A stretch of DNA of 64,000 nt from Geosiphon pyriformis. Lineage: Eukaryota > Glomeromycota > Glomeromycetes > Archaeosporales > Geosiphonaceae. This document shows positions 1 through 64,000 of the stretch, piece after piece; the stretch's first letter is position 1, and the number at the start of each line of letters is the position of its first letter. The notes below the pieces were generated by a model. The model ran no database searches. It saw only the letters and a program-made list of their open reading frames with translations, and had not been told where the DNA came from. The stretch is taken from contig JAAOMT010000436.1 in NCBI GenBank assembly GCA_016748015.1, forward strand, positions 2,129,037 to 2,193,036, given 5' to 3'. Made by a program: the position numbers and the translations under genes.

Positions 1-1190
1 CAAGAACCAGTCTTAGGTATTTTAAAGAGAAAAGAGAAATCACATCTCTTTATATGTATCAGAAGTACAACCAGCAACAAGGAGTGAAACCAACTACTCA
101 AATAAATACGTAACCGGAATTTTTTTAATTAGTCGTCGAAAGGGTGTGGTGTTCAAATACTTGCTTTGAAAACAAAGTTATAGAAATTATAAAAGAAATT
201 ATGAAAGTCAACCATAATTGAAATAGATTTTGCTTAAACTTTTTATTGTTGAGACCACTTTCTAACAATGTGATACTTTATTACTTATTTTTATATTTAA
301 TAACTTGTTCAGTGAAACAAGACTTAATGTGAAATAGTGATAACACATGATTTGAAAGATCGAAAGTAATAGAACAATTTGAAATGGTGATAACAAGTAA
401 GTAAAAGATCATAAAAAATGTGATTCCAAATGGTGATAAAGAATATGGGAAGACATACTTAAGATTGTAATGACAAGTATTTAGAGCATAGAAAGTGAAG
501 AGAGAATGTAAAGAGTAAAGGAAAAGACTAACTGCTCACTATAAAACTATAGCAAAGAGTTGGCTCAGTATTGAACTGATACTTTCCTGAGCTGACAGAG
601 GGGCTGTATATATAGCTAAATTATATCAGATCTACATACTATATTAGAACTATTTAAAATACATCAATTATTTATATACATTTAATTAATCAATTTATGA
701 TGAGCTTACTCGGCATGTTATTTTCTCAGAGCTAGTGATTTTTAGATGATCAGATTTAGATGGCTGGATCTAGAACATTAATTGTCAATCAATGATACCA
801 ATTGTGATTATGATCAACATAATCAGAAGTAGATCAATTGATTACATTTCTTAGTAACTACTTTTAATCATTGATTGCAGATCTGAAATGTTAGATTGTT
901 CTAATAAGAGCATATGAGAATTTTGGAGCATAACAAAACCTGTTGTTATCTGATTACATGCATCAATCATTCATTTCCATTGGTGTTTCTTAGTTTGCCA
1001 AGATTTTTTTATATCCAACTTAGTTAAACTGTTGAATTGTGCCATATTTCTTTGTTGTAATTAGATTAATTGCTGATCATTTATTTCCAAATTGCCAGCT
1101 GATTTTGTTGATTAAGTGTAATAATGTAGGCCTTTTTCGCATGATTTTGATGTTAATTTCCATTGTATGTGTTGTAATTTTTGCATTGAA
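1..1190. other. Unassigned AT-rich DNA left of LINE-A
   Basis: No coding region is supported here. Three imperfect copies of a short motif around AAATGGTGATAA occur near 331-349, 380-399 and 424-440, spaced about 45-50 bp. A TATATATAG stretch near 607-616 follows a GC-richer patch and could be a core promoter, but no gene start follows it. The piece could be an old transposon flank or intergenic DNA. I recognise nothing definite. Confidence 0.4.
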
Positions 1191-1216
1191 AAGTGTAAAA
1201 ATCTTCTGGTAACATC

Positions 1217-4200
1217 ATGTTGTTGGGTGAGTTGTTCTCTGGTGCTGAATCACGTGAGGATATGGATGCTATATGGGCAGTTTTAGAGGAAGCTGTAGTG
1301 GAGTTTACTGATGTGACGTTTTTAAGATATTGGTTTAACAAATTTAGGTGTTTGAGAAACAAACATTCTTCTAAGTTTTTTGGTTTGGAATTGTTGGTGG
1401 CCAAGATTGTCAAAGCATTTCGCTCTGATGATCTGCCTAAAGTCAATTGTCTTGTAAGTAGGTGGTCAACTTTGGATGATGTTAAGGCTCATGCTTTTGA
1501 TGTCTTATTCTGCTCAAGTGTAAAGTCTGAAGTTATTGTTAAACATTTGTCATTGGTTTGCAGAGACTACAGAAGGTCAAAGATGTTTGAGTTGAGGTTG
1601 GTTGAGAAAGCTTCTATCAGAAAGGCAATTGAGAGATGCATAGAAAATTTTTGTTTGGATAAAGATAGTATAATCAAAAGTGTATTGAACAGACCCTTTC
1701 ACAAGGTGGTGTTGGATTACTTAGTGGTTAACAATAAGCTGATTCTAGAACCTGAAGAGGTGAAGTTGAGTGTGGACAAGATCATGGAGAGATGAACAAG
1801 GAAGTGCTCAATGCTTTTAGTGCTCTCTGACCTTTGGGCCCATCAGTATGCATCTTTGGAATATGTTTGGAATGATGCTTTTTCTGGTGTTATGTGTGCA
1901 GTCAATATGGATGAGTTGCTTTTAGTTGTTTTTAGTCTGTCTGATGGCAAGACTGCTGGTTTGTCTGGTATTCTGAATGAGCTGTGAAAACATAGTGGTA
2001 AGGTGGCTCTGAGGTGCCTGTTAAAGCTGTTAAATGTGTGTTTGACTGTTAGTTTGGTGCCTGCTTTGTGGAAAGAGGCATGGGTTTCAATGATTCCTAA
2101 GTCTTATGACTGAAATGGGATTCTTACAAACACTCGGCCCATTGCTTTAATTGAAACTGCTAGGTAGATCTTTTCTAAGATTCTGTTTGATTGTATTTTG
2201 GTGGCTTGTAGCAAGTTTAATGTGCTTCAAGATAACAATTTTTCAGTGTTGAAGGATATGTCCACACAATCTCTGGTGTTTGCTATCAGGTCAGTAGTCA
2301 AGAATGCTCTTGAAAAGAATAGGGAAGTGTGGTTGGTTCTGCAGGAAATGCAGAAAGCCTACAATTTGGTGGGATGGCATCATTTAAGGGCTAGCTTATA
2401 ACATATCAAGATGTATAATAGATTTATTAGGTTTTTTGGCAGTATTCACAAGGACAGAGTTAACAGGGTGATGACTGATTTTGGTTTGTCTGGTGGTTAT
2501 AAGGTACATAATGGACTAGATTAGGGTGAGGTCTTTTCATCTCTTTTGTAGAGAATCTTTTATGACCTTCTTTTGTGTGAAGTCAAGAGACATAAACAAT
2601 TGTGTGGGTATCAAATTGATACTAGGTTTGTTTTGAAGACTAGACAGATTGAGAGTGGTGGAAGTCTTACCTTGTATTTTTCAGCTGGTGCATTTGTTGA
2701 TAATACAATTTGGGTTGGAAATTGTCAAGCCTCCACTTAGTACACTTTGAACATTGCCAGTGAGTTTTTTGAGGTTAATGATATTTCTATCAACAGTGAG
2801 AAGACTGTGGCTATTCCTATTAATCAGGATATTAAAGTTGCTTCATTGAATATTTGTGGACAGCCTATTTCAATTGCTAAGAAGGGCAAGATGCATCACT
2901 ATCTGGGTATCTTTTTGTTTACTGAGAGGTTGTCCAAACCAAGTGTCACCAAAGCTCATGCTGATATTTGTTTTTTTGTTAACGTTATGCTTAGAAAGGC
3001 TATTACAGATAAGCAGTTCTTGTATTTGGTTTCGGCTGTCTTGCAGTCTATTGTCAGCTATCATATTCAGTTTAGCTTTGTCCCTTTTAGTGTTTGTTGC
3101 AAGTGGAATGTATTGGTTAGGAAGAGCCTTAGGTCTAAAGCTTGTCTTTTTCATGACTTTCCTAATGCCACTTTGCATCATTTCTCATTGTATGGCCTAA
3201 AACCCTTTGAGCAGGTGCAGTCTAAAGGGAAAGTGACTGCTCTAATAATGTTCTTTAATGCCTTTGGTATTCTTGGGCATTTGTTTAGTCATAGATTTCT
3301 GGATTTGCAAGTTCTGGGTTGGGCTCCTCTGGACCCTTTGCAGTTTTCTGTCAGATTACGTGTTAATCCAGTGAACAATTTTCTGGCTGGATTGTTTAAG
3401 ATCTTTTTGGACAATGAGCTATCTTTGGCAAACAATTTCCTCACTGCTTTTCATAATTCTGGCCATTTTTCTTTGTCTTTTATTCTTGGAAAGTCTCTGT
3501 ATTTTGATTTGGTTAAATCTCTCAAATGTTTTGGTATTGCCTTTGGTAATCAGCTTTTTGATAAGAAAAGTGACTTGTTGGACTGGAAGACTTTTTGCCA
3601 TTGGAAGAGATTAGATCTGTGTAGTTCTGTACCTCATTGGTTTGTGGTTGCATCTAAGTTTTTTCTGGATAAGGGGTTCTCATCATCTGACACTCCTGGT
3701 TTTTTTGAGCTACATAGATTGGATGTATTGGGGTCTAGTAAGTTTTCTGCTATAAAAGATAGATTGCATGATGTTTGGTTGGGCTTTTTTGAAGTTTATA
3801 CAGATGGGTCCTTGAAGAATGCTGGCTCTGCTGAGGTTGTGGGTGATGTTGCTACATATTTTTCGGCCTTGGATCTAAGTGTTGGTGTTGTAGTTCGGGA
3901 CCTTTTTTCTTCTACCATGGCCAAATTACAGACTGTTGCTTTGTCTTTGGAGTGTGTTCCTTTTTCTAATACTGTAGTGTTGTATCTTAACAGTTAGGCT
4001 GCCATTAATACATGTGTATCTGAGATGTCTCTTGCCACCCCTGATTTTTGTAATCAATGCTGGCTTGAGAGGCATCATATTTTTAATTTGGTCAGGGATA
4101 AGAATCTTAATGTGAGTTGAGCTAAAGTTAAAGGCCATTCCAGAATTCCTGGTAATGTAAGAGCTGACTTGGCTGTTGGGACTGCCTCTGGGTCTCCCTT

Positions 4201-5080
4201 TTTACTGTTGGCCAATATGTGTAAACACTTTCTGGTTGCTGAAGGTACTGCTGTTTCTGGTAATGCTCATCATTTTGTCCAGGATATTTTTTGGTCTGTT
4301 TGTTGTGCTTATTGGGAAGCTGGCCCTAGCTGCAATGTGGTTCTAAATGTGATGGTTGGTTGTATGGACTGGGTTACTACTGTAAGAGTGTGACATCCTG
4401 ATTCTTATATGCTCGCTGGTTTCACTAGTGACAAGTCTTTGACATTCTGCTCTTATATGATGAAAGCTATGCACAGGAAATTGCCGGTGGCAGTCAGAAA
4501 GAGGCTGTATAATAGATGTTACTCTGATGTGCTGTGTCTGTTGTGTGGTGGTGTGGAGTTCTCTGATCATGCTTTTACTTGTGTTCATGAGTCTGACATT
4601 CGCAATGAGATCTTGGCTGAGGCTTCTGTTTGTTGATCTACTGTGGCTGGTGTTTTTAATTGTTTTTCATCTATTGTGTTATGAGTACTGTCTCAATGTT
4701 CCATTGATGTTGGGTTGTATGCTTTGGTATGTAAAGAGTTTGTGCTGGATGAGTGGCTTAGGGAGGCTTGTTGTGTTGTTAATGACCAAAAATTGGCTGT
4801 TGCTCGGATTGTTAATTTTGTAAGATTTATTGTTGAGTTGCATTGTGCTAGAGTGTAATTGGTGAGATCTAACCATTGGGTAATGATAGAAAAGGCTGGT
4901 TTGGTTTGGGATGGTGGTGTTGTTTCTGGGCTTTTTCGTGATGTGTCTTCTTTGTTTTCTGATGGTGTTGTTAGGTTGCTTGGTATGACTAAGTCTTTTG
5001 CTGTTAGCTTTGGTTATCAAAAGCCATGTAGTTTCTTCTTTGGTCTGAGGGGTGGTGTACAAGTTATTATAGGTGTGTAG
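1217..5080 (+). pseudogene. LINE-A ORF2 remnant: RT, RNase H, zinc motif
   Basis: One reading frame covers the whole length with about 14 in-frame stops and no frameshift that I can see. In order: the linker region; RT block with SDGKTAGLSG near 1945; PIALIE near 2140; RT catalytic box reading FVDNTIW near 2695, where the second Asp is replaced by Asn, so it should be inactive; then YLGIFL near 2903. RNase H follows with VYTDGSLKNAG near 3796, the Glu block replaced by MAKLQT near 3917, and VKGHSRIPGNVRAD near 4129. A CX2C-X7-HX3C motif (CLLCGGVEFSDHAFTC) lies near 4534. Nearly every stop sits where other copies have Trp or Gln. The natural stop is the TAG at 5078. Confidence 0.9.
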
Positions 5081-5219
5081 TGTTGTCTTGACTGGCCTGA
5101 ATGGCTAGTCATGTATAGTAAGCACATGAATCATGTTTAGTTTGAGCCTCTTAGTTTGGCTCTATGTACTAGATAGTGATTGGGCTTCACTCGTTAAATC
5201 TTTTAATAAAAAAAAAAAA
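5078..5219 (+). repeat. Shared LINE 3' tail, copy 1 (stem-loop plus A-rich end)
   Basis: The tail begins with the ORF2 stop TAG. A 9-bp stem pairs TGACTGGCC (5089-5097) with GGCTAGTCA (5103-5111) around a 5-nt loop, with one G-U pair. A second short stem, GAGCC with GGCTC, lies near 5144-5161. The tail ends CTCGTTAAA and then A-rich DNA. The same layout occurs at eight other element ends in this window. Confidence 0.85.
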
Positions 5220-5634
5220 TTAAGATTTATTAAAATTTAATAATTTTTTTTTATAATAATGTTAAATATGTATTGTTTTATAATAGTATTAATTATTTTT
5301 TTTTGTAACTTTTTAAAATATTAATTGGGTATTTTTTTTATCTAATTAATTATTAATATTTTTATGATTAAAAATAATTTTTTAATTTTTTAAAAAAAAT
5401 AATATATAATTAAACAATTTTATAATATATTATTAAATTGTTTTTTCAATTAATTAATTTTTTACTTAATATATTATAAAAAAAACTTATTTTTTTTTTC
5501 CTTTCAAATTTTTCAAAAAGTATTTTTTTGAAAAAGAAGTTTTTGTTTTTTATTTTTTCCTGTTAATTTCTTATAATATTTTTCAAACAAATAATCTCTT
5601 TGTAATAAACTTGATAGCTGCTTTAGGTAGCAAT

Positions 5635-7478
5635 ATGTTGAAAAAAAAAGTATCTAAGAGTGCTTTACAAGATCTTGTTGAAGGTTTTTTTTTTCTAGAA
5701 AAATAAGGTTTTAGTTGGCAATATCAAGTATTTTGACAATGAAAAAGATATATTTTTGGTCAAATTTGTTGTTGGCAGTAGTATATATTCAGATAAGAAC
5801 AGTATATTTGGTAATAATAAAGATAATGATATGTTTTTAGATAATAATAGTGGCTCTCTCTTCAATTTAGCAGCAAATACTTTTAAGACAAAAAAAAAGA
5901 CAAATATTGATTTAGAATATTGTTCTCTTTTTGGTTCTATTAATTATGATATAAATAAAGATGGTAGGTCTCTTCTTTTTCCCCTCAACATCTCTTTGGA
6001 GAACAGGTAGATTAATCTTAAAATTGTGAAAACTCATGTTAAAATACCAGTCAAAAAATTCTTTGTCTTAGACATTAATTTTTTAGCAATAAAAGGCAAA
6101 TCTATGACAGTAAAAACTCAGTTTATCAAGAAGTTATTTTCAATAATCAATGGTTTTGGGGGGGCCACTACCCCCTTAAAATTTGAAGGAATTATCTGAT
6201 CAATATTTACTTCTAAAGAAAGCTGCATTATTGGTTAAAAATAAGGATATTAAAGTAAATAGCAATTTCAAGAGACAAAAAATCAGGTCGGATTAGGCTG
6301 TGATTATTAAAAAAATTCTCATGAACACACCAAAAGAGATAATTGTTGTCACAGTAGCCAAGTATGATCAAATAATGTTTATCAAGTTGTAATTAGTTGG
6401 GCTGTAGCAAAAAACTGTGGTAGAATTTGCCAAATCAGATTAGACTAATTGGTTGGTCTCAAAATGGTTATTTCTAATCAGGAAAAATTCTGTGCATGTA
6501 GTCAAGACTGTAAAAGATTGTAAAACTTGGATATCTAAGAATCAGTTTAGAGCACTTTTGTTTATCTTGTTTATGGAAACAACAGCTTATAATCTAAGCA
6601 CTTTGTTGAAAGAGACTGGTGAGAAAACTAGTATTATAAATTATTCTCTGAAAACTGATAATAGAATTTATTATGCTGTGATTGGCTTTGGCTCTAATAA
6701 GAAATTGGATTCTGTTTTTTGCACAGAGCTGATTTTTGATAGAGTAAAGCTCTCTTGGGCTAGATTGAATCTGGTTTGTTGTAAAAAATATGAGTGTTTT
6801 GGATATTCTGCTTTTGAGTATAATACATCAGATGTATCTGTTCTATTATTTACTAAAAGACCCTATAAAAAAGCTGCTTTTAAAGAAAATTACTTTCAAC
6901 TTACCAAGTTGTACAAAAAGAAAAATGTTTTAATTTCTTATTCTGCTGTTTTTGGTGGCAAATTTTGGGCCCAAATGGTCTCATTTGCTGGTTTTTCTGG
7001 TAATACTCACTTCAGTTTTGGTTCTGGTTCTTTTATTTCTGGTGTTTTAGATTCAGGTAGTAGTATTTCTTCTATTTCAACTGATATCTCATCTTTAAGT
7101 GGTTGTTTGGTCTCTTTGAAATGCTTCTTGAAGCTTTTAACAGATCAGGTTTTTGGTTTAGTGTGTAAACTCAATAATATAAAATTGGTATCTTTGACTT
7201 CTCTCTTTTCCTCTTATGTTTTGGCTATTTCAATGGCTGTCAAGTTAGATCCAGGTTTGAATATGATTTTGGATGGTCCTAAATTGATGCTTCCATCTTT
7301 TTTTCTTGTTTCCTCTAGTGTCTCAGCTTTGGATCCAAGTAGTTTAAAAGTTTTAACTACTAAGATAGGATGTTTGGAATCGAAATTGGTGGCTCTTAAA
7401 GCCTCTGTTGGTTCAGTTCTGGTGAAATTAAATCAATTGTGTACTGGTCTGGGTCTTTTGGTATCTTTTTTCAATTAA
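5635..7478 (+). pseudogene. LINE-B ORF1 (RRM-like, CCHC-type nucleic-acid-binding protein)
   Basis: The start ATG at 5635 is placed by alignment with LINE-I ORF1 (M-S-K-K-K...). Visible parts: a Lys-rich N-terminus; a conserved DINFLAIKGKS-type block near 6070; an RRM-like section broken by stops near 6180-6470; then an open frame from 6453 with RALLFILF near 6550. A knuckle-like CKKYECFGYSAFEY near 6781 has the third ligand changed to Tyr and the last Cys lost. A Ser-rich linker and a Leu-rich helical C-terminus (CLESKLVALKASVGS) end the protein. ORF1 proteins of this kind coat the element RNA. The stop TAA at 7476-7478 overlaps the ORF2 ATG. Several frame breaks upstream of 6453 make it a pseudogene. 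Confidence 0.8.
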
Positions 7479-10400
7479 TGAGTAAATTAGTATAAAAGAT
7501 TGCTACATGTAATGTTTGGAGTATTAATGTCTCTGTTAAGCAGGAAGACATTATTTGCTGACATAAAAATTTTGGAAATATGGTTTCAATTGTTATGGAA
7601 ATGAAGTTAAAATTTAGCATTAGGCCATAAATTATGAACAAGTTTAATGGAATGAAAATTTTTTCATCTGGTTTGGACAAAAAGTTTCTTGGTACTAAGA
7701 TAACAATTATTATAAACAATTTTGTTGTGTATCATGTTTTTAAGGTTAAGAAAGTTTCTGGTTAAGTTATTTTGGTGTGGCTTTTTATCAAGAGCAAGTT
7801 TTTAGTTTTAATTCTAGGTTTATATGCTGGTGCTTTTGCTGAGATTAGATTTAGTCTTGCTTTAAAAGTCAATTTTTTTATAGTTAAAGCAGTCAACTCT
7901 AGTAGTTTCATGATTGTGAGTAAGGATTTCAATAAAAATAGATCTAAAAAAAGTGTGAGTTTTAGATTTTGCTTGGATTTGGGTCTGGTTAATTTGTTTA
8001 GTGGACATCCTTTAGTTAAGACTTTTACTTAAAACAATTTTAGAGGTGCTAAAAAGGTTATTGACTTCATTTTCATGAACCAGAGTCTGACATCTATTGT
8101 TACTGATTATGGGATTAATTCTGTTTCTGATTTCTTTGATACTAATTACAAAGCTGTTTTAATTGCATTTGGTTTGGGTGGTCTTCTGGATATTCATTTT
8201 GGTATAGAGCATAAGCAGGCAAATAGAGATAAATAAAGATTTAAGATTAAAGATACTAGTGCTAACAAGTGGTCCCAGTTCAAAGAAAGCTCTTTGGACA
8301 AATTCTGTAGATTGTAGCTTTGATTTAATAGTGCAAGAGATAATAATAATTTAGATACTATATGGAATATTTTAAGAGATGTTGTGATCTGTTCTATTGA
8401 TAAGGTGTTTTTTAAGCTGTGATTCAATAAAATTGACTGTTCTAAGAATAAGCTTTTGTCAAGGTTTTTCAAGCTAGAGTTGTTGATATTAAAACTCATG
8501 AAAAGTATAGATTTAGGTTAGTGTTTAAATGCCATTTACTTTCTTGATATTTGGTTTACTATTAACATAGAAGAAATGGTCAAAGTACATATAATGTTTG
8601 ATAATAGTGTAAAAATAGAGATAATTCAGGTTTATTTGTTAAAAGTCAAAAAGAGTTATTGAAAGTCCAAATATTATGAATTTAGAGTTGTCAGAGATAA
8701 TTCAATTAGGAAAGCTATAAATAAACAAATAGAAAACTTTTAAAATTAATCTTTTCAGAAAGTTGTTCTTGATCATTTAGTTGTAAATAATGAATTGATC
8801 TTGAAGCCAAGTGAAGTCAAATCTATGATTAACACAATTATGGAAAGATAAACAAGGAAGTGTGCTGTGTTTAGTGTGTAGTCCAAATATTGGTATAATT
8901 AATATGCTCCTCTAAATTATATAAATAATAATGTTTTTATAGAAGTTATGTGTATTATCAAATTTAATAAGTTTTTTTGTGCTGTTGGGAACCTATCTAA
9001 TGACAAAGCTGCTGGTTTTTTAGGTATCCCTAATGAGCTTTGGAAACATGATAATGAATGAGTTTTGGCTGGTTTATTGGATATATTCAATATGTATCTA
9101 ATATTGAGTTTGGTTCTCATACAATAAAAACAAGCTTAGGTTTTCATAATACCAAAGTTTTATGACTGGAAAAGAACTTTTACCAATACCAAACCAATAG
9201 TTTTGATTGAGACAGCCCAGAAGATTTTGTCAAAAATTTTTTCAGACAGAATTTTTTTGGTTTACAATAGATACAATGTCTTATATAACAACAATTTTTC
9301 TGTTTTTAAAAGCATGTTTACACAAACTCCAATTTTTGCTATTGGTTTATTAATAGAAAATGCATTGGAGAAAGACAGAGAGCTGTAGTTGGTTCTTCAA
9401 GATATGTAGAAGATATATGATTTAGTTGGATGATCTCACTTGTTTAACAGCTTAAGTAGAATTAAGATATGCTTTTGTTTTATTAAGTTTTTTTGTAATA
9501 TATACAACAATAGAACCAACTGGGTAATAACAAATTTTGGGCTTACTAATAAGTACATTGTTCATGATGGTTTGGACCAAAAAGAAGTGTTTTTACTATT
9601 GCTATGAAGAATTTTTTATAATATATTGCTTTGTGAGATTAAAAGGCATAAACAACTGTTTGGCTACAGAATAAGTTCAAAGTTTTTCACAAAGACTGGC
9701 AGGGCTAATTTTGGGAATAGCAAAACTTTTTTTTTTGCTGCAGGTGCCTTTGTTGATAACACTATTTGGATCGGAAATTGCATAACAGCTATACAATACA
9801 TTTTAGATATTGTTAGTAAGTTTTTTTCAATCAATAATATTTTGATCAATATAAACAAAACTGTAATCATTCTTATTAATCAAGATGTTAAGAAGGCTTT
9901 ATTGTTTATTAATGATTTGAAAATCTCAATAGCCAAAAAAGATAAATCTCATAGATATTTGGGTATTTTTCTGTTGACTGAAAGTTTTTCTAAGTCTAGT
10001 TTAGCCAAAGCTCATTTAGATGTTAGGTTCTTTTCCAATGTGGTTTTAAGAAAGGCCATTACTGAAAAGCAGTTTTTGTATTTGGTGTTTGCTGTTTTAT
10101 AGCCAATTATCAGTTATAAGTTGCAGTTTAGTTGTGCTTTAAAGAGTGTATATAAGAAATAAAACAAAATATTAAGAAAAGAGTTGGGACTTAAGGCTAA
10201 TTTGCCTAAAGATTTTTTGAATAAAGCATTATATTACTCCAAGTTGTATGGCTTAAGAACTTTTGAACAAGTGCTATCTGAAAACCTAATGGCTGGCTTG
10301 ATTAATTTTGCTAATGCTAATAGAATCTTTAGCAATTTGTTTGAGCATAGAGCTATGGATTTACAGGCTACTAGCTAAATGTTCCAATACTTTCTCTAAT

Positions 10401-12132
10401 TTCCAGTTATTTTGTCAATGAATTTTATAAATTGTTTTCTAACAGATGTGACATGCACTCTTACTTTTTGCAACCTGTTTCTTAATAATATACTGCTTGA
10501 TGTCTTTTGGGCTAAAAAAAATGTTATAATCATAGAGGTACTGGATTTGAACTGTTATTTGAACATAGCTAAGTTTTTTAAGAAATATGGCATTGTTTTT
10601 ATGAACTAGCTTCTGGACTGTTATGGCATGTGTGTTATGTAAAACACTTTTTATAAGTAAAAAAGACTGGATTTCAAAAGTCTAATTTCTGCTTGGTTCA
10701 GTTTATTGATTAAGTTTATTAATAATAGTAGTTTAATAAGTAATAAGTTATTAAGTTCTCATCTTACTTCTTTTGATCACTCTTGTAACTTTGGTTTTGT
10801 TCACAAATGTCTATTGAATTCTGGGCTGCATTCTGTGAAAGTTTTTATAAATGGCTTTGTAAAAAATTTGGGTTTAGTTGGTGCTCATGGTAGTGCTGCT
10901 GCTTATTTTCTTAATGCCAATATTAGTATTGAGATCAGAGTTAAGAATTTGCTGTCTTTGATTTTAGTGAAGCTACAAACCATTGCTCTTGCTTTAGAAT
11001 ACATGCTTACTTTTAGTTCAGTTACCTTATTTACAGATAACCAAACTTTATTGGACATTTACAACTTCAATAAGAGTATGTCTGGTCCCAATTTTTATGA
11101 TAAGTACTGGATTAAAAAGAAGTATATTTGTTATGTTATTTCAAATAGAGATTTATCTGTTTTTGGAAGAAAGTTAAGAGTCATTTTGGCATTGTTAGAA
11201 ATAAACATACTGATTTTTATATTAACACTACAACTGCTTCTAGTTCCATGTTGTCTCTTGACATATTACATTATTTTCTTAATATTAAAGACAAACTTAT
11301 CTCTAAAAATGTTTATTATTTTGTCAAGTGACTGTTTGGAACTGTTAATTTTGCTGGATGGGAGACCAAGTGTGCTAATGATGTCTGGAATACAAGCAGT
11401 GGTTTTGACTTTGATATGAATAAAACTTTTAGTGTTTGACATCCTAATGGCAAGATTTATTCTGGCTATATCAGCACATTATTGGTGACATTTTGATTCT
11501 ATTTTATAAAAGCTCTGTATTGCTGCTTATTGGTGGCCAAAAAGAAAAAATTATACAATCCCAGTTATCCAAATATGGTTTGCATCTGATGTAATATAGT
11601 AAAGGACTCTAATTACATATTTGTATATACATATAATAGTAGTATCAGAACAGATTTGTTGTCAAATGTAATCCTAAAATGAAGTAATATAGTAGATGTC
11701 TCTGCTAATAGTAGTGTAATTTCTAGGTCTTTATATAAAGCTAAGATATCAGCTAATTTATACATGGTTCTGGCTAAGAGCTTTGTGTTAAAAAGCTGAA
11801 TAATTAACATGATGTGCTATTTAGGCACTGGATTTAATAGTGATGAAATTGTTGTCAATATGATTCATGATCTGGTTAAAGATCACAAATCTGCTATTTG
11901 GCTGCCTACAGCCAAGTTAAAATCTTTTTCTAAGAAACATAATTTTATATTACATAATAGTTTTGTTTTTCTCTCAGTGTCTAGTTTGTTATTCTTATAA
12001 TATTCTGTTGTGATTCAATGTTTTAGTATTAGATTTGGTATTCATATTTGTTTTGATTTGTATTTTGATTTGTCCAAATTAGATTTTGGTTTTTTGCATG
12101 GAATTCTGTTTATGAATAAGTTAGATGTATAA
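7478..12132 (+). pseudogene. LINE-B ORF2: APE endonuclease, RT, RNase H
   Basis: ORF2 starts at the ATG within TAATG (7476-7480). The endonuclease part keeps remnants of the N-terminal block (ATCNV near 7503), the catalytic Glu region (MEMKLK near 7597) and a decayed GDFN motif (SKDFNKN near 7918). RT follows with NDKAAGFLGIPNELWK near 9000, PKFYDWKRTFTNTKPI near 9150 and a FVDNTIWIGN box near 9750 in which Asp has become Asn, as in LINE-A. The RNase H region starts near 10843 (FINGFVKNLG; the first catalytic Asp is lost) with LFTDNQTLLD near 11028. Multiple stops and some frameshifts occur. The TAA at 12130-12132 is the conserved tail stop. Confidence 0.82.
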
Positions 12133-12250
12133 TGTTATCTTAATTGGTTCAAGTAATTGGTCATGTATAGAAAGTGCATAAGCTGTATTTAATTTAGAAT
12201 CTTGTTTGGTTTTATGTATTTAGATAACAGTTGGACTGCACTTGTTAAAT
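12130..12250 (+). repeat. Shared LINE 3' tail, copy 2
   Basis: The tail begins at the ORF2 stop TAA. The stem is weaker: TAATTGGTT (12141-12149) pairs with AATTGGTCA (12155-12163), 8 of 9 positions counting four G-U pairs. The distal part (TTGGACTGCACTTGTTAAA) matches the other copies. The A-rich end is not distinct from the flanking AT DNA. Confidence 0.75.
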
Positions 12251-13079
12251 ATTTATTTTGAGCTATTTAAATATAATATCTAAATATTTAATTGTTTTTA
12301 TTATTATTAATATATTAAACTATAAAAAATATTTTGCTTATATAAACAATTAAAATACAATTATTTTAAATTATTTTACTTATTTATTTAATAATATTAT
12401 TTGTATTTAACTTAATTTTAGAAATCTAAAACTTTTTAAAAACCAATAATTAAGCAAATATTTTTTTATTAACTTTATTATTTAAAATATTTATGTTTTT
12501 ATTATTATTATTTTTATATTTTGTTTTAAGCTTGATGATTTTTTTAAAAATTTTTATTTTTTTCTTAACTTTTTTAATTTAATATATAAAACAATAAAAA
12601 TTTTAATCAATCTAATAATTAATAAAACCAAAACACTAGTAAACTTAAGTAATAAAGCCAATTTAATTAATTTAAATTCTAAAAAAACCAATTTAATATC
12701 AATTACAAAAATAATATTACTAATATTATTAATAAATTTTTATATTTTTTAATGTAAAAATTATAATATATATTAAAAAAATTACTATTAAAATCATGTA
12801 AAAAAAGCTTATATTATTATATTTAATCAATAAAATTAGCTAGTAAATAGAAAACAAATAATTAATAATTAGTTTAATTACAACAAAAAAATATAATACA
12901 ATTTAATTATTTAATTAAATTAAATATAAATTTTTTTTGAAAAACTAAAAAACACCAATAAAAATTAAAATATATAATTTAATAATAATAAAGTTTATTA
13001 GATTTTAAAAAATTTTACATATCTTTAATTATATATTTTAATATTTTGATCCTATAATTATTATATTAAAATTTAAAAA
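12251..13079. other. AT-rich spacer without genes
   Basis: Almost pure A/T, with short runs such as TTATTATTAA and no supported ORF, RNA or terminal repeat. It separates LINE-B from LINE-C. It could be a fully decayed transposon, but nothing recognisable remains. Confidence 0.6.
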
Positions 13080-13246
13080 ATCTTTTTTTCTTATATTCAA
13101 AAATTCATTAAAGAGTATATTTGTTGAATAAAAGTTTTAATTATTTAGTACAATAAATTCAAGCCTTTTTTGCTCAACTATAAGTATTGTTATTATAGAA
13201 AAGTTTATTAAAAAGCTTATTAAGAATTCTGGATTCAATAGCAATA

Positions 13247-14985
13247 GTGAACAAGTATTTTTTTTTAAAAAAAAGAGGTAGTGTTTTAATAGACAGTATT
13301 GATAATAAGATAGTTTTTACTAAAGCTTTAAGTAATTATTTTTGGAGCTTTAAAACTAGTAATACTACTAAATCTAATAGTATTAATATAGAAAAAGAGT
13401 GCTTGATAGAAGAAATCAGTGTTAATTATAGTGAAAAAAATACTTTTAGTGAGAAAAACTTTAATTAAATACTAAAAAATCTATAAGTAAAAACCAAAAA
13501 AATATTGAAAACATCTTTAAAAAAAATCAATTTCTTGAGTAATAATAGTGTTAATGTCTTATTAAATACTTCATTAACTTTTTTTCCTTGTTTAAAAAAT
13601 CTGGTTAATGTTTCTGTTAAAAAATTATTTGTTTTAAATATTAGCTTAAATAATATTATTAGGAAGTTTTCTTAAGATAAACTTATAATAGTTAAAAAAT
13701 TATTTTCCAAAATCAATAATTTTAGGAAGTGTCTATCTCTTTAAAATTTGCTGAGATTATTAAAGTAACATTTACTTCCAAATTGAGCTTGGCATAAATA
13801 TTTAAAAAGACTAAAGATACAAAAATCTTGGTAAACATTAATCTTAAAAAATTAGCAATACATTTAAATTAGGCTGTAGTGGTAAAAAAAATTCCAATTG
13901 AGATGTTAGTTAAGGCTGTATGTATTGTGTTTTCTAAACTTGGCATTATTAAGTCAATCAAAATACAATTAGTAAGATTATAACAAAAGTCTGTAATAAA
14001 GTTTGATTAATTAGATTATACTGTTTTGGCCACTGCAAAATGGTTTATTCTGATTAAAAAAAATCCTATGCATATTGCTAAAGCCAATATAGACAAAAAA
14101 ACATAAGATACAAGAAATTTTAATAGGGTGCTGTTTTATATATTGCTAATAAAAACAAATACTTATAATATCTAAAACTTTATTGAATCTGTAAATAAAA
14201 AAACATGCATAATAAATTGTCATTCAATTACATATGTTCAGATTAAATATGCTGTAGTTTGTTTTGAATTTGCTAATTTATTAAACACTATTATAAGAAT
14301 CATACTAATGCTAAAAAACACCAATTTGTATTAGTTTTGTTTAAAATCTACTAAATATATAAAGTATAGAAATTTAAGTCATATGTTATTAAACTATACT
14401 GTAAATAGAAAAGTTTTTTTTGGTGATTTACTTTGTAAAGTGTTGTCAGAAAGGGATAAAAGTAGACTAATCACTATTTATACCAAATGCTTAGCATTTA
14501 TTACATGTTTTGTTTTTTTTGGTGGTATTTTTTGGGCCAAGATTGTTGAAGAATCTTTTTTTTTTTTTTTTTCTATACAAAATAATTTAGCAAGTTATGG
14601 CTTTTTTTTGAAGATAAAGTTTTTTCCACTTGTATTTGAAAATGTAAATAATAGGTTTGCCACTTTTAAGTACAGTCTTATCAGCTCTACAAAACAAGTT
14701 AATAAGCTGGCTAAAAGATTAGATACACTTAAGTCAATAGTTTTTTAGTTTAGTCTTAAACATTAGCCATTGGTGACTTTTTTATTATAGAATCAAAAGA
14801 TAGATATAGTAATGAATAAAAGTTTGAGTACAGGCATTAATAATAAGACTGTTATGAAAATAAAATTTTTGAATTAATTAATTGTTAAAAAGTTTGAAGA
14901 CAAAATGAACAATTTAACAGTTATAGTTATAGACTTGCTAACCAAAGTAAAAAATAAAAGTTTAGATTTAAACATATTCCTTTAA
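13247..14985 (+). pseudogene. LINE-C ORF1 remnant
   Basis: The conserved block NVSVKKLFVLNISL (near 13606) matches IRKLFVLDINL of LINE-D ORF1. Downstream pieces match the RRM-like region (AVVVKKIPIE near 13876) and the GGIFWAKIVEE block near 14522 (FGGRSWAQVV in D). Many stops and several frame breaks are present. The true start is uncertain because the N-terminal Lys-rich region is degraded. The end is placed at the decayed ORF1/ORF2 junction, where the overlapping stop/start is no longer intact. Confidence 0.65.
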
Positions 14986-16085
14986 CAATAACTAATTTGA
15001 TCTAGAAAATTGCTATATGTAATATTAAAAGTATGAACAACTTGGAAAAACAAAAAGATATTATTTGGTAGCATAAAAAAAAGTAATTTTATATCTATTA
15101 TTATAGAAACAAAGTTAAAAAATAAGGTTCATTCTTGGATAATTAGCAAATTTAATGGAGTTAGAGTATTTACTTTGGACATCAACTCCAATCATTTAAG
15201 TTTTGATGTTACTATAATAATCAACAATATTATTGTAAAACATGTTTACAAAATTTCAAAGATGGCTGGTTTGTTTTTGACTATATGTTTACTGTTTAAA
15301 AATTGTTATTTGGTTTTTATTTTGGGTTTATACACTAAAACTACTCTAAAAGAAAGTTAATTCAGTCCTGCAAAGTTAATTTTATGGTGGCCAAGGTTTT
15401 AAACAATAATGCTTTTGTGGTTCTTGATAGTAACTTTAATAAAAATAATTCTGGTTAAAGTATAAGTTTCAAAAAAATTTTGATTATAAGTTTATGTGAT
15501 TTTTTTAATGGTTTTTTAGTATATAAGTTGTCTATGTAATCTAATTTTAAGAGAGTTAATAAGTACATAAACTTTATTTTGATCAGTAAAAATTTTCAAA
15601 AGTCATTTTTTAATCAACAAGTTTATACTTTAGATAAGTTTTTTAATATTAATCATATAGTTGTTTTAGTAAATATTAATTTAAAAAAACTTTTTAGTTC
15701 TTAGTTCAGTTTAGTATGCAAACAGACTATTAGAAATAAATGAAAATTCAAAGTCAATGATGTTGATAACAAGGTTTAAAAAAAATTTAGAAATCTGTTA
15801 TTGGATACTGCTTTGGCTGCTGTCAATAATTTTGGAAACTATAAGTAGAAATTCAACATCAATAAAATATAAAAACTGCTCAATTAAGCAGTATATTCTG
15901 CTGTTAATACTGCTTTTTTAAAGACATAATATTAAGATAAAAATGCACTCAAGTGTGCTGCATTCTCTAAGTTTTACAAATTAGAATTGCTAATGTTAAG
16001 AATCTTAAAGGCATACAAATTAGGTAATTTAAAAAAGTCTTAAGAATTGATCAATAAATAGACTGTATTAAATCATGACCAAATA
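14986..16085 (+). pseudogene. LINE-C ORF2 N-terminal remnant (APE endonuclease)
   Basis: IAICNIKSMN (near 15009) matches the N-terminal endonuclease block of the other copies. VVLDSNFNKNN (near 15418) is the decayed GDFN motif, with Gly-Asp changed to Ser-Asn by two G-to-A changes. The FKVNDVDNKV-type linker and FYKLELLML near 15970 match the linker before RT. The remnant ends near 16085 with RT and RNase H missing. Confidence 0.65.
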
Positions 16086-16111
16086 GTTAAGATTTTAATT
16101 AAACCAAACTG

Positions 16112-16194
16112 AACCAAAATTTGGGTGTTGTTCAAGTTTGGTTTGAATTACAAACCAAAATTTGGGTGTTGTTCAAGTTTGGTTTGAATTACAA
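16112..16194. repeat. Two 41-bp tandem copies with a 12-bp inverted repeat
   Basis: A 41-bp unit beginning AACCAAAATTTGGGTG repeats exactly twice (16112-16152 and 16153-16193). The unit end and following bases form a perfect inverted repeat, AAGTTTGGTTTG / CAAACCAAACTT, around a 5-nt loop at about 16175-16203. Subterminal repeats of this kind are typical binding sites for hAT transposases, but that role is inferred. Confidence 0.8.
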
Positions 16195-16589
16195 ACCAAA
16201 CTTAAACCAAATCAATTTTTCAAAGTAGATTTAATTTGAGTTCAGTATTAAACTTTTTTGACAAGTCTGAATTTGGTTTGAGTTTGGTTCAAAGTTTACG
16301 AACTTTTTCAAGTTTTATAGAATTAAAAAATATATAACTTGTACTATTTGTTCATTAATCATTACTTTGTTTAATTATTATAATTAGTTAAAGAAGTATA
16401 TAAAACTATGTATGTATAACAATTTTATTTTTTAATTTACTAAAATGAATTTATTGTTAATATTATCCAATATTATCAAAGATTTAAAATCTAAAATAAT
16501 GAAATTAATAGCCCAAATAATCTAAATATTAATATATTTGGTAAACATAGTTTTTAGAATAAAGTATAAGATTATTTTGATAAGTTAAG

Positions 16590-18580
16590 TAGATAAAAAA
16601 AAACAGCTAAATATACAGTTTCAAAATATGTGTATAAATCATTTTTTTGCAAAACTACAAACACTACCAAATCTTTATAGCACTATTTAGAGGCTTTTTA
16701 TTAAACAGTATATGTTACAACAAAAGAATATTATAAAAAAAGACAAAATGTTTAAAAAAATTGTAAGTTAATTAAAGAAATGTTTCAACAGATAAAATTG
16801 CTATTTTTTTATGATTTTTGGCCAATCTAACTAGAAAACTACTTTAGTTTTCTGTAGTAATTATTATTAATATTAATAATGAAAAACTTTGTAACATGAT
16901 TACTATTTGGCTTATTAATTACTAATAACCACTTTTTATAGTAAAATATTTTAAATTAATTAAAATATTCCAATATTTAAATTCTATATCTCAACTTGTT
17001 TGTGCTAATACAATTAAGAATAAAATCAAAATTCTATGTTTTAGGTAGACAAAAATTAAGAATAAAAAATATTTTTATTATAAAATGTTCTTTTTTTTTA
17101 CTTATACTTATAATATAATAGACATACTTAGGTATTATTAAGTCCAAAATTTTTTTTACATCAAATCTTTAAACATCTTCCAATAACAAAGTTTTTGTCT
17201 TTATTATTACTTATTATATCAATGACAATTGGGACCTTTAACAAACAATAATTGATTTTGAATTAATAAATGGACAACATAATAGAATAAATATTAAAAA
17301 ATTATAGAATTACATCAAAGATATATATGTATATTTTTGCATGAATTTGAGTTAAGTAATAACCAATAATAAAATTAGCATACTACTCAGCATATTAGTA
17401 TTATTTGAGACTTAAAGTTATCACAGTACCTATATTATTGAAAATTGTATTTTCTTAATATTGGCTTAAATTGGTTTTTATTATTGCTCCAAAGCTAAAT
17501 TTTTAACATTAGTATTATCTAAGACTCAGAATTATTACAGTGCTCATATTATCGAAAACCACATTTTTTTAATATTAGCTTAAGTGATTTTTATCATTGC
17601 TTTGAGCCGAATTTTCAGCCAAAAAAATCAAAAAAGAAGTTTAAGAAAGAGTTATGCTCATCCTTTTTTTATACAAGTTTATTATTAATTTTATTAATTA
17701 TAACCTAATTATTTTTTAACAGCTTCTTGTTATTATTCTTAATAATACTATAAATAATAGTACTTTTATAAGAAAGTTAATGAGAAAATTAGAAGAAAAA
17801 AACATTTAATAAAACTCAAAAAACTTTCAATTTTAATGCTTTAATTATATTCTAAACTTGGTAGTACAGATGGTTCTAGATAAAATAAAAGATAATGTTT
17901 TCAAAATATTTGTTAAAAATCCAAACCAAATATATTTATTTGAAAATTTCTTAATGTAAACTTTGTATAAATTAAAAATTAAGAAACTTAATTTTGTAAT
18001 CTGTATCTTGTTTCAACGTTTTGAGCTCTTTGAATATGCCTGTAATACATGTTAAAAATAGATTATCTCTTAAATTAACAAGTCATTTATTTTTAATTCC
18101 ATATATTTTAAATACAAAAATTCTAACTGTAGATTATTAACATTAAACACCTTTATTAGCATTTACATTAATCTCTATTAATATGTTATTTTATATGATC
18201 AGTGGACTATTTTTAATAAAATTGCTAAATTCTTTGAATCATTTAAGAATATTATAGTTAAAATGTCAACCAGTTTAAATAATACTGCTTTCTTAATTAT
18301 TTTTCTCTTTAATATTATTCTTAATTATATTAAAGACATAATTAATAATAATAAATCTGGTAAAGCATTATAATTTTAATTGTATTTATTTAGTTATTTG
18401 TTTAATATATTTAATATTAGATCTATTATTTGTTATGATGGTTAGAACAGCCAAAAAAAAATTGGTTGAATATTACTCTAAAACAAATACGATTGTAATT
18501 CTTTGTATTATATTGGATTCAAGAAAAAAATTTCATTATTTTACAAAGAGGGAATTTTTAGATAACAATATTAATAAAAT
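16590..18580 (+). pseudogene. hAT-family transposase remnant
   Basis: Near 16609 a BED-finger-like block reads AKYTVSKYVYKS followed by TNTTKSL and HYLEAFY. The Cys ligands have changed to Tyr/Ser, but the TTxSLxxHLE layout is intact. Near 16960 comes FIVKYFKLIKIFQYLN followed by ISQLVCANTIKNKI, which fits the hAT block before the catalytic core. Near 17230 NWDL...TIIDFELINGQHN resembles the RNase H-like core. Near 18450 LVEYYSKTN followed by ILDSRKKFHYF matches the pre-dimerisation hAT block. Stops and frame breaks occur throughout, and the C-terminal dimerisation domain was not found. Confidence 0.55.
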
Positions 18581-18760
18581 AAAAAAATTATAAATTATTA
18601 ATTTATTCAAACAGTTTTATTTTTTAATTCTTATATAATAAATAAACTTTTAAAATACATTGTTACAGATAATTATTTGGGATGTTAAAACAAATAACAA
18701 ATCTGTAACTTGGTATTCAATAATTGTTAATATTGGTAATTTTTAAAGATTTTAGAGTTT

Positions 18761-19664
18761 AAAGATTTTGGTTGAGTTCTTTGTATAATAAACAGAAATT
18801 TAATTGATGGTTTTTTCTGTGAATTTATTTTTTTAGCATAGTAACCAGTTTAATCTGGCAGTTATGTCTTTTTGGTAAGCTATCCTTAAATTTTTACTCT
18901 TATTTCTGGGTCTTTTACTAAGCTATTTTTGATGTTAAATATTTAGTACTTAATTTTTTTAATCAATTAATAAACAACAAAAACAAAACAAAAGAAATAA
19001 AAAAATAAAAGAAAATAAAAGAAAATAAGAAATTAGTATTTTGTTAATAGCCATAATTAAGAGCTATTAATCTAATATAGTTAAGTATTGAATTTTATTA
19101 ATATAAAATATTGATAGAATAGAAGTGATTAATATTTTTTAATTAAGTAATAATAACATAAATTCAGATAATAATTAATATTTTATTAATATGTGATTTG
19201 ATTTACTTCAAGTTGTAAAAAACTATTTTTTAAAGGAAGAGATATTGAATAATTAATAAATTCTACTAATTTTGTTTGTTCCAATTCTGTTTTTTTTGTT
19301 TCTAATACTCTTGCTATATATATATTTTTCTTGTTATATGAGATTTTATATTTTCTTGAGCAATGTATTCTATTTCTTGTAATAATATGCTTATTGCTAA
19401 ACAATATGTCATAATTTTCTAACAATGTGCTTATTACTAAAGAGTGTATCATAATTTACTAACAATATGTATATTGCTAAACAATGTGTTATAATTTTCT
19501 AATATTGTGCATTTTTGCTAAATCTTATTTTTTTATTAATATATTTTCTATTTGTTTTTCATATTTGTACTTTTTCTATAAATAATAATGTAATATCTGA
19601 AAAAAAACTTCTGCTTTTTAATTTTACATAAAAAAAAATCATAAAAAATTCTTCAAAGAAAAAA
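18761..19664. other. AT-rich spacer containing a minisatellite
   Basis: No gene is supported. An A-rich GAAAATAAAA run lies at 18990-19030, and a 40-bp minisatellite lies inside. An 88-codon minus-strand open stretch at 19186-19452 overlaps the minisatellite and shows no domain, so it is not called as a gene. Confidence 0.5.
19393..19512. repeat. 40-bp minisatellite, three copies
   Basis: Three diverged 40-bp units start at 19393, 19433 and 19473 (ATTGCTAAACAATATG, ATTACTAAAGAGTGTA, ATTGCTAAACAATGTG). A weaker partial copy may precede them, near 19350. Confidence 0.75.
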
Positions 19665-20485
19665 TGAAAAGACTTTTTTTTGATTCAATTTATCATAAAT
19701 CTTGTAATCTTCAAACAAACCAAATTTTATTATGACTTTATTTATATAACTATTGTGAATTTGGCCAAAAAACTTAATAAATTTATTACATATTTTAATT
19801 TATGTTAAATTATTTTTTAAATGTGTCTAGCCTACTAAGTCATATGTTTTGTACATATCTTGAAGTATCAACTATATTTTTTTACTTTTTTTCAAAGCAT
19901 TTTTAATCACAGATCTAATAACAAAGATAGAAGATTAAGTTAAAATGTTCTTAAAAACTAAAAAATTGTTTTTATATAAAACATTGTACTTGTAGCAAAC
20001 TATGAAAATACAATCAGATAAGATCTTTAAAAGAATTTTTTTTGTTGTTTTAATAAAAGTTATAGGTTTGGTATTTGTCAAAATGCTTTTCTATTTATAA
20101 AACTTTGGAATTATAGACACTCAAGTTTTTATTCAAACATTAGAAATTAATTCAGTTATTAAATAAAAGTTAAACAAACACAAAAGACACTCTAAAACAA
20201 ACTTGCTACTATGTTTTTATGGCTCATTAGAAATACCAGATAGTCCAGTAGTCTTGCCATTAAGAAAGTTCTTTACTACTAATAAAACTAATCTAAAATA
20301 TTATACCAAAAATACACTATCTATAATATAATCAAAAAATGCAAACTGTTTTTGCCAATGATAAAGGATATTAGATTTAATTATGTATTTTCTGATATAA
20401 TTTTTTATTATCAAATCAACTTTGTATTTAACTACAATAAGATCTAAAACTAAATTATTATTATTAACCAGATAATTTAATATAA
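19665..20485 (-). pseudogene. Minus-strand LINE ORF2 fragment (RT part)
   Basis: Read on the minus strand, DYLVNNNNLVLD (about 20480) leads into VVKNFLNGKTTGLSGISNEP (about 20260), the RT block also seen in the other copies. It then continues through LQDMYKTYDLVG (about 19860) and FIKFFGQIHNSYINKV (about 19760). It stops before the catalytic Asp box, and no tail or ORF1 is present. Orientation is opposite to LINE-C and LINE-D, so this is a separate old insertion or a rearranged scrap. Confidence 0.75.
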
Positions 20486-20847
20486 CCTATTTATTTATTT
20501 TTTATTTTTTTTATTAAAGATTTTATGAGTGCAATATTTATTTATAAATGATCAAAAAGACCAAAAAATTAAAAAAACAGCAGCAATTTGTGTTTGCTAT
20601 AATTATACTAAAGCAAAAAACACTAATAAAAATTAAAAATTAATACATATAATTAATTTATTTATTTCTAATTATATTAATTATAATAATTATTAATATT
20701 ATTAATATACAATTAAATTTTAAAAAACTTCTTTCTCTCTTACCTTCACAAATTCCCAAAAAGCACAGTTTCTGAAAAAGAAGTTTTTTGTTTTTTTTAG
20801 TCTATATCAATATTTTTTTACCTAATAGTAACTCATTTTTCGTGAAT

Positions 20848-22721
20848 ATGGAGGCTACTGTTAGTAGCACCACACCTAAGAAGAAGGCTTCTAAGGGTGC
20901 TTTTTATGGTCCTGCTGATGGCTCCTTTTTTTTAGAAGAAAAAAGTTGTTCTTGGTAATGTAAAACATTCTGGTAATGAAAGAAATATATCCTTAAGCAA
21001 ATCTGGATCTAGTGGCAGTGTTTATTCTAATGTGGAGTGTCTATCTGGTGAGGATGAGGATGTTAGCATGTCTGGGACAAATGATGGATCTCTTTTGGGT
21101 TCAGCTGCTACTACACCCAAGACAAAGCAAATCAACACTGGTGTTGGTTTTGGTTCTCCATTTGGCTCTTCTAATTTTCATATGGATGATGATAAAGTTG
21201 TGCTCTCTTCTCGCTTGCCTATCTTTTTAGAAAAAAAGTGGATTGACCCTAAAATTATTAAGACTCCTGTGGAAGTGTTAATTAGAAAGTTATTTGTTTT
21301 GGATATTAATCTCTTAGCTGTGGAAGATAAATCAGCAATGGCAAAGACTCAGTTAATTAGGAAAATTTTTTCAACAGTCAATGGTTTTGGGGGGATCACT
21401 ACCCCTCAAAATTTGAAGAGATTATTTGATCAATGTTTACATCAGAAAAAAGCATGGAGATGACCACATCATTGGCCAGAGAAAAAGGAATCAATGTAAA
21501 CAGCGATCTTAAGAAACAAGGAATGAGGTCAGATTGGGCTGTGGTGATTAAAAAAATTTCCATGGACATGCCTAAGGACATAATCGTCACCACAATATCC
21601 GAATTTGGGGAAATTAAGTTGATCAAAATTCAACTGATGGGAATGTGGCAAAAGGCTGTGATGGAGTTTGCAAAATCAGACCAAACTAATTTGTTGGCCT
21701 CAAAATAGTCATTCTTGATTGGTAAAAACTCTGTGCACATAACCAAAGCAGTAGGGAATTGTGAGACCTGGACGTCAAAAGATTGGTTCAGGGTGCTGTT
21801 GTTTACTCTGCTGGTGGGAATAACAGCACATGATCTTGGGACTTTTCTGGAAAAGACTAGTGAGAAAACTTGTGTCATAAACAGATCTCTGGAAATTGGC
21901 AATAGGATTTGCTGTGCAGTGGTTGGTTTTGAATCTGATAATGATCTGGAATCTGCCTTTTACACAGAGCCAATTCTTGGTGGTGTTAGACTTTCTTGGA
22001 CAAGGATAAATTTAGTTCAGTGTGAGAGATGCGGGATGTTTGGTTATTCTGTTCTAAAATGTGATGCACCTGTTGCAACCACCTTTAAGCCTTTAAAAAA
22101 ACCATTTATAAGAGTTGTATCTGATAAACATTGTCTTTAATTGGCTAAGTTGTATAAGAAAAAGAGTGTTCCAATATCTCACCCTGCTGCTTTTGGTGGT
22201 AGGTCTTGGGCCCAGGTGGTCTTACTTGCTGGTTCTTCTGATAGTTTTCACTTTGCTTCTGGTTCCAGTTCCTCTCTTTCTGGCATCTTAGGTTTGAATA
22301 ACAGTATCTCTCTCATCTCAGTTAACAATTCATCTTTGGATGCTTGTTTGGCCTCTTTAGAACAATTCTTAGAATTGCTAACTGACCAAGTCTCTGGCAT
22401 CATGCGAAAACTCAGCAACATGGAATTGGTGCCATGAACTTCAACTTCCTCCTTAAAGTCTTAGCTACTTTGATTGCTGCCAAAGAGGATTTGGTTGTAG
22501 ATATGGTTATAAATGATTCTGAGTTGGTACTATCATCCCTTTCCTCCACTTCTTCTAGTATTTTGATATTGAGTCTGAATAGTTTAAAGGTCTTGACTAC
22601 CAAGGTTGGCTGTTTGGAATCTAAGTTGGTGGCTCTTGAGGCTTTTATTGGTTCTGTTTTGGCAAAGTTAAAGCTGATTTGTGCTGGTTCAAGTTTATTG
22701 GTCTCTTCTTCTTCTCAATGA
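20848..22721 (+). pseudogene. LINE-D ORF1 (RRM-like plus CCHC-type protein)
   Basis: The ATG at 20848 is chosen because the encoded M-E-A...TPKKKASKG aligns with LINE-I ORF1. In order: a Lys-rich start; a conserved GAFYGPADGSFF motif; KLFVLDINLLAVEDKSAMAK near 21289; an RRM-like region with DWAVVIKKIS near 21533 and FGEIKLIKIQLMG; then FRVLLFTLLVGITAHDLG near 21788. A zinc knuckle CERCGMFGYSVLKC near 22021 has the His changed to Tyr. FGGRSWAQVV near 22192 and a helical C-terminus (CLESKLVALEAF) follow. Frameshifts occur near 20930, 21400 and 22440. The predicted role is binding element RNA. It ends TGA at 22719-22721. Confidence 0.85.
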
Positions 22722-25700
22722 GTGATTTGATCTGGAAGATAACTACCTGTAACATTCAAAGTATCAATATCCCTGCCAAGCAGGACATTGTTTATTGGCA
22801 TAAAAAATCTGGTAATATGGTTTCTATTATTACAGAAATAAAGTTAAGGTCTAACATTAGGCCATAGATAGCCAATAAATTTGATGAAATAAAAATATTC
22901 TTAATAGGCTTGGATAAGGGCTTTCTTGGTGCTGGAGTAGCAATAATCATGGACAATAATCTGGCTTGTCATGTGTGCAAAATTGAAGAAATTCTAGATT
23001 GGGTTATTCTGATGCGGCTCTTGTTCAAAGGCAAGCTTTCAGTTTTGATTTTGGGTCTATATGTTAGTGCTTTAGCTGGAGCTAGATTCAGTTAAGCCCC
23101 AGAGATTAATGTATTTATTGCTAAGGCTGTCAACTCTAGTACTTTCTTGGTTATTGATGGGGATTTCAATGAGAATGGTTCAAGAAGAAGTGTGTGTTTC
23201 AAGTTCTGTTCAGATTTGGGTTTGGTTAACTCACTCAATAGATCTTCTTTGGTCAAGGCTTCTATATGGAGCAATTCTAGAGGGGTTGAGAAGACCATAA
23301 ATTTTGTTTTTGTTAGTGTAAGTTTGGCTTCTACAGTCACCAGACGTGCTGTTAGTTCTGCTTCAGAATTTTTTAAGTCTGATCATAAGATGGTTTCAGT
23401 CTCAGTTGATTTGGATGGCCTTATGGATGTCAATTTGAATGGCTTGCGTAAGCAGGCCAACAGAGACAAATAAAAGTTCAAAATTAAGTCAGCTAGTGAT
23501 AATTAATGGTTGCAATTCAAAGAGTGTTTTTCTAGTGAATTTCAGTTGAGATCTGTGGACTTTGATGTTGCAAAAAAAGATGGTAATTTAGATAAGATGT
23601 AAGACATTCTTAGGAAGGTGGTAGTTTGCTCTGCTGATCAAATATTTTCTAAGTTCTGGTTTAATGATTTTGAGTGTTCAAGGAATAAGGTTTCTTCAAA
23701 GTTTTTTAAGCTGGAATTATTAATCTCTAAGCTGGTGAAGAATCTGAGCTTGCATTGGAATCTGGTGGCTAACCACTTTGTTGACACCTGGTCTGTTGTT
23801 GATTTTGAGGAAGCCTCTATATTTCATGCCATAATTGATAATGGTGCTGGTTATAATGCAATTCTTGGCCATTTGTCAAGTGTCAGAAAAAGTTACCATA
23901 GGTCCAAGTATTTTAAATCCAAGAACACCAAGGATGCTGCTATTAGAAAAGCAGTTAACAAGCACATGGAAAATTTTTGTACTGACAAGGGCCATATGAT
24001 TAAAAACATTTTAGAATGGCCTTTTCGTAAGGTGGTCCTTGACCATTTGATAGTTGAGAATGATTTAGTTTTGGAGCCTAATGAAGTTAAATCTACAGTC
24101 GACACTATCATGGAGGGTTGGACAAGAAAGCACACAATCTCTGATGTTCTGCCTGCTTGCTGGACTGCCCAGTATGCTCCCCTGAGTTATGTTGATGATA
24201 ATGTTTTCTCAAAAGTTATGTGCAATATAGGGTCTGATGAATTTCTTCAAGTGGTTAAGTGTTTGCTTGATGGTAAAGCTGGTGGTTTGTTTGGCATTCC
24301 TAATAAGCTTATAGAAACATGGTGATGTGTGGATTTTGGGTGGTTTGCTAAATATTCTCAATGTGTACTTGGTGTTGGGTGCAGTGCCTGTTTATTGGAG
24401 ATGCGCATGAGTGTCTATGATTTTGAAACCATATGATTGGAAGAGAACTCTCACAAACATCAGACCAATTGCTTTGGTTGAAACATCTTGGAAGATATTG
24501 TCTAAGATATTGTCTGACAGGATCTCTGTGGCTTGTAGTAGATTTGATGTTCTGCGAGGTGACAATTTTTTGGTTTTAAAAAGTACATCCACACAGACCC
24601 CAATTTTTGCTATTGGTTTGATTGTTGAAGACGCTTTGGAAAAAAATAGGGAGCTGTGGCTGGTGCTTCAGGATATGCAAAAGATATATGATTCTATTGA
24701 GTGGTTTCATCTGCATAATATTCTGACTAGGATCAAGATGTGTTCCCATTTTATTAGGTTTTTTGGCAGCCTACACAATGACAGATTCAATCAAGTTATG
24801 ACTGACTTTGGACTCACAGATGGTTATATTGTCCATAATAATCTAGATTAGAGAGAAGTTTTCTCACCTTTGTTGTGAAGAATTTTTTATGATTTTTTGC
24901 TTTGCGAGATCAAACATTGTGGTGATTTATTTGGGTATAGGTTAGATTCAAAATTTTTTACTAAATCTGGTAAGGCAGATTCTAGAGGTGGCTTGACATC
25001 TTTTCTGGCTGCTGGGACTTTTGTGGATGACACAATTTGGATTGGTAACAGTATGACTATTACTCAAAACATTTTAAATATAGCAAGTGAGTTTTTTAGG
25101 ATCAATGACATCTTCATTAACACAAATAAGACAGTTACCATACCCATCAACATGAGAGTAGAGAATCCTTGGTTGTTTATTAGTGGAGCTGCCATTTCAA
25201 TAGCAAAAAAAAAGAAACCACACAGATACTTGGGCATCTTTTTGTCTACAGATGGTTTCTCTGTACCCAGTCTTGTCAAAACACACTCAGATGTTCAGTT
25301 TTTTACCAATTTAATATTGAGAAAGACCATTTCAAACAAGCAATTTTTGTATCTGGTGTCTGTTGTGCTTCAGTCCATTGTTAGTTACAGGATCCAATTC
25401 AGCTATGTTTCAGCACGTGTGTGTAAAAAATGGGACAGGCTGCTCAGAAAGAGGCTGAAAATTAAGACCAGCTTACCTAAAGATTTCCCTAATGAGGCTT
25501 TATATCATCTTGAGATGTATGATCTCAAATTTTTTAGCCAATTGCAGGCCAAAAATCTATTAGCCAGTGTGGTTGAATTCACCAACTTTGGTGGCATCCT
25601 TGGCAGGTTGTTCGAACACAGAGCTATGAACCTACAGACCATCAACTGAATGCCCCGGCAACCCCTTAGTTTTCTAGTTAAATTGTCTGTTAATCTAATC

Positions 25701-27404
25701 AATTGCTTTCTGGCCAGTATAACCAATATGCTTGCGTCATATGGGTTTTCATTGGTCAATAATATTCCTAATGTTTTCTGGTCTGGTGTCAGTGTTCTTG
25801 TTGCTAAAGTTTTGGGCGTGGTGTGATACTTAAACATGATTGCCTCTTTAAGAAAATTTGGGATTGTGTTTGCAAATCAGCTTCTGGATTGTAGTGGCGT
25901 GTACTTCACTTGGAGCACTTTTTGCTGATAGAAAAGACTGGATCCCAGAGGTTGGGTTCCTGGTTGGTTCGTCTCTTTAGTCTCATTCATTTTTAGTGGT
26001 AGTCTAGCTGGCATTGGTGCTTTGGTCTACTGTTCCATTTCAGACATACACTTATGCAATTTTGGCTTTGCTAATAGTTGTCTTGTTGAAAATAGGCCTG
26101 GCATTGTAAGTGTATATACAGATGGATCAGTCAAAAATTTGGGTTCTGCAGGCACTTGTGGTAGTGTCACTGCTTACTTCTCAGACGTTGACTTGAGTAT
26201 AAGAGTTAGAGTATATGGCTTGCTTTCTTTGACTTTGATGGAACTTCAGACCATTACTTTTGCTTTAAAATGCATTCTAACTTTTAGCTCAGTTATGTTG
26301 TTCACAGATAGCCAGACTTCTTTGGACATGTGTGCTTTGTTGGTTAATTCTGTTGGTCCTGATTTTCACAATAAATGCTGGATTAAGAAGGAACACATTC
26401 ATATCACTATTGCTTCTAAAGGACTTTCAGTTTGTTGGAATAAAGTCAAGGGCCACTCGGGAGTGGTTGGTAACAAGCATGCCGACTTTTTTGCTGACAC
26501 TGCCACTAAGTCTAAGTTTATGCTACTGGTCAGTATAATATGTTGATTTATTGCTGTAGAAGACCAACTTGTTTTTGGGAATGCTCGTCAGTTTGTATGG
26601 CATCTATTTGATGCTGTTAATTTTGTTGGCTGGGAGTCCAAGTGTATGAGTAGTGTTATTGATTTGAATCTTGTCAAACAATTTAATATGCACTGAACCT
26701 TTCGAGTTTGATACTCCAATAGTGGTATCCACTCTGGTTTTTCCAGCTCTGTTATTGTGGTACTAAGATCTTACTTCATGAAAGCTCTCCATCATAGGCT
26801 GCCTATGGCTGTGTGAAAGAAATGATACAAACCAAGTTATTCTAGCATGGCATGTATCTGTTGTGGTTTGGTTGAAGATTTTGACCATATGTTTTCATGT
26901 GTCTAGAATACTGATGTCAAGCGAAAGTTAATTTCTAACATGATTAAAACATAAACTAGCTTGCCTGGAATCAGTAATGTTAATTTGCTGTGACTCACTC
27001 CTTGCATGATGCTAAACTGTCAGATAGTTTGTATATGACCCTGGCCAAAGGTTTTATGTTGAAGGAATGGATGGCTGACACAGTGCATTTGTTAGGCCCT
27101 GGATCTGATGGGGGTTTGTTGGTTATTAATTTGGTCTGTGAGTTTGCAGAAGGTCATCAATCTTCTATTTGGATACTGACTGCCAAATTGAGGATGTATT
27201 ATGAGAAACATGGCCTCTTGCCAAGGGATAGCTTTGTGTGTTCTGACCATATCTGGTCTGGTATTTGTGTGGTCTCGTAAAATGGTTTTTGATTTTGGGA
27301 TCAGGTTGGACATACACATTTGTTTTAGTTTGTATCCTAGTTTAGTGAGCTTGTATTTTGGTTTTCTGTGTGACTTTTCTGTGCTGGAAGATTTGGGTAT
27401 ATAG
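22718..27404 (+). pseudogene. LINE-D ORF2: APE endonuclease, RT, RNase H, zinc motif
   Basis: The ATG at 22718 overlaps the ORF1 stop (ATGA). Endonuclease: TCNIQSINIPAKQDIV near 22745, catalytic-Glu block ITEIKLR near 22831, GDFNENG near 23160 and SDHKMVSVSVDL near 23379, so the APE motifs are intact. RT: LLDGKAGGLFGIPNKL near 24268, MILKPYDWKRTL near 24417 and an intact FVDDTIWIG near 25020. RNase H: VYTDGSVKNLG near 26112, MELQTI near 26238, LFTDSQTSLD near 26299 and VKGHSGVVGNKHADFFAD near 26443. The zinc motif CICCGLVEDFDHMFSC lies near 26850. Frameshifts occur near 24310 and in the 26.8-27.3 kb region, and about 15 stops are present. The natural stop is the TAG at 27402. Confidence 0.9.
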
Positions 27405-27538
27405 TATTGCCTTGACTTGGCCCAAGTGACCAGTCACATGTTAACAATGCGTGAGCCACGTTTAATTTAGAGTCTTGTTAATCTTATATACTTAGGTAGT
27501 AGTTGAACTGCACTCATAAAAGCTGAATAAAAAAAAAA
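27402..27538 (+). repeat. Shared LINE 3' tail, copy 3
   Basis: The tail begins at the ORF2 stop TAG. The stem pairs TGACTtGG (27413-27420, one bulged T) with CCAGTCA (27430-27436); an alternative 6-bp stem, ACTTGG/CCAAGT, is also possible. The downstream GCGTGAGCCACGTTTAATTTAG still keeps CpGs. It ends CTCATAAAAGCTGAATAAAAAAAAA. Confidence 0.85.
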
Positions 27539-28622
27539 TTAAATTTTAAATTTAATTATTTAAATTAACAATTTATAAAAAAATAATATTTTGAATTAAA
27601 TTAATTAATTTAATATATATAAATAATTAATATATTTAAATAGTTTTAATATAATATATTGATTTAATATAATTTAACTATATATACAAATTTTTTGTTA
27701 ATTTAAAAAAGTATTGATTTTATATTAAATCAATTTTTCTTTATAGCTTTATAATAAACAAATAATTTTTTTTTATATTTTTCTCATTTTTTTTTAAGTT
27801 CTAAATATTTGTTATTAATATTTTAAATATGTTTTTATATTTAAATTTTTTATTATTTTATGTTTTTTAAAATATATATTATTTATATTTTATATTATGT
27901 TTTATTTTTACAAATATGTTATTAGTTTTATTACTTAATTTTGTTTTTATTATAATGTTAATTAAGTAATAAAATAATTATATTATTAAAGATATAATCT
28001 TAACAATAATAATTTTAATTAATATATTTTTAATATATTTTTTTATAAATTTTTTTATTTTTATTTTTTATAAACTGGATTTTTAAACATTATATATTTT
28101 TAATAACTAATTAAAAAATTCTGGTCATAATTTTATTAAATTAGTTTTAATTTCTGATTAATTGTATTTTTTGTGTTTTAATTGTTTTTTTTATAAAATA
28201 CTAAAACTGATTTTTAAAAATAAATAATAATAATAATTTTTTTTTGTTTTTTTAAAAATTAAAATAATTTATATATCTATATATATATTATAATTAATAA
28301 TTATATATATAATTATGTATATTTTTTGATAAAAACATTGTTATTTGTTAAGAAGTTACTAAATCTGTATTTTTTATCAGATAATACTAGTAATAATAAA
28401 AACAACCAAAAAAATAACAATAAAAAAACCATTAAAATAGAAGTTTTTAATATATTTTATATTATTATTATGAATTTTTTAAATTATGTTTTTATAATAA
28501 AATTATTTTATTATTTAATTACTTTTTTAATATAATTATTTGGTTGTTTTATAATTTTTAATATAAAACTTACTAAAATTAATTAAAATTAAATAATTAT
28601 TTAATTAAATTAATTAAATTAC

Positions 28623-28670
<48 letters not shown>

Positions 28671-29344
28671 ATACTATAATAATTAATTATTTAATTAAAT
28701 AGCCAAAAATTAAAATTATTAAAGTAATTAATGCCAAATTAATAGCTAATTTTGTTAATTTATTAATATAAATATTTAAAAAAATTATATTAAAATTATT
28801 TATATAAAAAATTGAAAACAAAGTATTATTATATTAAATTAAAACAAAAAAATAATAAAATAAACTATTTTATATTTATTAAGTATTTGATAATAAAATA
28901 TATAAATTGTAACTAATTATAATTATTAAATATAATTTTTATTAAAATTGGTAATTAAATTAAAAATAATTAATATTAAGTATTAAAAATTATTAAATTA
29001 TTAAATTTTTGGTTTTATATAAAAACTTCAACAAATTTTTTAAATAAAACCAATTCATAATAATATTAAATACAAAATAATACTAAAAAAATTATTTATA
29101 ATATAATTATTTTATATTAAATATATAATATTAATTTTATTATTTAAATTAATAATTTTTAATTATAACTATTAACAAAATGCTAATTTCTTATTTTTTT
29201 TTTGTTTTTGTTTTGTTTTTGTTGAATTAATTTATTAAAAAAAATAAGTATTAAAATTATAATATTATAAATAGCTTAATAAAAAATACATAGAAAATAA
29301 AATATTGATTTTATTTAGTTTTTTTAATAATTATATTAGTTTTA
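27539..29344. other. AT-rich spacer with TTA microsatellite
   Basis: About 1.8 kb of nearly pure A/T with no supported gene. A (TTA)n microsatellite of about 14 units runs at 28623-28664. The only open stretch (28326-28535) is Asn/Lys/Ile/Phe/Tyr-rich, as expected by chance from such base composition. Confidence 0.6.
28623..28664. repeat. (TTA)n microsatellite
   Basis: An uninterrupted run of about 14 TTA/ATT trinucleotides inside the AT-rich spacer. Confidence 0.95.
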
Positions 29345-29381
29345 TTATAATTATATTAATACTCTTTGTTTCCTTAATTTT

Positions 29382-31504
29382 ATGATCACAACCAGAGCAA
29401 AAAGTAAAAAAGCTGCACCTAATATCTGTTTTAAGATATCTAATAAAATTTCAACCAGAGAAGTTCTTTCTGTTGTAAAAGCAATTAGGCAAAATATTTT
29501 AAAAGTCTTTTTTTTACTCAGTAATTGTAATAAGCTGCTTTTGGTAGCCACTGAAACAACTTTCTCATCTTTGACTGGTTTTTTACCAGTCAAAGTTCCC
29601 TCAAAAAACACACTTGGGTTAGTTTTAGTGTTGCCACCACCCCAACTAAGAACCCAAAAGTTTTTAATAATAGATCAGTAAATAAGCTGGTTTTCTTCTC
29701 TATAGATTCAGTACTTAGTGCTATTAGCACTACCTTTTCAAAAAAAATGGTCAAAAAGACCAAAGGTTCAAAAAAGTGAGAACAGTCGCTTGCTTCTGCT
29801 ATTGTTACACCAAACTCTTTTGTGGTTTCTAATGAGATCTTAGATGAAATCTCTATAGCATTATCCAGTATGTCATTCAAGATAGGCTTAGATCAACCAC
29901 TGGCTATGTTGCCAAATATGGTGTCTTTTGATAGATCATTGCTGGTTTTAGAAGCAAAATAATCTCTTCCTGTTAGGTTACCTGTTCTTAAAAACTGGGC
30001 TAATTAAATGAAAACTGAATTATCTTCTCCTCTAGTTTCTGGTGCTATTTCTAATAGTGCTTGGGAAATTATTACTGGTCATTAAAGGTTTGCTGGGTGG
30101 ATGGCTTTTACTCTGGTGCATGATGTTACTTTTAAGATCAAATTGGCTCATGTTAAGGCTGTTTTTCAGTTAGTACATGGTTTCTTGGGTGTGAAGTTAG
30201 TATCAAAAGATAATGTGAAGCTGTTTTGTGTAGAGTTTGCTTCTCAAGTGTTTTTGAAAGCTGCATTTTTGGTTGAGCTTACAAGCTTTGTACAATTGGC
30301 CACTCTCAAAATTGCCAAGTTTTTGGTAATTTCTGAGTTTGGTTCTTCTTTTGCTGCTGTTGTGCTGTATAATGTGCCCTTAGATGTGTCTGCTGCTAAC
30401 ATTAAGATGGCTTTTGGTGTGTTTAATAGTGTCACTTATGTTGTGCTAAAGCCTGTTGGCATTTAATAGTATGTGGTGGTTTATTTTAAGAAGTTGGACT
30501 CTGCTGTGTCTGCTTTAAATTATTGATCAGTCTTAGTGGGCAAAGATAGTGTTAGAATCCTTCCTTTTGTGAATCAACAGGAAACAATTGTGTCTTATGA
30601 TAGATTTAAGGCCAAATTAGTTAATCTTCTTCTTGGTTGTACTGTTTTTGAGATCAGTAATATGGTTTTTCAGGTTGGTGGTCGGACATGTTTCATTCTT
30701 CATTCTCCTGAGTCTGGTCATCATTTTCGGTTTGCTTTGATTATATTTGGTTCTTAGGTTGATTTGAATGTTGTAGTACTAAAAACTGGTACACTAAGAA
30801 AATGCTATATTTAGTGGAAAACTTCTGGTTGCCAGCATTGTTTTCAGTGTCAAAAGATAGGCCACTTAGCTGTAGACTGCAAGATTGCTTTACTTTTCTT
30901 TTCTAGAGCTCCCAAGATGTTTAAACTACATTTTGTCAGTTCTTTGTCTTATGTAAAGGCATCTGTTTCTTCTGTTCTTTCTGAGTTTTCTCCTTTGGTG
31001 GCTTTTGTTTCTTTTGTAGTTGTTGAAAATTCTTTGGTGTTTTCTTGGCTGGCATCTCTAGAATCTGATTTGGCCAAGCTTTCTGTTTTGGTTGAATCTA
31101 TTGTTAAGCCTATTGGCTCTATGATCAAAGTTTTTGAACAATTTGTTAATGGTAATCTGGTTTCAAGTTCTGCTCTTGGCCTTAGAGTTAACAAAGTTTT
31201 GGTTCACATAAGTGCCTTTAGCAGAGCTGTTGGTAAGTTAAAGCGAAAAGTGATCACTCTGAAAACTGAATGTGGTTTTAAAGACATTAATATGTCTGGT
31301 CCTTATGTAGATTTGTCATTTTTTAATGATGATATGTTTTCTAATTTGATGTCTCTTTGAAAACATAAATCTGCTGCTGTAAAGACTGATGCCTTCAAAA
31401 TGGCTGAGTGGTTGGTTGGTTTGGTTAATAATAGTATCACATTATTTGAGATTGTTCAAAGGATGTCTTTTTTAAGTAAGTTTTCTTCTAAAGTATCAAC
31501 ATAA
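29382..31504 (+). pseudogene. Element E ORF1: RRM-like plus CCHC zinc knuckle, no RT
   Basis: The Lys-rich N-terminus begins M-I-T-T-R-A-K-S-K-K. After a one-base frame break near 29635 the frame continues almost to the tail. FAAVVLYNVPLDVSAANIK near 30347 followed by YVVVYFKKLDSAVSALN near 30470 fits an RRM (RNP2- and RNP1-like strands). Then comes SVLVGKDSVRILPF near 30530, in the place of SFLIGKNSVHI of LINE-D. A fully intact CCHC knuckle CFQCQKIGHLAVDC lies near 30839, with a long Leu/Val-rich helical C-terminus. In-frame stops at 29778 (TGA), 30466 (TAA), 30525 (TGA), 30756 (TAG), 30813 (TAG) and 31360 (TGA) fit Trp or Gln losses. The likely role is binding its own RNA and perhaps RT supplied by LINEs. 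Confidence 0.8.
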
Positions 31505-31637
31505 TATAGTCTGAACTGGCTTGAGTAGCTAGTTACATGTAGTAAGTATGTAAACCATATTTAGCCTTGGATTACTTAGTTTGGTTCTAATTTCTAAATG
31601 GTGGTTGGGTCATATTCATTAAACTCATAAAAAAAAA
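31502..31637 (+). repeat. Shared LINE 3' tail, copy 4 (on ORF1-only element)
   Basis: The tail begins at the ORF1 stop TAA. The stem AACTGGCT (31514-31521) pairs with AGCTAGTT (31527-31534) with one G-U pair. Relative to copy 1 the base pair G-C has become A-T on both strands of the stem. The distal TTAGTTTGGTTCTAA matches copies 1 and 9, and the tail ends ATTAAACTCATAAAAAAAA. Confidence 0.85.
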
Positions 31638-31929
31638 TATATTAATTATAATATTTGAATTAAAATTGGCTATAAAAAGCAATATATATTTTTTTAAATA
31701 ATAACAATAATAACATATTTATTAAAACTGGTTTTAATTAATTATTAGCTATATTATTTAATTTATCAATTTTTATTAATCTTTAAAACAAAACAAATTA
31801 TGTTTTTACACATATTTTTAACCAATAAACTTATTAAGTTGATTTTAAAGATTAAATTAATTAAATAAAAACTAAATTTACTTTTTTTTTAATAATAATA
31901 TTTTTAATAATACTTAAAAAATAATTATT

Positions 31930-33224
31930 AGTTATTAAAAATTCTTTAAATAAATAGTTTTTATTTTAATGCTTAATGTTTTTTTAAGATTAAATTAGTT
32001 TTTATTAAAACTGTTTTTCAATTTGTATATAATTTTATTAATATAAAATCAATATTTAAGAATAATATAAAACTGTTTTATATAAATTTTGCTTTTTAAG
32101 CTTTTTTAAATACTATATTTTAAATTGAATTTGTTGGTTTTATTTGTTTTTTACTTTGAAAATTTTAAAATTTTTAATAATTTTTGAGGTTATTTTTTTT
32201 GCTAATATTTAACAATATATTATTGTTTATTTTAAATTTTTTATTGTAATTATAACTGTTTTTAATTGTTAATTAGTTTTAATAACTAAAAATAATATTA
32301 AAATTTTTTTTATTAATTATAAAAAAGTTATTATTTTCTGTAATTTGTTTAATATTAAGTTGGTAAATTTTTTTTGGATATATTATTTTTAAAATTAGTA
32401 AGTTGGTTTCTCAAATTTGTAAGTATATTTGTTTTATTCTTTATTTTTTTAATTTTGTATAATAATTAAAATATATATTTATTATTTTTGGTTTTTAAAA
32501 AAACCAGTATTTTAAAAAAGTATTATATTTGATAAAAAAGTCTTAATTATTAATATTGTTTTAAATATTAAAATTTGAATTATTTGGTTTCTAATTATAA
32601 AATACTTTTTTTTGTTTTTTTAAGTCTATTCAAATCTGTAATTGGTTTTAAGATTTTAAATTTTATTTTGTTAGTATTAAGTCTTATGTTAAAACTTTTG
32701 TTTTATTGGTTTTTTTTACTGATGTGCTTTTAACTATTTTTATTGTTGCTGCTGTTGTTAATTCTGTTATTGGTTTTAAATTGGCTTTTTTGAAATTTAA
32801 GTTGGCTGTATTGGTTTTATTGATCAAATTTATTGTTGAATCTATTAACACTTTGGTTTTTTGGTAAAAATTGGTTGGTAATTCTTTTGCTTTATATACT
32901 GAATTAAATAAAAAGTGTCTTAAAATTCAGAAAAATGTTACTACTTTTAATGATGAATTGAACAGAATGTGTAAAAAGGTGGGTAAGCTTAAAGCTAAAT
33001 GTGCTAATAATGATAAAAACATAAAAGTTCCTGGTAATAATGTCAATAAAAAAATATTTGCTCAAATGATGGCTCTTTAAAAACTTCAGGCTCCTGAGAT
33101 TAAGTTAAGTGGAGATAACACTGCTAAATAGATGAGTAAAATGATCATAAATAACTGTACTTTGGTTGCATATATGCATAAGATGTCTTTTCAGAATAGG
33201 TTTTCCTTATTAGATTCAACGTAG
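31930..33224 (+). pseudogene. Element F ORF1 remnant
   Basis: Homology to element E is clear at the DNA level, for example AAGTTGGTAAATTTTTTTTGG near 32357 against the E region near 30613, and the VKLVFIKTVFQFVYNFI-like stretch near 32000 against E near 30135. The zinc knuckle is not readable. The C-terminal part is open from about 32871 with KKCLKIQKNVTTFNDELN and RMCKKVGKLKAKCANNDK, a probable coiled coil. It ends STOP at 33222-33224 after LLDST, just as E ends at KVST. Confidence 0.65.
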
Positions 33225-33340
33225 TTTAGGGCTCGTGTGGGTCACACGTAGAAAGCGCGTAAGTCACACTTAATTTAGGACACTTAATTTGTCGTATTGT
33301 ATTAGGTAGTTATTGGGCCTCACACGTTAAATAAAAAAAA
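33222..33340 (+). repeat. Shared LINE 3' tail, copy 5 (CpG-rich)
   Basis: The tail begins at the ORF1 stop TAG. The stem is CGTGTG (33234-33239) with CACACG (33243-33248), a perfect 6-bp GC-rich hairpin at the same place as the AT-richer stems of other copies. The following AAAGCGCGTAAGTCACAC keeps CpGs that read CA/TG in decayed copies. It ends CACACGTTAAATAAAAAAAA. Confidence 0.85.
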
Positions 33341-33544
33341 GAGAATTAAAATGTGTATGGTAAATATTTTTGTTAACTTAAAACAGAAACATTAACATCA
33401 CAAATTTTGCTAATAAAATAATGAAAAAAGACAGCTTTGTATTCACATTCTTGAATACCTAAGACGCTATGTGCTGGTTATGTATATTCCAAAACTAACT
33501 CTTAATTCTATTGATATATTAAACCTGAGCATAATTTCTTTGGA

Positions 33545-34400
33545 TCATTTATCAACGGTGCTTGGGCTTCGTGGTGAGGGAATTTCTGAAATATCTTCAA
33601 TCCAGGTACCAATGGTTCCTCCGTCATCACTATTGACTATCGTATAGGTGTTAAAATATTTGAATAAAAGCTCAATAGTAGAAGGATCCATATTAAAGTG
33701 AAGAGCCAATTTCTGGGCAGTCCATTCATTAGGAGCTGATTTTCTTAGTTCAAACAAATCTCGCAATTCTCCCACTGTTAATCTGTCTTTAACATCTTCT
33801 TTTTCACTTTCTTTTTCAGTAATAGACTTTCGATGTTTAAGAATGGCTCGCATGCTATCCGACTTTAAATACACCCAGAAGGGTTGTCGGTGGGCAAAAT
33901 TTCATTCAAAAAAATTGGTTAATTAATGCAAAGTGATGAATAAAACTGAAAGTATCTAAAATTTTTTGATTCACCTGTTGAAAAGGTGTCTTGCTTGGTA
34001 GTACATTTACTTGTCCTATTGTTGACAATTTGCGCAAGAAATCCGGGTCTTTCCCATCAGCTTCAACTGCTTTGGTTTCAGCGCGCGCATACGTAAAAGT
34101 ATAATATAGTAAAGTTTTCCAAGTTTATCAAGGGTTTGCAATTCGATCCAGGAGCCACTATTTTTACTTCTATTTCCTTGAACTACCTTGATCGCGAGAC
34201 AAGCTAACCAAGGAAGGTTTTTTTCCTTGATTGATATTAACAGTTTGTCGCTCAGTTCCAGCCTCAATTCTTTCTTGAAATTTGTTAAAATTATTTTCGT
34301 GTAGGCGAAACGATCGTCCCTCTGTTACCCAAGACTTTACATTATTAGAAACTTTTTCTGGGAATTTCCGAGCTGCTGAACGTGAAATTTTCGCGCCCAT
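33545..34400 (-). CDS. NDUFAF4-like mitochondrial complex I assembly factor (three exons)
   Basis: Proposed exons: 34400-34187, 34066-33975 and 33862-33545, with GT-AG introns (GTAGTT...GCAG and GTGAAT...AAAG), giving about 207 residues in one frame. The N-terminus MGAKISRSAARKF fits the MGxxxSR start of the NDUFAF4 family. The C-terminal block LTVGELRDL followed by EWTAQKLALHFNMD and LLFKYFNTYTI matches the family's conserved end, where a Trp-Thr-Ala-x-Lys helix precedes a Leu-Lys-Tyr-Phe motif. Family members assist assembly of mitochondrial complex I; human NDUFAF4 is about 175 residues. The exon 3 start is the least certain point, because the frame is open a further 14 codons upstream without an AG acceptor. 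CpG-rich, normal composition. It is divergent from the MYND gene and its 3' end faces element F. Confidence 0.75.
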
Positions 34401-35302
34401 TAAAAGAATTTAAATTAGAAATCAAAGGGGAACTTATGTTCACAATAAATCTAATTGATAATCTAAATTCAATTGGTTAAATTCAAAAATTCCTGGATAA
34501 TGTTATTGAGAATTTTTCTTTCCCTTCCAATGCACGTGGAAGAAAAATAGTGCTTTCGTTCTTTTCAACCTTTGGTTGTCACCACTACCTCCGTCGGGTC
34601 GACTTGCAGAGTTTCATGGTAAGAGATAAGTTAATAAGTTACTGCTAGGTAATGGTGCTAGTGAATTAATTGATTTGGCTAAAAGGTCAGAAACCTAGTC
34701 GGTGGGATGTTCGAGTTCCAAGTACGAATGACCAAGGCAAATGGGAATATTTATTTCTTTACATATTATAAAGAATATAAACCTGCTACAGACCGGGAAA
34801 AAACTTGAGTGAGGTAAACCAAATTGGTTGAGTCGTTATAGTAGGTGCGCATCACAATACTAAAGCGTTTTTCTTCGGATTACAATACGATGATCTCATT
34901 TTACACAAATAAGAAAATATCTCTTTACATAATTCATTCTTGGTCACGTATAGGGTCACATATTGGTTCTGTTACAGAGCGTTAAGCCTATACAAGTTCA
35001 ATGGCGCTTAAAAGAACTGTTTGGCGTGAATCATTAATTGTAAAGTAAATCATCGAATCTCAATCAGAGAAGAGGAACAAGAAACTTGGTCATTAAACTA
35101 TTATAGAAATATCATAAAATTTAATGGAATACTTGATTTTAAATTTGTTGTGCCCTTTACTAATTTCGACCCAAAGGGTGATAATTTGAGTCTTGAGATT
35201 TTACAGTTCGAAACAATAAAAAGACGATGAAAAACGAAAAGTTGCAAATTCTTTGTGCTCCTGACTACGATTTCAAGGTTTGATAGACAAATCATCTCAA
35301 TA
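34401..35302. promoter_or_regulatory. Divergent intergenic/promoter region of the two host genes
   Basis: About 0.9 kb lies between the NDUFAF4-like start and the MYND start. The DNA has normal CpG and mixed composition, unlike the transposon zones. Pyrimidine-rich stretches (TTTTTCTTTCCCTTCC near 34506) sit upstream of the minus-strand gene. No sharp TATA box can be assigned. A weak pol III-like A/B box pair is noted separately. Confidence 0.45.
34676..34719 (+). other. Weak tRNA-like A box/B box pair (possible SINE relic)
   Basis: TGGCTAAAAGG (34676-34686) resembles a pol III A box, and GTTCGAGTTCC (34709-34719) resembles a B box, about 22 bp apart. The expected T-arm pairing (five bases either side of TTCGAGT) does not form, so this is not a functional tRNA gene. 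It may be a tRNA-derived SINE relic or a chance match. Confidence 0.25.
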
Positions 35303-36601
35303 ATGTCTAGGGAAGCAGAACTTCAAAAGCGGAAGTCAAAGCTGCAAATAGCAGGGCTTACTTGCGCAAACTGTCGCAAAACAAGTGAAGAAGCCGGGGT
35401 TATGGCTTTATCACGTTGCGCTCGTTGTCGAATGTTGTATTATTGCTCAAAGAGTTGTCAAAAAGCTGACTTCTCTGACCATAAAATGTTCTGCAAAGCC
35501 GTTCATGATTTATGGGAACTTAAAGAGTGGGACCCTTGCGAAGGTGACGAGTCCAAGTGGAATAAACGCGTAGTAGACCAAATCACTTGTTTAGGCTTAG
35601 ATCTCGACCGTCCTCTTGATAATTATGAAAGAAATTTCATACTCTACCAACCGAAATGTCAAGTGTGTTTTGTGACCCCGATGGAGCTTGAAAAACCACC
35701 CAAGATGATCCCATGTTCCGAATGCAAAATTATCTTGTGTTGCTCGAATCAACATTGGGAAATCCATCGTAGTCGACATCAAAGCCATTGTTCAACATAT
35801 AAAATCATGATAGAATGTGAAAATATCATTTATGATATGGTCGATGGGATCGAAGGGACGGCATGGGCTCAAGAAGAATGGGATGAAAACAAAAAGTTTC
35901 CCCCATTACCAAAAGATTGGCAAAGTTACTTTGAATGGAGAAACGCCCCAATGTTCTCAGATTCTTTTGCCAAAATAGTAACAAATTCATTATCACAGCC
36001 ATTGACTATTCTAGCTGCCCTTGAAAAGTTTTATACGCGTGATCAAATAAATTCATTTGATGAATTGATTATACACATAATTGGTGCCGGGCAATACGAG
36101 ATTATGTCTTTAATGGCGTTTGAGGAGTTGATGCACGTCCTTCCCAATATTCGAATTCTTAGTCTCGCGCTAATCGGATTTGAATTACCAAATATCAGCT
36201 CCAGGATATCCATGGGATGTTGCCCACGGTGTACTAAGGCGAAGAGAAAACGTATTTCTTCGATACATCCCACTTCTTATCATCAATACGCTGAATCTTT
36301 GGATTATTGCGCCCCTCATCTCGCTGTCGGCTTTAACACAGGGCTTTATGAGGACGACACACAACATTGGGAGCCTACAGTTAGATCTCTATTGCAAAAA
36401 AACATACCATGTGTGTTTACCTCCTATTCTAAAGAGGAAGCCAAGCAAGACTTGCAAACCCTGAAAGATTGGGGTGCGAAAATTATTATTGGCAACAAAG
36501 AAAACAAATGGCGAAGTACTGTGCCCATTGTAGAGCCACAGATTTTGGATAGGTTCTTTTACAATAATTATTATAGAACATTGTTTCGTGGCAAAAAATA
36601 A
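35303..36601 (+). CDS. MYND zinc-finger / MSS51-like protein
   Basis: An intact single-exon ORF of 432 codons. The ATG at 35303 is preferred because the open frame extends upstream only to a non-ATG position. A canonical MYND finger uses C21, C24, C39, C42, C48, C52, H60 and C64. A second Cys/His cluster starts at CQVC (residue about 115) and contains CSECK and a HxxHC-type end. The C-terminal 170 residues (HIIGAGQYEIM, LPNIRILSLALIGFELPN, APHLAVGFNTGLYED, PCVFTSYSKEEAKQDL) match the MSS51 C-terminal domain. MSS51 in yeast is a mitochondrial translational activator of COX1; other MYND proteins are nuclear or cytosolic adaptors, so the exact role here is open. Codon use and CpG content are host-like. 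Confidence 0.88.
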   Translation: MSREAELQKRKSKLQIAGLTCANCRKTSEEAGVMALSRCARCRMLYYCSKSCQKADFSDHKMFCKAVHDLWELKEWDPCEGDESKWNKRVVDQITCLGLDLDRPLDNYERNFILYQPKCQVCFVTPMELEKPPKMIPCSECKIILCCSNQHWEIHRSRHQSHCSTYKIMIECENIIYDMVDGIEGTAWAQEEWDENKKFPPLPKDWQSYFEWRNAPMFSDSFAKIVTNSLSQPLTILAALEKFYTRDQINSFDELIIHIIGAGQYEIMSLMAFEELMHVLPNIRILSLALIGFELPNISSRISMGCCPRCTKAKRKRISSIHPTSYHQYAESLDYCAPHLAVGFNTGLYEDDTQHWEPTVRSLLQKNIPCVFTSYSKEEAKQDLQTLKDWGAKIIIGNKENKWRSTVPIVEPQILDRFFYNNYYRTLFRGKK

Positions 36602-36646
36602 TCATTCAATCGTTATTAAAAGAATCTTGTATGCACTTTTAGATAA

Positions 36647-36835
36647 TTAAAATAAATCGAACTGGACTATCTGTCTTGTATAATGTTTCCTTATGGCGTA
36701 TAATTTATTTAATATGACTATTTCATGAAACCAGGAAATTTCGCGATCTTTAATGTAATTATCCCCTTGTTCCCTCACCTTACCCAAAAAGAGAAACAAA
36801 ACTTCCAAAAGCACAATTAGGATTGAAAAAATCAT
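36647..36835 (-). CDS. Possible small membrane protein (62 aa), doubtful
   Basis: A minus-strand ORF starts with a strongly hydrophobic segment (MIFSILIVLLEVLFLFLG) that could be a membrane anchor or signal, followed by a charged tail. It lies 45 bp beyond the MYND stop and is antisense to that gene's likely 3' UTR. No family is recognised and there is no support beyond length and hydrophobic start. It could be a chance ORF. Confidence 0.2.
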   Translation of the reverse strand: MIFSILIVLLEVLFLFLGKVREQGDNYIKDREISWFHEIVILNKLYAIRKHYTRQIVQFDLF

Positions 36836-36839
36836 GTGT

Positions 36840-38483
36840 TAAATTTAAAGACAATTAACTTTTAACAACTGATACTTGAATAACTATATTTCTTGAGGCG
36901 ATACTTATATAAAGTTAAAGGAATGATGTTATTGATAAAGAGCTTGCAGAAATTCATCAAGAAATCGAGACCTTTTTTCAATGATCAATAAATCCTTATA
37001 TCTTAATTAATGCATTTTGATCTTTATTTGAGCCCAAAGATACATAATCTTCAGGTTTGTGAATTGTGAGAGAAATAAAATAGGAGGTTGAGATTGAAAT
37101 GCCGAAAGATATTTAGCAAAGGAGTGATTAATATTTACTGTATTTGATCGAGTTAAGATTAGGATTGTTTTCTTCAAACATATACTTGAATATATATGCG
37201 CTTATTGCTGAAAGTATTCAGAATCTTAATTAATCAATGAAAATTATTATTAAAATTATTTCAATCAATTTAATCCATAAAATAAAGTAATCTAGATTGA
37301 AATGATTTATTTAATAAATAATTATTCAAATGAAATAAAAATCTAGATTTATATTTAAAGAAAAATATCATTCAAAAGTATTTATTATCTTAAAAACATA
37401 TGATCAAAAATTAATTACAATATATATATTTTTATTTATTGATGTAGCTTTTTTACTATCTATATATATAGTTTATAAATAAATATAAGTTACATCTTTT
37501 TTTATATGTGACTAGTTATTTAAACTTACACCAAGTTAAATTAAGCACAAAAATAACTTTTTTATATTTATTTTACTAATAAAATAATTTATATTTATAT
37601 TTTTTTATACAAATTTCTTAATTTAATTTTGGTATCTTTTTTATTAAACTTTATTATAAAGTTTTATTAATTCCAAAAAACATTAATTAATTAAATTTTA
37701 CACTTATTAAAAAATTTATTTATTTTAAAAAAATATATTTTTAATTAAATTTAAGTTTTTACTATTTTTTAATTTTATATTAAGCTTTTTTTTATTGATT
37801 AACAGAAAATTAACATAAATAATCAAAAAATTAATAATTTTATTAAATATAACTTTTTTTAAAGTACTTAAAAATAACAATAATTTATGTTGTTATTTAT
37901 TTTAAAATTTAAAATTTTTGTTTTTATTTATTTAAAAAATATTTTTAAACCAAATTGATTGATTTTTTTTGGTTGTATAATTTTTAAGATTAATAATATA
38001 ATTGTTTAAATATATTATAAAAATATTATAAAATATTATAAAAAATAATAATAAAAAAAAATTTATTTAGATATTAAAAAAAAAATTTTTATATATCTTT
38101 TAATTAAAATAAAAACAAATTAGAAAGCTAATTACTAAGACTTTAATATTATTTATTTATTAATTTCTTAAATATAAAAAAAATAAGTTTAATAAAAGTT
38201 TTAAATCTGAATTTTGAAAAAATAAAATTAATAATTGTTATAGTAATATTAATAAAAATACAAATCTTAAGAACATAAAAATATTTGTATAAAAAAAACC
38301 AGTTTTATTAATAATAAAAAGATAAATAAATTTGAATTTATAAATAATATAATAAAACTATTTGTTTTTAATTTTTTAAGTAATAATAAGATTTTTAATT
38401 TTTTTTAGTGTTTAACAAATTAAAGTCTTTTGTTTTACTTATTAAAAAATAAATAAATAATTAGACTAATAATAAAAACTTTT
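36840..38483. other. Gene-free transition from host DNA to AT-rich DNA
   Basis: The first 350 bp keep moderate composition; from about 37200 the DNA becomes almost pure A/T. No ORF, RNA or repeat is supported. Confidence 0.55.
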
Positions 38484-38621
38484 TTCTTTCTTATGTTTCA
38501 AATTTTTTAAAGAGCATAATTTAAAAAAAAAAGTTTTTATTTTTTTTTGTTGTTTTTTTTCAATATTTTTTAACTTAATAACTCTTTTGTTGTGGATTTG
38601 AAAATTGCTTCAAGTAGTAAT

Positions 38622-40523
38622 ATGTCTAAAAAAAAGACACTTAAAAAGACTTTTTATGATTTTACTAACAGCTTTTTTTCTTAAAAAAGAAAGTTGTTCT
38701 TGGTAATATTAAGCATTTTGGTAATAAAAAAAACATTTTCTTAGTTAAGTTTGGTTTTAGTAATAATATGTTTTTAGATATAAACAGTAATTCTAGTAAT
38801 AGTAAAGACAGTAGTTTTATAACTAGTATTAATAGTGGTTTTTTTTTATTCAGCTATTATTACTCTTAAAGCCAAAAAAGTAATATTTGGTGTGGTTTGT
38901 GGTTTTTTTTTGGTTTCCTTGATTTTAGTATAAATAAAAAAATTGGATCTCTTTTATCTTCTTTTAGTATCTTATTAAACAGAAAATAAATTGACCTTAA
39001 AATAGTAAAAATCTCAATAGAAGTATCAGTCAAAAAATTTTTTGTTTTAAATATCAATCTTTCAGCTATAAAAGGCAAATTAGCAACAGCAAAAACTTAG
39101 TTCATCAAAAAAAAAATTTTATTTGTCAATAGTTTTAAAGAAGGCTATTACTTTCTCAAAATTTGAAAAGATCATCAGATCTATATTTATATTAAAAGAA
39201 AATATAAATAAAATTGTGTTATTGGCTTAGAAAAAAAGAATTATTGTAAACAATAATATTAAAAAACAAAAAATTCAGTTAAATTGGACTGTAATAATCA
39301 AAAAAATTCTTATAAATATGTCTAAAAAAATAATTATCACTACAGTTTTTGTGTTTGGTCAAATTGTGTTGATTTATTTACAATTAATTAAACTGTGATA
39401 AAAGACTATAATAAAGTTCACTAAATTAGTTCAAGCAAATCAATTGGCAGCAAAATAATCATTTTTAATTGGAAAAAATTCAGTACATATGGCCAAAGCT
39501 GTGGAGAATCATAATATATAGATGTTTAAAAATCAGTATAGAGCTTTTTTATTTATACTTCTTGTAAAAACAACTGTACACAATCTTAGCATTTTACTGA
39601 AGAGAATTAGTGAAAAAACTTGTGTTATTAATTAGTTATTTAACACTAGTAATAAAGTTTATTGTGTTGTTGTTAGTTTTGAGTCTAAAAAAAATCTAGA
39701 ATTTATCTTTCTTATAGAATCAATTCTTAGTGGTGTAAAATTTTTTTGAACAAAACTGGATTTGGTTTGTTGTAAAAAATATTAGCATTTTGAAAATTCA
39801 TTTTTTGAGTATAATTCTTTGGGATTATCTGCTCTTATTTCAAAAAAAGTTTATAAAAAAAGTATTTCAGATAAAAATTACTTTTAGCTGGCCTATTTTT
39901 ACACAAAAAAAAATGTTTTCATTACTTGTCTAATTACTTTTAATGGCAAATCCTGGGCATAAGTAGTTTTTTTAATTGTTGGTTTTGTTAGTATTCATTT
40001 TGGTCTTTTTTTTAAGCACTCTTTTTTTAGTGGTTTTTATTTTGACAATGTTTTTTCTGTTTTTTATAACATATTTTTTATTAATAATCAGCTGGTCTTT
40101 TTAGAACATTTTTTAGAATTGTTAGCAGATCAGATATTAACAATTGTATAAAAACTAAGTAATATGGAATTGGTGTCTTTTATATTTGTTTTTTATTTTT
40201 ATTTTTATTTTATATTAGTAGATTCTTTGGTTTTTGGTTTTAATTTAACTTTGAATCTGGTTATAAATGCTTTTGTAATGTTATTTTTTTACATAAAATT
40301 AGACATATTTTTAAATAATCTATAGAACTTGCTTACTTCTTTTTTATTAATAGCAGTAAAGGTTTTAGTTTTAAGCTTAGGCAGTTCAAAGATTTTGACT
40401 ATCAAGATTAAAGATCTGGAATCTAAGATGATTGTTTTTGAAGTTTTTATTAATTCAATTTTGGCTAGGTTAGATCAGTTGTGTATTAGCTTGGATTTTT
40501 TATTGCTTTTTTTATTTCAATAA
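38622..40523 (+). pseudogene. LINE-G ORF1 remnant
   Basis: ATG at 38622 (M-S-K-K-K-T-L-K-K) aligns with LINE-I and LINE-B starts. Readable blocks: KLFFLVILSILVI-like GNIKHF near 38699 (frame-shifted); VKKFFVLNINLSAIKGK near 39031; an RRM-like VIIKKI near 39294; the WSLWNTI-place filled by stops; a decayed knuckle region near 39770 (CCKKY...HFENSFFEY); and a helical C-terminus with DLESKMIVFEVF near 40411. The stop TAA at 40521 corresponds to the ORF1 stop of D. Many stops are present. Confidence 0.7.
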
Positions 40524-43500
40524 CTGATTTAATATGGAAATTTGCTATATATAATGTTCAGAATATTAATGTTTCTGCTAAGCAAAAAGATATTATTTGT
40601 TAACATATAAATACTAAGTATTAAGTTTTAATTATCATAAAAACAAAGTTGAAGTCTAATTGCAGGTCTTAAATAATAAACAAATTTAATAAAGTTCAGA
40701 TTTTTATTTTGAGACTGGATAAAAACTTTTTAAGTACTAGTATGACAGTAATTATGAACGTTTTTTTGGCTTGTTATGTGTTTAAAATCAAAAAAGTCCT
40801 AAGCTGTTTGATCTCAGTTTAACTATTTTTTAAGAATAAGCTTTTAATAACAGTTTTGGGCTTGTATATACATGTATTTACAGTAGTATAAACTAAACAA
40901 ACAGTAAAAATAAATGTAATTATTGCTAAGACTGTGAATTATAGCTCTTTTATAATTATAAGTGGGAATTTTAATGAAAATAGTTCTAAAAAAAATTCAA
41001 GTTATTGATTGTGTTTAAGTTTGGGTTTAGTTAATATTTTCAGAAGTTAGTTTTTATTCAAGCTGTTTACATAAAGCAATTCAAAAGAAGCTACAAAAAT
41101 TATTAACTATTTATTTGTAAGTAAAAATTTTTTATCCTTATTGGCTAAGCAGGTGGTTGATGATGTTTCTGAGTTTTTTAACATAGACCACAAAACTGTC
41201 CTATTCTCAATTGAACTGAGTAGCTTACTGAATGTACAAATAAGTATTGTTTAAAAACTGGTTAACAGAGATCATTAAAAATTAAAAATTAAAAATATGA
41301 ATAATTTTAAGTAAACTGGTTTTAGAAATTGCTTGTTATTTCTATTTTTTTTGGCAAATAATAAGTTTGTTAATGCCAATAATAGTGATGATTTAAATAC
41401 AATATAAGAAATCTTATAAAATATAATGATAAATTCAGCAAATAGAGTGTTTTTTAAACATTAATATAATAAAATAAAGTGTTTTTCTAATAAACAGTTG
41501 TTAAAATTTCATAGATTGGAATTACTAGTTGTTAAGTTCATTAAAGCTCTAAGCATTAAAAACAAATTAAAATCCAACTATTTTCTGTAGACCTAATTGG
41601 TTGTTGATTATAATAAAGCTTTGAAGATTCAGAGCTTAATTTAGAATAGTGTAAAATTAACTAATGTTTTTTGTTGCTTATTAAAAATTAAAAAAGAGTA
41701 TTATAAATCCAAGTTATATAAATCAAAAGTTACTAAAACTGCAGTCATTAATGTTGTTATAAAGAAAAAAATAGAAAATTTCTGTTTAGATAAGAGCCAA
41801 ATAATTAAAAGTGTACTGAAAAATTTTTCTTACAAAGTGATTTTGGATTATTTGGTGGTTAATAAGGAATTAATTTTGGAACTTAATAAAATTAAAGCCA
41901 AAATAGATTAAATAATGAAAGACTAGACCAAAAAATAAAAAATTCCAGAATTTGTCTTTGGAATCTAAACAAATCAATATACTTTTTTGAAGTATGTAGA
42001 TAATTGTGTTTTTTTAGATATAATAGATATTATTGATTATAAAAAGTTGATTTGGGTGGTTAAGAAATTGCCAAATAAAAAAGCTGCTGGCCTAAATGGC
42101 ATACTTAATAAGTTGTGAAAACATTGTAAAGATAATATTTTAAGATGTCTGTTAAATCTGCTAAATTCTTGTTTGTTTTTAAGCAAAACTTCAATATTGT
42201 AAAAACATGCTTAAGTCTTAATAATACTCAAGCCATATAAATAAATAAAAAATTTAATGAATATTCAACTTATTATTTTAATTGAAATAACAAGAAAAAT
42301 TTTGTCCAAAATTTTTTTTAATAAAATTTTTCTTATTTGCAGCAAATTTAAAATACTTTATAAGAATAATTTTTTAGTGTTAAAGAGTATTTTAACACAA
42401 ATTCCAATTTTAATTATAGGCTTTGTGATTAAAAATGCTTTGGAAAAAAATAAAAAATTGTGGCTGGTTTTGCAGGATATATACAAGCCATATGATTTAA
42501 TTGAATAATATCATTTGCACAACAACTTAATTAGAATTAAAATATATAGACACTTCATTAAGTTCTTTAAAAATATTTACAATAAAAAAGTTAATTAGAT
42601 TATAACAGATTTTGGACTTTTGAATAGATATATAGTTTATAATAAACTTGACCAAAGAAAAATTTTTTACTTTTGTTGTGAAGAATTTTTTATGTTTCTT
42701 TGCTTTATAAGATTAAAAAACATAGAAGTTTGTATGAATACAAAGTAAGTTCAAAATTTTTCACAAAGACTGGCAAAATTAATCTTAAGAATGGCAAGAC
42801 TTTTTTTTTTGCTATAAGTATTTTTGTAGATAATACTATCTAAATTGAAAATTGTATGTATTTTGAACATTATAAATGAGTTTTTTTCTATTAATAACAT
42901 TTCAATTAATACAGACAAGATGGTCATTATTTTTATTAATTAGGAAGCTAAAAAAGTTGTATTGTCTATCAGTGATTTGAAAATTTCAATGGCCAAAAAG
43001 GACAAATTTCATAAATATTTGGAAATTTTTTTGTTAACTGTTAGTTTATTCAAGCCAAGCTTAACCAAAGCTTATTCAAATATCAAGTTCTTCTTAAATG
43101 TAATTTTAAGAAAAACTATTACTGAAAACAATTTTTGTATTTGGTGTCTGCTGTTTTGTAGTCTATTATTGATTATAGAATACAGTTTAGTTATGTTTCA
43201 GAAAGTGTGTATAAAAAGTGGAACAAGATATTAAGAAAAAAACTAAAGCTTAAGACTAATCTGTCTAAAAATTTTTCCAACAAAGCTTTATATTACTTTG
43301 AGTTATATAGTCTTAAAACATTCAACAAATACTGGCTAAAAATTTAATGACTAATTTGGTTAATTTTGCCAATATAAATAGAACTTTTGGCAAGTTTTTT
43401 GAACACAGAGTTATGAATCTATAGGCTGCTAACTAGATGTTTTGGCACTCTTTTCAAGTTTTAGTTAAGTTGTCAATTAATTCTATAAATTGTTTTTTGG

Positions 43501-45187
43501 TAAATACAACACATGTTTTACTTTTTGCAATCTGTTTTTGAATGGCAATTTGCCTAATGTATTTTAGACTAAAAATAGCATTGCAATTTTAGATGTATTG
43601 GATTTGAATAATTATATAAGTGTAGTGGAGTTTTTTAGAAAGTTTGGCATTATTTTTGTGGACCAGTTTTTGGATTGTTGTACTACATGCTTCATGTAAA
43701 ACACTTTTTACAGATAGAAAAGACTGAATCTTAAAGGTTTAATTTCTGGCTAGTTCTGTTTACTGGTCAAGTTTATTGAGGACAGTAGTTTAGTGAATAA
43801 TAAGATATTGGTTTTTTGTTTTACTTTTATAGACTATCTTTGTAATTTAGATTATGTTAGTAGATATTTGTTAAATTCTGGGTCAAATAACATAAGTGTT
43901 TACACAAATAGTTTTGTTAAGTCTGAAATTAATAGATGCTTATAAAAGTATTATTGTTTATTTTTTAGATGTTGATATAAGTATTAGAGTTAAGATAAAT
44001 GATTTGCTGTTCTTAACTTTGGTAGAATTGCAGACCATTGCTTTTACTTTAGATTGTGTATCTGTTTCTTGTTCTGTTATTTTGTTTATAGACAGCCAGA
44101 TATTATTAAATATGTGCTGTTTTAACAAGTGTGTATTTGGTTCTGATTTTTGCAGTAAATACTGGATTAAAAAAGAACACATTTGCCAAGTCATTTTAAG
44201 AAAAAGTTTGTCAATTGCTTGAAGTAAGATCAAGAATTATTTTGGTGTTGTCAAGAATAAATGTGCTGATTTTTATATCAATACTGTCATTACTTCTAAG
44301 TTTATTCTATCTTTTTGAGTGTTATGCTATTTCCTTAATGTTAAAGGCAAATTTATCTTTGGAAATACTTATTACTTTGTTAAAAATTTATTCAATATAG
44401 TTAATTTTATTGATTAGAAATCCAAATATTTCAATAATATTATAAATACAAATATTGATATTAGTTTTGATATAATTAAAACTTTTAGTGTTTAATATTC
44501 TAATAACAAAATCTGCTTTAACTATACTAATTTGTTATTAGTAGTACTTTAGTTTTATTTTATAAAAGCATTTTATTGTTATCTGTTTGTGGCTAAAAAA
44601 AAGAGATTGTATAATCCAAAGTATTTAAGTATGGCTTGCATCTAATATAGAATAGTAAAAAACTCTAATTACTTGTTTTTGTATATACATAATAGTAATG
44701 TTAAGATAGAATTATTATTAAACACTGCCTTAGAATAGAATGAATTATTGAGTGCTTTTGCTAAAAAAAATGTAATTGTTTGGTCTCTGTATAAAACTAA
44801 GTTGTCTGTTAATTTGTATATATTATTGGTTAAAGACTTTGTATTAAAAAATTAAGTGGCTAATACAGTATGCCATTTGGACACTGGATTTAATAGTGAT
44901 ATATTGGTTGACAAATTGGTTTGTGGTCTTGTTAAGAGTCACAAATTTATTATTTAACTGTCAACTGCTAAGTTAAAATTTTATTACAAAAAGTATAATT
45001 TTTTGCCACATAATAGATTTAATATTTTTTGGTTTTTGGCTTGTTATCTTTGTGGTTTTTTGAATTGATTTACAGTTTTGGTGTTAGATTAAGTATTTAA
45101 ATTTGCTTTGAATTATATTTTTGTTTATTCAAATTAAGTTTTGGTTTTTTGAAAGATGTTTTTTTAATAAGTAATTTAAGTATATAA
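40522..45187 (+). pseudogene. LINE-G ORF2 remnant
   Basis: Blocks in order: AIYNVQNINVSAKQKDII near 40545 (endonuclease start); ISGNFNENSS near 40960 (decayed GDFN); HKTVLFSIEL near 41188; RT LPNKKAAGLNGILNKL near 42068; a FVDNTI-like box near 42825 followed by a stop; MAKKDKFHKYLEIFLLT near 42990; and an RNase H part with VELQTIAF near 44020 and LFIDSQILLN near 44085. More than 30 stops and some frame breaks occur. The natural end is the TAA at 45185-45187. Confidence 0.72.
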
Positions 45188-45320
45188 TATTGTTTTAATT
45201 GGTTTAAATAGCTAATTATATATAGAAAAAGCATAAATTATGTTTAATTTAAAATCTTGTTTGATTTTATGTCTTTAGATAATAATTAGACTGTATTTAT
45301 AAAACATTAATAAAAAAAAT
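45185..45320 (+). repeat. Shared LINE 3' tail, copy 6
   Basis: The stem TAATTGGTT (45196-45204) pairs with AGCTAATTA (45210-45218), 9 of 9 with two G-U pairs, even though the copy is very AT-decayed. The distal part reads TTAGATAATAATTAGACTG and ends AAAACATTAATAAAAAAAA. Confidence 0.82.
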
Positions 45321-45494
45321 AAATTTTTTTTTTTGATTTTGTTAAGTTATTTATATTAAATATTAATTTTTTAATTATTATTAATAAGAATTTTTTTAAA
45401 AATTAAAAGTTATTAAAAATTGTTTTATTAAGTAAATAATTTTTATTTTTTATAATTTTTTTATATTTATATTTATATATATTTTTTTTATTAC

Positions 45495-45617
45495 AGTTTA
45501 ATGAGTACAATCCAATCACTACCTAGTATACAGAATCAAAACAATAGACCTCAGCTAAACATAATTCATGTATTTACTACATGTGACTAGTCACTTGGAC
45601 TAATCAAAGCAACACTA
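45495..45617 (-). repeat. Shared LINE 3' tail, copy 7
   Basis: On the RNA strand TGATTAGTC (from 45606 to 45598) pairs with GACTAGTCA (from 45592 to 45584), 9 of 9 with one G-U pair, around a 5-nt loop. The distal part reads TAGGTAGTGATTGGATTG and ends CTCATTAAA at about 45495. Confidence 0.85.
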
Positions 45618-48600
45618 TGCACTTATATGAACAGATACCATATTAACCAAACCAAAGAAAAACAAACAAGGCTTATAAAAACCAAAACTCACATCAAGAG
45701 AATCATTAACACCAATTAATCTGACTATGCCATCTGACAAGTCTCACTCCAAACCACAATGCACCAATGGTAACACTCCTAAGTCACCAATCAGATTGTC
45801 CCTTTCTATGTTAGCTCTAAACCTGAACCTAAAACCCCATAACTCAGAATAATGACGTACACTCATGTTTTGCACAAAGTCAACCAGAATCCAGGCAGCT
45901 TCTTTGTGATCTTCAAAGACCCACACAGCTTTCTCAAACCACCCCACCAGCACAAAGTCTTTACAAAGAAGAGCATACAAGCTGACATTAGACACACATA
46001 AGAAAAGAGACTCTAAGACCACAGAAGGAGTCGGAAAACAAAAACCAGCCAAAGACTTCCAAGTTAACATGTATTCAATAGAATCTCCTTATGGAAGATA
46101 GATTTTCTGCTACAAGTAAATACATAATCAGAAAACTCAACTTCTCCACAGTGCAAACACAAAACACCAAAGTAGTTTTTGTTATAAAGCTTCTTTCTAA
46201 CTGTAACAGACAGCCTGCCATACACAGCTTTCATGAAATAAGAGCACAAACCAGCTGAATGTCTACTCATAGAACCTGACAGCATACTTAAATTTGGATG
46301 TCAAACAGCCATAGTTCTGACCCAATTAATATTACAAACTAAAAAACCACTCAGAATTTTAGAGCCAGGACCAACTTTCTAGTGCATGTAATTTACAGAT
46401 CTAAAAATGTCCCAAACAAAGTATCAAACATTACTAAAAATTGGCATACCATTGGCCATTAAAAAGCATTCACAAACATTAGTTGGCAGCAGCAGAGAGG
46501 AATGAGCAGAAGTGCTCACCAATGTGTCTGCACAAATATTACCCAGCACATCAGAGTGTCTTTTGACTTTTAACCAACTCACAGAGATGTTCTTTTGAAC
46601 AATTAAATTCACAATATGTCTCTTTTCCATTCAACAACAATTACAAAAATCAGGGCCAATCTGATTTTAAATCTGAAACACATGCATTTAAGGCAGCTTG
46701 GCTGTCCAAGCACATCTTTACTGAACAAGAGGAAGATACACACTTTAGCACCAAGGCAACAGCCTGCAACTCAGCCATTGTAAAAAACAATAGACCCACA
46801 ACTCTAATCCCAATACCTAACCCAATCTCAGGAAAAAATGCTGCAGCATCTTCAGCTACATCAACAGAACCAAGTCCCTTCAAAGAACCATCTGTGAAAA
46901 CAGAAATTGAATCTGATCAGACCTCAAGCAAACTATTCTTAACAACAGAAAATTGATCTGAAAGCAAAACATTATTGACATCTAACAAAGAATTGCCATT
47001 GGATAGTGTTGACAGAAGAACCTTATCATGCAAGAATCTCGACATTAATATAAACCAAGAAGACACAGGTCCCTTGGAGTCTAGTTTCTTCCAGCACTAA
47101 AATGTTTACCAATCTATAACTTTACCACATTTGTCTAAAAGTCTATCACAGAAAGCTACACCAAACTTCTTCAAAGAACTGATCCAATCATAATACAAAG
47201 AAGGCCCTAAGACACCAGAGATGGGATACTTACTAGGGTTAAAAAAAGCACTGGGCAAATTGTTCATTATAGAAAGCTTATTGATTAAAAGAATACACAC
47301 TATTCCAGCCAGAAAATTGTTAGAGAGACCAATATGCAGCCTAACAGGAAACTGCAGGAGATCAAAAGGGGCCCAACCCAAAACCTGCAAATCCAGAAAG
47401 TGGTGCTCAAAAAGCCAACCAACAATCCCAGAAAAATTAGAAAAACTCATGACAGAAGCAGACTTCCCCTCAACTTGAACTTGTTTGAATGTTTTTAGAC
47501 CATAGAGTAAAGGATGATAGAGCACTTTATTTGGAAAATTTCAGGACAAACCAATCTTTCACTTAAAGCTCTTTCTAACCAAAGCATTCCAGCATTGACA
47601 AACAGCAGAAAACAAAAAACTAAATTAAGTACAATAGTTAACAATAGGCTGAAAAACAGCCAACACCAAATACACAAATTGTTTGTCTGAAATAGCTTTA
47701 CGCAGCACCATATTAGAAAAAAACTTGATGTCAGACTGAGCTTTAACCAAGCTAGGCTTGAACAAACTATTAGTTGACAAGAATATACCCAAGTATCTAT
47801 GAGGCACACCATGTTTAGTAATTGAAATAGGCAACTCACTGATTCTAAAAACAGCATTTTGAACTCTCTGGTTAATGAGAATAGCCACTGTTTTGTCATT
47901 ATTGATCGAAATATTATTAATTGCAAAAAACTCACTGGTAACATCCAATATAAATTGTGTAACAGCCTAACTACTCCCAACCCAAATAGTATCATCAACA
48001 AAAGTACTAGTTGCAAAGAAAGAAGTTATTCCACCCATGTTGTTTATTTTGCCTGATTTGGCCACAAACTTGGTATCAATCCAATAGCCACATATATTCT
48101 CCTGTCTTTTAACTTTACACATCAAAAAGTCATAGAAAATCCACCAAAGGAGAGAAGAAAACACTTTACTTTAATTAAGACTATCCAGTACCTGGTAACC
48201 ATCTGAAAGACCAAAATCAGTCATAACATGATTTAATCTATCTTTATGAATTCCACCAAAAAACTCAATAAATTTATCACACATTTTGATGTACTGCAAA
48301 CTAGCCTCCAAATGATGTCAGCCGACTGAGTTATATGTTTTGCACATATTCTGTAAAACCAACCAAACCTCTCTGCTTTTTTCTAAAGCATCTTTCACCA
48401 CTGAACTAACAGCAAAAATGAGAGACTGTGTAAAGGTACTATGAAGAACAGAAAAATTATTCCCACACAACACTTCAAACTTACTGCAAGCAAGAGAAAT
48501 TCTATCTGAAAGGATCTTATGAGCAGTCTCCAATAGAGCAATAGGATAAGTATTTGTTAAGACATCATCCCAATCATAAGGTTTAGGTATCATAAAGACC

Positions 48601-49179
48601 CAAGTCCTTCTCCACAAAACTGGAACTATGCCCACCTTTAGGCATAAATTTAAGAGATCTAACAAGCTTCTGAAAATAATCTTACCACAATGTTTCCACA
48701 ATTCATTAGGAATACCACTAAAACCAGCAGTTTTTCCATCTGGTAAATGTTTGACAACTTAAAAAAAACTCACTAAAACTAATAACATCTATAATATCAG
48801 AGAAAGTATTATCATCCACATATTGTAAAGAAACATACTGACGAGCCCAAGGAACAGAGAAGGGTGTAAATACTGACCATTTTCTGGTCTATTCTTCTAT
48901 TATCATATTAACTTTGGACTTAACATCACTAGGATTTAAAACAAGTTTATTATCTACCACCAAATAGTCAAGAACCACCTTGTAAAAAGGCTTATCCAAA
49001 ATACTTCTGATCATACAGTCTTTGTTCATACAAAAATTTTCTATCCTCTTATCAATAACATGTCTAATTGTAGCAGTCTTAGCAGCTTTGGTTTCATGCA
49101 TTTTGGAACAATAATAACTCTTCTTAAATCTGAACAGACAAACAAAAATTTCCACACTGTTGGTATCATTATTTAACAT
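45615..49179 (-). pseudogene. LINE-H ORF2 remnant: RT, RNase H
   Basis: Minus-strand order: SVEIFVCLFRFKKSYYCSK near 49140; VVDNKLVLNPSDVKSKVN near 48930; RT block HLPDGKTAGFSGIPNELWK near 48730; MIPKPYDWDDVL near 48580; intact FVDDTIWVG near 47990; and PHRYLGIFLSTN near 47790. RNase H has VFTDGSLKGLG near 46900, MAELQAVALVL near 46770, CLDSQAALNA near 46710 and VKRHSDVLGNICADTL near 46540. The zinc motif is partly lost (CLHCGEVEFSDYVFTC, His to Tyr). Several frame breaks (near 47520, 47630 and 46640) and stops are present. The stop TAG is read from 45617 to 45615. Confidence 0.85.
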
Positions 49180-49250
49180 GTTTTAAGCTTCAAAAATCTT
49201 ACTTTTATCAGCAACCAATCAAGTATTGAGAAGGAAATCAGTCTTAGAAG

Positions 49251-49796
49251 CATTACCAGACTGATATTTATATTTAAATTAAATTTATATAAAATTAAAA
49301 AATTTGGTTATAAAAGCAAATATTATTATAAATATTAATTTAAATCATATAAATTTATATATAAATTAGAAATTAATTATTAATTAATTTTTTAAATTAG
49401 CTATAAAACTTGTATTTATTAAGTTTATAAAATAATTTATAACAAAAAACTGTGATAAAATTTGCCAATAATAAAATTATTAAATTAATAATTTTTAAAT
49501 AATTTATTTTTATTTATAAAAATTTAATATATATATAATAAAAACTTATATAAATAAATTTTTATAAATTTTTAAAAATTGTTATTAAATACTTTTTTAT
49601 ATTTTATTAATAAACATAGTAACTTATAATTTTTATAATAAAAAACTTATATAATTAATTTTATATATTTATATTAAATATATAATTGTTTATTTTAAAG
49701 ATAAAATATTTTAAAAATTGTATTTATATTATATTAATTTTTAAAAATATAAATTTATGTTAAATTAAATTGTTTTTATTATTATATATAAAATAT
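49251..49796. other. AT-rich spacer without genes
   Basis: Nearly pure A/T between the 5' truncation of LINE-H and the old solo LTR. No feature is supported. Confidence 0.6.
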
Positions 49797-50250
49797 TGTT
49801 ACAGTTGAAAACCATAGTTTTTATTAGTTATTATATATATTAACTATTCCATTTTTAGATAATAATTATTGATCTGATTAATAACCCAATTATTGATCTA
49901 ATTATTGACTTAGTTATTGACTATTTTCAATAGTTATATAAGCAATAAATTTTTTAGTTGTAAAAAGACATGATCAAATATAAAAAATAAAAGAAATAAA
50001 ATAACAACTATTATCTTAATTTTTTTTATATTGCTTATTTTTCTTTCTTTACTTTTAAGTATCTGAATATTTTGGAATAAAAAATTATTTGTTGGCATTT
50101 ACTTATTTTTTTCTTAACTTATATAATTGTAATATTTGAAGATTATTGAATAAAATATAATTAAAGAGTATATTTAATATCTAATATTGAATTCTAAGAA
50201 CACAAACATAAGACATAAAATTATATCAATTTATTATTATTTGTTAACAG
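49797..50250. mobile_element. Old solo LTR, left part (interrupted by the young gypsy element)
   Basis: It starts TGTTACAGTTGAAAACCATAG, matching the first bases of the intact LTRs, then follows them in AT-decayed form (ATAGTTATATAAGCAATAA, TTGTTGGCATTTACTTA) until TTTGTTAACAG at 50250. The sequence resumes at 57895. The two parts sum to about 658 bp, the length of the intact LTRs (666 and 654 bp). Confidence 0.88.
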
Positions 50251-50342
50251 TGTTACAGTTGAAACACATAGTTTTTATTAATTATCACATGTATTAGCTA
50301 CTGATGTCATATAATTAACCACCCTATTTTTAGATAGTAATT

Positions 50343-50399
50343 GTTGACCTGATCAATGACATGACTGTTGACCTGATCATTGACCTGATCATTGACCAC
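50343..50399 (+). promoter_or_regulatory. Short repeats upstream of the LTR TATA box
   Basis: TTGACCTGATCA-type units repeat several times just upstream of CTATATAAG. The 5' LTR has one more unit than the 3' LTR. Their placement suggests an enhancer or upstream binding array; the binding factor is unknown. Confidence 0.45.
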
Positions 50400-50408
50400 T
50401 TTAAATAG

Positions 50409-50417
50409 CTATATAAG
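50409..50417 (+). promoter_or_regulatory. Likely LTR core promoter (TATA box)
   Basis: CTATATAAG occurs at the same position in the 3' LTR (57383-57391) and survives partly in the old LTR (TTATATAAG). The position in the first third of the LTR fits a U3 promoter. Confidence 0.6.
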
Positions 50418-50968
50418 TGATGATTCCCTTAGCTGTAGAAAGACATGATCAAAGTAACAAAATAAACAATATTAATTACTTCCTCTCATAATCACTTATT
50501 CCCCTTTCCTTACTTTCAAATATCTACTTGTTGGCATTCACATACCTTATCTTTTCCCCTTCTTGATTTGTATTTGTTAGAATTAGCCTGAGAAGCAATT
50601 GGCTTGCTCTTGTAATTCATTGAATAAAGAAACAATTGAAAAGTATAACAATACCTGTTATTGATTCTAAGAATCACCAAGTTGAAGCATAGAATAATAG
50701 CAGTGGTGTTATCTTGTTGACAATCACAGACTATTCCTCTACCTTCAGATTTAAGAAAAGATTAGCGACTGTGATTTTTATGAGACTGATCACACACATT
50801 GAATTCTTACTTATTCAATTCACTCCCTTATTGTAATTTCTTCTTTGTTTATTTCTATCATCATACAATACTGTTCTCCCTTGCTATTCATTAGCTTGTT
50901 ACTCCAACCCGTAACATAAAAGTGGTGCTCTCTGTGAGGTTGTCAAAATTCACTTATTCTCTCATTGT

Positions 50969-52522
50969 ATGGGTGATTACTCATATTTGCCACAGCAATC
51001 AGAAGAACACTTTGTAGCACACAACAGAAACGACCAAAGTTTCATTGAACTTAATCCTTTGCCCTCCTGCTTGATCTGCTTCCCCCTTGAAAAACAATCA
51101 AGTAGACAATTCCAAGACTTTTGGAACTGGTTCCTGAATGAGCATTCAGCTGAAACCTACACAGCTTATACAACCTATTACTTTGACCAAGCTTATTTTG
51201 AAAATGACTTTGAAGAAAAAAACAACAGTATCAATCAGCTTTTATATTCTGCAACCTTTGAACAACAGCCCCCTGATTTCGAATATCTGAATCATCAAAT
51301 CTACATTTGGATTGCTGCCCATCAAGCAACTGAAACTCTCTTTGAAACAGAAGAAAAAAGCTACCAAACTGCCCCTGTTTTTAATCTTTTATCAAGCGAA
51401 TCAGACTCGTCTACACAAACAGTTACCCCTGAACCAATGGCTAATGACCCCATGCAAGCAAACATTCTGGCCGCCCTCCAAGGTATACAAACTGCTCTAG
51501 GGCAAAGAAACAACACCCCAATATCATTATTTAGAGGTGATGCACAAAATCCAATTGAATGGTTGGATGACTTTGAAAGAGCTGCTACAGCCAATCAATA
51601 TGATGATGAGTACAAGTTCCAAATTGTTGGTGGCTACCTTCAAGGATCCCCTGCTACCTGGTTCTCACAAGAAACAGATGTCAATGCCCAGCAAAGAATT
51701 GTTAGATGGACATCAGCAAATGTGGGAGAAATCAACACTTCTTTTACTACCTGGTTTGAAAACAAGTTCAGAACCCCAATATTAATATCAAAATGGCATA
51801 TGGAATTGGAAAGAAAAACCCAAGGTCCCGGTAAAGTTGTAACCGAATACGTCAAAGCAATCAAAAAGTTAATCAAATGAGTAGACACTGGAAGAAATTG
51901 GACAGAAATCCAGAAAATTCACTCCTTCACAAAAGGATTGAGAACTGATCTATTGTATGCTCTTTGGCCCCTCCTGGCCCTGAAAAATAATCCCACCATG
52001 GTTATGGTCATTGAATTAGCACAAAGAATTGAAGACAACCAAAGGATGCACTTGGGATCCACACTACCAGTTTTTGCTCCTGTTCTTGTCATGGCTCCTG
52101 CCCCTCAAATGGCTGCTACTTCTTTTGCCACTCACACTCAAGATCCAAATGAACAGTTAATAGACAGACTTACAGCAAATCTTGCTTGGTTATTAGAACT
52201 CTTAGCTCAAGCAGTCAGAGAAAATCAGCAACCACAAAGACTCAGATTTGAACCACGCTTCAATCAGTCCCAGCAACCACCTTATCAAAGACAACAAAAT
52301 CGTGGCCCACTTGTATGCTATTGCTGTGGATTAACTAGACACTTTTCAAGAGATTGCAACAATCCTCTACTGCCACCACCAGTCCCCAGAAACAATGATG
52401 CTCAGAACAACAGGATCAACAACAACAATGTGCCCAACCAAAGACCCAATCATGCCAACATCAATTTCTTTGGAGAGGATCCCTTAGTTGAAGCCACTGT
52501 TTATCAGCCTTTAAACTGGTAG
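50969..52522 (+). pseudogene. gypsy gag (capsid and CCHC nucleocapsid)
   Basis: ATG at 50969, about 50 bp after the 5' LTR. An acidic N-terminal part is followed by a capsid-like region (FRGDAQNPIEWLDDFE near 51530; LQGSPATWFSQ near 51640; FTTWFENKFRTP near 51742). One in-frame TGA lies at 51878-51880, likely from CGA or TGG. A Gln/Pro-rich stretch and a nucleocapsid knuckle CYCCGLTRHFSRDC (near 52317; CX2CX4HX4C) follow. The gag frame ends TAG at 52520-52522, four bases after a slippery heptamer. Gag packages the element RNA in virus-like particles. Confidence 0.88.
52510..52516 (+). promoter_or_regulatory. Programmed -1 ribosomal frameshift site (U UUA AAC)
   Basis: In the gag frame the codons are CCT TTA AAC TGG TAG. 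TTTAAAC is the canonical X XXY YYZ slippery heptamer. A -1 slip gives CTG GTA GGT, the start of the open pol frame (LVGAPPKDES...). A 10-bp palindrome AGGTGCACCT follows immediately; whether a stem or pseudoknot forms further downstream is not established. This would set the Gag to Gag-Pol ratio. Confidence 0.75.
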
Positions 52523-55203
52523 GTGCACCTCCAAAGGATGAGAGTGCAAGCCAACCAGAAGAAAACCCTTTTTACGCTTTTAACTTAACTGATAATGACC
52601 ATGACATGGATGAATTAGCAATCAACCCCTCTGAATCCACAAGAAAGAAGAAGAAAGCCAAAGTTGATTTTGTTCTAGACCCCAATAAAGCTTCTACATC
52701 AACTGCTGACAACAATGAGCCTCCAAAAGCCAAAGTTTTCAAGAATCCTCCAAAGTTGGAACCCCCAGAAATAGTACAAAAATCCAGTTCCTATTCTGTT
52801 GTCAAAGACCTTATAGAAACCCCAGCACATATAACCTTTGGCCAATTGATGACCCATCTACAATTCAGAAAAGATCTTCGCAAATTCCTGATTCTAAAAA
52901 AAAAGACACCCAAAACCAACAAATGCCTTTGCCAAGCTGGACTTACTGACAATAGCAATGTCACTCCTCTAATTTGTAAAGCCCAAGTGGCTGGCTATTT
53001 TATCAATTTGATCCTAGACAGTGGATCATCTGTTAGTGTTATTGCCAAACACTTTCTTGAAGCAATTGGCAGAAAAATTAATGAACCATCCACACAACCA
53101 ATAACCAATGTGCATGGTAATAAGAAGAAAGGGCTTGGCATAGCCAAAGCTATTCCTGTTCGCATCAATGACATCAGTATTGAAACTGATATGGAAGTGT
53201 CTGAAGCAAAAGAATACACCATCATTGTTGGCAATGAATGGCTCAAAAAAGCAAAGGCTTTGCTTAATTATGAACTCTGTGAACTAATCATCAAATGTGG
53301 TGAGAAACCCATTGTGGTTAAGTGTCGCCATTGGACAACTCCCCCAGTACTCAAGCAGAGTCCAGAAGAAAATGAATCAGATGAATCAGATGATGAAGAA
53401 AGTAAGGAAGAAGAAAAACAAGAAGAACAAGAAGAAACTGCTGAATTCGTCTATACCATCTTCACTAGCAATGGCAAACCACTAGATAATGTCAAGGCAG
53501 ATAAAAAAGGAATCATTGTCAATGGCAAGCTGATCTGCTGGCCTTATTATAACATGCTTAGAAGAATCTTTGACAGAAAGCCAGGCAAGAAAGCCAAATA
53601 CATTTATTGGTGACATGGTCCTTGTGCCCGGTGCTGGTGCGACAAACCATTGTACTCTTCTAGTAATGAATGCATGTCCTGTCTGATCTATTACAAAGAT
53701 TGAGAACCAATCAGCTTAATACCCTGAGAGGAAATAAAAGAAGTCCAAAAGTCCTTTAAAAACAAACCATCTGAAATCCAATCACTGGTTGTAGAACAAA
53801 GAGAATTCTCTCCAGAAGAATGAAAAGTAGATATTGAAAACCTGCTGGCTAGAAACAGCCCAGTTATCTCAAAAGAAAGTGAACCTCCTGGATGTAAACA
53901 TGTGATACAACACACCATCATCACCAGAGAAACTCACCTCATCTATTTGAAGCCCTATCAATCCAACAGGCACAATGATGAGTTTATAAAAAAGAAAATA
54001 ACCCGAATGAAAACCCTTGGATTCATACAGAAAACCAAGAGTGAATGGACATTCCCAGTTGTAGTAGTATCCAAGAAAGGAGAAACCCTATGCTTTTGTG
54101 TTGACTATTGCCAATTAAATGCCATTACTGAAAAAGACATGTACCCACTTTCCAAGATTGATGCAATGCTAGACCAATTCCATGGTGCCGCTTTCTTTTC
54201 AACCATTGACTTAACTGTTGGATTCTGGCAAGTAGAGATGGATCCAGAAAGCAGAAAAAAAACTGCTTTTATCACCAAGTATGGTACCTACGAATTCACA
54301 GTTATGCCTTTTGGTCTCACAAATGCTTTTCCCACATTTCAACGCTTAATGGACAAAGTATTTGAATCAGTAAAAGAAAACTTTGTTCTAGTCTACTTGG
54401 ACGACATAATGGTATACTCAAAAACCTGGGATGAACACCTTAAACATTTGCAAAAGGTTTTTGACCTCCTTAGAAATGCTGGTCTCAAGATCAATCCAAT
54501 CAAATCATTCTTTGGATGTCAATTCATTTAGTTCCTTGGCCATCTTATTACAAAAGATAGAATCTTCCCTGATCCAGCCAAAATTGAAAAAGTTCAAAAC
54601 ATTAGACAACCAATAAATGTTCATGAACTATGCTTTTTTCTTGGTTTGGCCTCTTATTATCACAAGTTTGTCAAGGATTTCTCTAAAATTGCTGTTCTTC
54701 TCAATCAGCTACTTAGAAAAAACATCAATTATTACTGGGGCACTCATCAACAAAAAGCATTTGAAATTCTGAAGGAAAAACTGGTTACAGAACCCATTCT
54801 CATGCAACCTAATCTGGATCAACCTTTTATCCTCCACACTGATGCATCTGGCTATGGACTTGGTGCTGTTCTTTCCCAAAAAAATGAAGATAACAGAGAA
54901 CATGTCATAGTATATGCCAGTAGAACTCTCACACCAGCAGAAAAGAACTACTCAGTTACTGAGCAGGAATGCTTAAGAGTAGTTTGGGCTACCAGCTACT
55001 GGGACAAATATCTTAAGGGTGTGAAATTTTTGGTGGTAACAGATCACCAAGCTTTGGTTTGGCTACGCAACAAAAGAAACCTGGAACATAAATGGATAAC
55101 TCACTGGATACTCCACTTGGACGAATTCGACTATGACATTCAACACTGCAAAGGAGCTAATCATCAAAACACCAATACTCTCTTCAGACTTACCATCCAG
55201 TGA
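52517..55203 (+). pseudogene. gypsy pol: protease, RT, RNase H
   Basis: Frame -1 relative to gag. Aspartic protease: LDSGSSVSVIAKHF near 53015 (DSGS active site). An acidic Glu/Lys stretch lies near 53370. A Cys-rich stretch lies near 53622. RT: VVSKKGETLCFCVDYCQLN near 54067, FFSTIDLTVGFWQV near 54193, FVLVYLDDIMVYSKT near 54382 (catalytic YLDD). RNase H: LHTDASGYGLGAVLSQ near 54831, ending FRLTIQ. Stops within the single frame at 53611, 53701, 53725, 53821 and 54529 fit Trp/Arg/Gln losses. No frameshift until about 55205. Confidence 0.9.
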
Positions 55204-55262
55204 TGGTAAAACCCTCTCAAACCAAACCAACTTAATTATTTGTAACTTTCTCACAAACAAAC

Positions 55263-56509
55263 ATGATAATGGACTTGGACAACTACTCTGCTTTAATGAA
55301 ATTTTTGAGTAAAAGACAATACCTGCCAGACTATAATCGACAGCAAAGAGAACATTTGCACAAACAATCAAATTTTTATTTGATTTGCCAGAACCAGTTA
55401 TATAAAAGAAATAGAAAAAATCCTGACCGCCCCCAGAGAGTCATTAGATTTGAAGAAAGAGAAATTGTGATCTACAATATGTACATTAATCCATTAGCTG
55501 AACACTTTGGAAAAACAAAAACAATTCAGAAAACTTTAGCTCGCTATTATTGGCTACTTTGGAAAAAGACATTGCTGAATATATCAAAATCTGTGATATC
55601 TGCCAAAGAAGAGAAAAACCCAATTGCAAAGAAGATATCCATCCAATCTCTGTTGGTCAACCATTTGATAAAATTGGTATAGATGTTGTTGGACTTTTAA
55701 CAGTAACTCCTGATGGCAATAGATACATTATTATAGCTACCAACTATCTTACAAAGTCGGTAGAAGCAAGAGCCACCCCAGATCAAACAGCAGTCTCAAT
55801 TGCCAATTTCATTTATGAAGATATTATCTGTCGCCACAGCTGCCCCAAAGAACTTTTATCTGATAGAGAAAGAGCTTTTCTCAGTACACTGGTTGAAGAA
55901 CTTTGCAAAAAAATGGGAATACATCATAAACTCTCTTCCTCTTATCACCCCCAAACAAATGGCCTAGTAGAACGTTTCAATAGAACACTATGTGAAACCT
56001 TAGCCAAAATCAGTGAAAAAACCAACCTATGGGACAAAGTATTGCCTTCAGCCTTGTTTGCTTACAGAACTGTGAATCATGACATAACAAGTTATAAACC
56101 CTTTTATCTGCTCTATGGACGAATGGCAACTCTACCAATAGAAACAATACCTTTTGAAGAAATAACAATAGGAGATTACAAGGACATTTTGCAAAGAAGA
56201 CTTGGTACCATTCTTGACTCATTAGTAGAAGCACGGATAATTGCCTTTGAAAAAATAAAACAGATTCAAGAGAAGCTCAAAAAGAAAAAGATCTATAAAA
56301 CACTTTTCTTAAGTGTTGGTGACTTAGTTTTAGAATACCGTTTAGACAAAGACAATGTCTATGGTGATAAATTCTCTAGCTGGTGGAAAGAACCCTTTAT
56401 AGTCAACAAAGTTTTGAACAATGGTTCTTATATCTTACAAGATTAATATAGAACAATATTCAGTGATTGCCCTGTTCATGGCACGCAACTCAAGAAATAT
56501 CACAAATGA
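55263..56509 (+). pseudogene. gypsy integrase (frameshifted)
   Basis: The N-terminal zinc region (AEHFGKTKTIQKTLARYYW) reads in one frame to about 55555. A single-base loss in W(x)TLEKDIAEY moves the rest (CDICQRRE onward) into another frame. The HHCC finger appears to miss its first His. The catalytic core is complete: GIDVVGLL near 55678, LLSDRERAF near 55855, NGLVERFN near 55961, with exactly 35 residues between the second Asp and Glu (D-D35-E). The C-terminal GDLVL...WWKEPFIV...GSYIL module fits the GPY/F domain. The stop TAA at 56444 is probably secondary, and the frame continues to TGA at 56507. Confidence 0.9.
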
Positions 56510-56610
56510 CCTAATTGGTTACCTGTTGTGGTAATACCGATCCAAATAATCAGCAAAAATTAGATATAAATAAATGCACCATTCCCAAAACAGAGGTATC
56601 TTCAATCGAC

Positions 56611-57267
56611 ATGAACAATTATTTCCTGGATCAAAACATTTAAAACGCTTTCTATACTCTCCATAAGTACTGGATCAAGAACTATCCAAATGTTACTCTG
56701 ACTATTGAAAAACAAACCACTATAACAGACAACAGTAGAACTCATACTGTTATTAGACCAAAGAAAACAACTACCAGAAGAGAAAGAATTGGTGGCAAAA
56801 TGGATAAATACCTGCTGGAAAGCATAACAGCAGTGATACTTTCACCTTCCAGCACAATTGGAAAAACAATACAAGAAATCTTGCCCATAGACAAAAACTT
56901 GTCATATGGAAAACAACTAAAACTCTATGGTCATTTTGGTGAAATCATAGAAAACATAAAGCTCATGAAAAAAACAACTTCAGAAATACAAATGGAAATT
57001 TTGGGCATTATACAATTGGATGTCCCAAGAGTTTTGACCATTGCAAGAAGAGCCAGAACTCTTATACAAAGATTTGGTCTCTTGGATACAAAGCTTATTT
57101 CGCCTCAAATACTATATACTCTATCCACAAAAGACTTCAACAAACTAGTTAGTTTTGAGTTAGACAAAACCCTTTACATAGACTATTCCATAAATAGTTT
57201 GATTTCGCCAGAGCTTAATCTCTTTGGAGAGGATGATGTTATAATTGAAACACATAGTTTTTATTAA
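56611..57267 (+). pseudogene. Unrecognised extra ORF between integrase and 3' LTR
   Basis: A reading frame of 218 codons from ATG 56611 has one internal stop (TAA at 56641, fitting CAA to TAA). The main open part starts at ATG 56800 (155 aa). It contains HKYWIKNYPNVTLTIEK, an Arg/Lys-rich patch (RPKKTTTRRERIGGK), and then an Ile/Leu-rich helical part (VPRVLTIARRARTLIQRFG). No membrane segment or signal peptide is visible, so it does not look like an env. It extends about 30 bp into the 3' LTR. Function unknown. Confidence 0.55.
57222..57236 (+). promoter_or_regulatory. Polypurine tract of gypsy element
   Basis: TTGGAGAGGATGA lies directly before the 3' LTR start. Its position and purine richness fit the primer site for plus-strand synthesis. 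The matching primer-binding site after the 5' LTR (50917 onward, TAAAAGTGGTGCTCTC) could not be assigned to a tRNA. Confidence 0.55.
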
Positions 57268-57890
57268 TTATCACATGTATTAGCTACTAATATCATATAA
57301 TTAGCCACCCTATTTTTAGATAGTAATCGTTGACTTGATCAATGACCTAACCATTGACCTGGTTGTTGACCACTTTAGATAGCTATATAAGCGATGATTC
57401 CCTTAGCTGTAGAAAGACATGATCAAAGTAATGAAATAAATAATATCAATTACTTCCTCTCATAATCGCTTATTCTCCTTTCCTTACCTTCAAGTATCTA
57501 CTTGTTGGCATTCACATACCTTATCTTTTCCCCTTCTTGATTTGTATTTGTTAGAATTAGCCTGAGAAGCAATTGGCTTGCTCTTGTAATTCATTGAATA
57601 AAGAAACAATTGAAAAGTACAACAATACCTGTTATTGATTCTAAGAATTGCTGAGTTGAGGCATAGAATAATAGTAGCAGTGTTATCTTGTTAACAATCA
57701 CGGACTATTTTTCTACCTTCAGATTTAAGAAAAGATTAGTGACTGTGATTTTTATGAGACTGATCACACACATTGAATTCCTACTTATTCAATTCGCTCT
57801 CTTATTGTAATTCCTTCTTTGTTTATTTCCATTACCATACAATACTGTTCTTCCTTGCTATCTGTTAGCTTGTTACTCCAACCTGTAACA
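57237..57890 (+). repeat. 3' LTR of gypsy element
   Basis: 654 bp, begins TGTTATAATTG and ends CCTGTAACA. It is collinear with the 5' LTR except for one missing 12-bp unit upstream of the TATA box. CpGs lost in one LTR are kept in the other at several places (AGTGATG against AGCGATG after the TATA box). Confidence 0.95.
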
Positions 57891-58098
57891 ACAGTATAGA
57901 CTATCTTTCTACCTTCAAATTTTTCAGTTATTCTTTGAAAAAACTAACAACTAAGATATTTTATAAGACTAATCTCACACATTAAATTTATATTCATTTA
58001 ATTTACTTTTTAAAGTTGAATTTTTTTTGATTAATTTTATTATCCTACAAATTTGTTTTTTCTTGCTATCTGTTAACTTATTATTCCAAACTATAACA
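57891..58098. mobile_element. Old solo LTR, right part
   Basis: After the duplicated ACAG the old LTR resumes: TATAGACTATCTTTCTACC matches ACGGACTATTTTTCTACC of the intact 3' LTR, and it runs to CCAAACTATAACA at 58098. No internal region of the old element remains outside, so it was a solo LTR before the young insertion. Confidence 0.88.
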
Positions 58099-58447
58099 AT
58101 ATAAACAAATTAAATATGTGTTAACAAAATATAACTTACATAAAAAAAATTTTAATCATATTAAAAAAATGTTAATTTAATTGTTAATTAGTAATAATTA
58201 GTATACTATAATAAGATAGAATTTTTAAATCATAGTTTTATTTACAGTTCAAATTTGTTTGCTTGTAAAAATCTTTTGGATAAATGTTTTTTTTTGGAAA
58301 TTCTTAACTAATACAACTTTGGTCTTTCTTTAATTATTGGTTTTATGTGTTTCTAATATAAATTTATACACAATTTTGTGCAAAAAATTTGTGCTTAAGA
58401 AATAGTTAGAGGAGATTAAAATTTTTCTTAGAAATGTCAATTTTGCC

Positions 58448-58729
58448 ATGGCTGAATTAATTAAATTTGTTCAAAGTTTGGTTGTTAGTTATAGGGAACA
58501 AATTTAAGTACTTAATTTAAAGCTTTATATTAATATAGATTATAAAAATTTGTTAAATAAGAATGGCTTTTTATTTAATATTGTTCACAGTTTTTCTGCT
58601 AAAATCTTAGATAATATTACTTGGTTATTGGAGATTAAAAAAAGTTATGCTATTAGTTTTGATTTTAGAATTAGTTACTTGTTTTTTACAAGCATAATTT
58701 AAAGAGTTTTTGTTAATATAGTTATATAG
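58448..58729 (+). pseudogene. Element J ORF remnant
   Basis: The frame from ATG 58448 (MAELIKFVQSLVVSYREQI) runs to the conserved tail stop TAG at 58727 with two internal TAA codons, the first fitting CAA. The peptide is helical and Leu/Ile/Lys-rich, with no zinc or catalytic motif. The N-terminal part of the parent ORF is missing. Function unknown; by position it resembles the helical C-terminus of the ORF1-only elements. Confidence 0.45.
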
Positions 58730-58860
58730 TATAGCCTTAATTAGTTAAATAACTAATTACATATAGCAAATATGTGAATTATATTTAATTAAAAACTTTA
58801 AATAATTATATTGTATTAGATAGTAATTGGATTTTACTTATAAATACAAATAATTAATAT
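58727..58860 (+). repeat. Shared LINE 3' tail, copy 8
   Basis: The stem TAATTAGTT (58738-58746) pairs perfectly with AACTAATTA (58751-58759) around a 4-nt loop, with no G-U pairs. The distal TATTGTATTAGATAGTAATTGG matches the other tails. Confidence 0.85.
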
Positions 58861-59129
58861 ATATATATATTAAAAATATGATTTTTATTATTTATCTTAT
58901 TGTTTTTGATAATAAAATCTAAATTTAAATTGTAATAGTGCTTTTATTAATTTTTTATTTGGTGTCTTTTTAAATAATAATTTATTTACAAATAATATAT
59001 ATTTTTTATTAATATTGACTTTTTTAGAATTAAAATTAATATATATTAAAAAAAATATAAAGTTTTTTTTAATAAAATTTACAAATTTTATATTTAAATT
59101 GAAGTTTGTTTTTTTATTTTTTTATTACA

Positions 59130-59252
59130 AGTTTTACGAGTAAAGCCCAATTGCTATCTAATACATAGAACCAAACTAAGTAAAACCAACTAAATACAGC
59201 TCATATACAGACTACATGTGGCCAGCCACTCAGGCCAGACAAGACAACACTA
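59130..59252 (-). repeat. Shared LINE 3' tail, copy 9
   Basis: On the RNA strand TGTCTGGCC (from 59241 to 59233) pairs with GGCTGGCCA (from 59227 to 59219), 8 of 9 including two G-U pairs. The distal part reads TAGTTTGGTTCTATGTATT and ends GGGCTTTACTCGTAAAA. Confidence 0.85.
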
Positions 59253-61310
59253 TACACTTATGGTAACAAAAGCATCACCACTCAAATCAGAGAAAAAATG
59301 ACACAATTTGCATCTACCAAACCTAACAGCAAAAAATTCTATAACACCAAGCATATGGACAATACTAGCTGATAACGTAAAAATTACACTGCTGGACAAG
59401 CCAGAAACCACACCATTATCCCCAACCAATTCAGCCTTTTCCATTTCCACTCTATGCTTGGCCCTAATAGTCCATATTCAAGTGTACTGTAACTCTACCA
59501 CAAATCTGATGTATTCCACAAGGGTTTGAGTAGCTTTCTTTTTCCTCTCAAAAACTGAAACAGCTTTGGCATACCAATCTCTCATTACAAAATCTTTGCA
59601 TATTGCCATATAAAAACTCACATTCAAAAAACATGACAAGAGCAAGAGCAAAATAGCAAATGGAGATGAATGTGAAAGACCAGATATTGACATCTATTTT
59701 TCAGCAGCTTCGACCAAAATGTCTTTGCAGAGACCAAAGTTACCAGAACAAATGAAAACATAATCAGAAAACTCCATCTCATCACACAGCAAACACAAAA
59801 CACCATGCTAACTTCTGTTATACAACTTTTTTCTAACTGCAACTGACAGCTGCTTATATACAGCCTTCATTAAATATGTGTGTAAATTAACTGACTTCCT
59901 ATTGGTGAATTCAGAAAGCATGTGTGAATTAAGATGCCAAATTGTCACAGTAGCATCCCAATCTATTTCCTTAATTATAAAATCTGGAACTATATCAAAA
60001 CCCAGATATGGCAGTTTTTTCAGCAACTAGAAACCTCTTCTGGATTTTAACTGGCAAAGAAAAAAAGGAGAAAATAGTCTCATTAGCCAGTGTTTTAGCC
60101 CTTATGTTGCCCAATACATCTGAATGTTCTTTAACCTTAACCCACTTAATTGAAATATTCTTGTCTTTAAGGAGATTGACTATTTGCAGTCTTTCGATCC
60201 AACATTGGTTATGAAAGTCAAGTGTAGACAAAAAAGCCTCAGAAATGTAGGCATCAATTACAGATTGACTATTCGAATACAAAACCACTAAGCATAAAGA
60301 TGGAACACACTCCAAAGCCAACATCACAGCTTGCAGTTCAATTAAAGTAGAAGACAAAAGTCCAGTGACCTTAACTCCAATGCCTATGTTTGCAGCCAAA
60401 AAGTATGCAGCTGCTCCACCTGCTGTCTCAACAGAACCAGCACATCTCAAGGACCTATCTGTATAAATCTCAATACAATTAGACCACATCTCCAGTAGAC
60501 TATCATGAACTTTAGAGAACTTATCAGAATCCAAAACACTCAGCACATTCTCCTTAGTAGCAGTAGCAGTCCTGACCCCCAAAGAAATAGAATTGTTCAT
60601 AAAATTAGATGTCAAAGAAAACCAGTAAGGCACAGGGCCTCTTGGGTCCAATTGCTTCCAATGCCAAAATGTTTTCCAGTTCATTACTTTTCCTTTCTTG
60701 TTAAGAATTCTGTTACCAAAAGCAACACCAAAACACTTCAATGAAAAAACGGATCTGTAATACAAAGACTGACCCAGAATACCAGACATCAGAAAATCAC
60801 TGGACTCATGAAAAGCACAAGGTAAATTGTTTGCTAAAAATAATTCATTTTCCAAAAAAATTTTCACCACTTCTGCCAAAAAATTGTTTATAGAACTAAT
60901 ATGCAACCTAATAAAAAATTGCAAAGGATTTAGAGGAGACCATCCCAGAACTTGCAAATTCAAAAACCTATGATCAAATAAACGTTCAAAAATGCCATGG
61001 CCATTAGAAAATGAAATCAGTGACACCAGCTTTTTTTCAGACTGCACTTGCTCAAAGGGCTTCAAACCATATAAAGAAAGGTAATGCAAGATCTTACTGG
61101 GAAAGTCATATGGTAAACCAGCTTTGACTTTAAGACTTTTTCTAATCATAATATTCCACTTATAACATATATCTAACATAACAAAACTGAACTGTGTACG
61201 ATAGCTAATAATGGATTGCAAAACTGCCGAAACCAAATAACAGAATTGTTTATTCATAATAGCTTTTCTTAACACTAAATTAGAAAAAAACCTAGGGGCA
61301 TTAGCTCTAT
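59250..61310 (-). pseudogene. LINE-I ORF2 C-terminal remnant (RT thumb, RNase H)
   Basis: It starts abruptly at RFFSNLVLRKAIMNKQF (about 61300), directly after ORF1 sequence. It continues through the connection domain to RNase H: IYTDRSLRCAGS near 60470, LIELQAVMLALE near 60350, YSNSQSVIDA near 60270 (catalytic Asp to Asn) and VKEHSDVLGNIRAKTLA near 60130. The zinc motif near 59780 reads CVCCVMRWSFLIMFSF after a frame break. Stop TAG at 59252-59250. It cannot encode a working RT because the catalytic core is gone. Confidence 0.85.
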
Positions 61311-62861
61311 ACTATTTAATCTACACACAATATCTGACACCCGATTAGCTAGTAATTCTAAGGAATGTTCTAATAAAGCTAGATAATCATTGATTAAGAA
61401 TTCATTTTAAACAACTGACATGCTTTTCTTAATACTTGAAGAACCAGAAGGAGGAGAACCAGACCCAAAACCAGAGTCGAAATAAGGACTGCTAGAAGAA
61501 GAAGCAAGTGAAACCGCTTGTGCCCAAGATTTGCCACCAAAAGCAGCAGATTTAAAAATAGAAATACTTTTTTTAGTGTATAATTTTACCAGCTGGAGAT
61601 GATGGTCTTCTAAAAAAACTCTTTTAACAGATCTTGAAGGCTTAGAAATGGGCAGAGTTGGTGTATTACACTCCAGAGCAGAATGGCCAAAATGCTCACA
61701 TTTTTCACAGCAAACCAAGTCCAATCTAGTCCAAGATAATTTAACATTACCAAATATTGGCTCAGTGTGATAAACAGACTCCAAATCCTCCCCAGATTTG
61801 AAACCAACTACAGCACAGCATACCCAGTTGCCAGAATTCATTGAGCAATTAATGACACAGGTTTTCCCACCAGCCCCATCCAAAAAAGTGCCCAAATTAT
61901 GAGCAGTTGTTCCCACTAGTAAAGTAAACAGCAATGCTCTGAACCTATCTTTTAACACTCAAGTCTTATGATCACTCACAGTTATGGCCACACACACCAA
62001 ATCTTTACCAATCAAAAAAGACCATTTAGCAGCCAATTGCTTAGTCTGATCTAATTCAGCAAATTCCACCACAGTCTTTTGCCATAATCCAATAAGTTGA
62101 ATTTTGATTGACTTAATTTCACCAAACTCAGCCAGAGCAGTGACGATTATTTTCTTTGGTGTGTTCATGGGAATTTTTTTGATGACTACAGCCCAATCTA
62201 AACAGATTTCTTGTTTCTTAAGATTACTGTTTACATCAATCTCTTTTTCTCTGGCCAATGATGCAGCCTTAATTATGCTCTCCTCAGAAGTAAACATAGA
62301 TCTGATGATTTTCTCAAATTTTGAGAGGGTAGTGGCCCCCCCAAAACCATTGACTAAAGAAAAAATTTTTCTGATAAATTGAGTCTTTGCCATTGCTGAT
62401 TTTCTCTCCACAGCACTAAGATTGATATCAAGCACAAAAAACTTCTTGATAGATATTTCAACTTGAGTTTTGACAATTTTTGAATCAACTCATTTTTTTT
62501 TAAGAGAGATTTTAAGAGAGAAAGGAAGGGGTCTATTATTTTCATCTATGTCATAATTAATTGAGCCAAGAAGAGAGCCACAGATCAGGTTGGTAATTAC
62601 TTTTTTAGCTTTAGAGGTGTTTGTTACCAAACCAAGAAAAGAATCATTGCCAGCACCAAAAAAAATATAATCATCCCTATTATTACCAGACACACTGTTC
62701 ATATCCAAATACACATCATGACTAGGAACAGGTTTGATCAAAGAAATATCTTTTTCATCTTCAGAATGCTTGACATTACCAACAAAAACCCTTTTCTTCT
62801 GAGAGAAAAAACCTCCAACAAGACCATGAAAAACCTCTATGGACGTTTTTTTTTTAGACAT
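61311..62861 (-). pseudogene. LINE-I ORF1: best-preserved ORF1 with intact CCHC knuckle
   Basis: Minus-strand ATG at 62861 (MSKKKTSIEVFHGLVGG). One frame runs to about 61311 with three stops (about 62489 and 61959, both TGA, and one TAA near 61404). Blocks: FFVLDINLSAVERKSAMAK near 62440; an RRM-like DWAVVIKKIPMN near 62190 with FGEIKSIKIQLIGLW; FRALLFTLLVGTTAHNLG near 61940; an intact zinc knuckle CEKCEHFGHSALEC near 61710 (CX2CX4HX4C); FGGKSWAQAVSLA near 61530; a Gly/Ser-rich linker; and the start of the helical part (YLALLEHSLELLANRVSD) up to IELMP at the deletion point. It gives the best view of the ORF1 N-terminus. Confidence 0.85.
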
Positions 62862-63005
62862 AGTACTACTTAAAGCAGCAGCCAGGTTTACTACAAAAGG
62901 ATTATTTGATTAAGAAATGTTTACAAGAGATAGCAAGAAAAAATAAAAACTTCTTTTTTAAAAAATGCTTTTTGAGGTTTTTTGGAAGTAAGAGAGAAAA
63001 AAGTT

Positions 63006-63840
63006 TTTTTTTTTTTTGAATGTTTGTTTTGTTTTTAATTTTTTTTGTTTCTTATTTTTAATTTAAATATAATTATATATTTAATAATAAAAGTTTTTAT
63101 AATAATATAATATAAATTATTAATAATTATTTAATTATTTAAAATATATTAATTAATTATTTGTTTTATATAAAAAATTACAATATATATTATAAAAATT
63201 AGCATTAAAATTAGATAAAAAAATTATAATATCAAAATTAATTAATAATATTAATTAACAATAAAAAAAATAAAAGATTAGCAATTAGCTTAATTATAAC
63301 AAAATTATAATACAATTTAATTAAATATCTAAATTAAATACAAAATTATGACAAATTAAAAAAATTAATAAAAATTAATAATTATTGTATATAAGTTGAT
63401 AATAACAAACTTTATTATGTTTTAGTATTTTTGTACAAAATTTTAAATTTACAATTATGTTTTAAAAATAGTTATCAAAAAATGCAATTAATTAATTTGT
63501 TTTAATTATATTATGTAAATTTAAGATAATTTAGCTATATATACAATTTTTTATAAGTTAAAGAAAACATTTACTATAGTTTTATAGTAAACAATAAATA
63601 CTTTTTTTTTTTTTATACCTTATCTTTTTTTATGTTTTAAAGTTTTTTCATCTTTGTATATGCATATTTTATTAAAAGCAATTAGCTCATTTTTTTATCA
63701 TATTACAAGAGAAATTATTTTATTATGATATTACTTAAATTAATAAAGTTATACAAAAAATATTGTGTTCTAAATATATATTAATTAAACATTACAAATA
63801 AAATTATCTCTAATTTATGTTTACCATTTTTTTTCTTAAA
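63006..63840. other. AT-rich spacer without genes
   Basis: Almost pure A/T beyond the 5' end of LINE-I. No ORF or repeat family is recognised. Confidence 0.6.
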
Positions 63841-64000
63841 TTTGGCATTTAAAAACCACGACTAATTGAAAAAATTCTGGTCGGCTTTAATAATCTAATC
63901 AAACATAATTTTATGAACTAAATTAATTTCAGTCATGTGGACGATGCCGCACACCCATTATGAAAGCTGCAATATTAGATGGAAGCTTAAATTCCCAAGA
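63841..64000. other. Return to normal composition; possible edge of a host gene
   Basis: CpG reappears (GGTCGG, GGACGATGCCGC). TTAATTTCAG at 63930-63939 looks like a 3' splice site, and the frame after it is open to the window end (SCGRCRTPIMKAAILDG, with a CxxC). The piece is too short to identify. Confidence 0.25.

Follow-up and report, generated by a model that had tools for sequence, protein, structure and literature searches.

The choice of template RNA by LINE RTs, and the hitchhiking of elements that lack an RT, are known mainly from animals and from short hairpins. In UnaL2 of eel and ZfL2-1 and ZfL2-2 of zebrafish, the ORF2 protein must recognize a 3' RNA structure, and deletion or exchange of the stem-loop abolishes retrotransposition (PMC4176376). 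The HAL1 elements of mammals are non-autonomous, encode only ORF1p and have several independent origins (PMC5753468). In Drosophila, R2 SIDEs and R2/R1 hybrid SIDEs are non-autonomous elements that borrow LINE machinery; they combine segments of one LINE with the 3' end of a different one, and template jumps occur in vivo (PMC3414825).

We compared these systems with a group of elements from Geosiphon pyriformis (Glomeromycota), the one species analyzed, beginning from a stretch of 64,000 nt, hereafter the window. Like stringent-type LINEs, the Geosiphon elements have a conserved 3' RNA structure, here predicted, and tails common to partner elements; stringent-type LINEs carry a short stem-loop, whereas the Geosiphon structure is predicted to be a cloverleaf, about 115 nt in size, in a tail that opens at, and includes, the stop codon. 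As in HAL1, the ORF1-only elements of Geosiphon are non-autonomous with ORF1 as sole product, but this ORF1 is strongly diverged from that of co-resident LINEs, and C-terminus and tail combine differently among the elements. The Geosiphon elements also have a defined folded tail, which HAL1 is not known to have. Because the genome is fungal, these elements work like HAL1 without being members of it, as they are not descendants of mammalian L1. SIDEs are described as rare, short and internally deleted, in contrast to the protein-coding family of more than 1000 candidate copies found here. The sharing of tails between LINEs and SINEs, which an earlier note on this DNA had named as precedent, is the right one in that an RT-less partner bears the LINE 3' end; unlike SINEs, however, the Geosiphon partners code for an ORF1 of about 700 aa, and no small-RNA head was found among those in the window. 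The open-access full-text literature searched yielded no published description of the tail or of the ORF1-only family.

Tails and bodies in the window

The earlier note had reported nine element ends with a common order of parts, and all nine are present, in that order, at the positions below. E values for tails are from R1, a sequence-only model built from the nine window tails.

1..5077, +, LINE ORF2 body, subgroup 1 (blastp homology of ORF pieces; 5' part beyond the window)
5078..5214, +, folded 3' tail, from TAG stop (E 3.4e-31)
5244..12129, +, LINE body, ORF1 and ORF2, subgroup 2 (homology to other bodies; 5' limit approximate)
12130..12261, +, folded 3' tail (E 3.7e-24)
20600..27401, +, LINE body, ORF1 and ORF2, subgroup 2 (homology; 5' limit approximate)
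27402..27537, +, folded 3' tail (E 1.3e-26)
29361..31501, +, ORF1-only element, leader of about 21 nt, broken frame, no ORF2 (CCHC zinc knuckle, zf-CCHC 1.6e-4; 5' limit common to four to five further copies)
31502..31638, +, folded 3' tail (E 7e-26)
31970..33221, +, second, diverged ORF1-only element (relative L056/L119; 51% identity to the first over 37 aa, E 6e-10; 5' limit approximate)
33222..33346, +, folded 3' tail, first hairpin shortened (E 2.8e-22)
38436..45184, +, decayed LINE body, subgroup 2 (homology; 5' limit approximate)
45185..45320, +, folded 3' tail (E 3.4e-22)
45481..45617, -, folded 3' tail (E 1.2e-28)
45618..49129, -, LINE ORF2 body, 5'-truncated, subgroup 1 (homology)
58357..58726, +, decayed LINE ORF2 C-terminal remnant (tblastn and peptide comparison)
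58727..58860, +, folded 3' tail (E 6.3e-20)
59116..59252, -, folded 3' tail (E 2e-29)
59253..63265, -, internally deleted LINE (tblastn match order upstream of the tail; an ORF1 piece joins late ORF2 directly, with the endonuclease and most of the RT missing)

R1 recovers the nine window tails at E <= 6.3e-20, a match by construction, and identified 12 additional tails (E <= 1e-6) in the 200 kb directly upstream of the window, a density of 21 in 264 contiguous kb. The tail is about 138 nt long, the shared unit begins at the stop codon, and every tail has an A-rich 3' end, frequently AATAAAA. Apart from one sub-threshold histone hit, the window contains no tRNA or Rfam match. For the full collection, a first tail search returned 36 matches, five weak ones of which were unused, and a second returned 80, ten partial ones of which were omitted; a full-length filter removed six tails (five from the 36-match search, one from another), leaving 100 tails in total. 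Adding 20 of 21 matches from ORF1-only loci sampled by protein (L144 was omitted) gave the set of 120 tails used below.

The tail forms the 3' untranslated region of LINEs that make up a large group in G. pyriformis and encode an RT, an RNase H and a putative endonuclease. Their RT domain is of the non-LTR kind (RVT_1, 4.1e-17), with human LINE-1 ORF2p (3.4e-18) and then R2 as closest solved relatives, and the RNase_H match lies above its cut-off (1.8e-6; 1.1e-7 at window positions 59998-61311). An N-terminal Exo_endo_phos_2 match (E 7e-4) falls under its cut-off at 19.8 bits against 27.4, and its position fits an AP-like endonuclease. Probable target-site duplications of 14 nt and 13 nt flank LINE L134 and ORF1-only element L029, respectively; for the one LINE copy, 2.3% of Markov shuffles gave one equally long, and three of the five elements examined lack a convincing duplication.

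Upstream of 52 tails, 32 bodies read as LINE, 11 as ORF1-only and 9 as ambiguous, with L007_1409 assigned to LINE from its peptide alone. Searches by tblastn upstream of the tails, the genomic tails and a 20-copy sample uphold the claim that protein-coding elements with different bodies have the tail in common, with two body classes, LINEs and ORF1-only elements, rather than the three or more proposed. The supposed third ORF, preceding the tail at 58727, is the decayed C-terminus of a LINE ORF2, based on a weak tblastn match (33% over 43 aa, E 3e-4), peptide comparison and a closer relative, L102/L127. No SINE or third coding body stood out among the 52, of which the nine ambiguous tails could conceal one.

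Predicted fold of the tail RNA

RNAalifold on the 120 tails predicts a cloverleaf within the tail that comprises a closing stem (P1), two hairpins (P2 and P3) and a long arm (P4), with the A-rich end beyond it. P1 joins the stop codon to the region preceding CTC(A/G)TTAAA: in its first segment, the final two stop-codon bases and two more pair with CACT near the 3' end, and its second segment is GYCT/GGGC. P4, the longest helix, has its own apical stem and is made by mutual pairing of the blocks GTTTAATTTAG and TAGATAGT-ATTGG. The paired stem-loop of the earlier note is therefore real but only one hairpin of a larger domain, and its conserved blocks are present but were listed separately despite being complementary. 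The CGTGTG/CACACG stem at 33222, which it counted among the compensatory stems, instead represents a version of the first hairpin altered by an indel. The pairing of the blocks, the role of the stop codon in the closing stem and the apparent exchange of tails described below had escaped that first reading.

The fold is supported statistically, which bears out the proposal of a functional RNA structure. RNAalifold scored the 120 tails at -33.1; the complementary strand reached -11.1, and 60 column shuffles gave -4.3 +/- 2.1. When the fold derived from the nine window tails alone was applied to the 111 other tails, 89% of cells paired, against 33-39% once it was slid by 1-3 columns. Using a tree-preserving null of 200 simulations, in which substitutions per branch and type were kept equal, we found 91.0% of cells paired against 69.0 +/- 2.5% (range 62.6-74.6) and 63 same-branch double compensations against 16.9 +/- 4.2 (range 7-32), and all five helices exceeded the top null value; in this comparison, related alignments were the source of the predicted structure, and both the tree and the null derive from the same short sequences. 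Analyzed separately, the 40 ORF1-only tails were 88.9% paired (null 77.8 +/- 2.4%, maximum 82.8%) and the other 80 were 92.0% paired (null 74.1 +/- 2.1%). Within the ORF1-only subset, the 15 double compensations lie inside the null range of 1-16, and three of the five helices fail to top the null maximum.

In its strict form, the covariation claimed by the earlier note did not appear: APC-corrected mutual information, compared with 100 tree-simulated alignments as phylogenetic null in a generic test resembling R-scape, found none of the 37 structure pairs significant at E <= 0.05, and null maxima were above the observed maximum. The pairing-directed statistics were applied after this negative outcome. 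Because no single pair was significant, the statistical support concerns the structure as a whole. An excess of G-U pairs over A-C mismatches (968 against 200) was discarded as an indication of RNA, as the null gives 1006 against 373; G-U pairs are no more frequent than under the tree-preserving null, and only the deficit of A-C mismatches counts (200 against 373 +/- 54, below all 200 null sets).

The ORF1-only family and its tails

The distant ORF1-only family recognized by the earlier note held up on wider sampling. These elements are about 2.3 kb long and have a fixed architecture of a short leader, a single ORF that encodes about 700 aa and contains RRM and CCHC domains, and then the tail shared with the LINEs. 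We counted 1299 candidate copies and scored 150; 42 of these 150 protein-match positions entered the comparison of bodies and tails, and the remaining 108 were inspected only by eye. The tail lies directly after ORF1 in 33 of 40 copies from the set of genomic tails closest to that at 31502..31638 and in 5 of 5 from another set. Among 20 loci sampled by protein only and picked across the candidate ranking, ORF1 continues into the tail in 18, with one weak and one without. No ORF2 was found between ORF1 and the tail in the copies examined.

A first-pass dN/dS analysis gave 0.65-0.78 within groups and 0.42-0.55 between them. In the final analysis, from which the frameshifted copies L147, L148, L150 and L154 were dropped and in which L143 was added to one group, dN/dS between subfamilies was 0.39-0.46. 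These ratios indicate long-term purifying selection on ORF1, so the elements are not mere passive passengers.

In one ORF1-only lineage, the tail is of the LINE type and conflicts with the phylogeny of the body. The body clade of six (support 98/99), a group taken from the body tree rather than the tail and selected after the trees were seen, is rejected by the tails with an AU p of 2.4e-9. Beside the stop codon, five copies share 76% identity with their body kin and 39% with the LINE; at tail positions +46..+92, identity is 79-82% to the LINE and 46-60% to the body kin, which places the switch in similarity no more than about 46 nt downstream of the stop codon. Wider tests of ORF1-only tails as one clade gave p of 0.164 (22 rows), 0.03 (40 rows), 0.066 (38 rows) and 0.0185 (37 rows). 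The lineage with the conflicting tail seems to have acquired it by exchange, and this suggests a retrotransposon system of interchangeable parts.

Proposed mechanism and alternatives

We propose that a stringent-type LINE uses the tail as its 3' recognition RNA, that HAL1-like partners are mobilized through it in trans, and that 3' modules are occasionally exchanged, a reading to which we give a probability of roughly 0.8. The tail would serve as a putative RT-recognition RNA, such that the LINE ORF2 protein binds it and begins target-primed reverse transcription at the A-rich end. As the ORF1-only elements encode no RT, they must be copied in trans, presumably by the LINEs, for which the common tail would be the obvious handle. 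The 3' end appears to behave as a replaceable module, exchanged probably by template switching or recombination near the stop codon.

The folded tail might instead be unselected, if decay toward AT mimics compensation by turning G-C into A-U pairs and the common tail reflects mere descent. Changes in a nine-copy ORF1 sample are indeed C>T or G>A in 261 of 344 cases, such that compensatory change, which the earlier note took as strong evidence, is weak evidence alone, and the generic covariation test was negative. However, the tree-aware comparison supports compensation, since the null falls far short of the observed pairing and double compensations; some pairs change by transversions, as in columns 75-87 (TA 30, AT 24, TG 13, CG 10 and GT 7 in 91 tails), and A-C mismatches are rarer than in any null set, which makes this account very unlikely. 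RIP with its usual CpA preference was considered and rejected as a source of the bias, as C>T was seen before A, C, T and G alike (no statistics applied). The tail could also be an ordinary mRNA 3'-end signal for poly(A), stability or termination, with ORF1-only elements copied by relaxed-type poly(A) retrotransposition. This fits the A-rich ends and AATAAAA motifs, and binding by the RT is our inference; yet a poly(A) mechanism would not require ORF1-only elements to retain the tail, and a strong fold repeatedly shared and exchanged between bodies is expected of an RT handle. We consider such a signal improbable as the explanation, while a role in stability is possible.

The earlier note allowed for ORF1-only elements being recent internal LINE deletions that kept ORF1 and tail, an origin with one example in the window (59253-63265) and with precedent in HAL1, which arose in this way in mammals (PMC5753468). 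For the family as a whole, this is highly unlikely, as its ORF1 is only 26% identical to LINE ORF1 over 187 aa (E 2e-23) and forms its own trees with several subfamilies separated by the dN/dS ratios above, the elements have their own 5' end, and the many candidates mostly run from ORF1 into the tail. An ancient origin by deletion is possible and likely. Regarding the conflict between body and tail, convergence or poor resolution of the tail tree could stand in for exchange, given that a 138-nt tail offers few columns, the wider tests reach only p 0.02-0.16 and the trees were already known when the six-row group was tested. The definition of that group by the body tree, its AU result and the sharp switch in identity near the stop codon argue otherwise, and we regard this explanation as unlikely.

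A more speculative extension of the proposed RT handle, and one that we think doubtful, is that the stop codon of the last ORF belongs to the recognition RNA, with P1 closing after the ribosome leaves, such that recognition would be gated by translation. If true, recognition would favor RNA that has just been translated, and any ORF ending on this stop could join the tail, a modular system of any ORF plus a folded stop-tail; it would also account for the start of the shared unit at the stop codon and for the ability of tails to be exchanged at that point.

Thousands of natural tail variants are available from the Geosiphon LINE group, together with a partner family of measurable history in which body and tail trees disagree in one case; the rules by which tails are recognized and 3' modules exchanged can therefore be read from sequence and are testable. 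Annotation is affected as well: among the 296 matches to the ORF1-only protein, at least 120 of those listed are filed for G. pyriformis simply as 'hypothetical proteins'.

Tails and the bodies that precede them

The genome that holds the window (C330:2129037-2193036) comprises 124.7 Mb in 406 contigs, and the window's LINE and ORF1-only proteins are deposited under Geosiphon pyriformis, an archaeosporalean glomeromycote. All nine 3' tails reported in the earlier note were found at their positions, and a sequence-only model detected 21 tails (E <= 1e-6) across 264 contiguous kb, which confirms and enlarges that observation. The body upstream of these 21 was a LINE in 15 cases, an ORF1-only element in three and unclear in three. 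Genome-wide, when up to two mismatches were allowed, a 14-base tail core pattern had about 10,100 matches, and the reversed pattern used as a control had about 4,800. The interpretation offered with the nine tails, a functional RNA structure shared by at least three body types, is supported in part: pairing in the structure exceeds a tree-preserving null, but the third, unrecognised ORF is really the end of LINE ORF2.

L134, a LINE copy with long frames, carries ORF1 at 822-2693, split over two frames, and a 1521-aa ORF2 frame with RT and RNase H domains and a sub-threshold endonuclease match. The closest solved structures to LINE ORF2 are human LINE-1 ORF2p and, next, R2. The first genome search with the LINE RT segment gave 4856 candidates, of which the best 148 were scored.

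The ORF1-only element spans about 2.3 kb and consists, in order, of a leader of about 21 nt that starts ACTCTTTG, a single ORF that encodes about 700 aa and matches RRM and CCHC above cut-off, and the tail. Its protein shows homology to LINE ORF1, with 26% identity over 187 aa (E 2e-23), and the genome holds 1299 candidates, the best 150 of which were scored (E <= 8e-48). Of the 40 genomic tails that are closest, 33 have an ORF1-only body before them, and in 31 of these 33 the tail lies 141-151 nt from where the protein match ends. Conversely, a tail follows ORF1 in all five copies with long frames. Selection by protein alone gave 20 copies, of which 18 have the tail after ORF1, one has a weak tail and one has none. 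Values of dN/dS were 0.49-0.81 within three subfamilies and 0.39-0.46 between them, a sequence pattern that indicates post-insertion decay superimposed on old purifying selection. In the ORF1 sample of these elements, changes were also strongly biased towards C>T and G>A and CpG was very scarce, with no CpA preference evident.

A true recent deletion type, in contrast to the ORF1-only family, lies at window 59253-63265 (-), where a LINE with an internal deletion has ORF1 fused to late ORF2. At L023:4847-4930 (-), a tail fragment stands about 1.07 kb from the LINE ORF2 end expected just before it, as if an insertion had occurred near the stop or inside the tail.

Predicted fold and tests for selection on pairing

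RNAalifold paired the two conserved blocks of the earlier note with each other using just the nine window tails, and it predicted a closed cloverleaf for 91 non-window tails and likewise for all 120.

Predicted features of the tail, by alignment column (RNAalifold)
P1, closing stem: columns 4-7 with 116-119 and 10-13 with 110-113 (91-tail alignment)
Stop codon: columns 3-5 (same 91-tail numbering), overlapping P1
P2, hairpin: columns 14-23/29-37
P3, hairpin: columns 38-42/51-55
P4, long arm: columns 56-67/97-109
Apical stem of P4: columns 71-76/86-91

The stop codon is predicted to take part in P1, where its role is a matter of conjecture. For the 120 tails, the cloverleaf energy was -33.1, versus -4.3 +/- 2.1 in 60 column shuffles and -11.1 for the complementary strand. 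When the nine-tail fold was applied to the 111 other tails, 89% of cells were paired, versus 33-39% when the fold was slid.

None of 37 structure pairs reached significance in a generic mutual-information test against a phylogenetic null, because subfamily-shared changes among copies swamp pairwise signals. Statistics directed at pairing were compared with the same kind of null, in 200 simulations that preserved the tree, per-branch substitution types and column rates. Across the 120 tails, 91.0% of cells were paired (null 69.0 +/- 2.5%), with 63 same-branch double compensations (null 16.9 +/- 4.2), fewer broken single changes (195; null 246 +/- 15) and fewer A-C mismatches (200; null 373 +/- 54); the G-U count did not differ from these simulations, and all five helices exceeded the highest null value. 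The 40 ORF1-only tails alone were 88.9% paired (null 77.8 +/- 2.4%), with two helices out of five exceeding the null maximum and 15 double compensations (null 6.2 +/- 2.5), which is inside the null range of 1-16. The other 80 were 92.0% paired (null 74.1 +/- 2.1%), with 35 double compensations (null 13.7 +/- 3.8). Some pairs swap by transversion among the 91 non-window tails, for instance columns 75-87 (TA 30, AT 24, TG 13, CG 10, GT 7). Across the 120 tails, the pairing-directed statistics clearly favour a selected structure.

Probable exchange of tails and C-termini

The 120 ORF1-only proteins listed divide by C-terminus into 76 of one type, 25 of a second and 19 of neither. Five that were compared with the protein of locus L032 are roughly 50-88% identical to it over most of their length, versus 12-21% across the final 120 aa. 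The body tree (29 rows) unites L150, L029, L152, L145, L155 and L154 in a clade (98/99), within which the latter five group at 100/97. The tail tree (73 rows) leaves L150 with the other ORF1-only tails and places those five among LINE tails (clade 99/92). The tails reject forcing all six together (AU test, p 2.4e-9), a group defined by the body tree but tested once both trees were known; broader one-clade tests of ORF1-only tails gave p 0.164, 0.03, 0.066 and 0.0185.

The same five copies are 76% identical to their body kin in the 30 nt upstream of the stop, versus 39% to LINEs L063/L068. The first 46 nt of the tail do not discriminate between the two, and from +46 to +92 identity is 79-82% to the LINEs versus 46-60% to body kin. 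For L069, whose C-terminus is of the other type, tail identity to L029 and L145 is 80-81%, although its 3' body shares just about 52% identity with that of the D-type copies compared. These sequence comparisons suggest that tails are exchanged between bodies, as are C-termini.

Putative mechanism and neighbouring features

In stringent LINEs, the ORF2 protein is described as binding a 3' stem-loop whose deletion or swap abolishes mobility (PMC4176376). The likeness lies in the 3' RNA structure; recognition by ORF2 protein is shown there and predicted here. By analogy, the cloverleaf would be a handle for target-primed reverse transcription, and ORF1-only elements would be copied in trans, as is thought for HAL1 in the cited accounts (PMC5753468, PMC4161310); we regard this combination as most likely. 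Tails may have been exchanged by template jumping or recombination, for which R2/R1 hybrid SIDEs are a described precedent (PMC3414825). Target-site duplications agree with a target-primed mechanism at LINE L134 (14 nt, a length reached in 2.3% of shuffles) and at ORF1-only L029 (13 nt, 0.7%); no convincing one was found in three other elements checked.

An unrelated interspersed repeat lies 5' of several decayed tails (L117, L118, L025 and window 57973-58102). A sub-threshold Rfam histone 3' stem-loop match at window 32465-32510 (-) (23.5 bits, cut-off 34) is probably due to chance. Window 50251-57890 holds an LTR retrotransposon with broken gag-pol-like frames between two LTR-like repeats that are 91% identical over 666 bases, and window 35306-36598 (+) holds an intact MYND zinc-finger host gene that shares 67% identity with a protein of Ambispora leptoticha.
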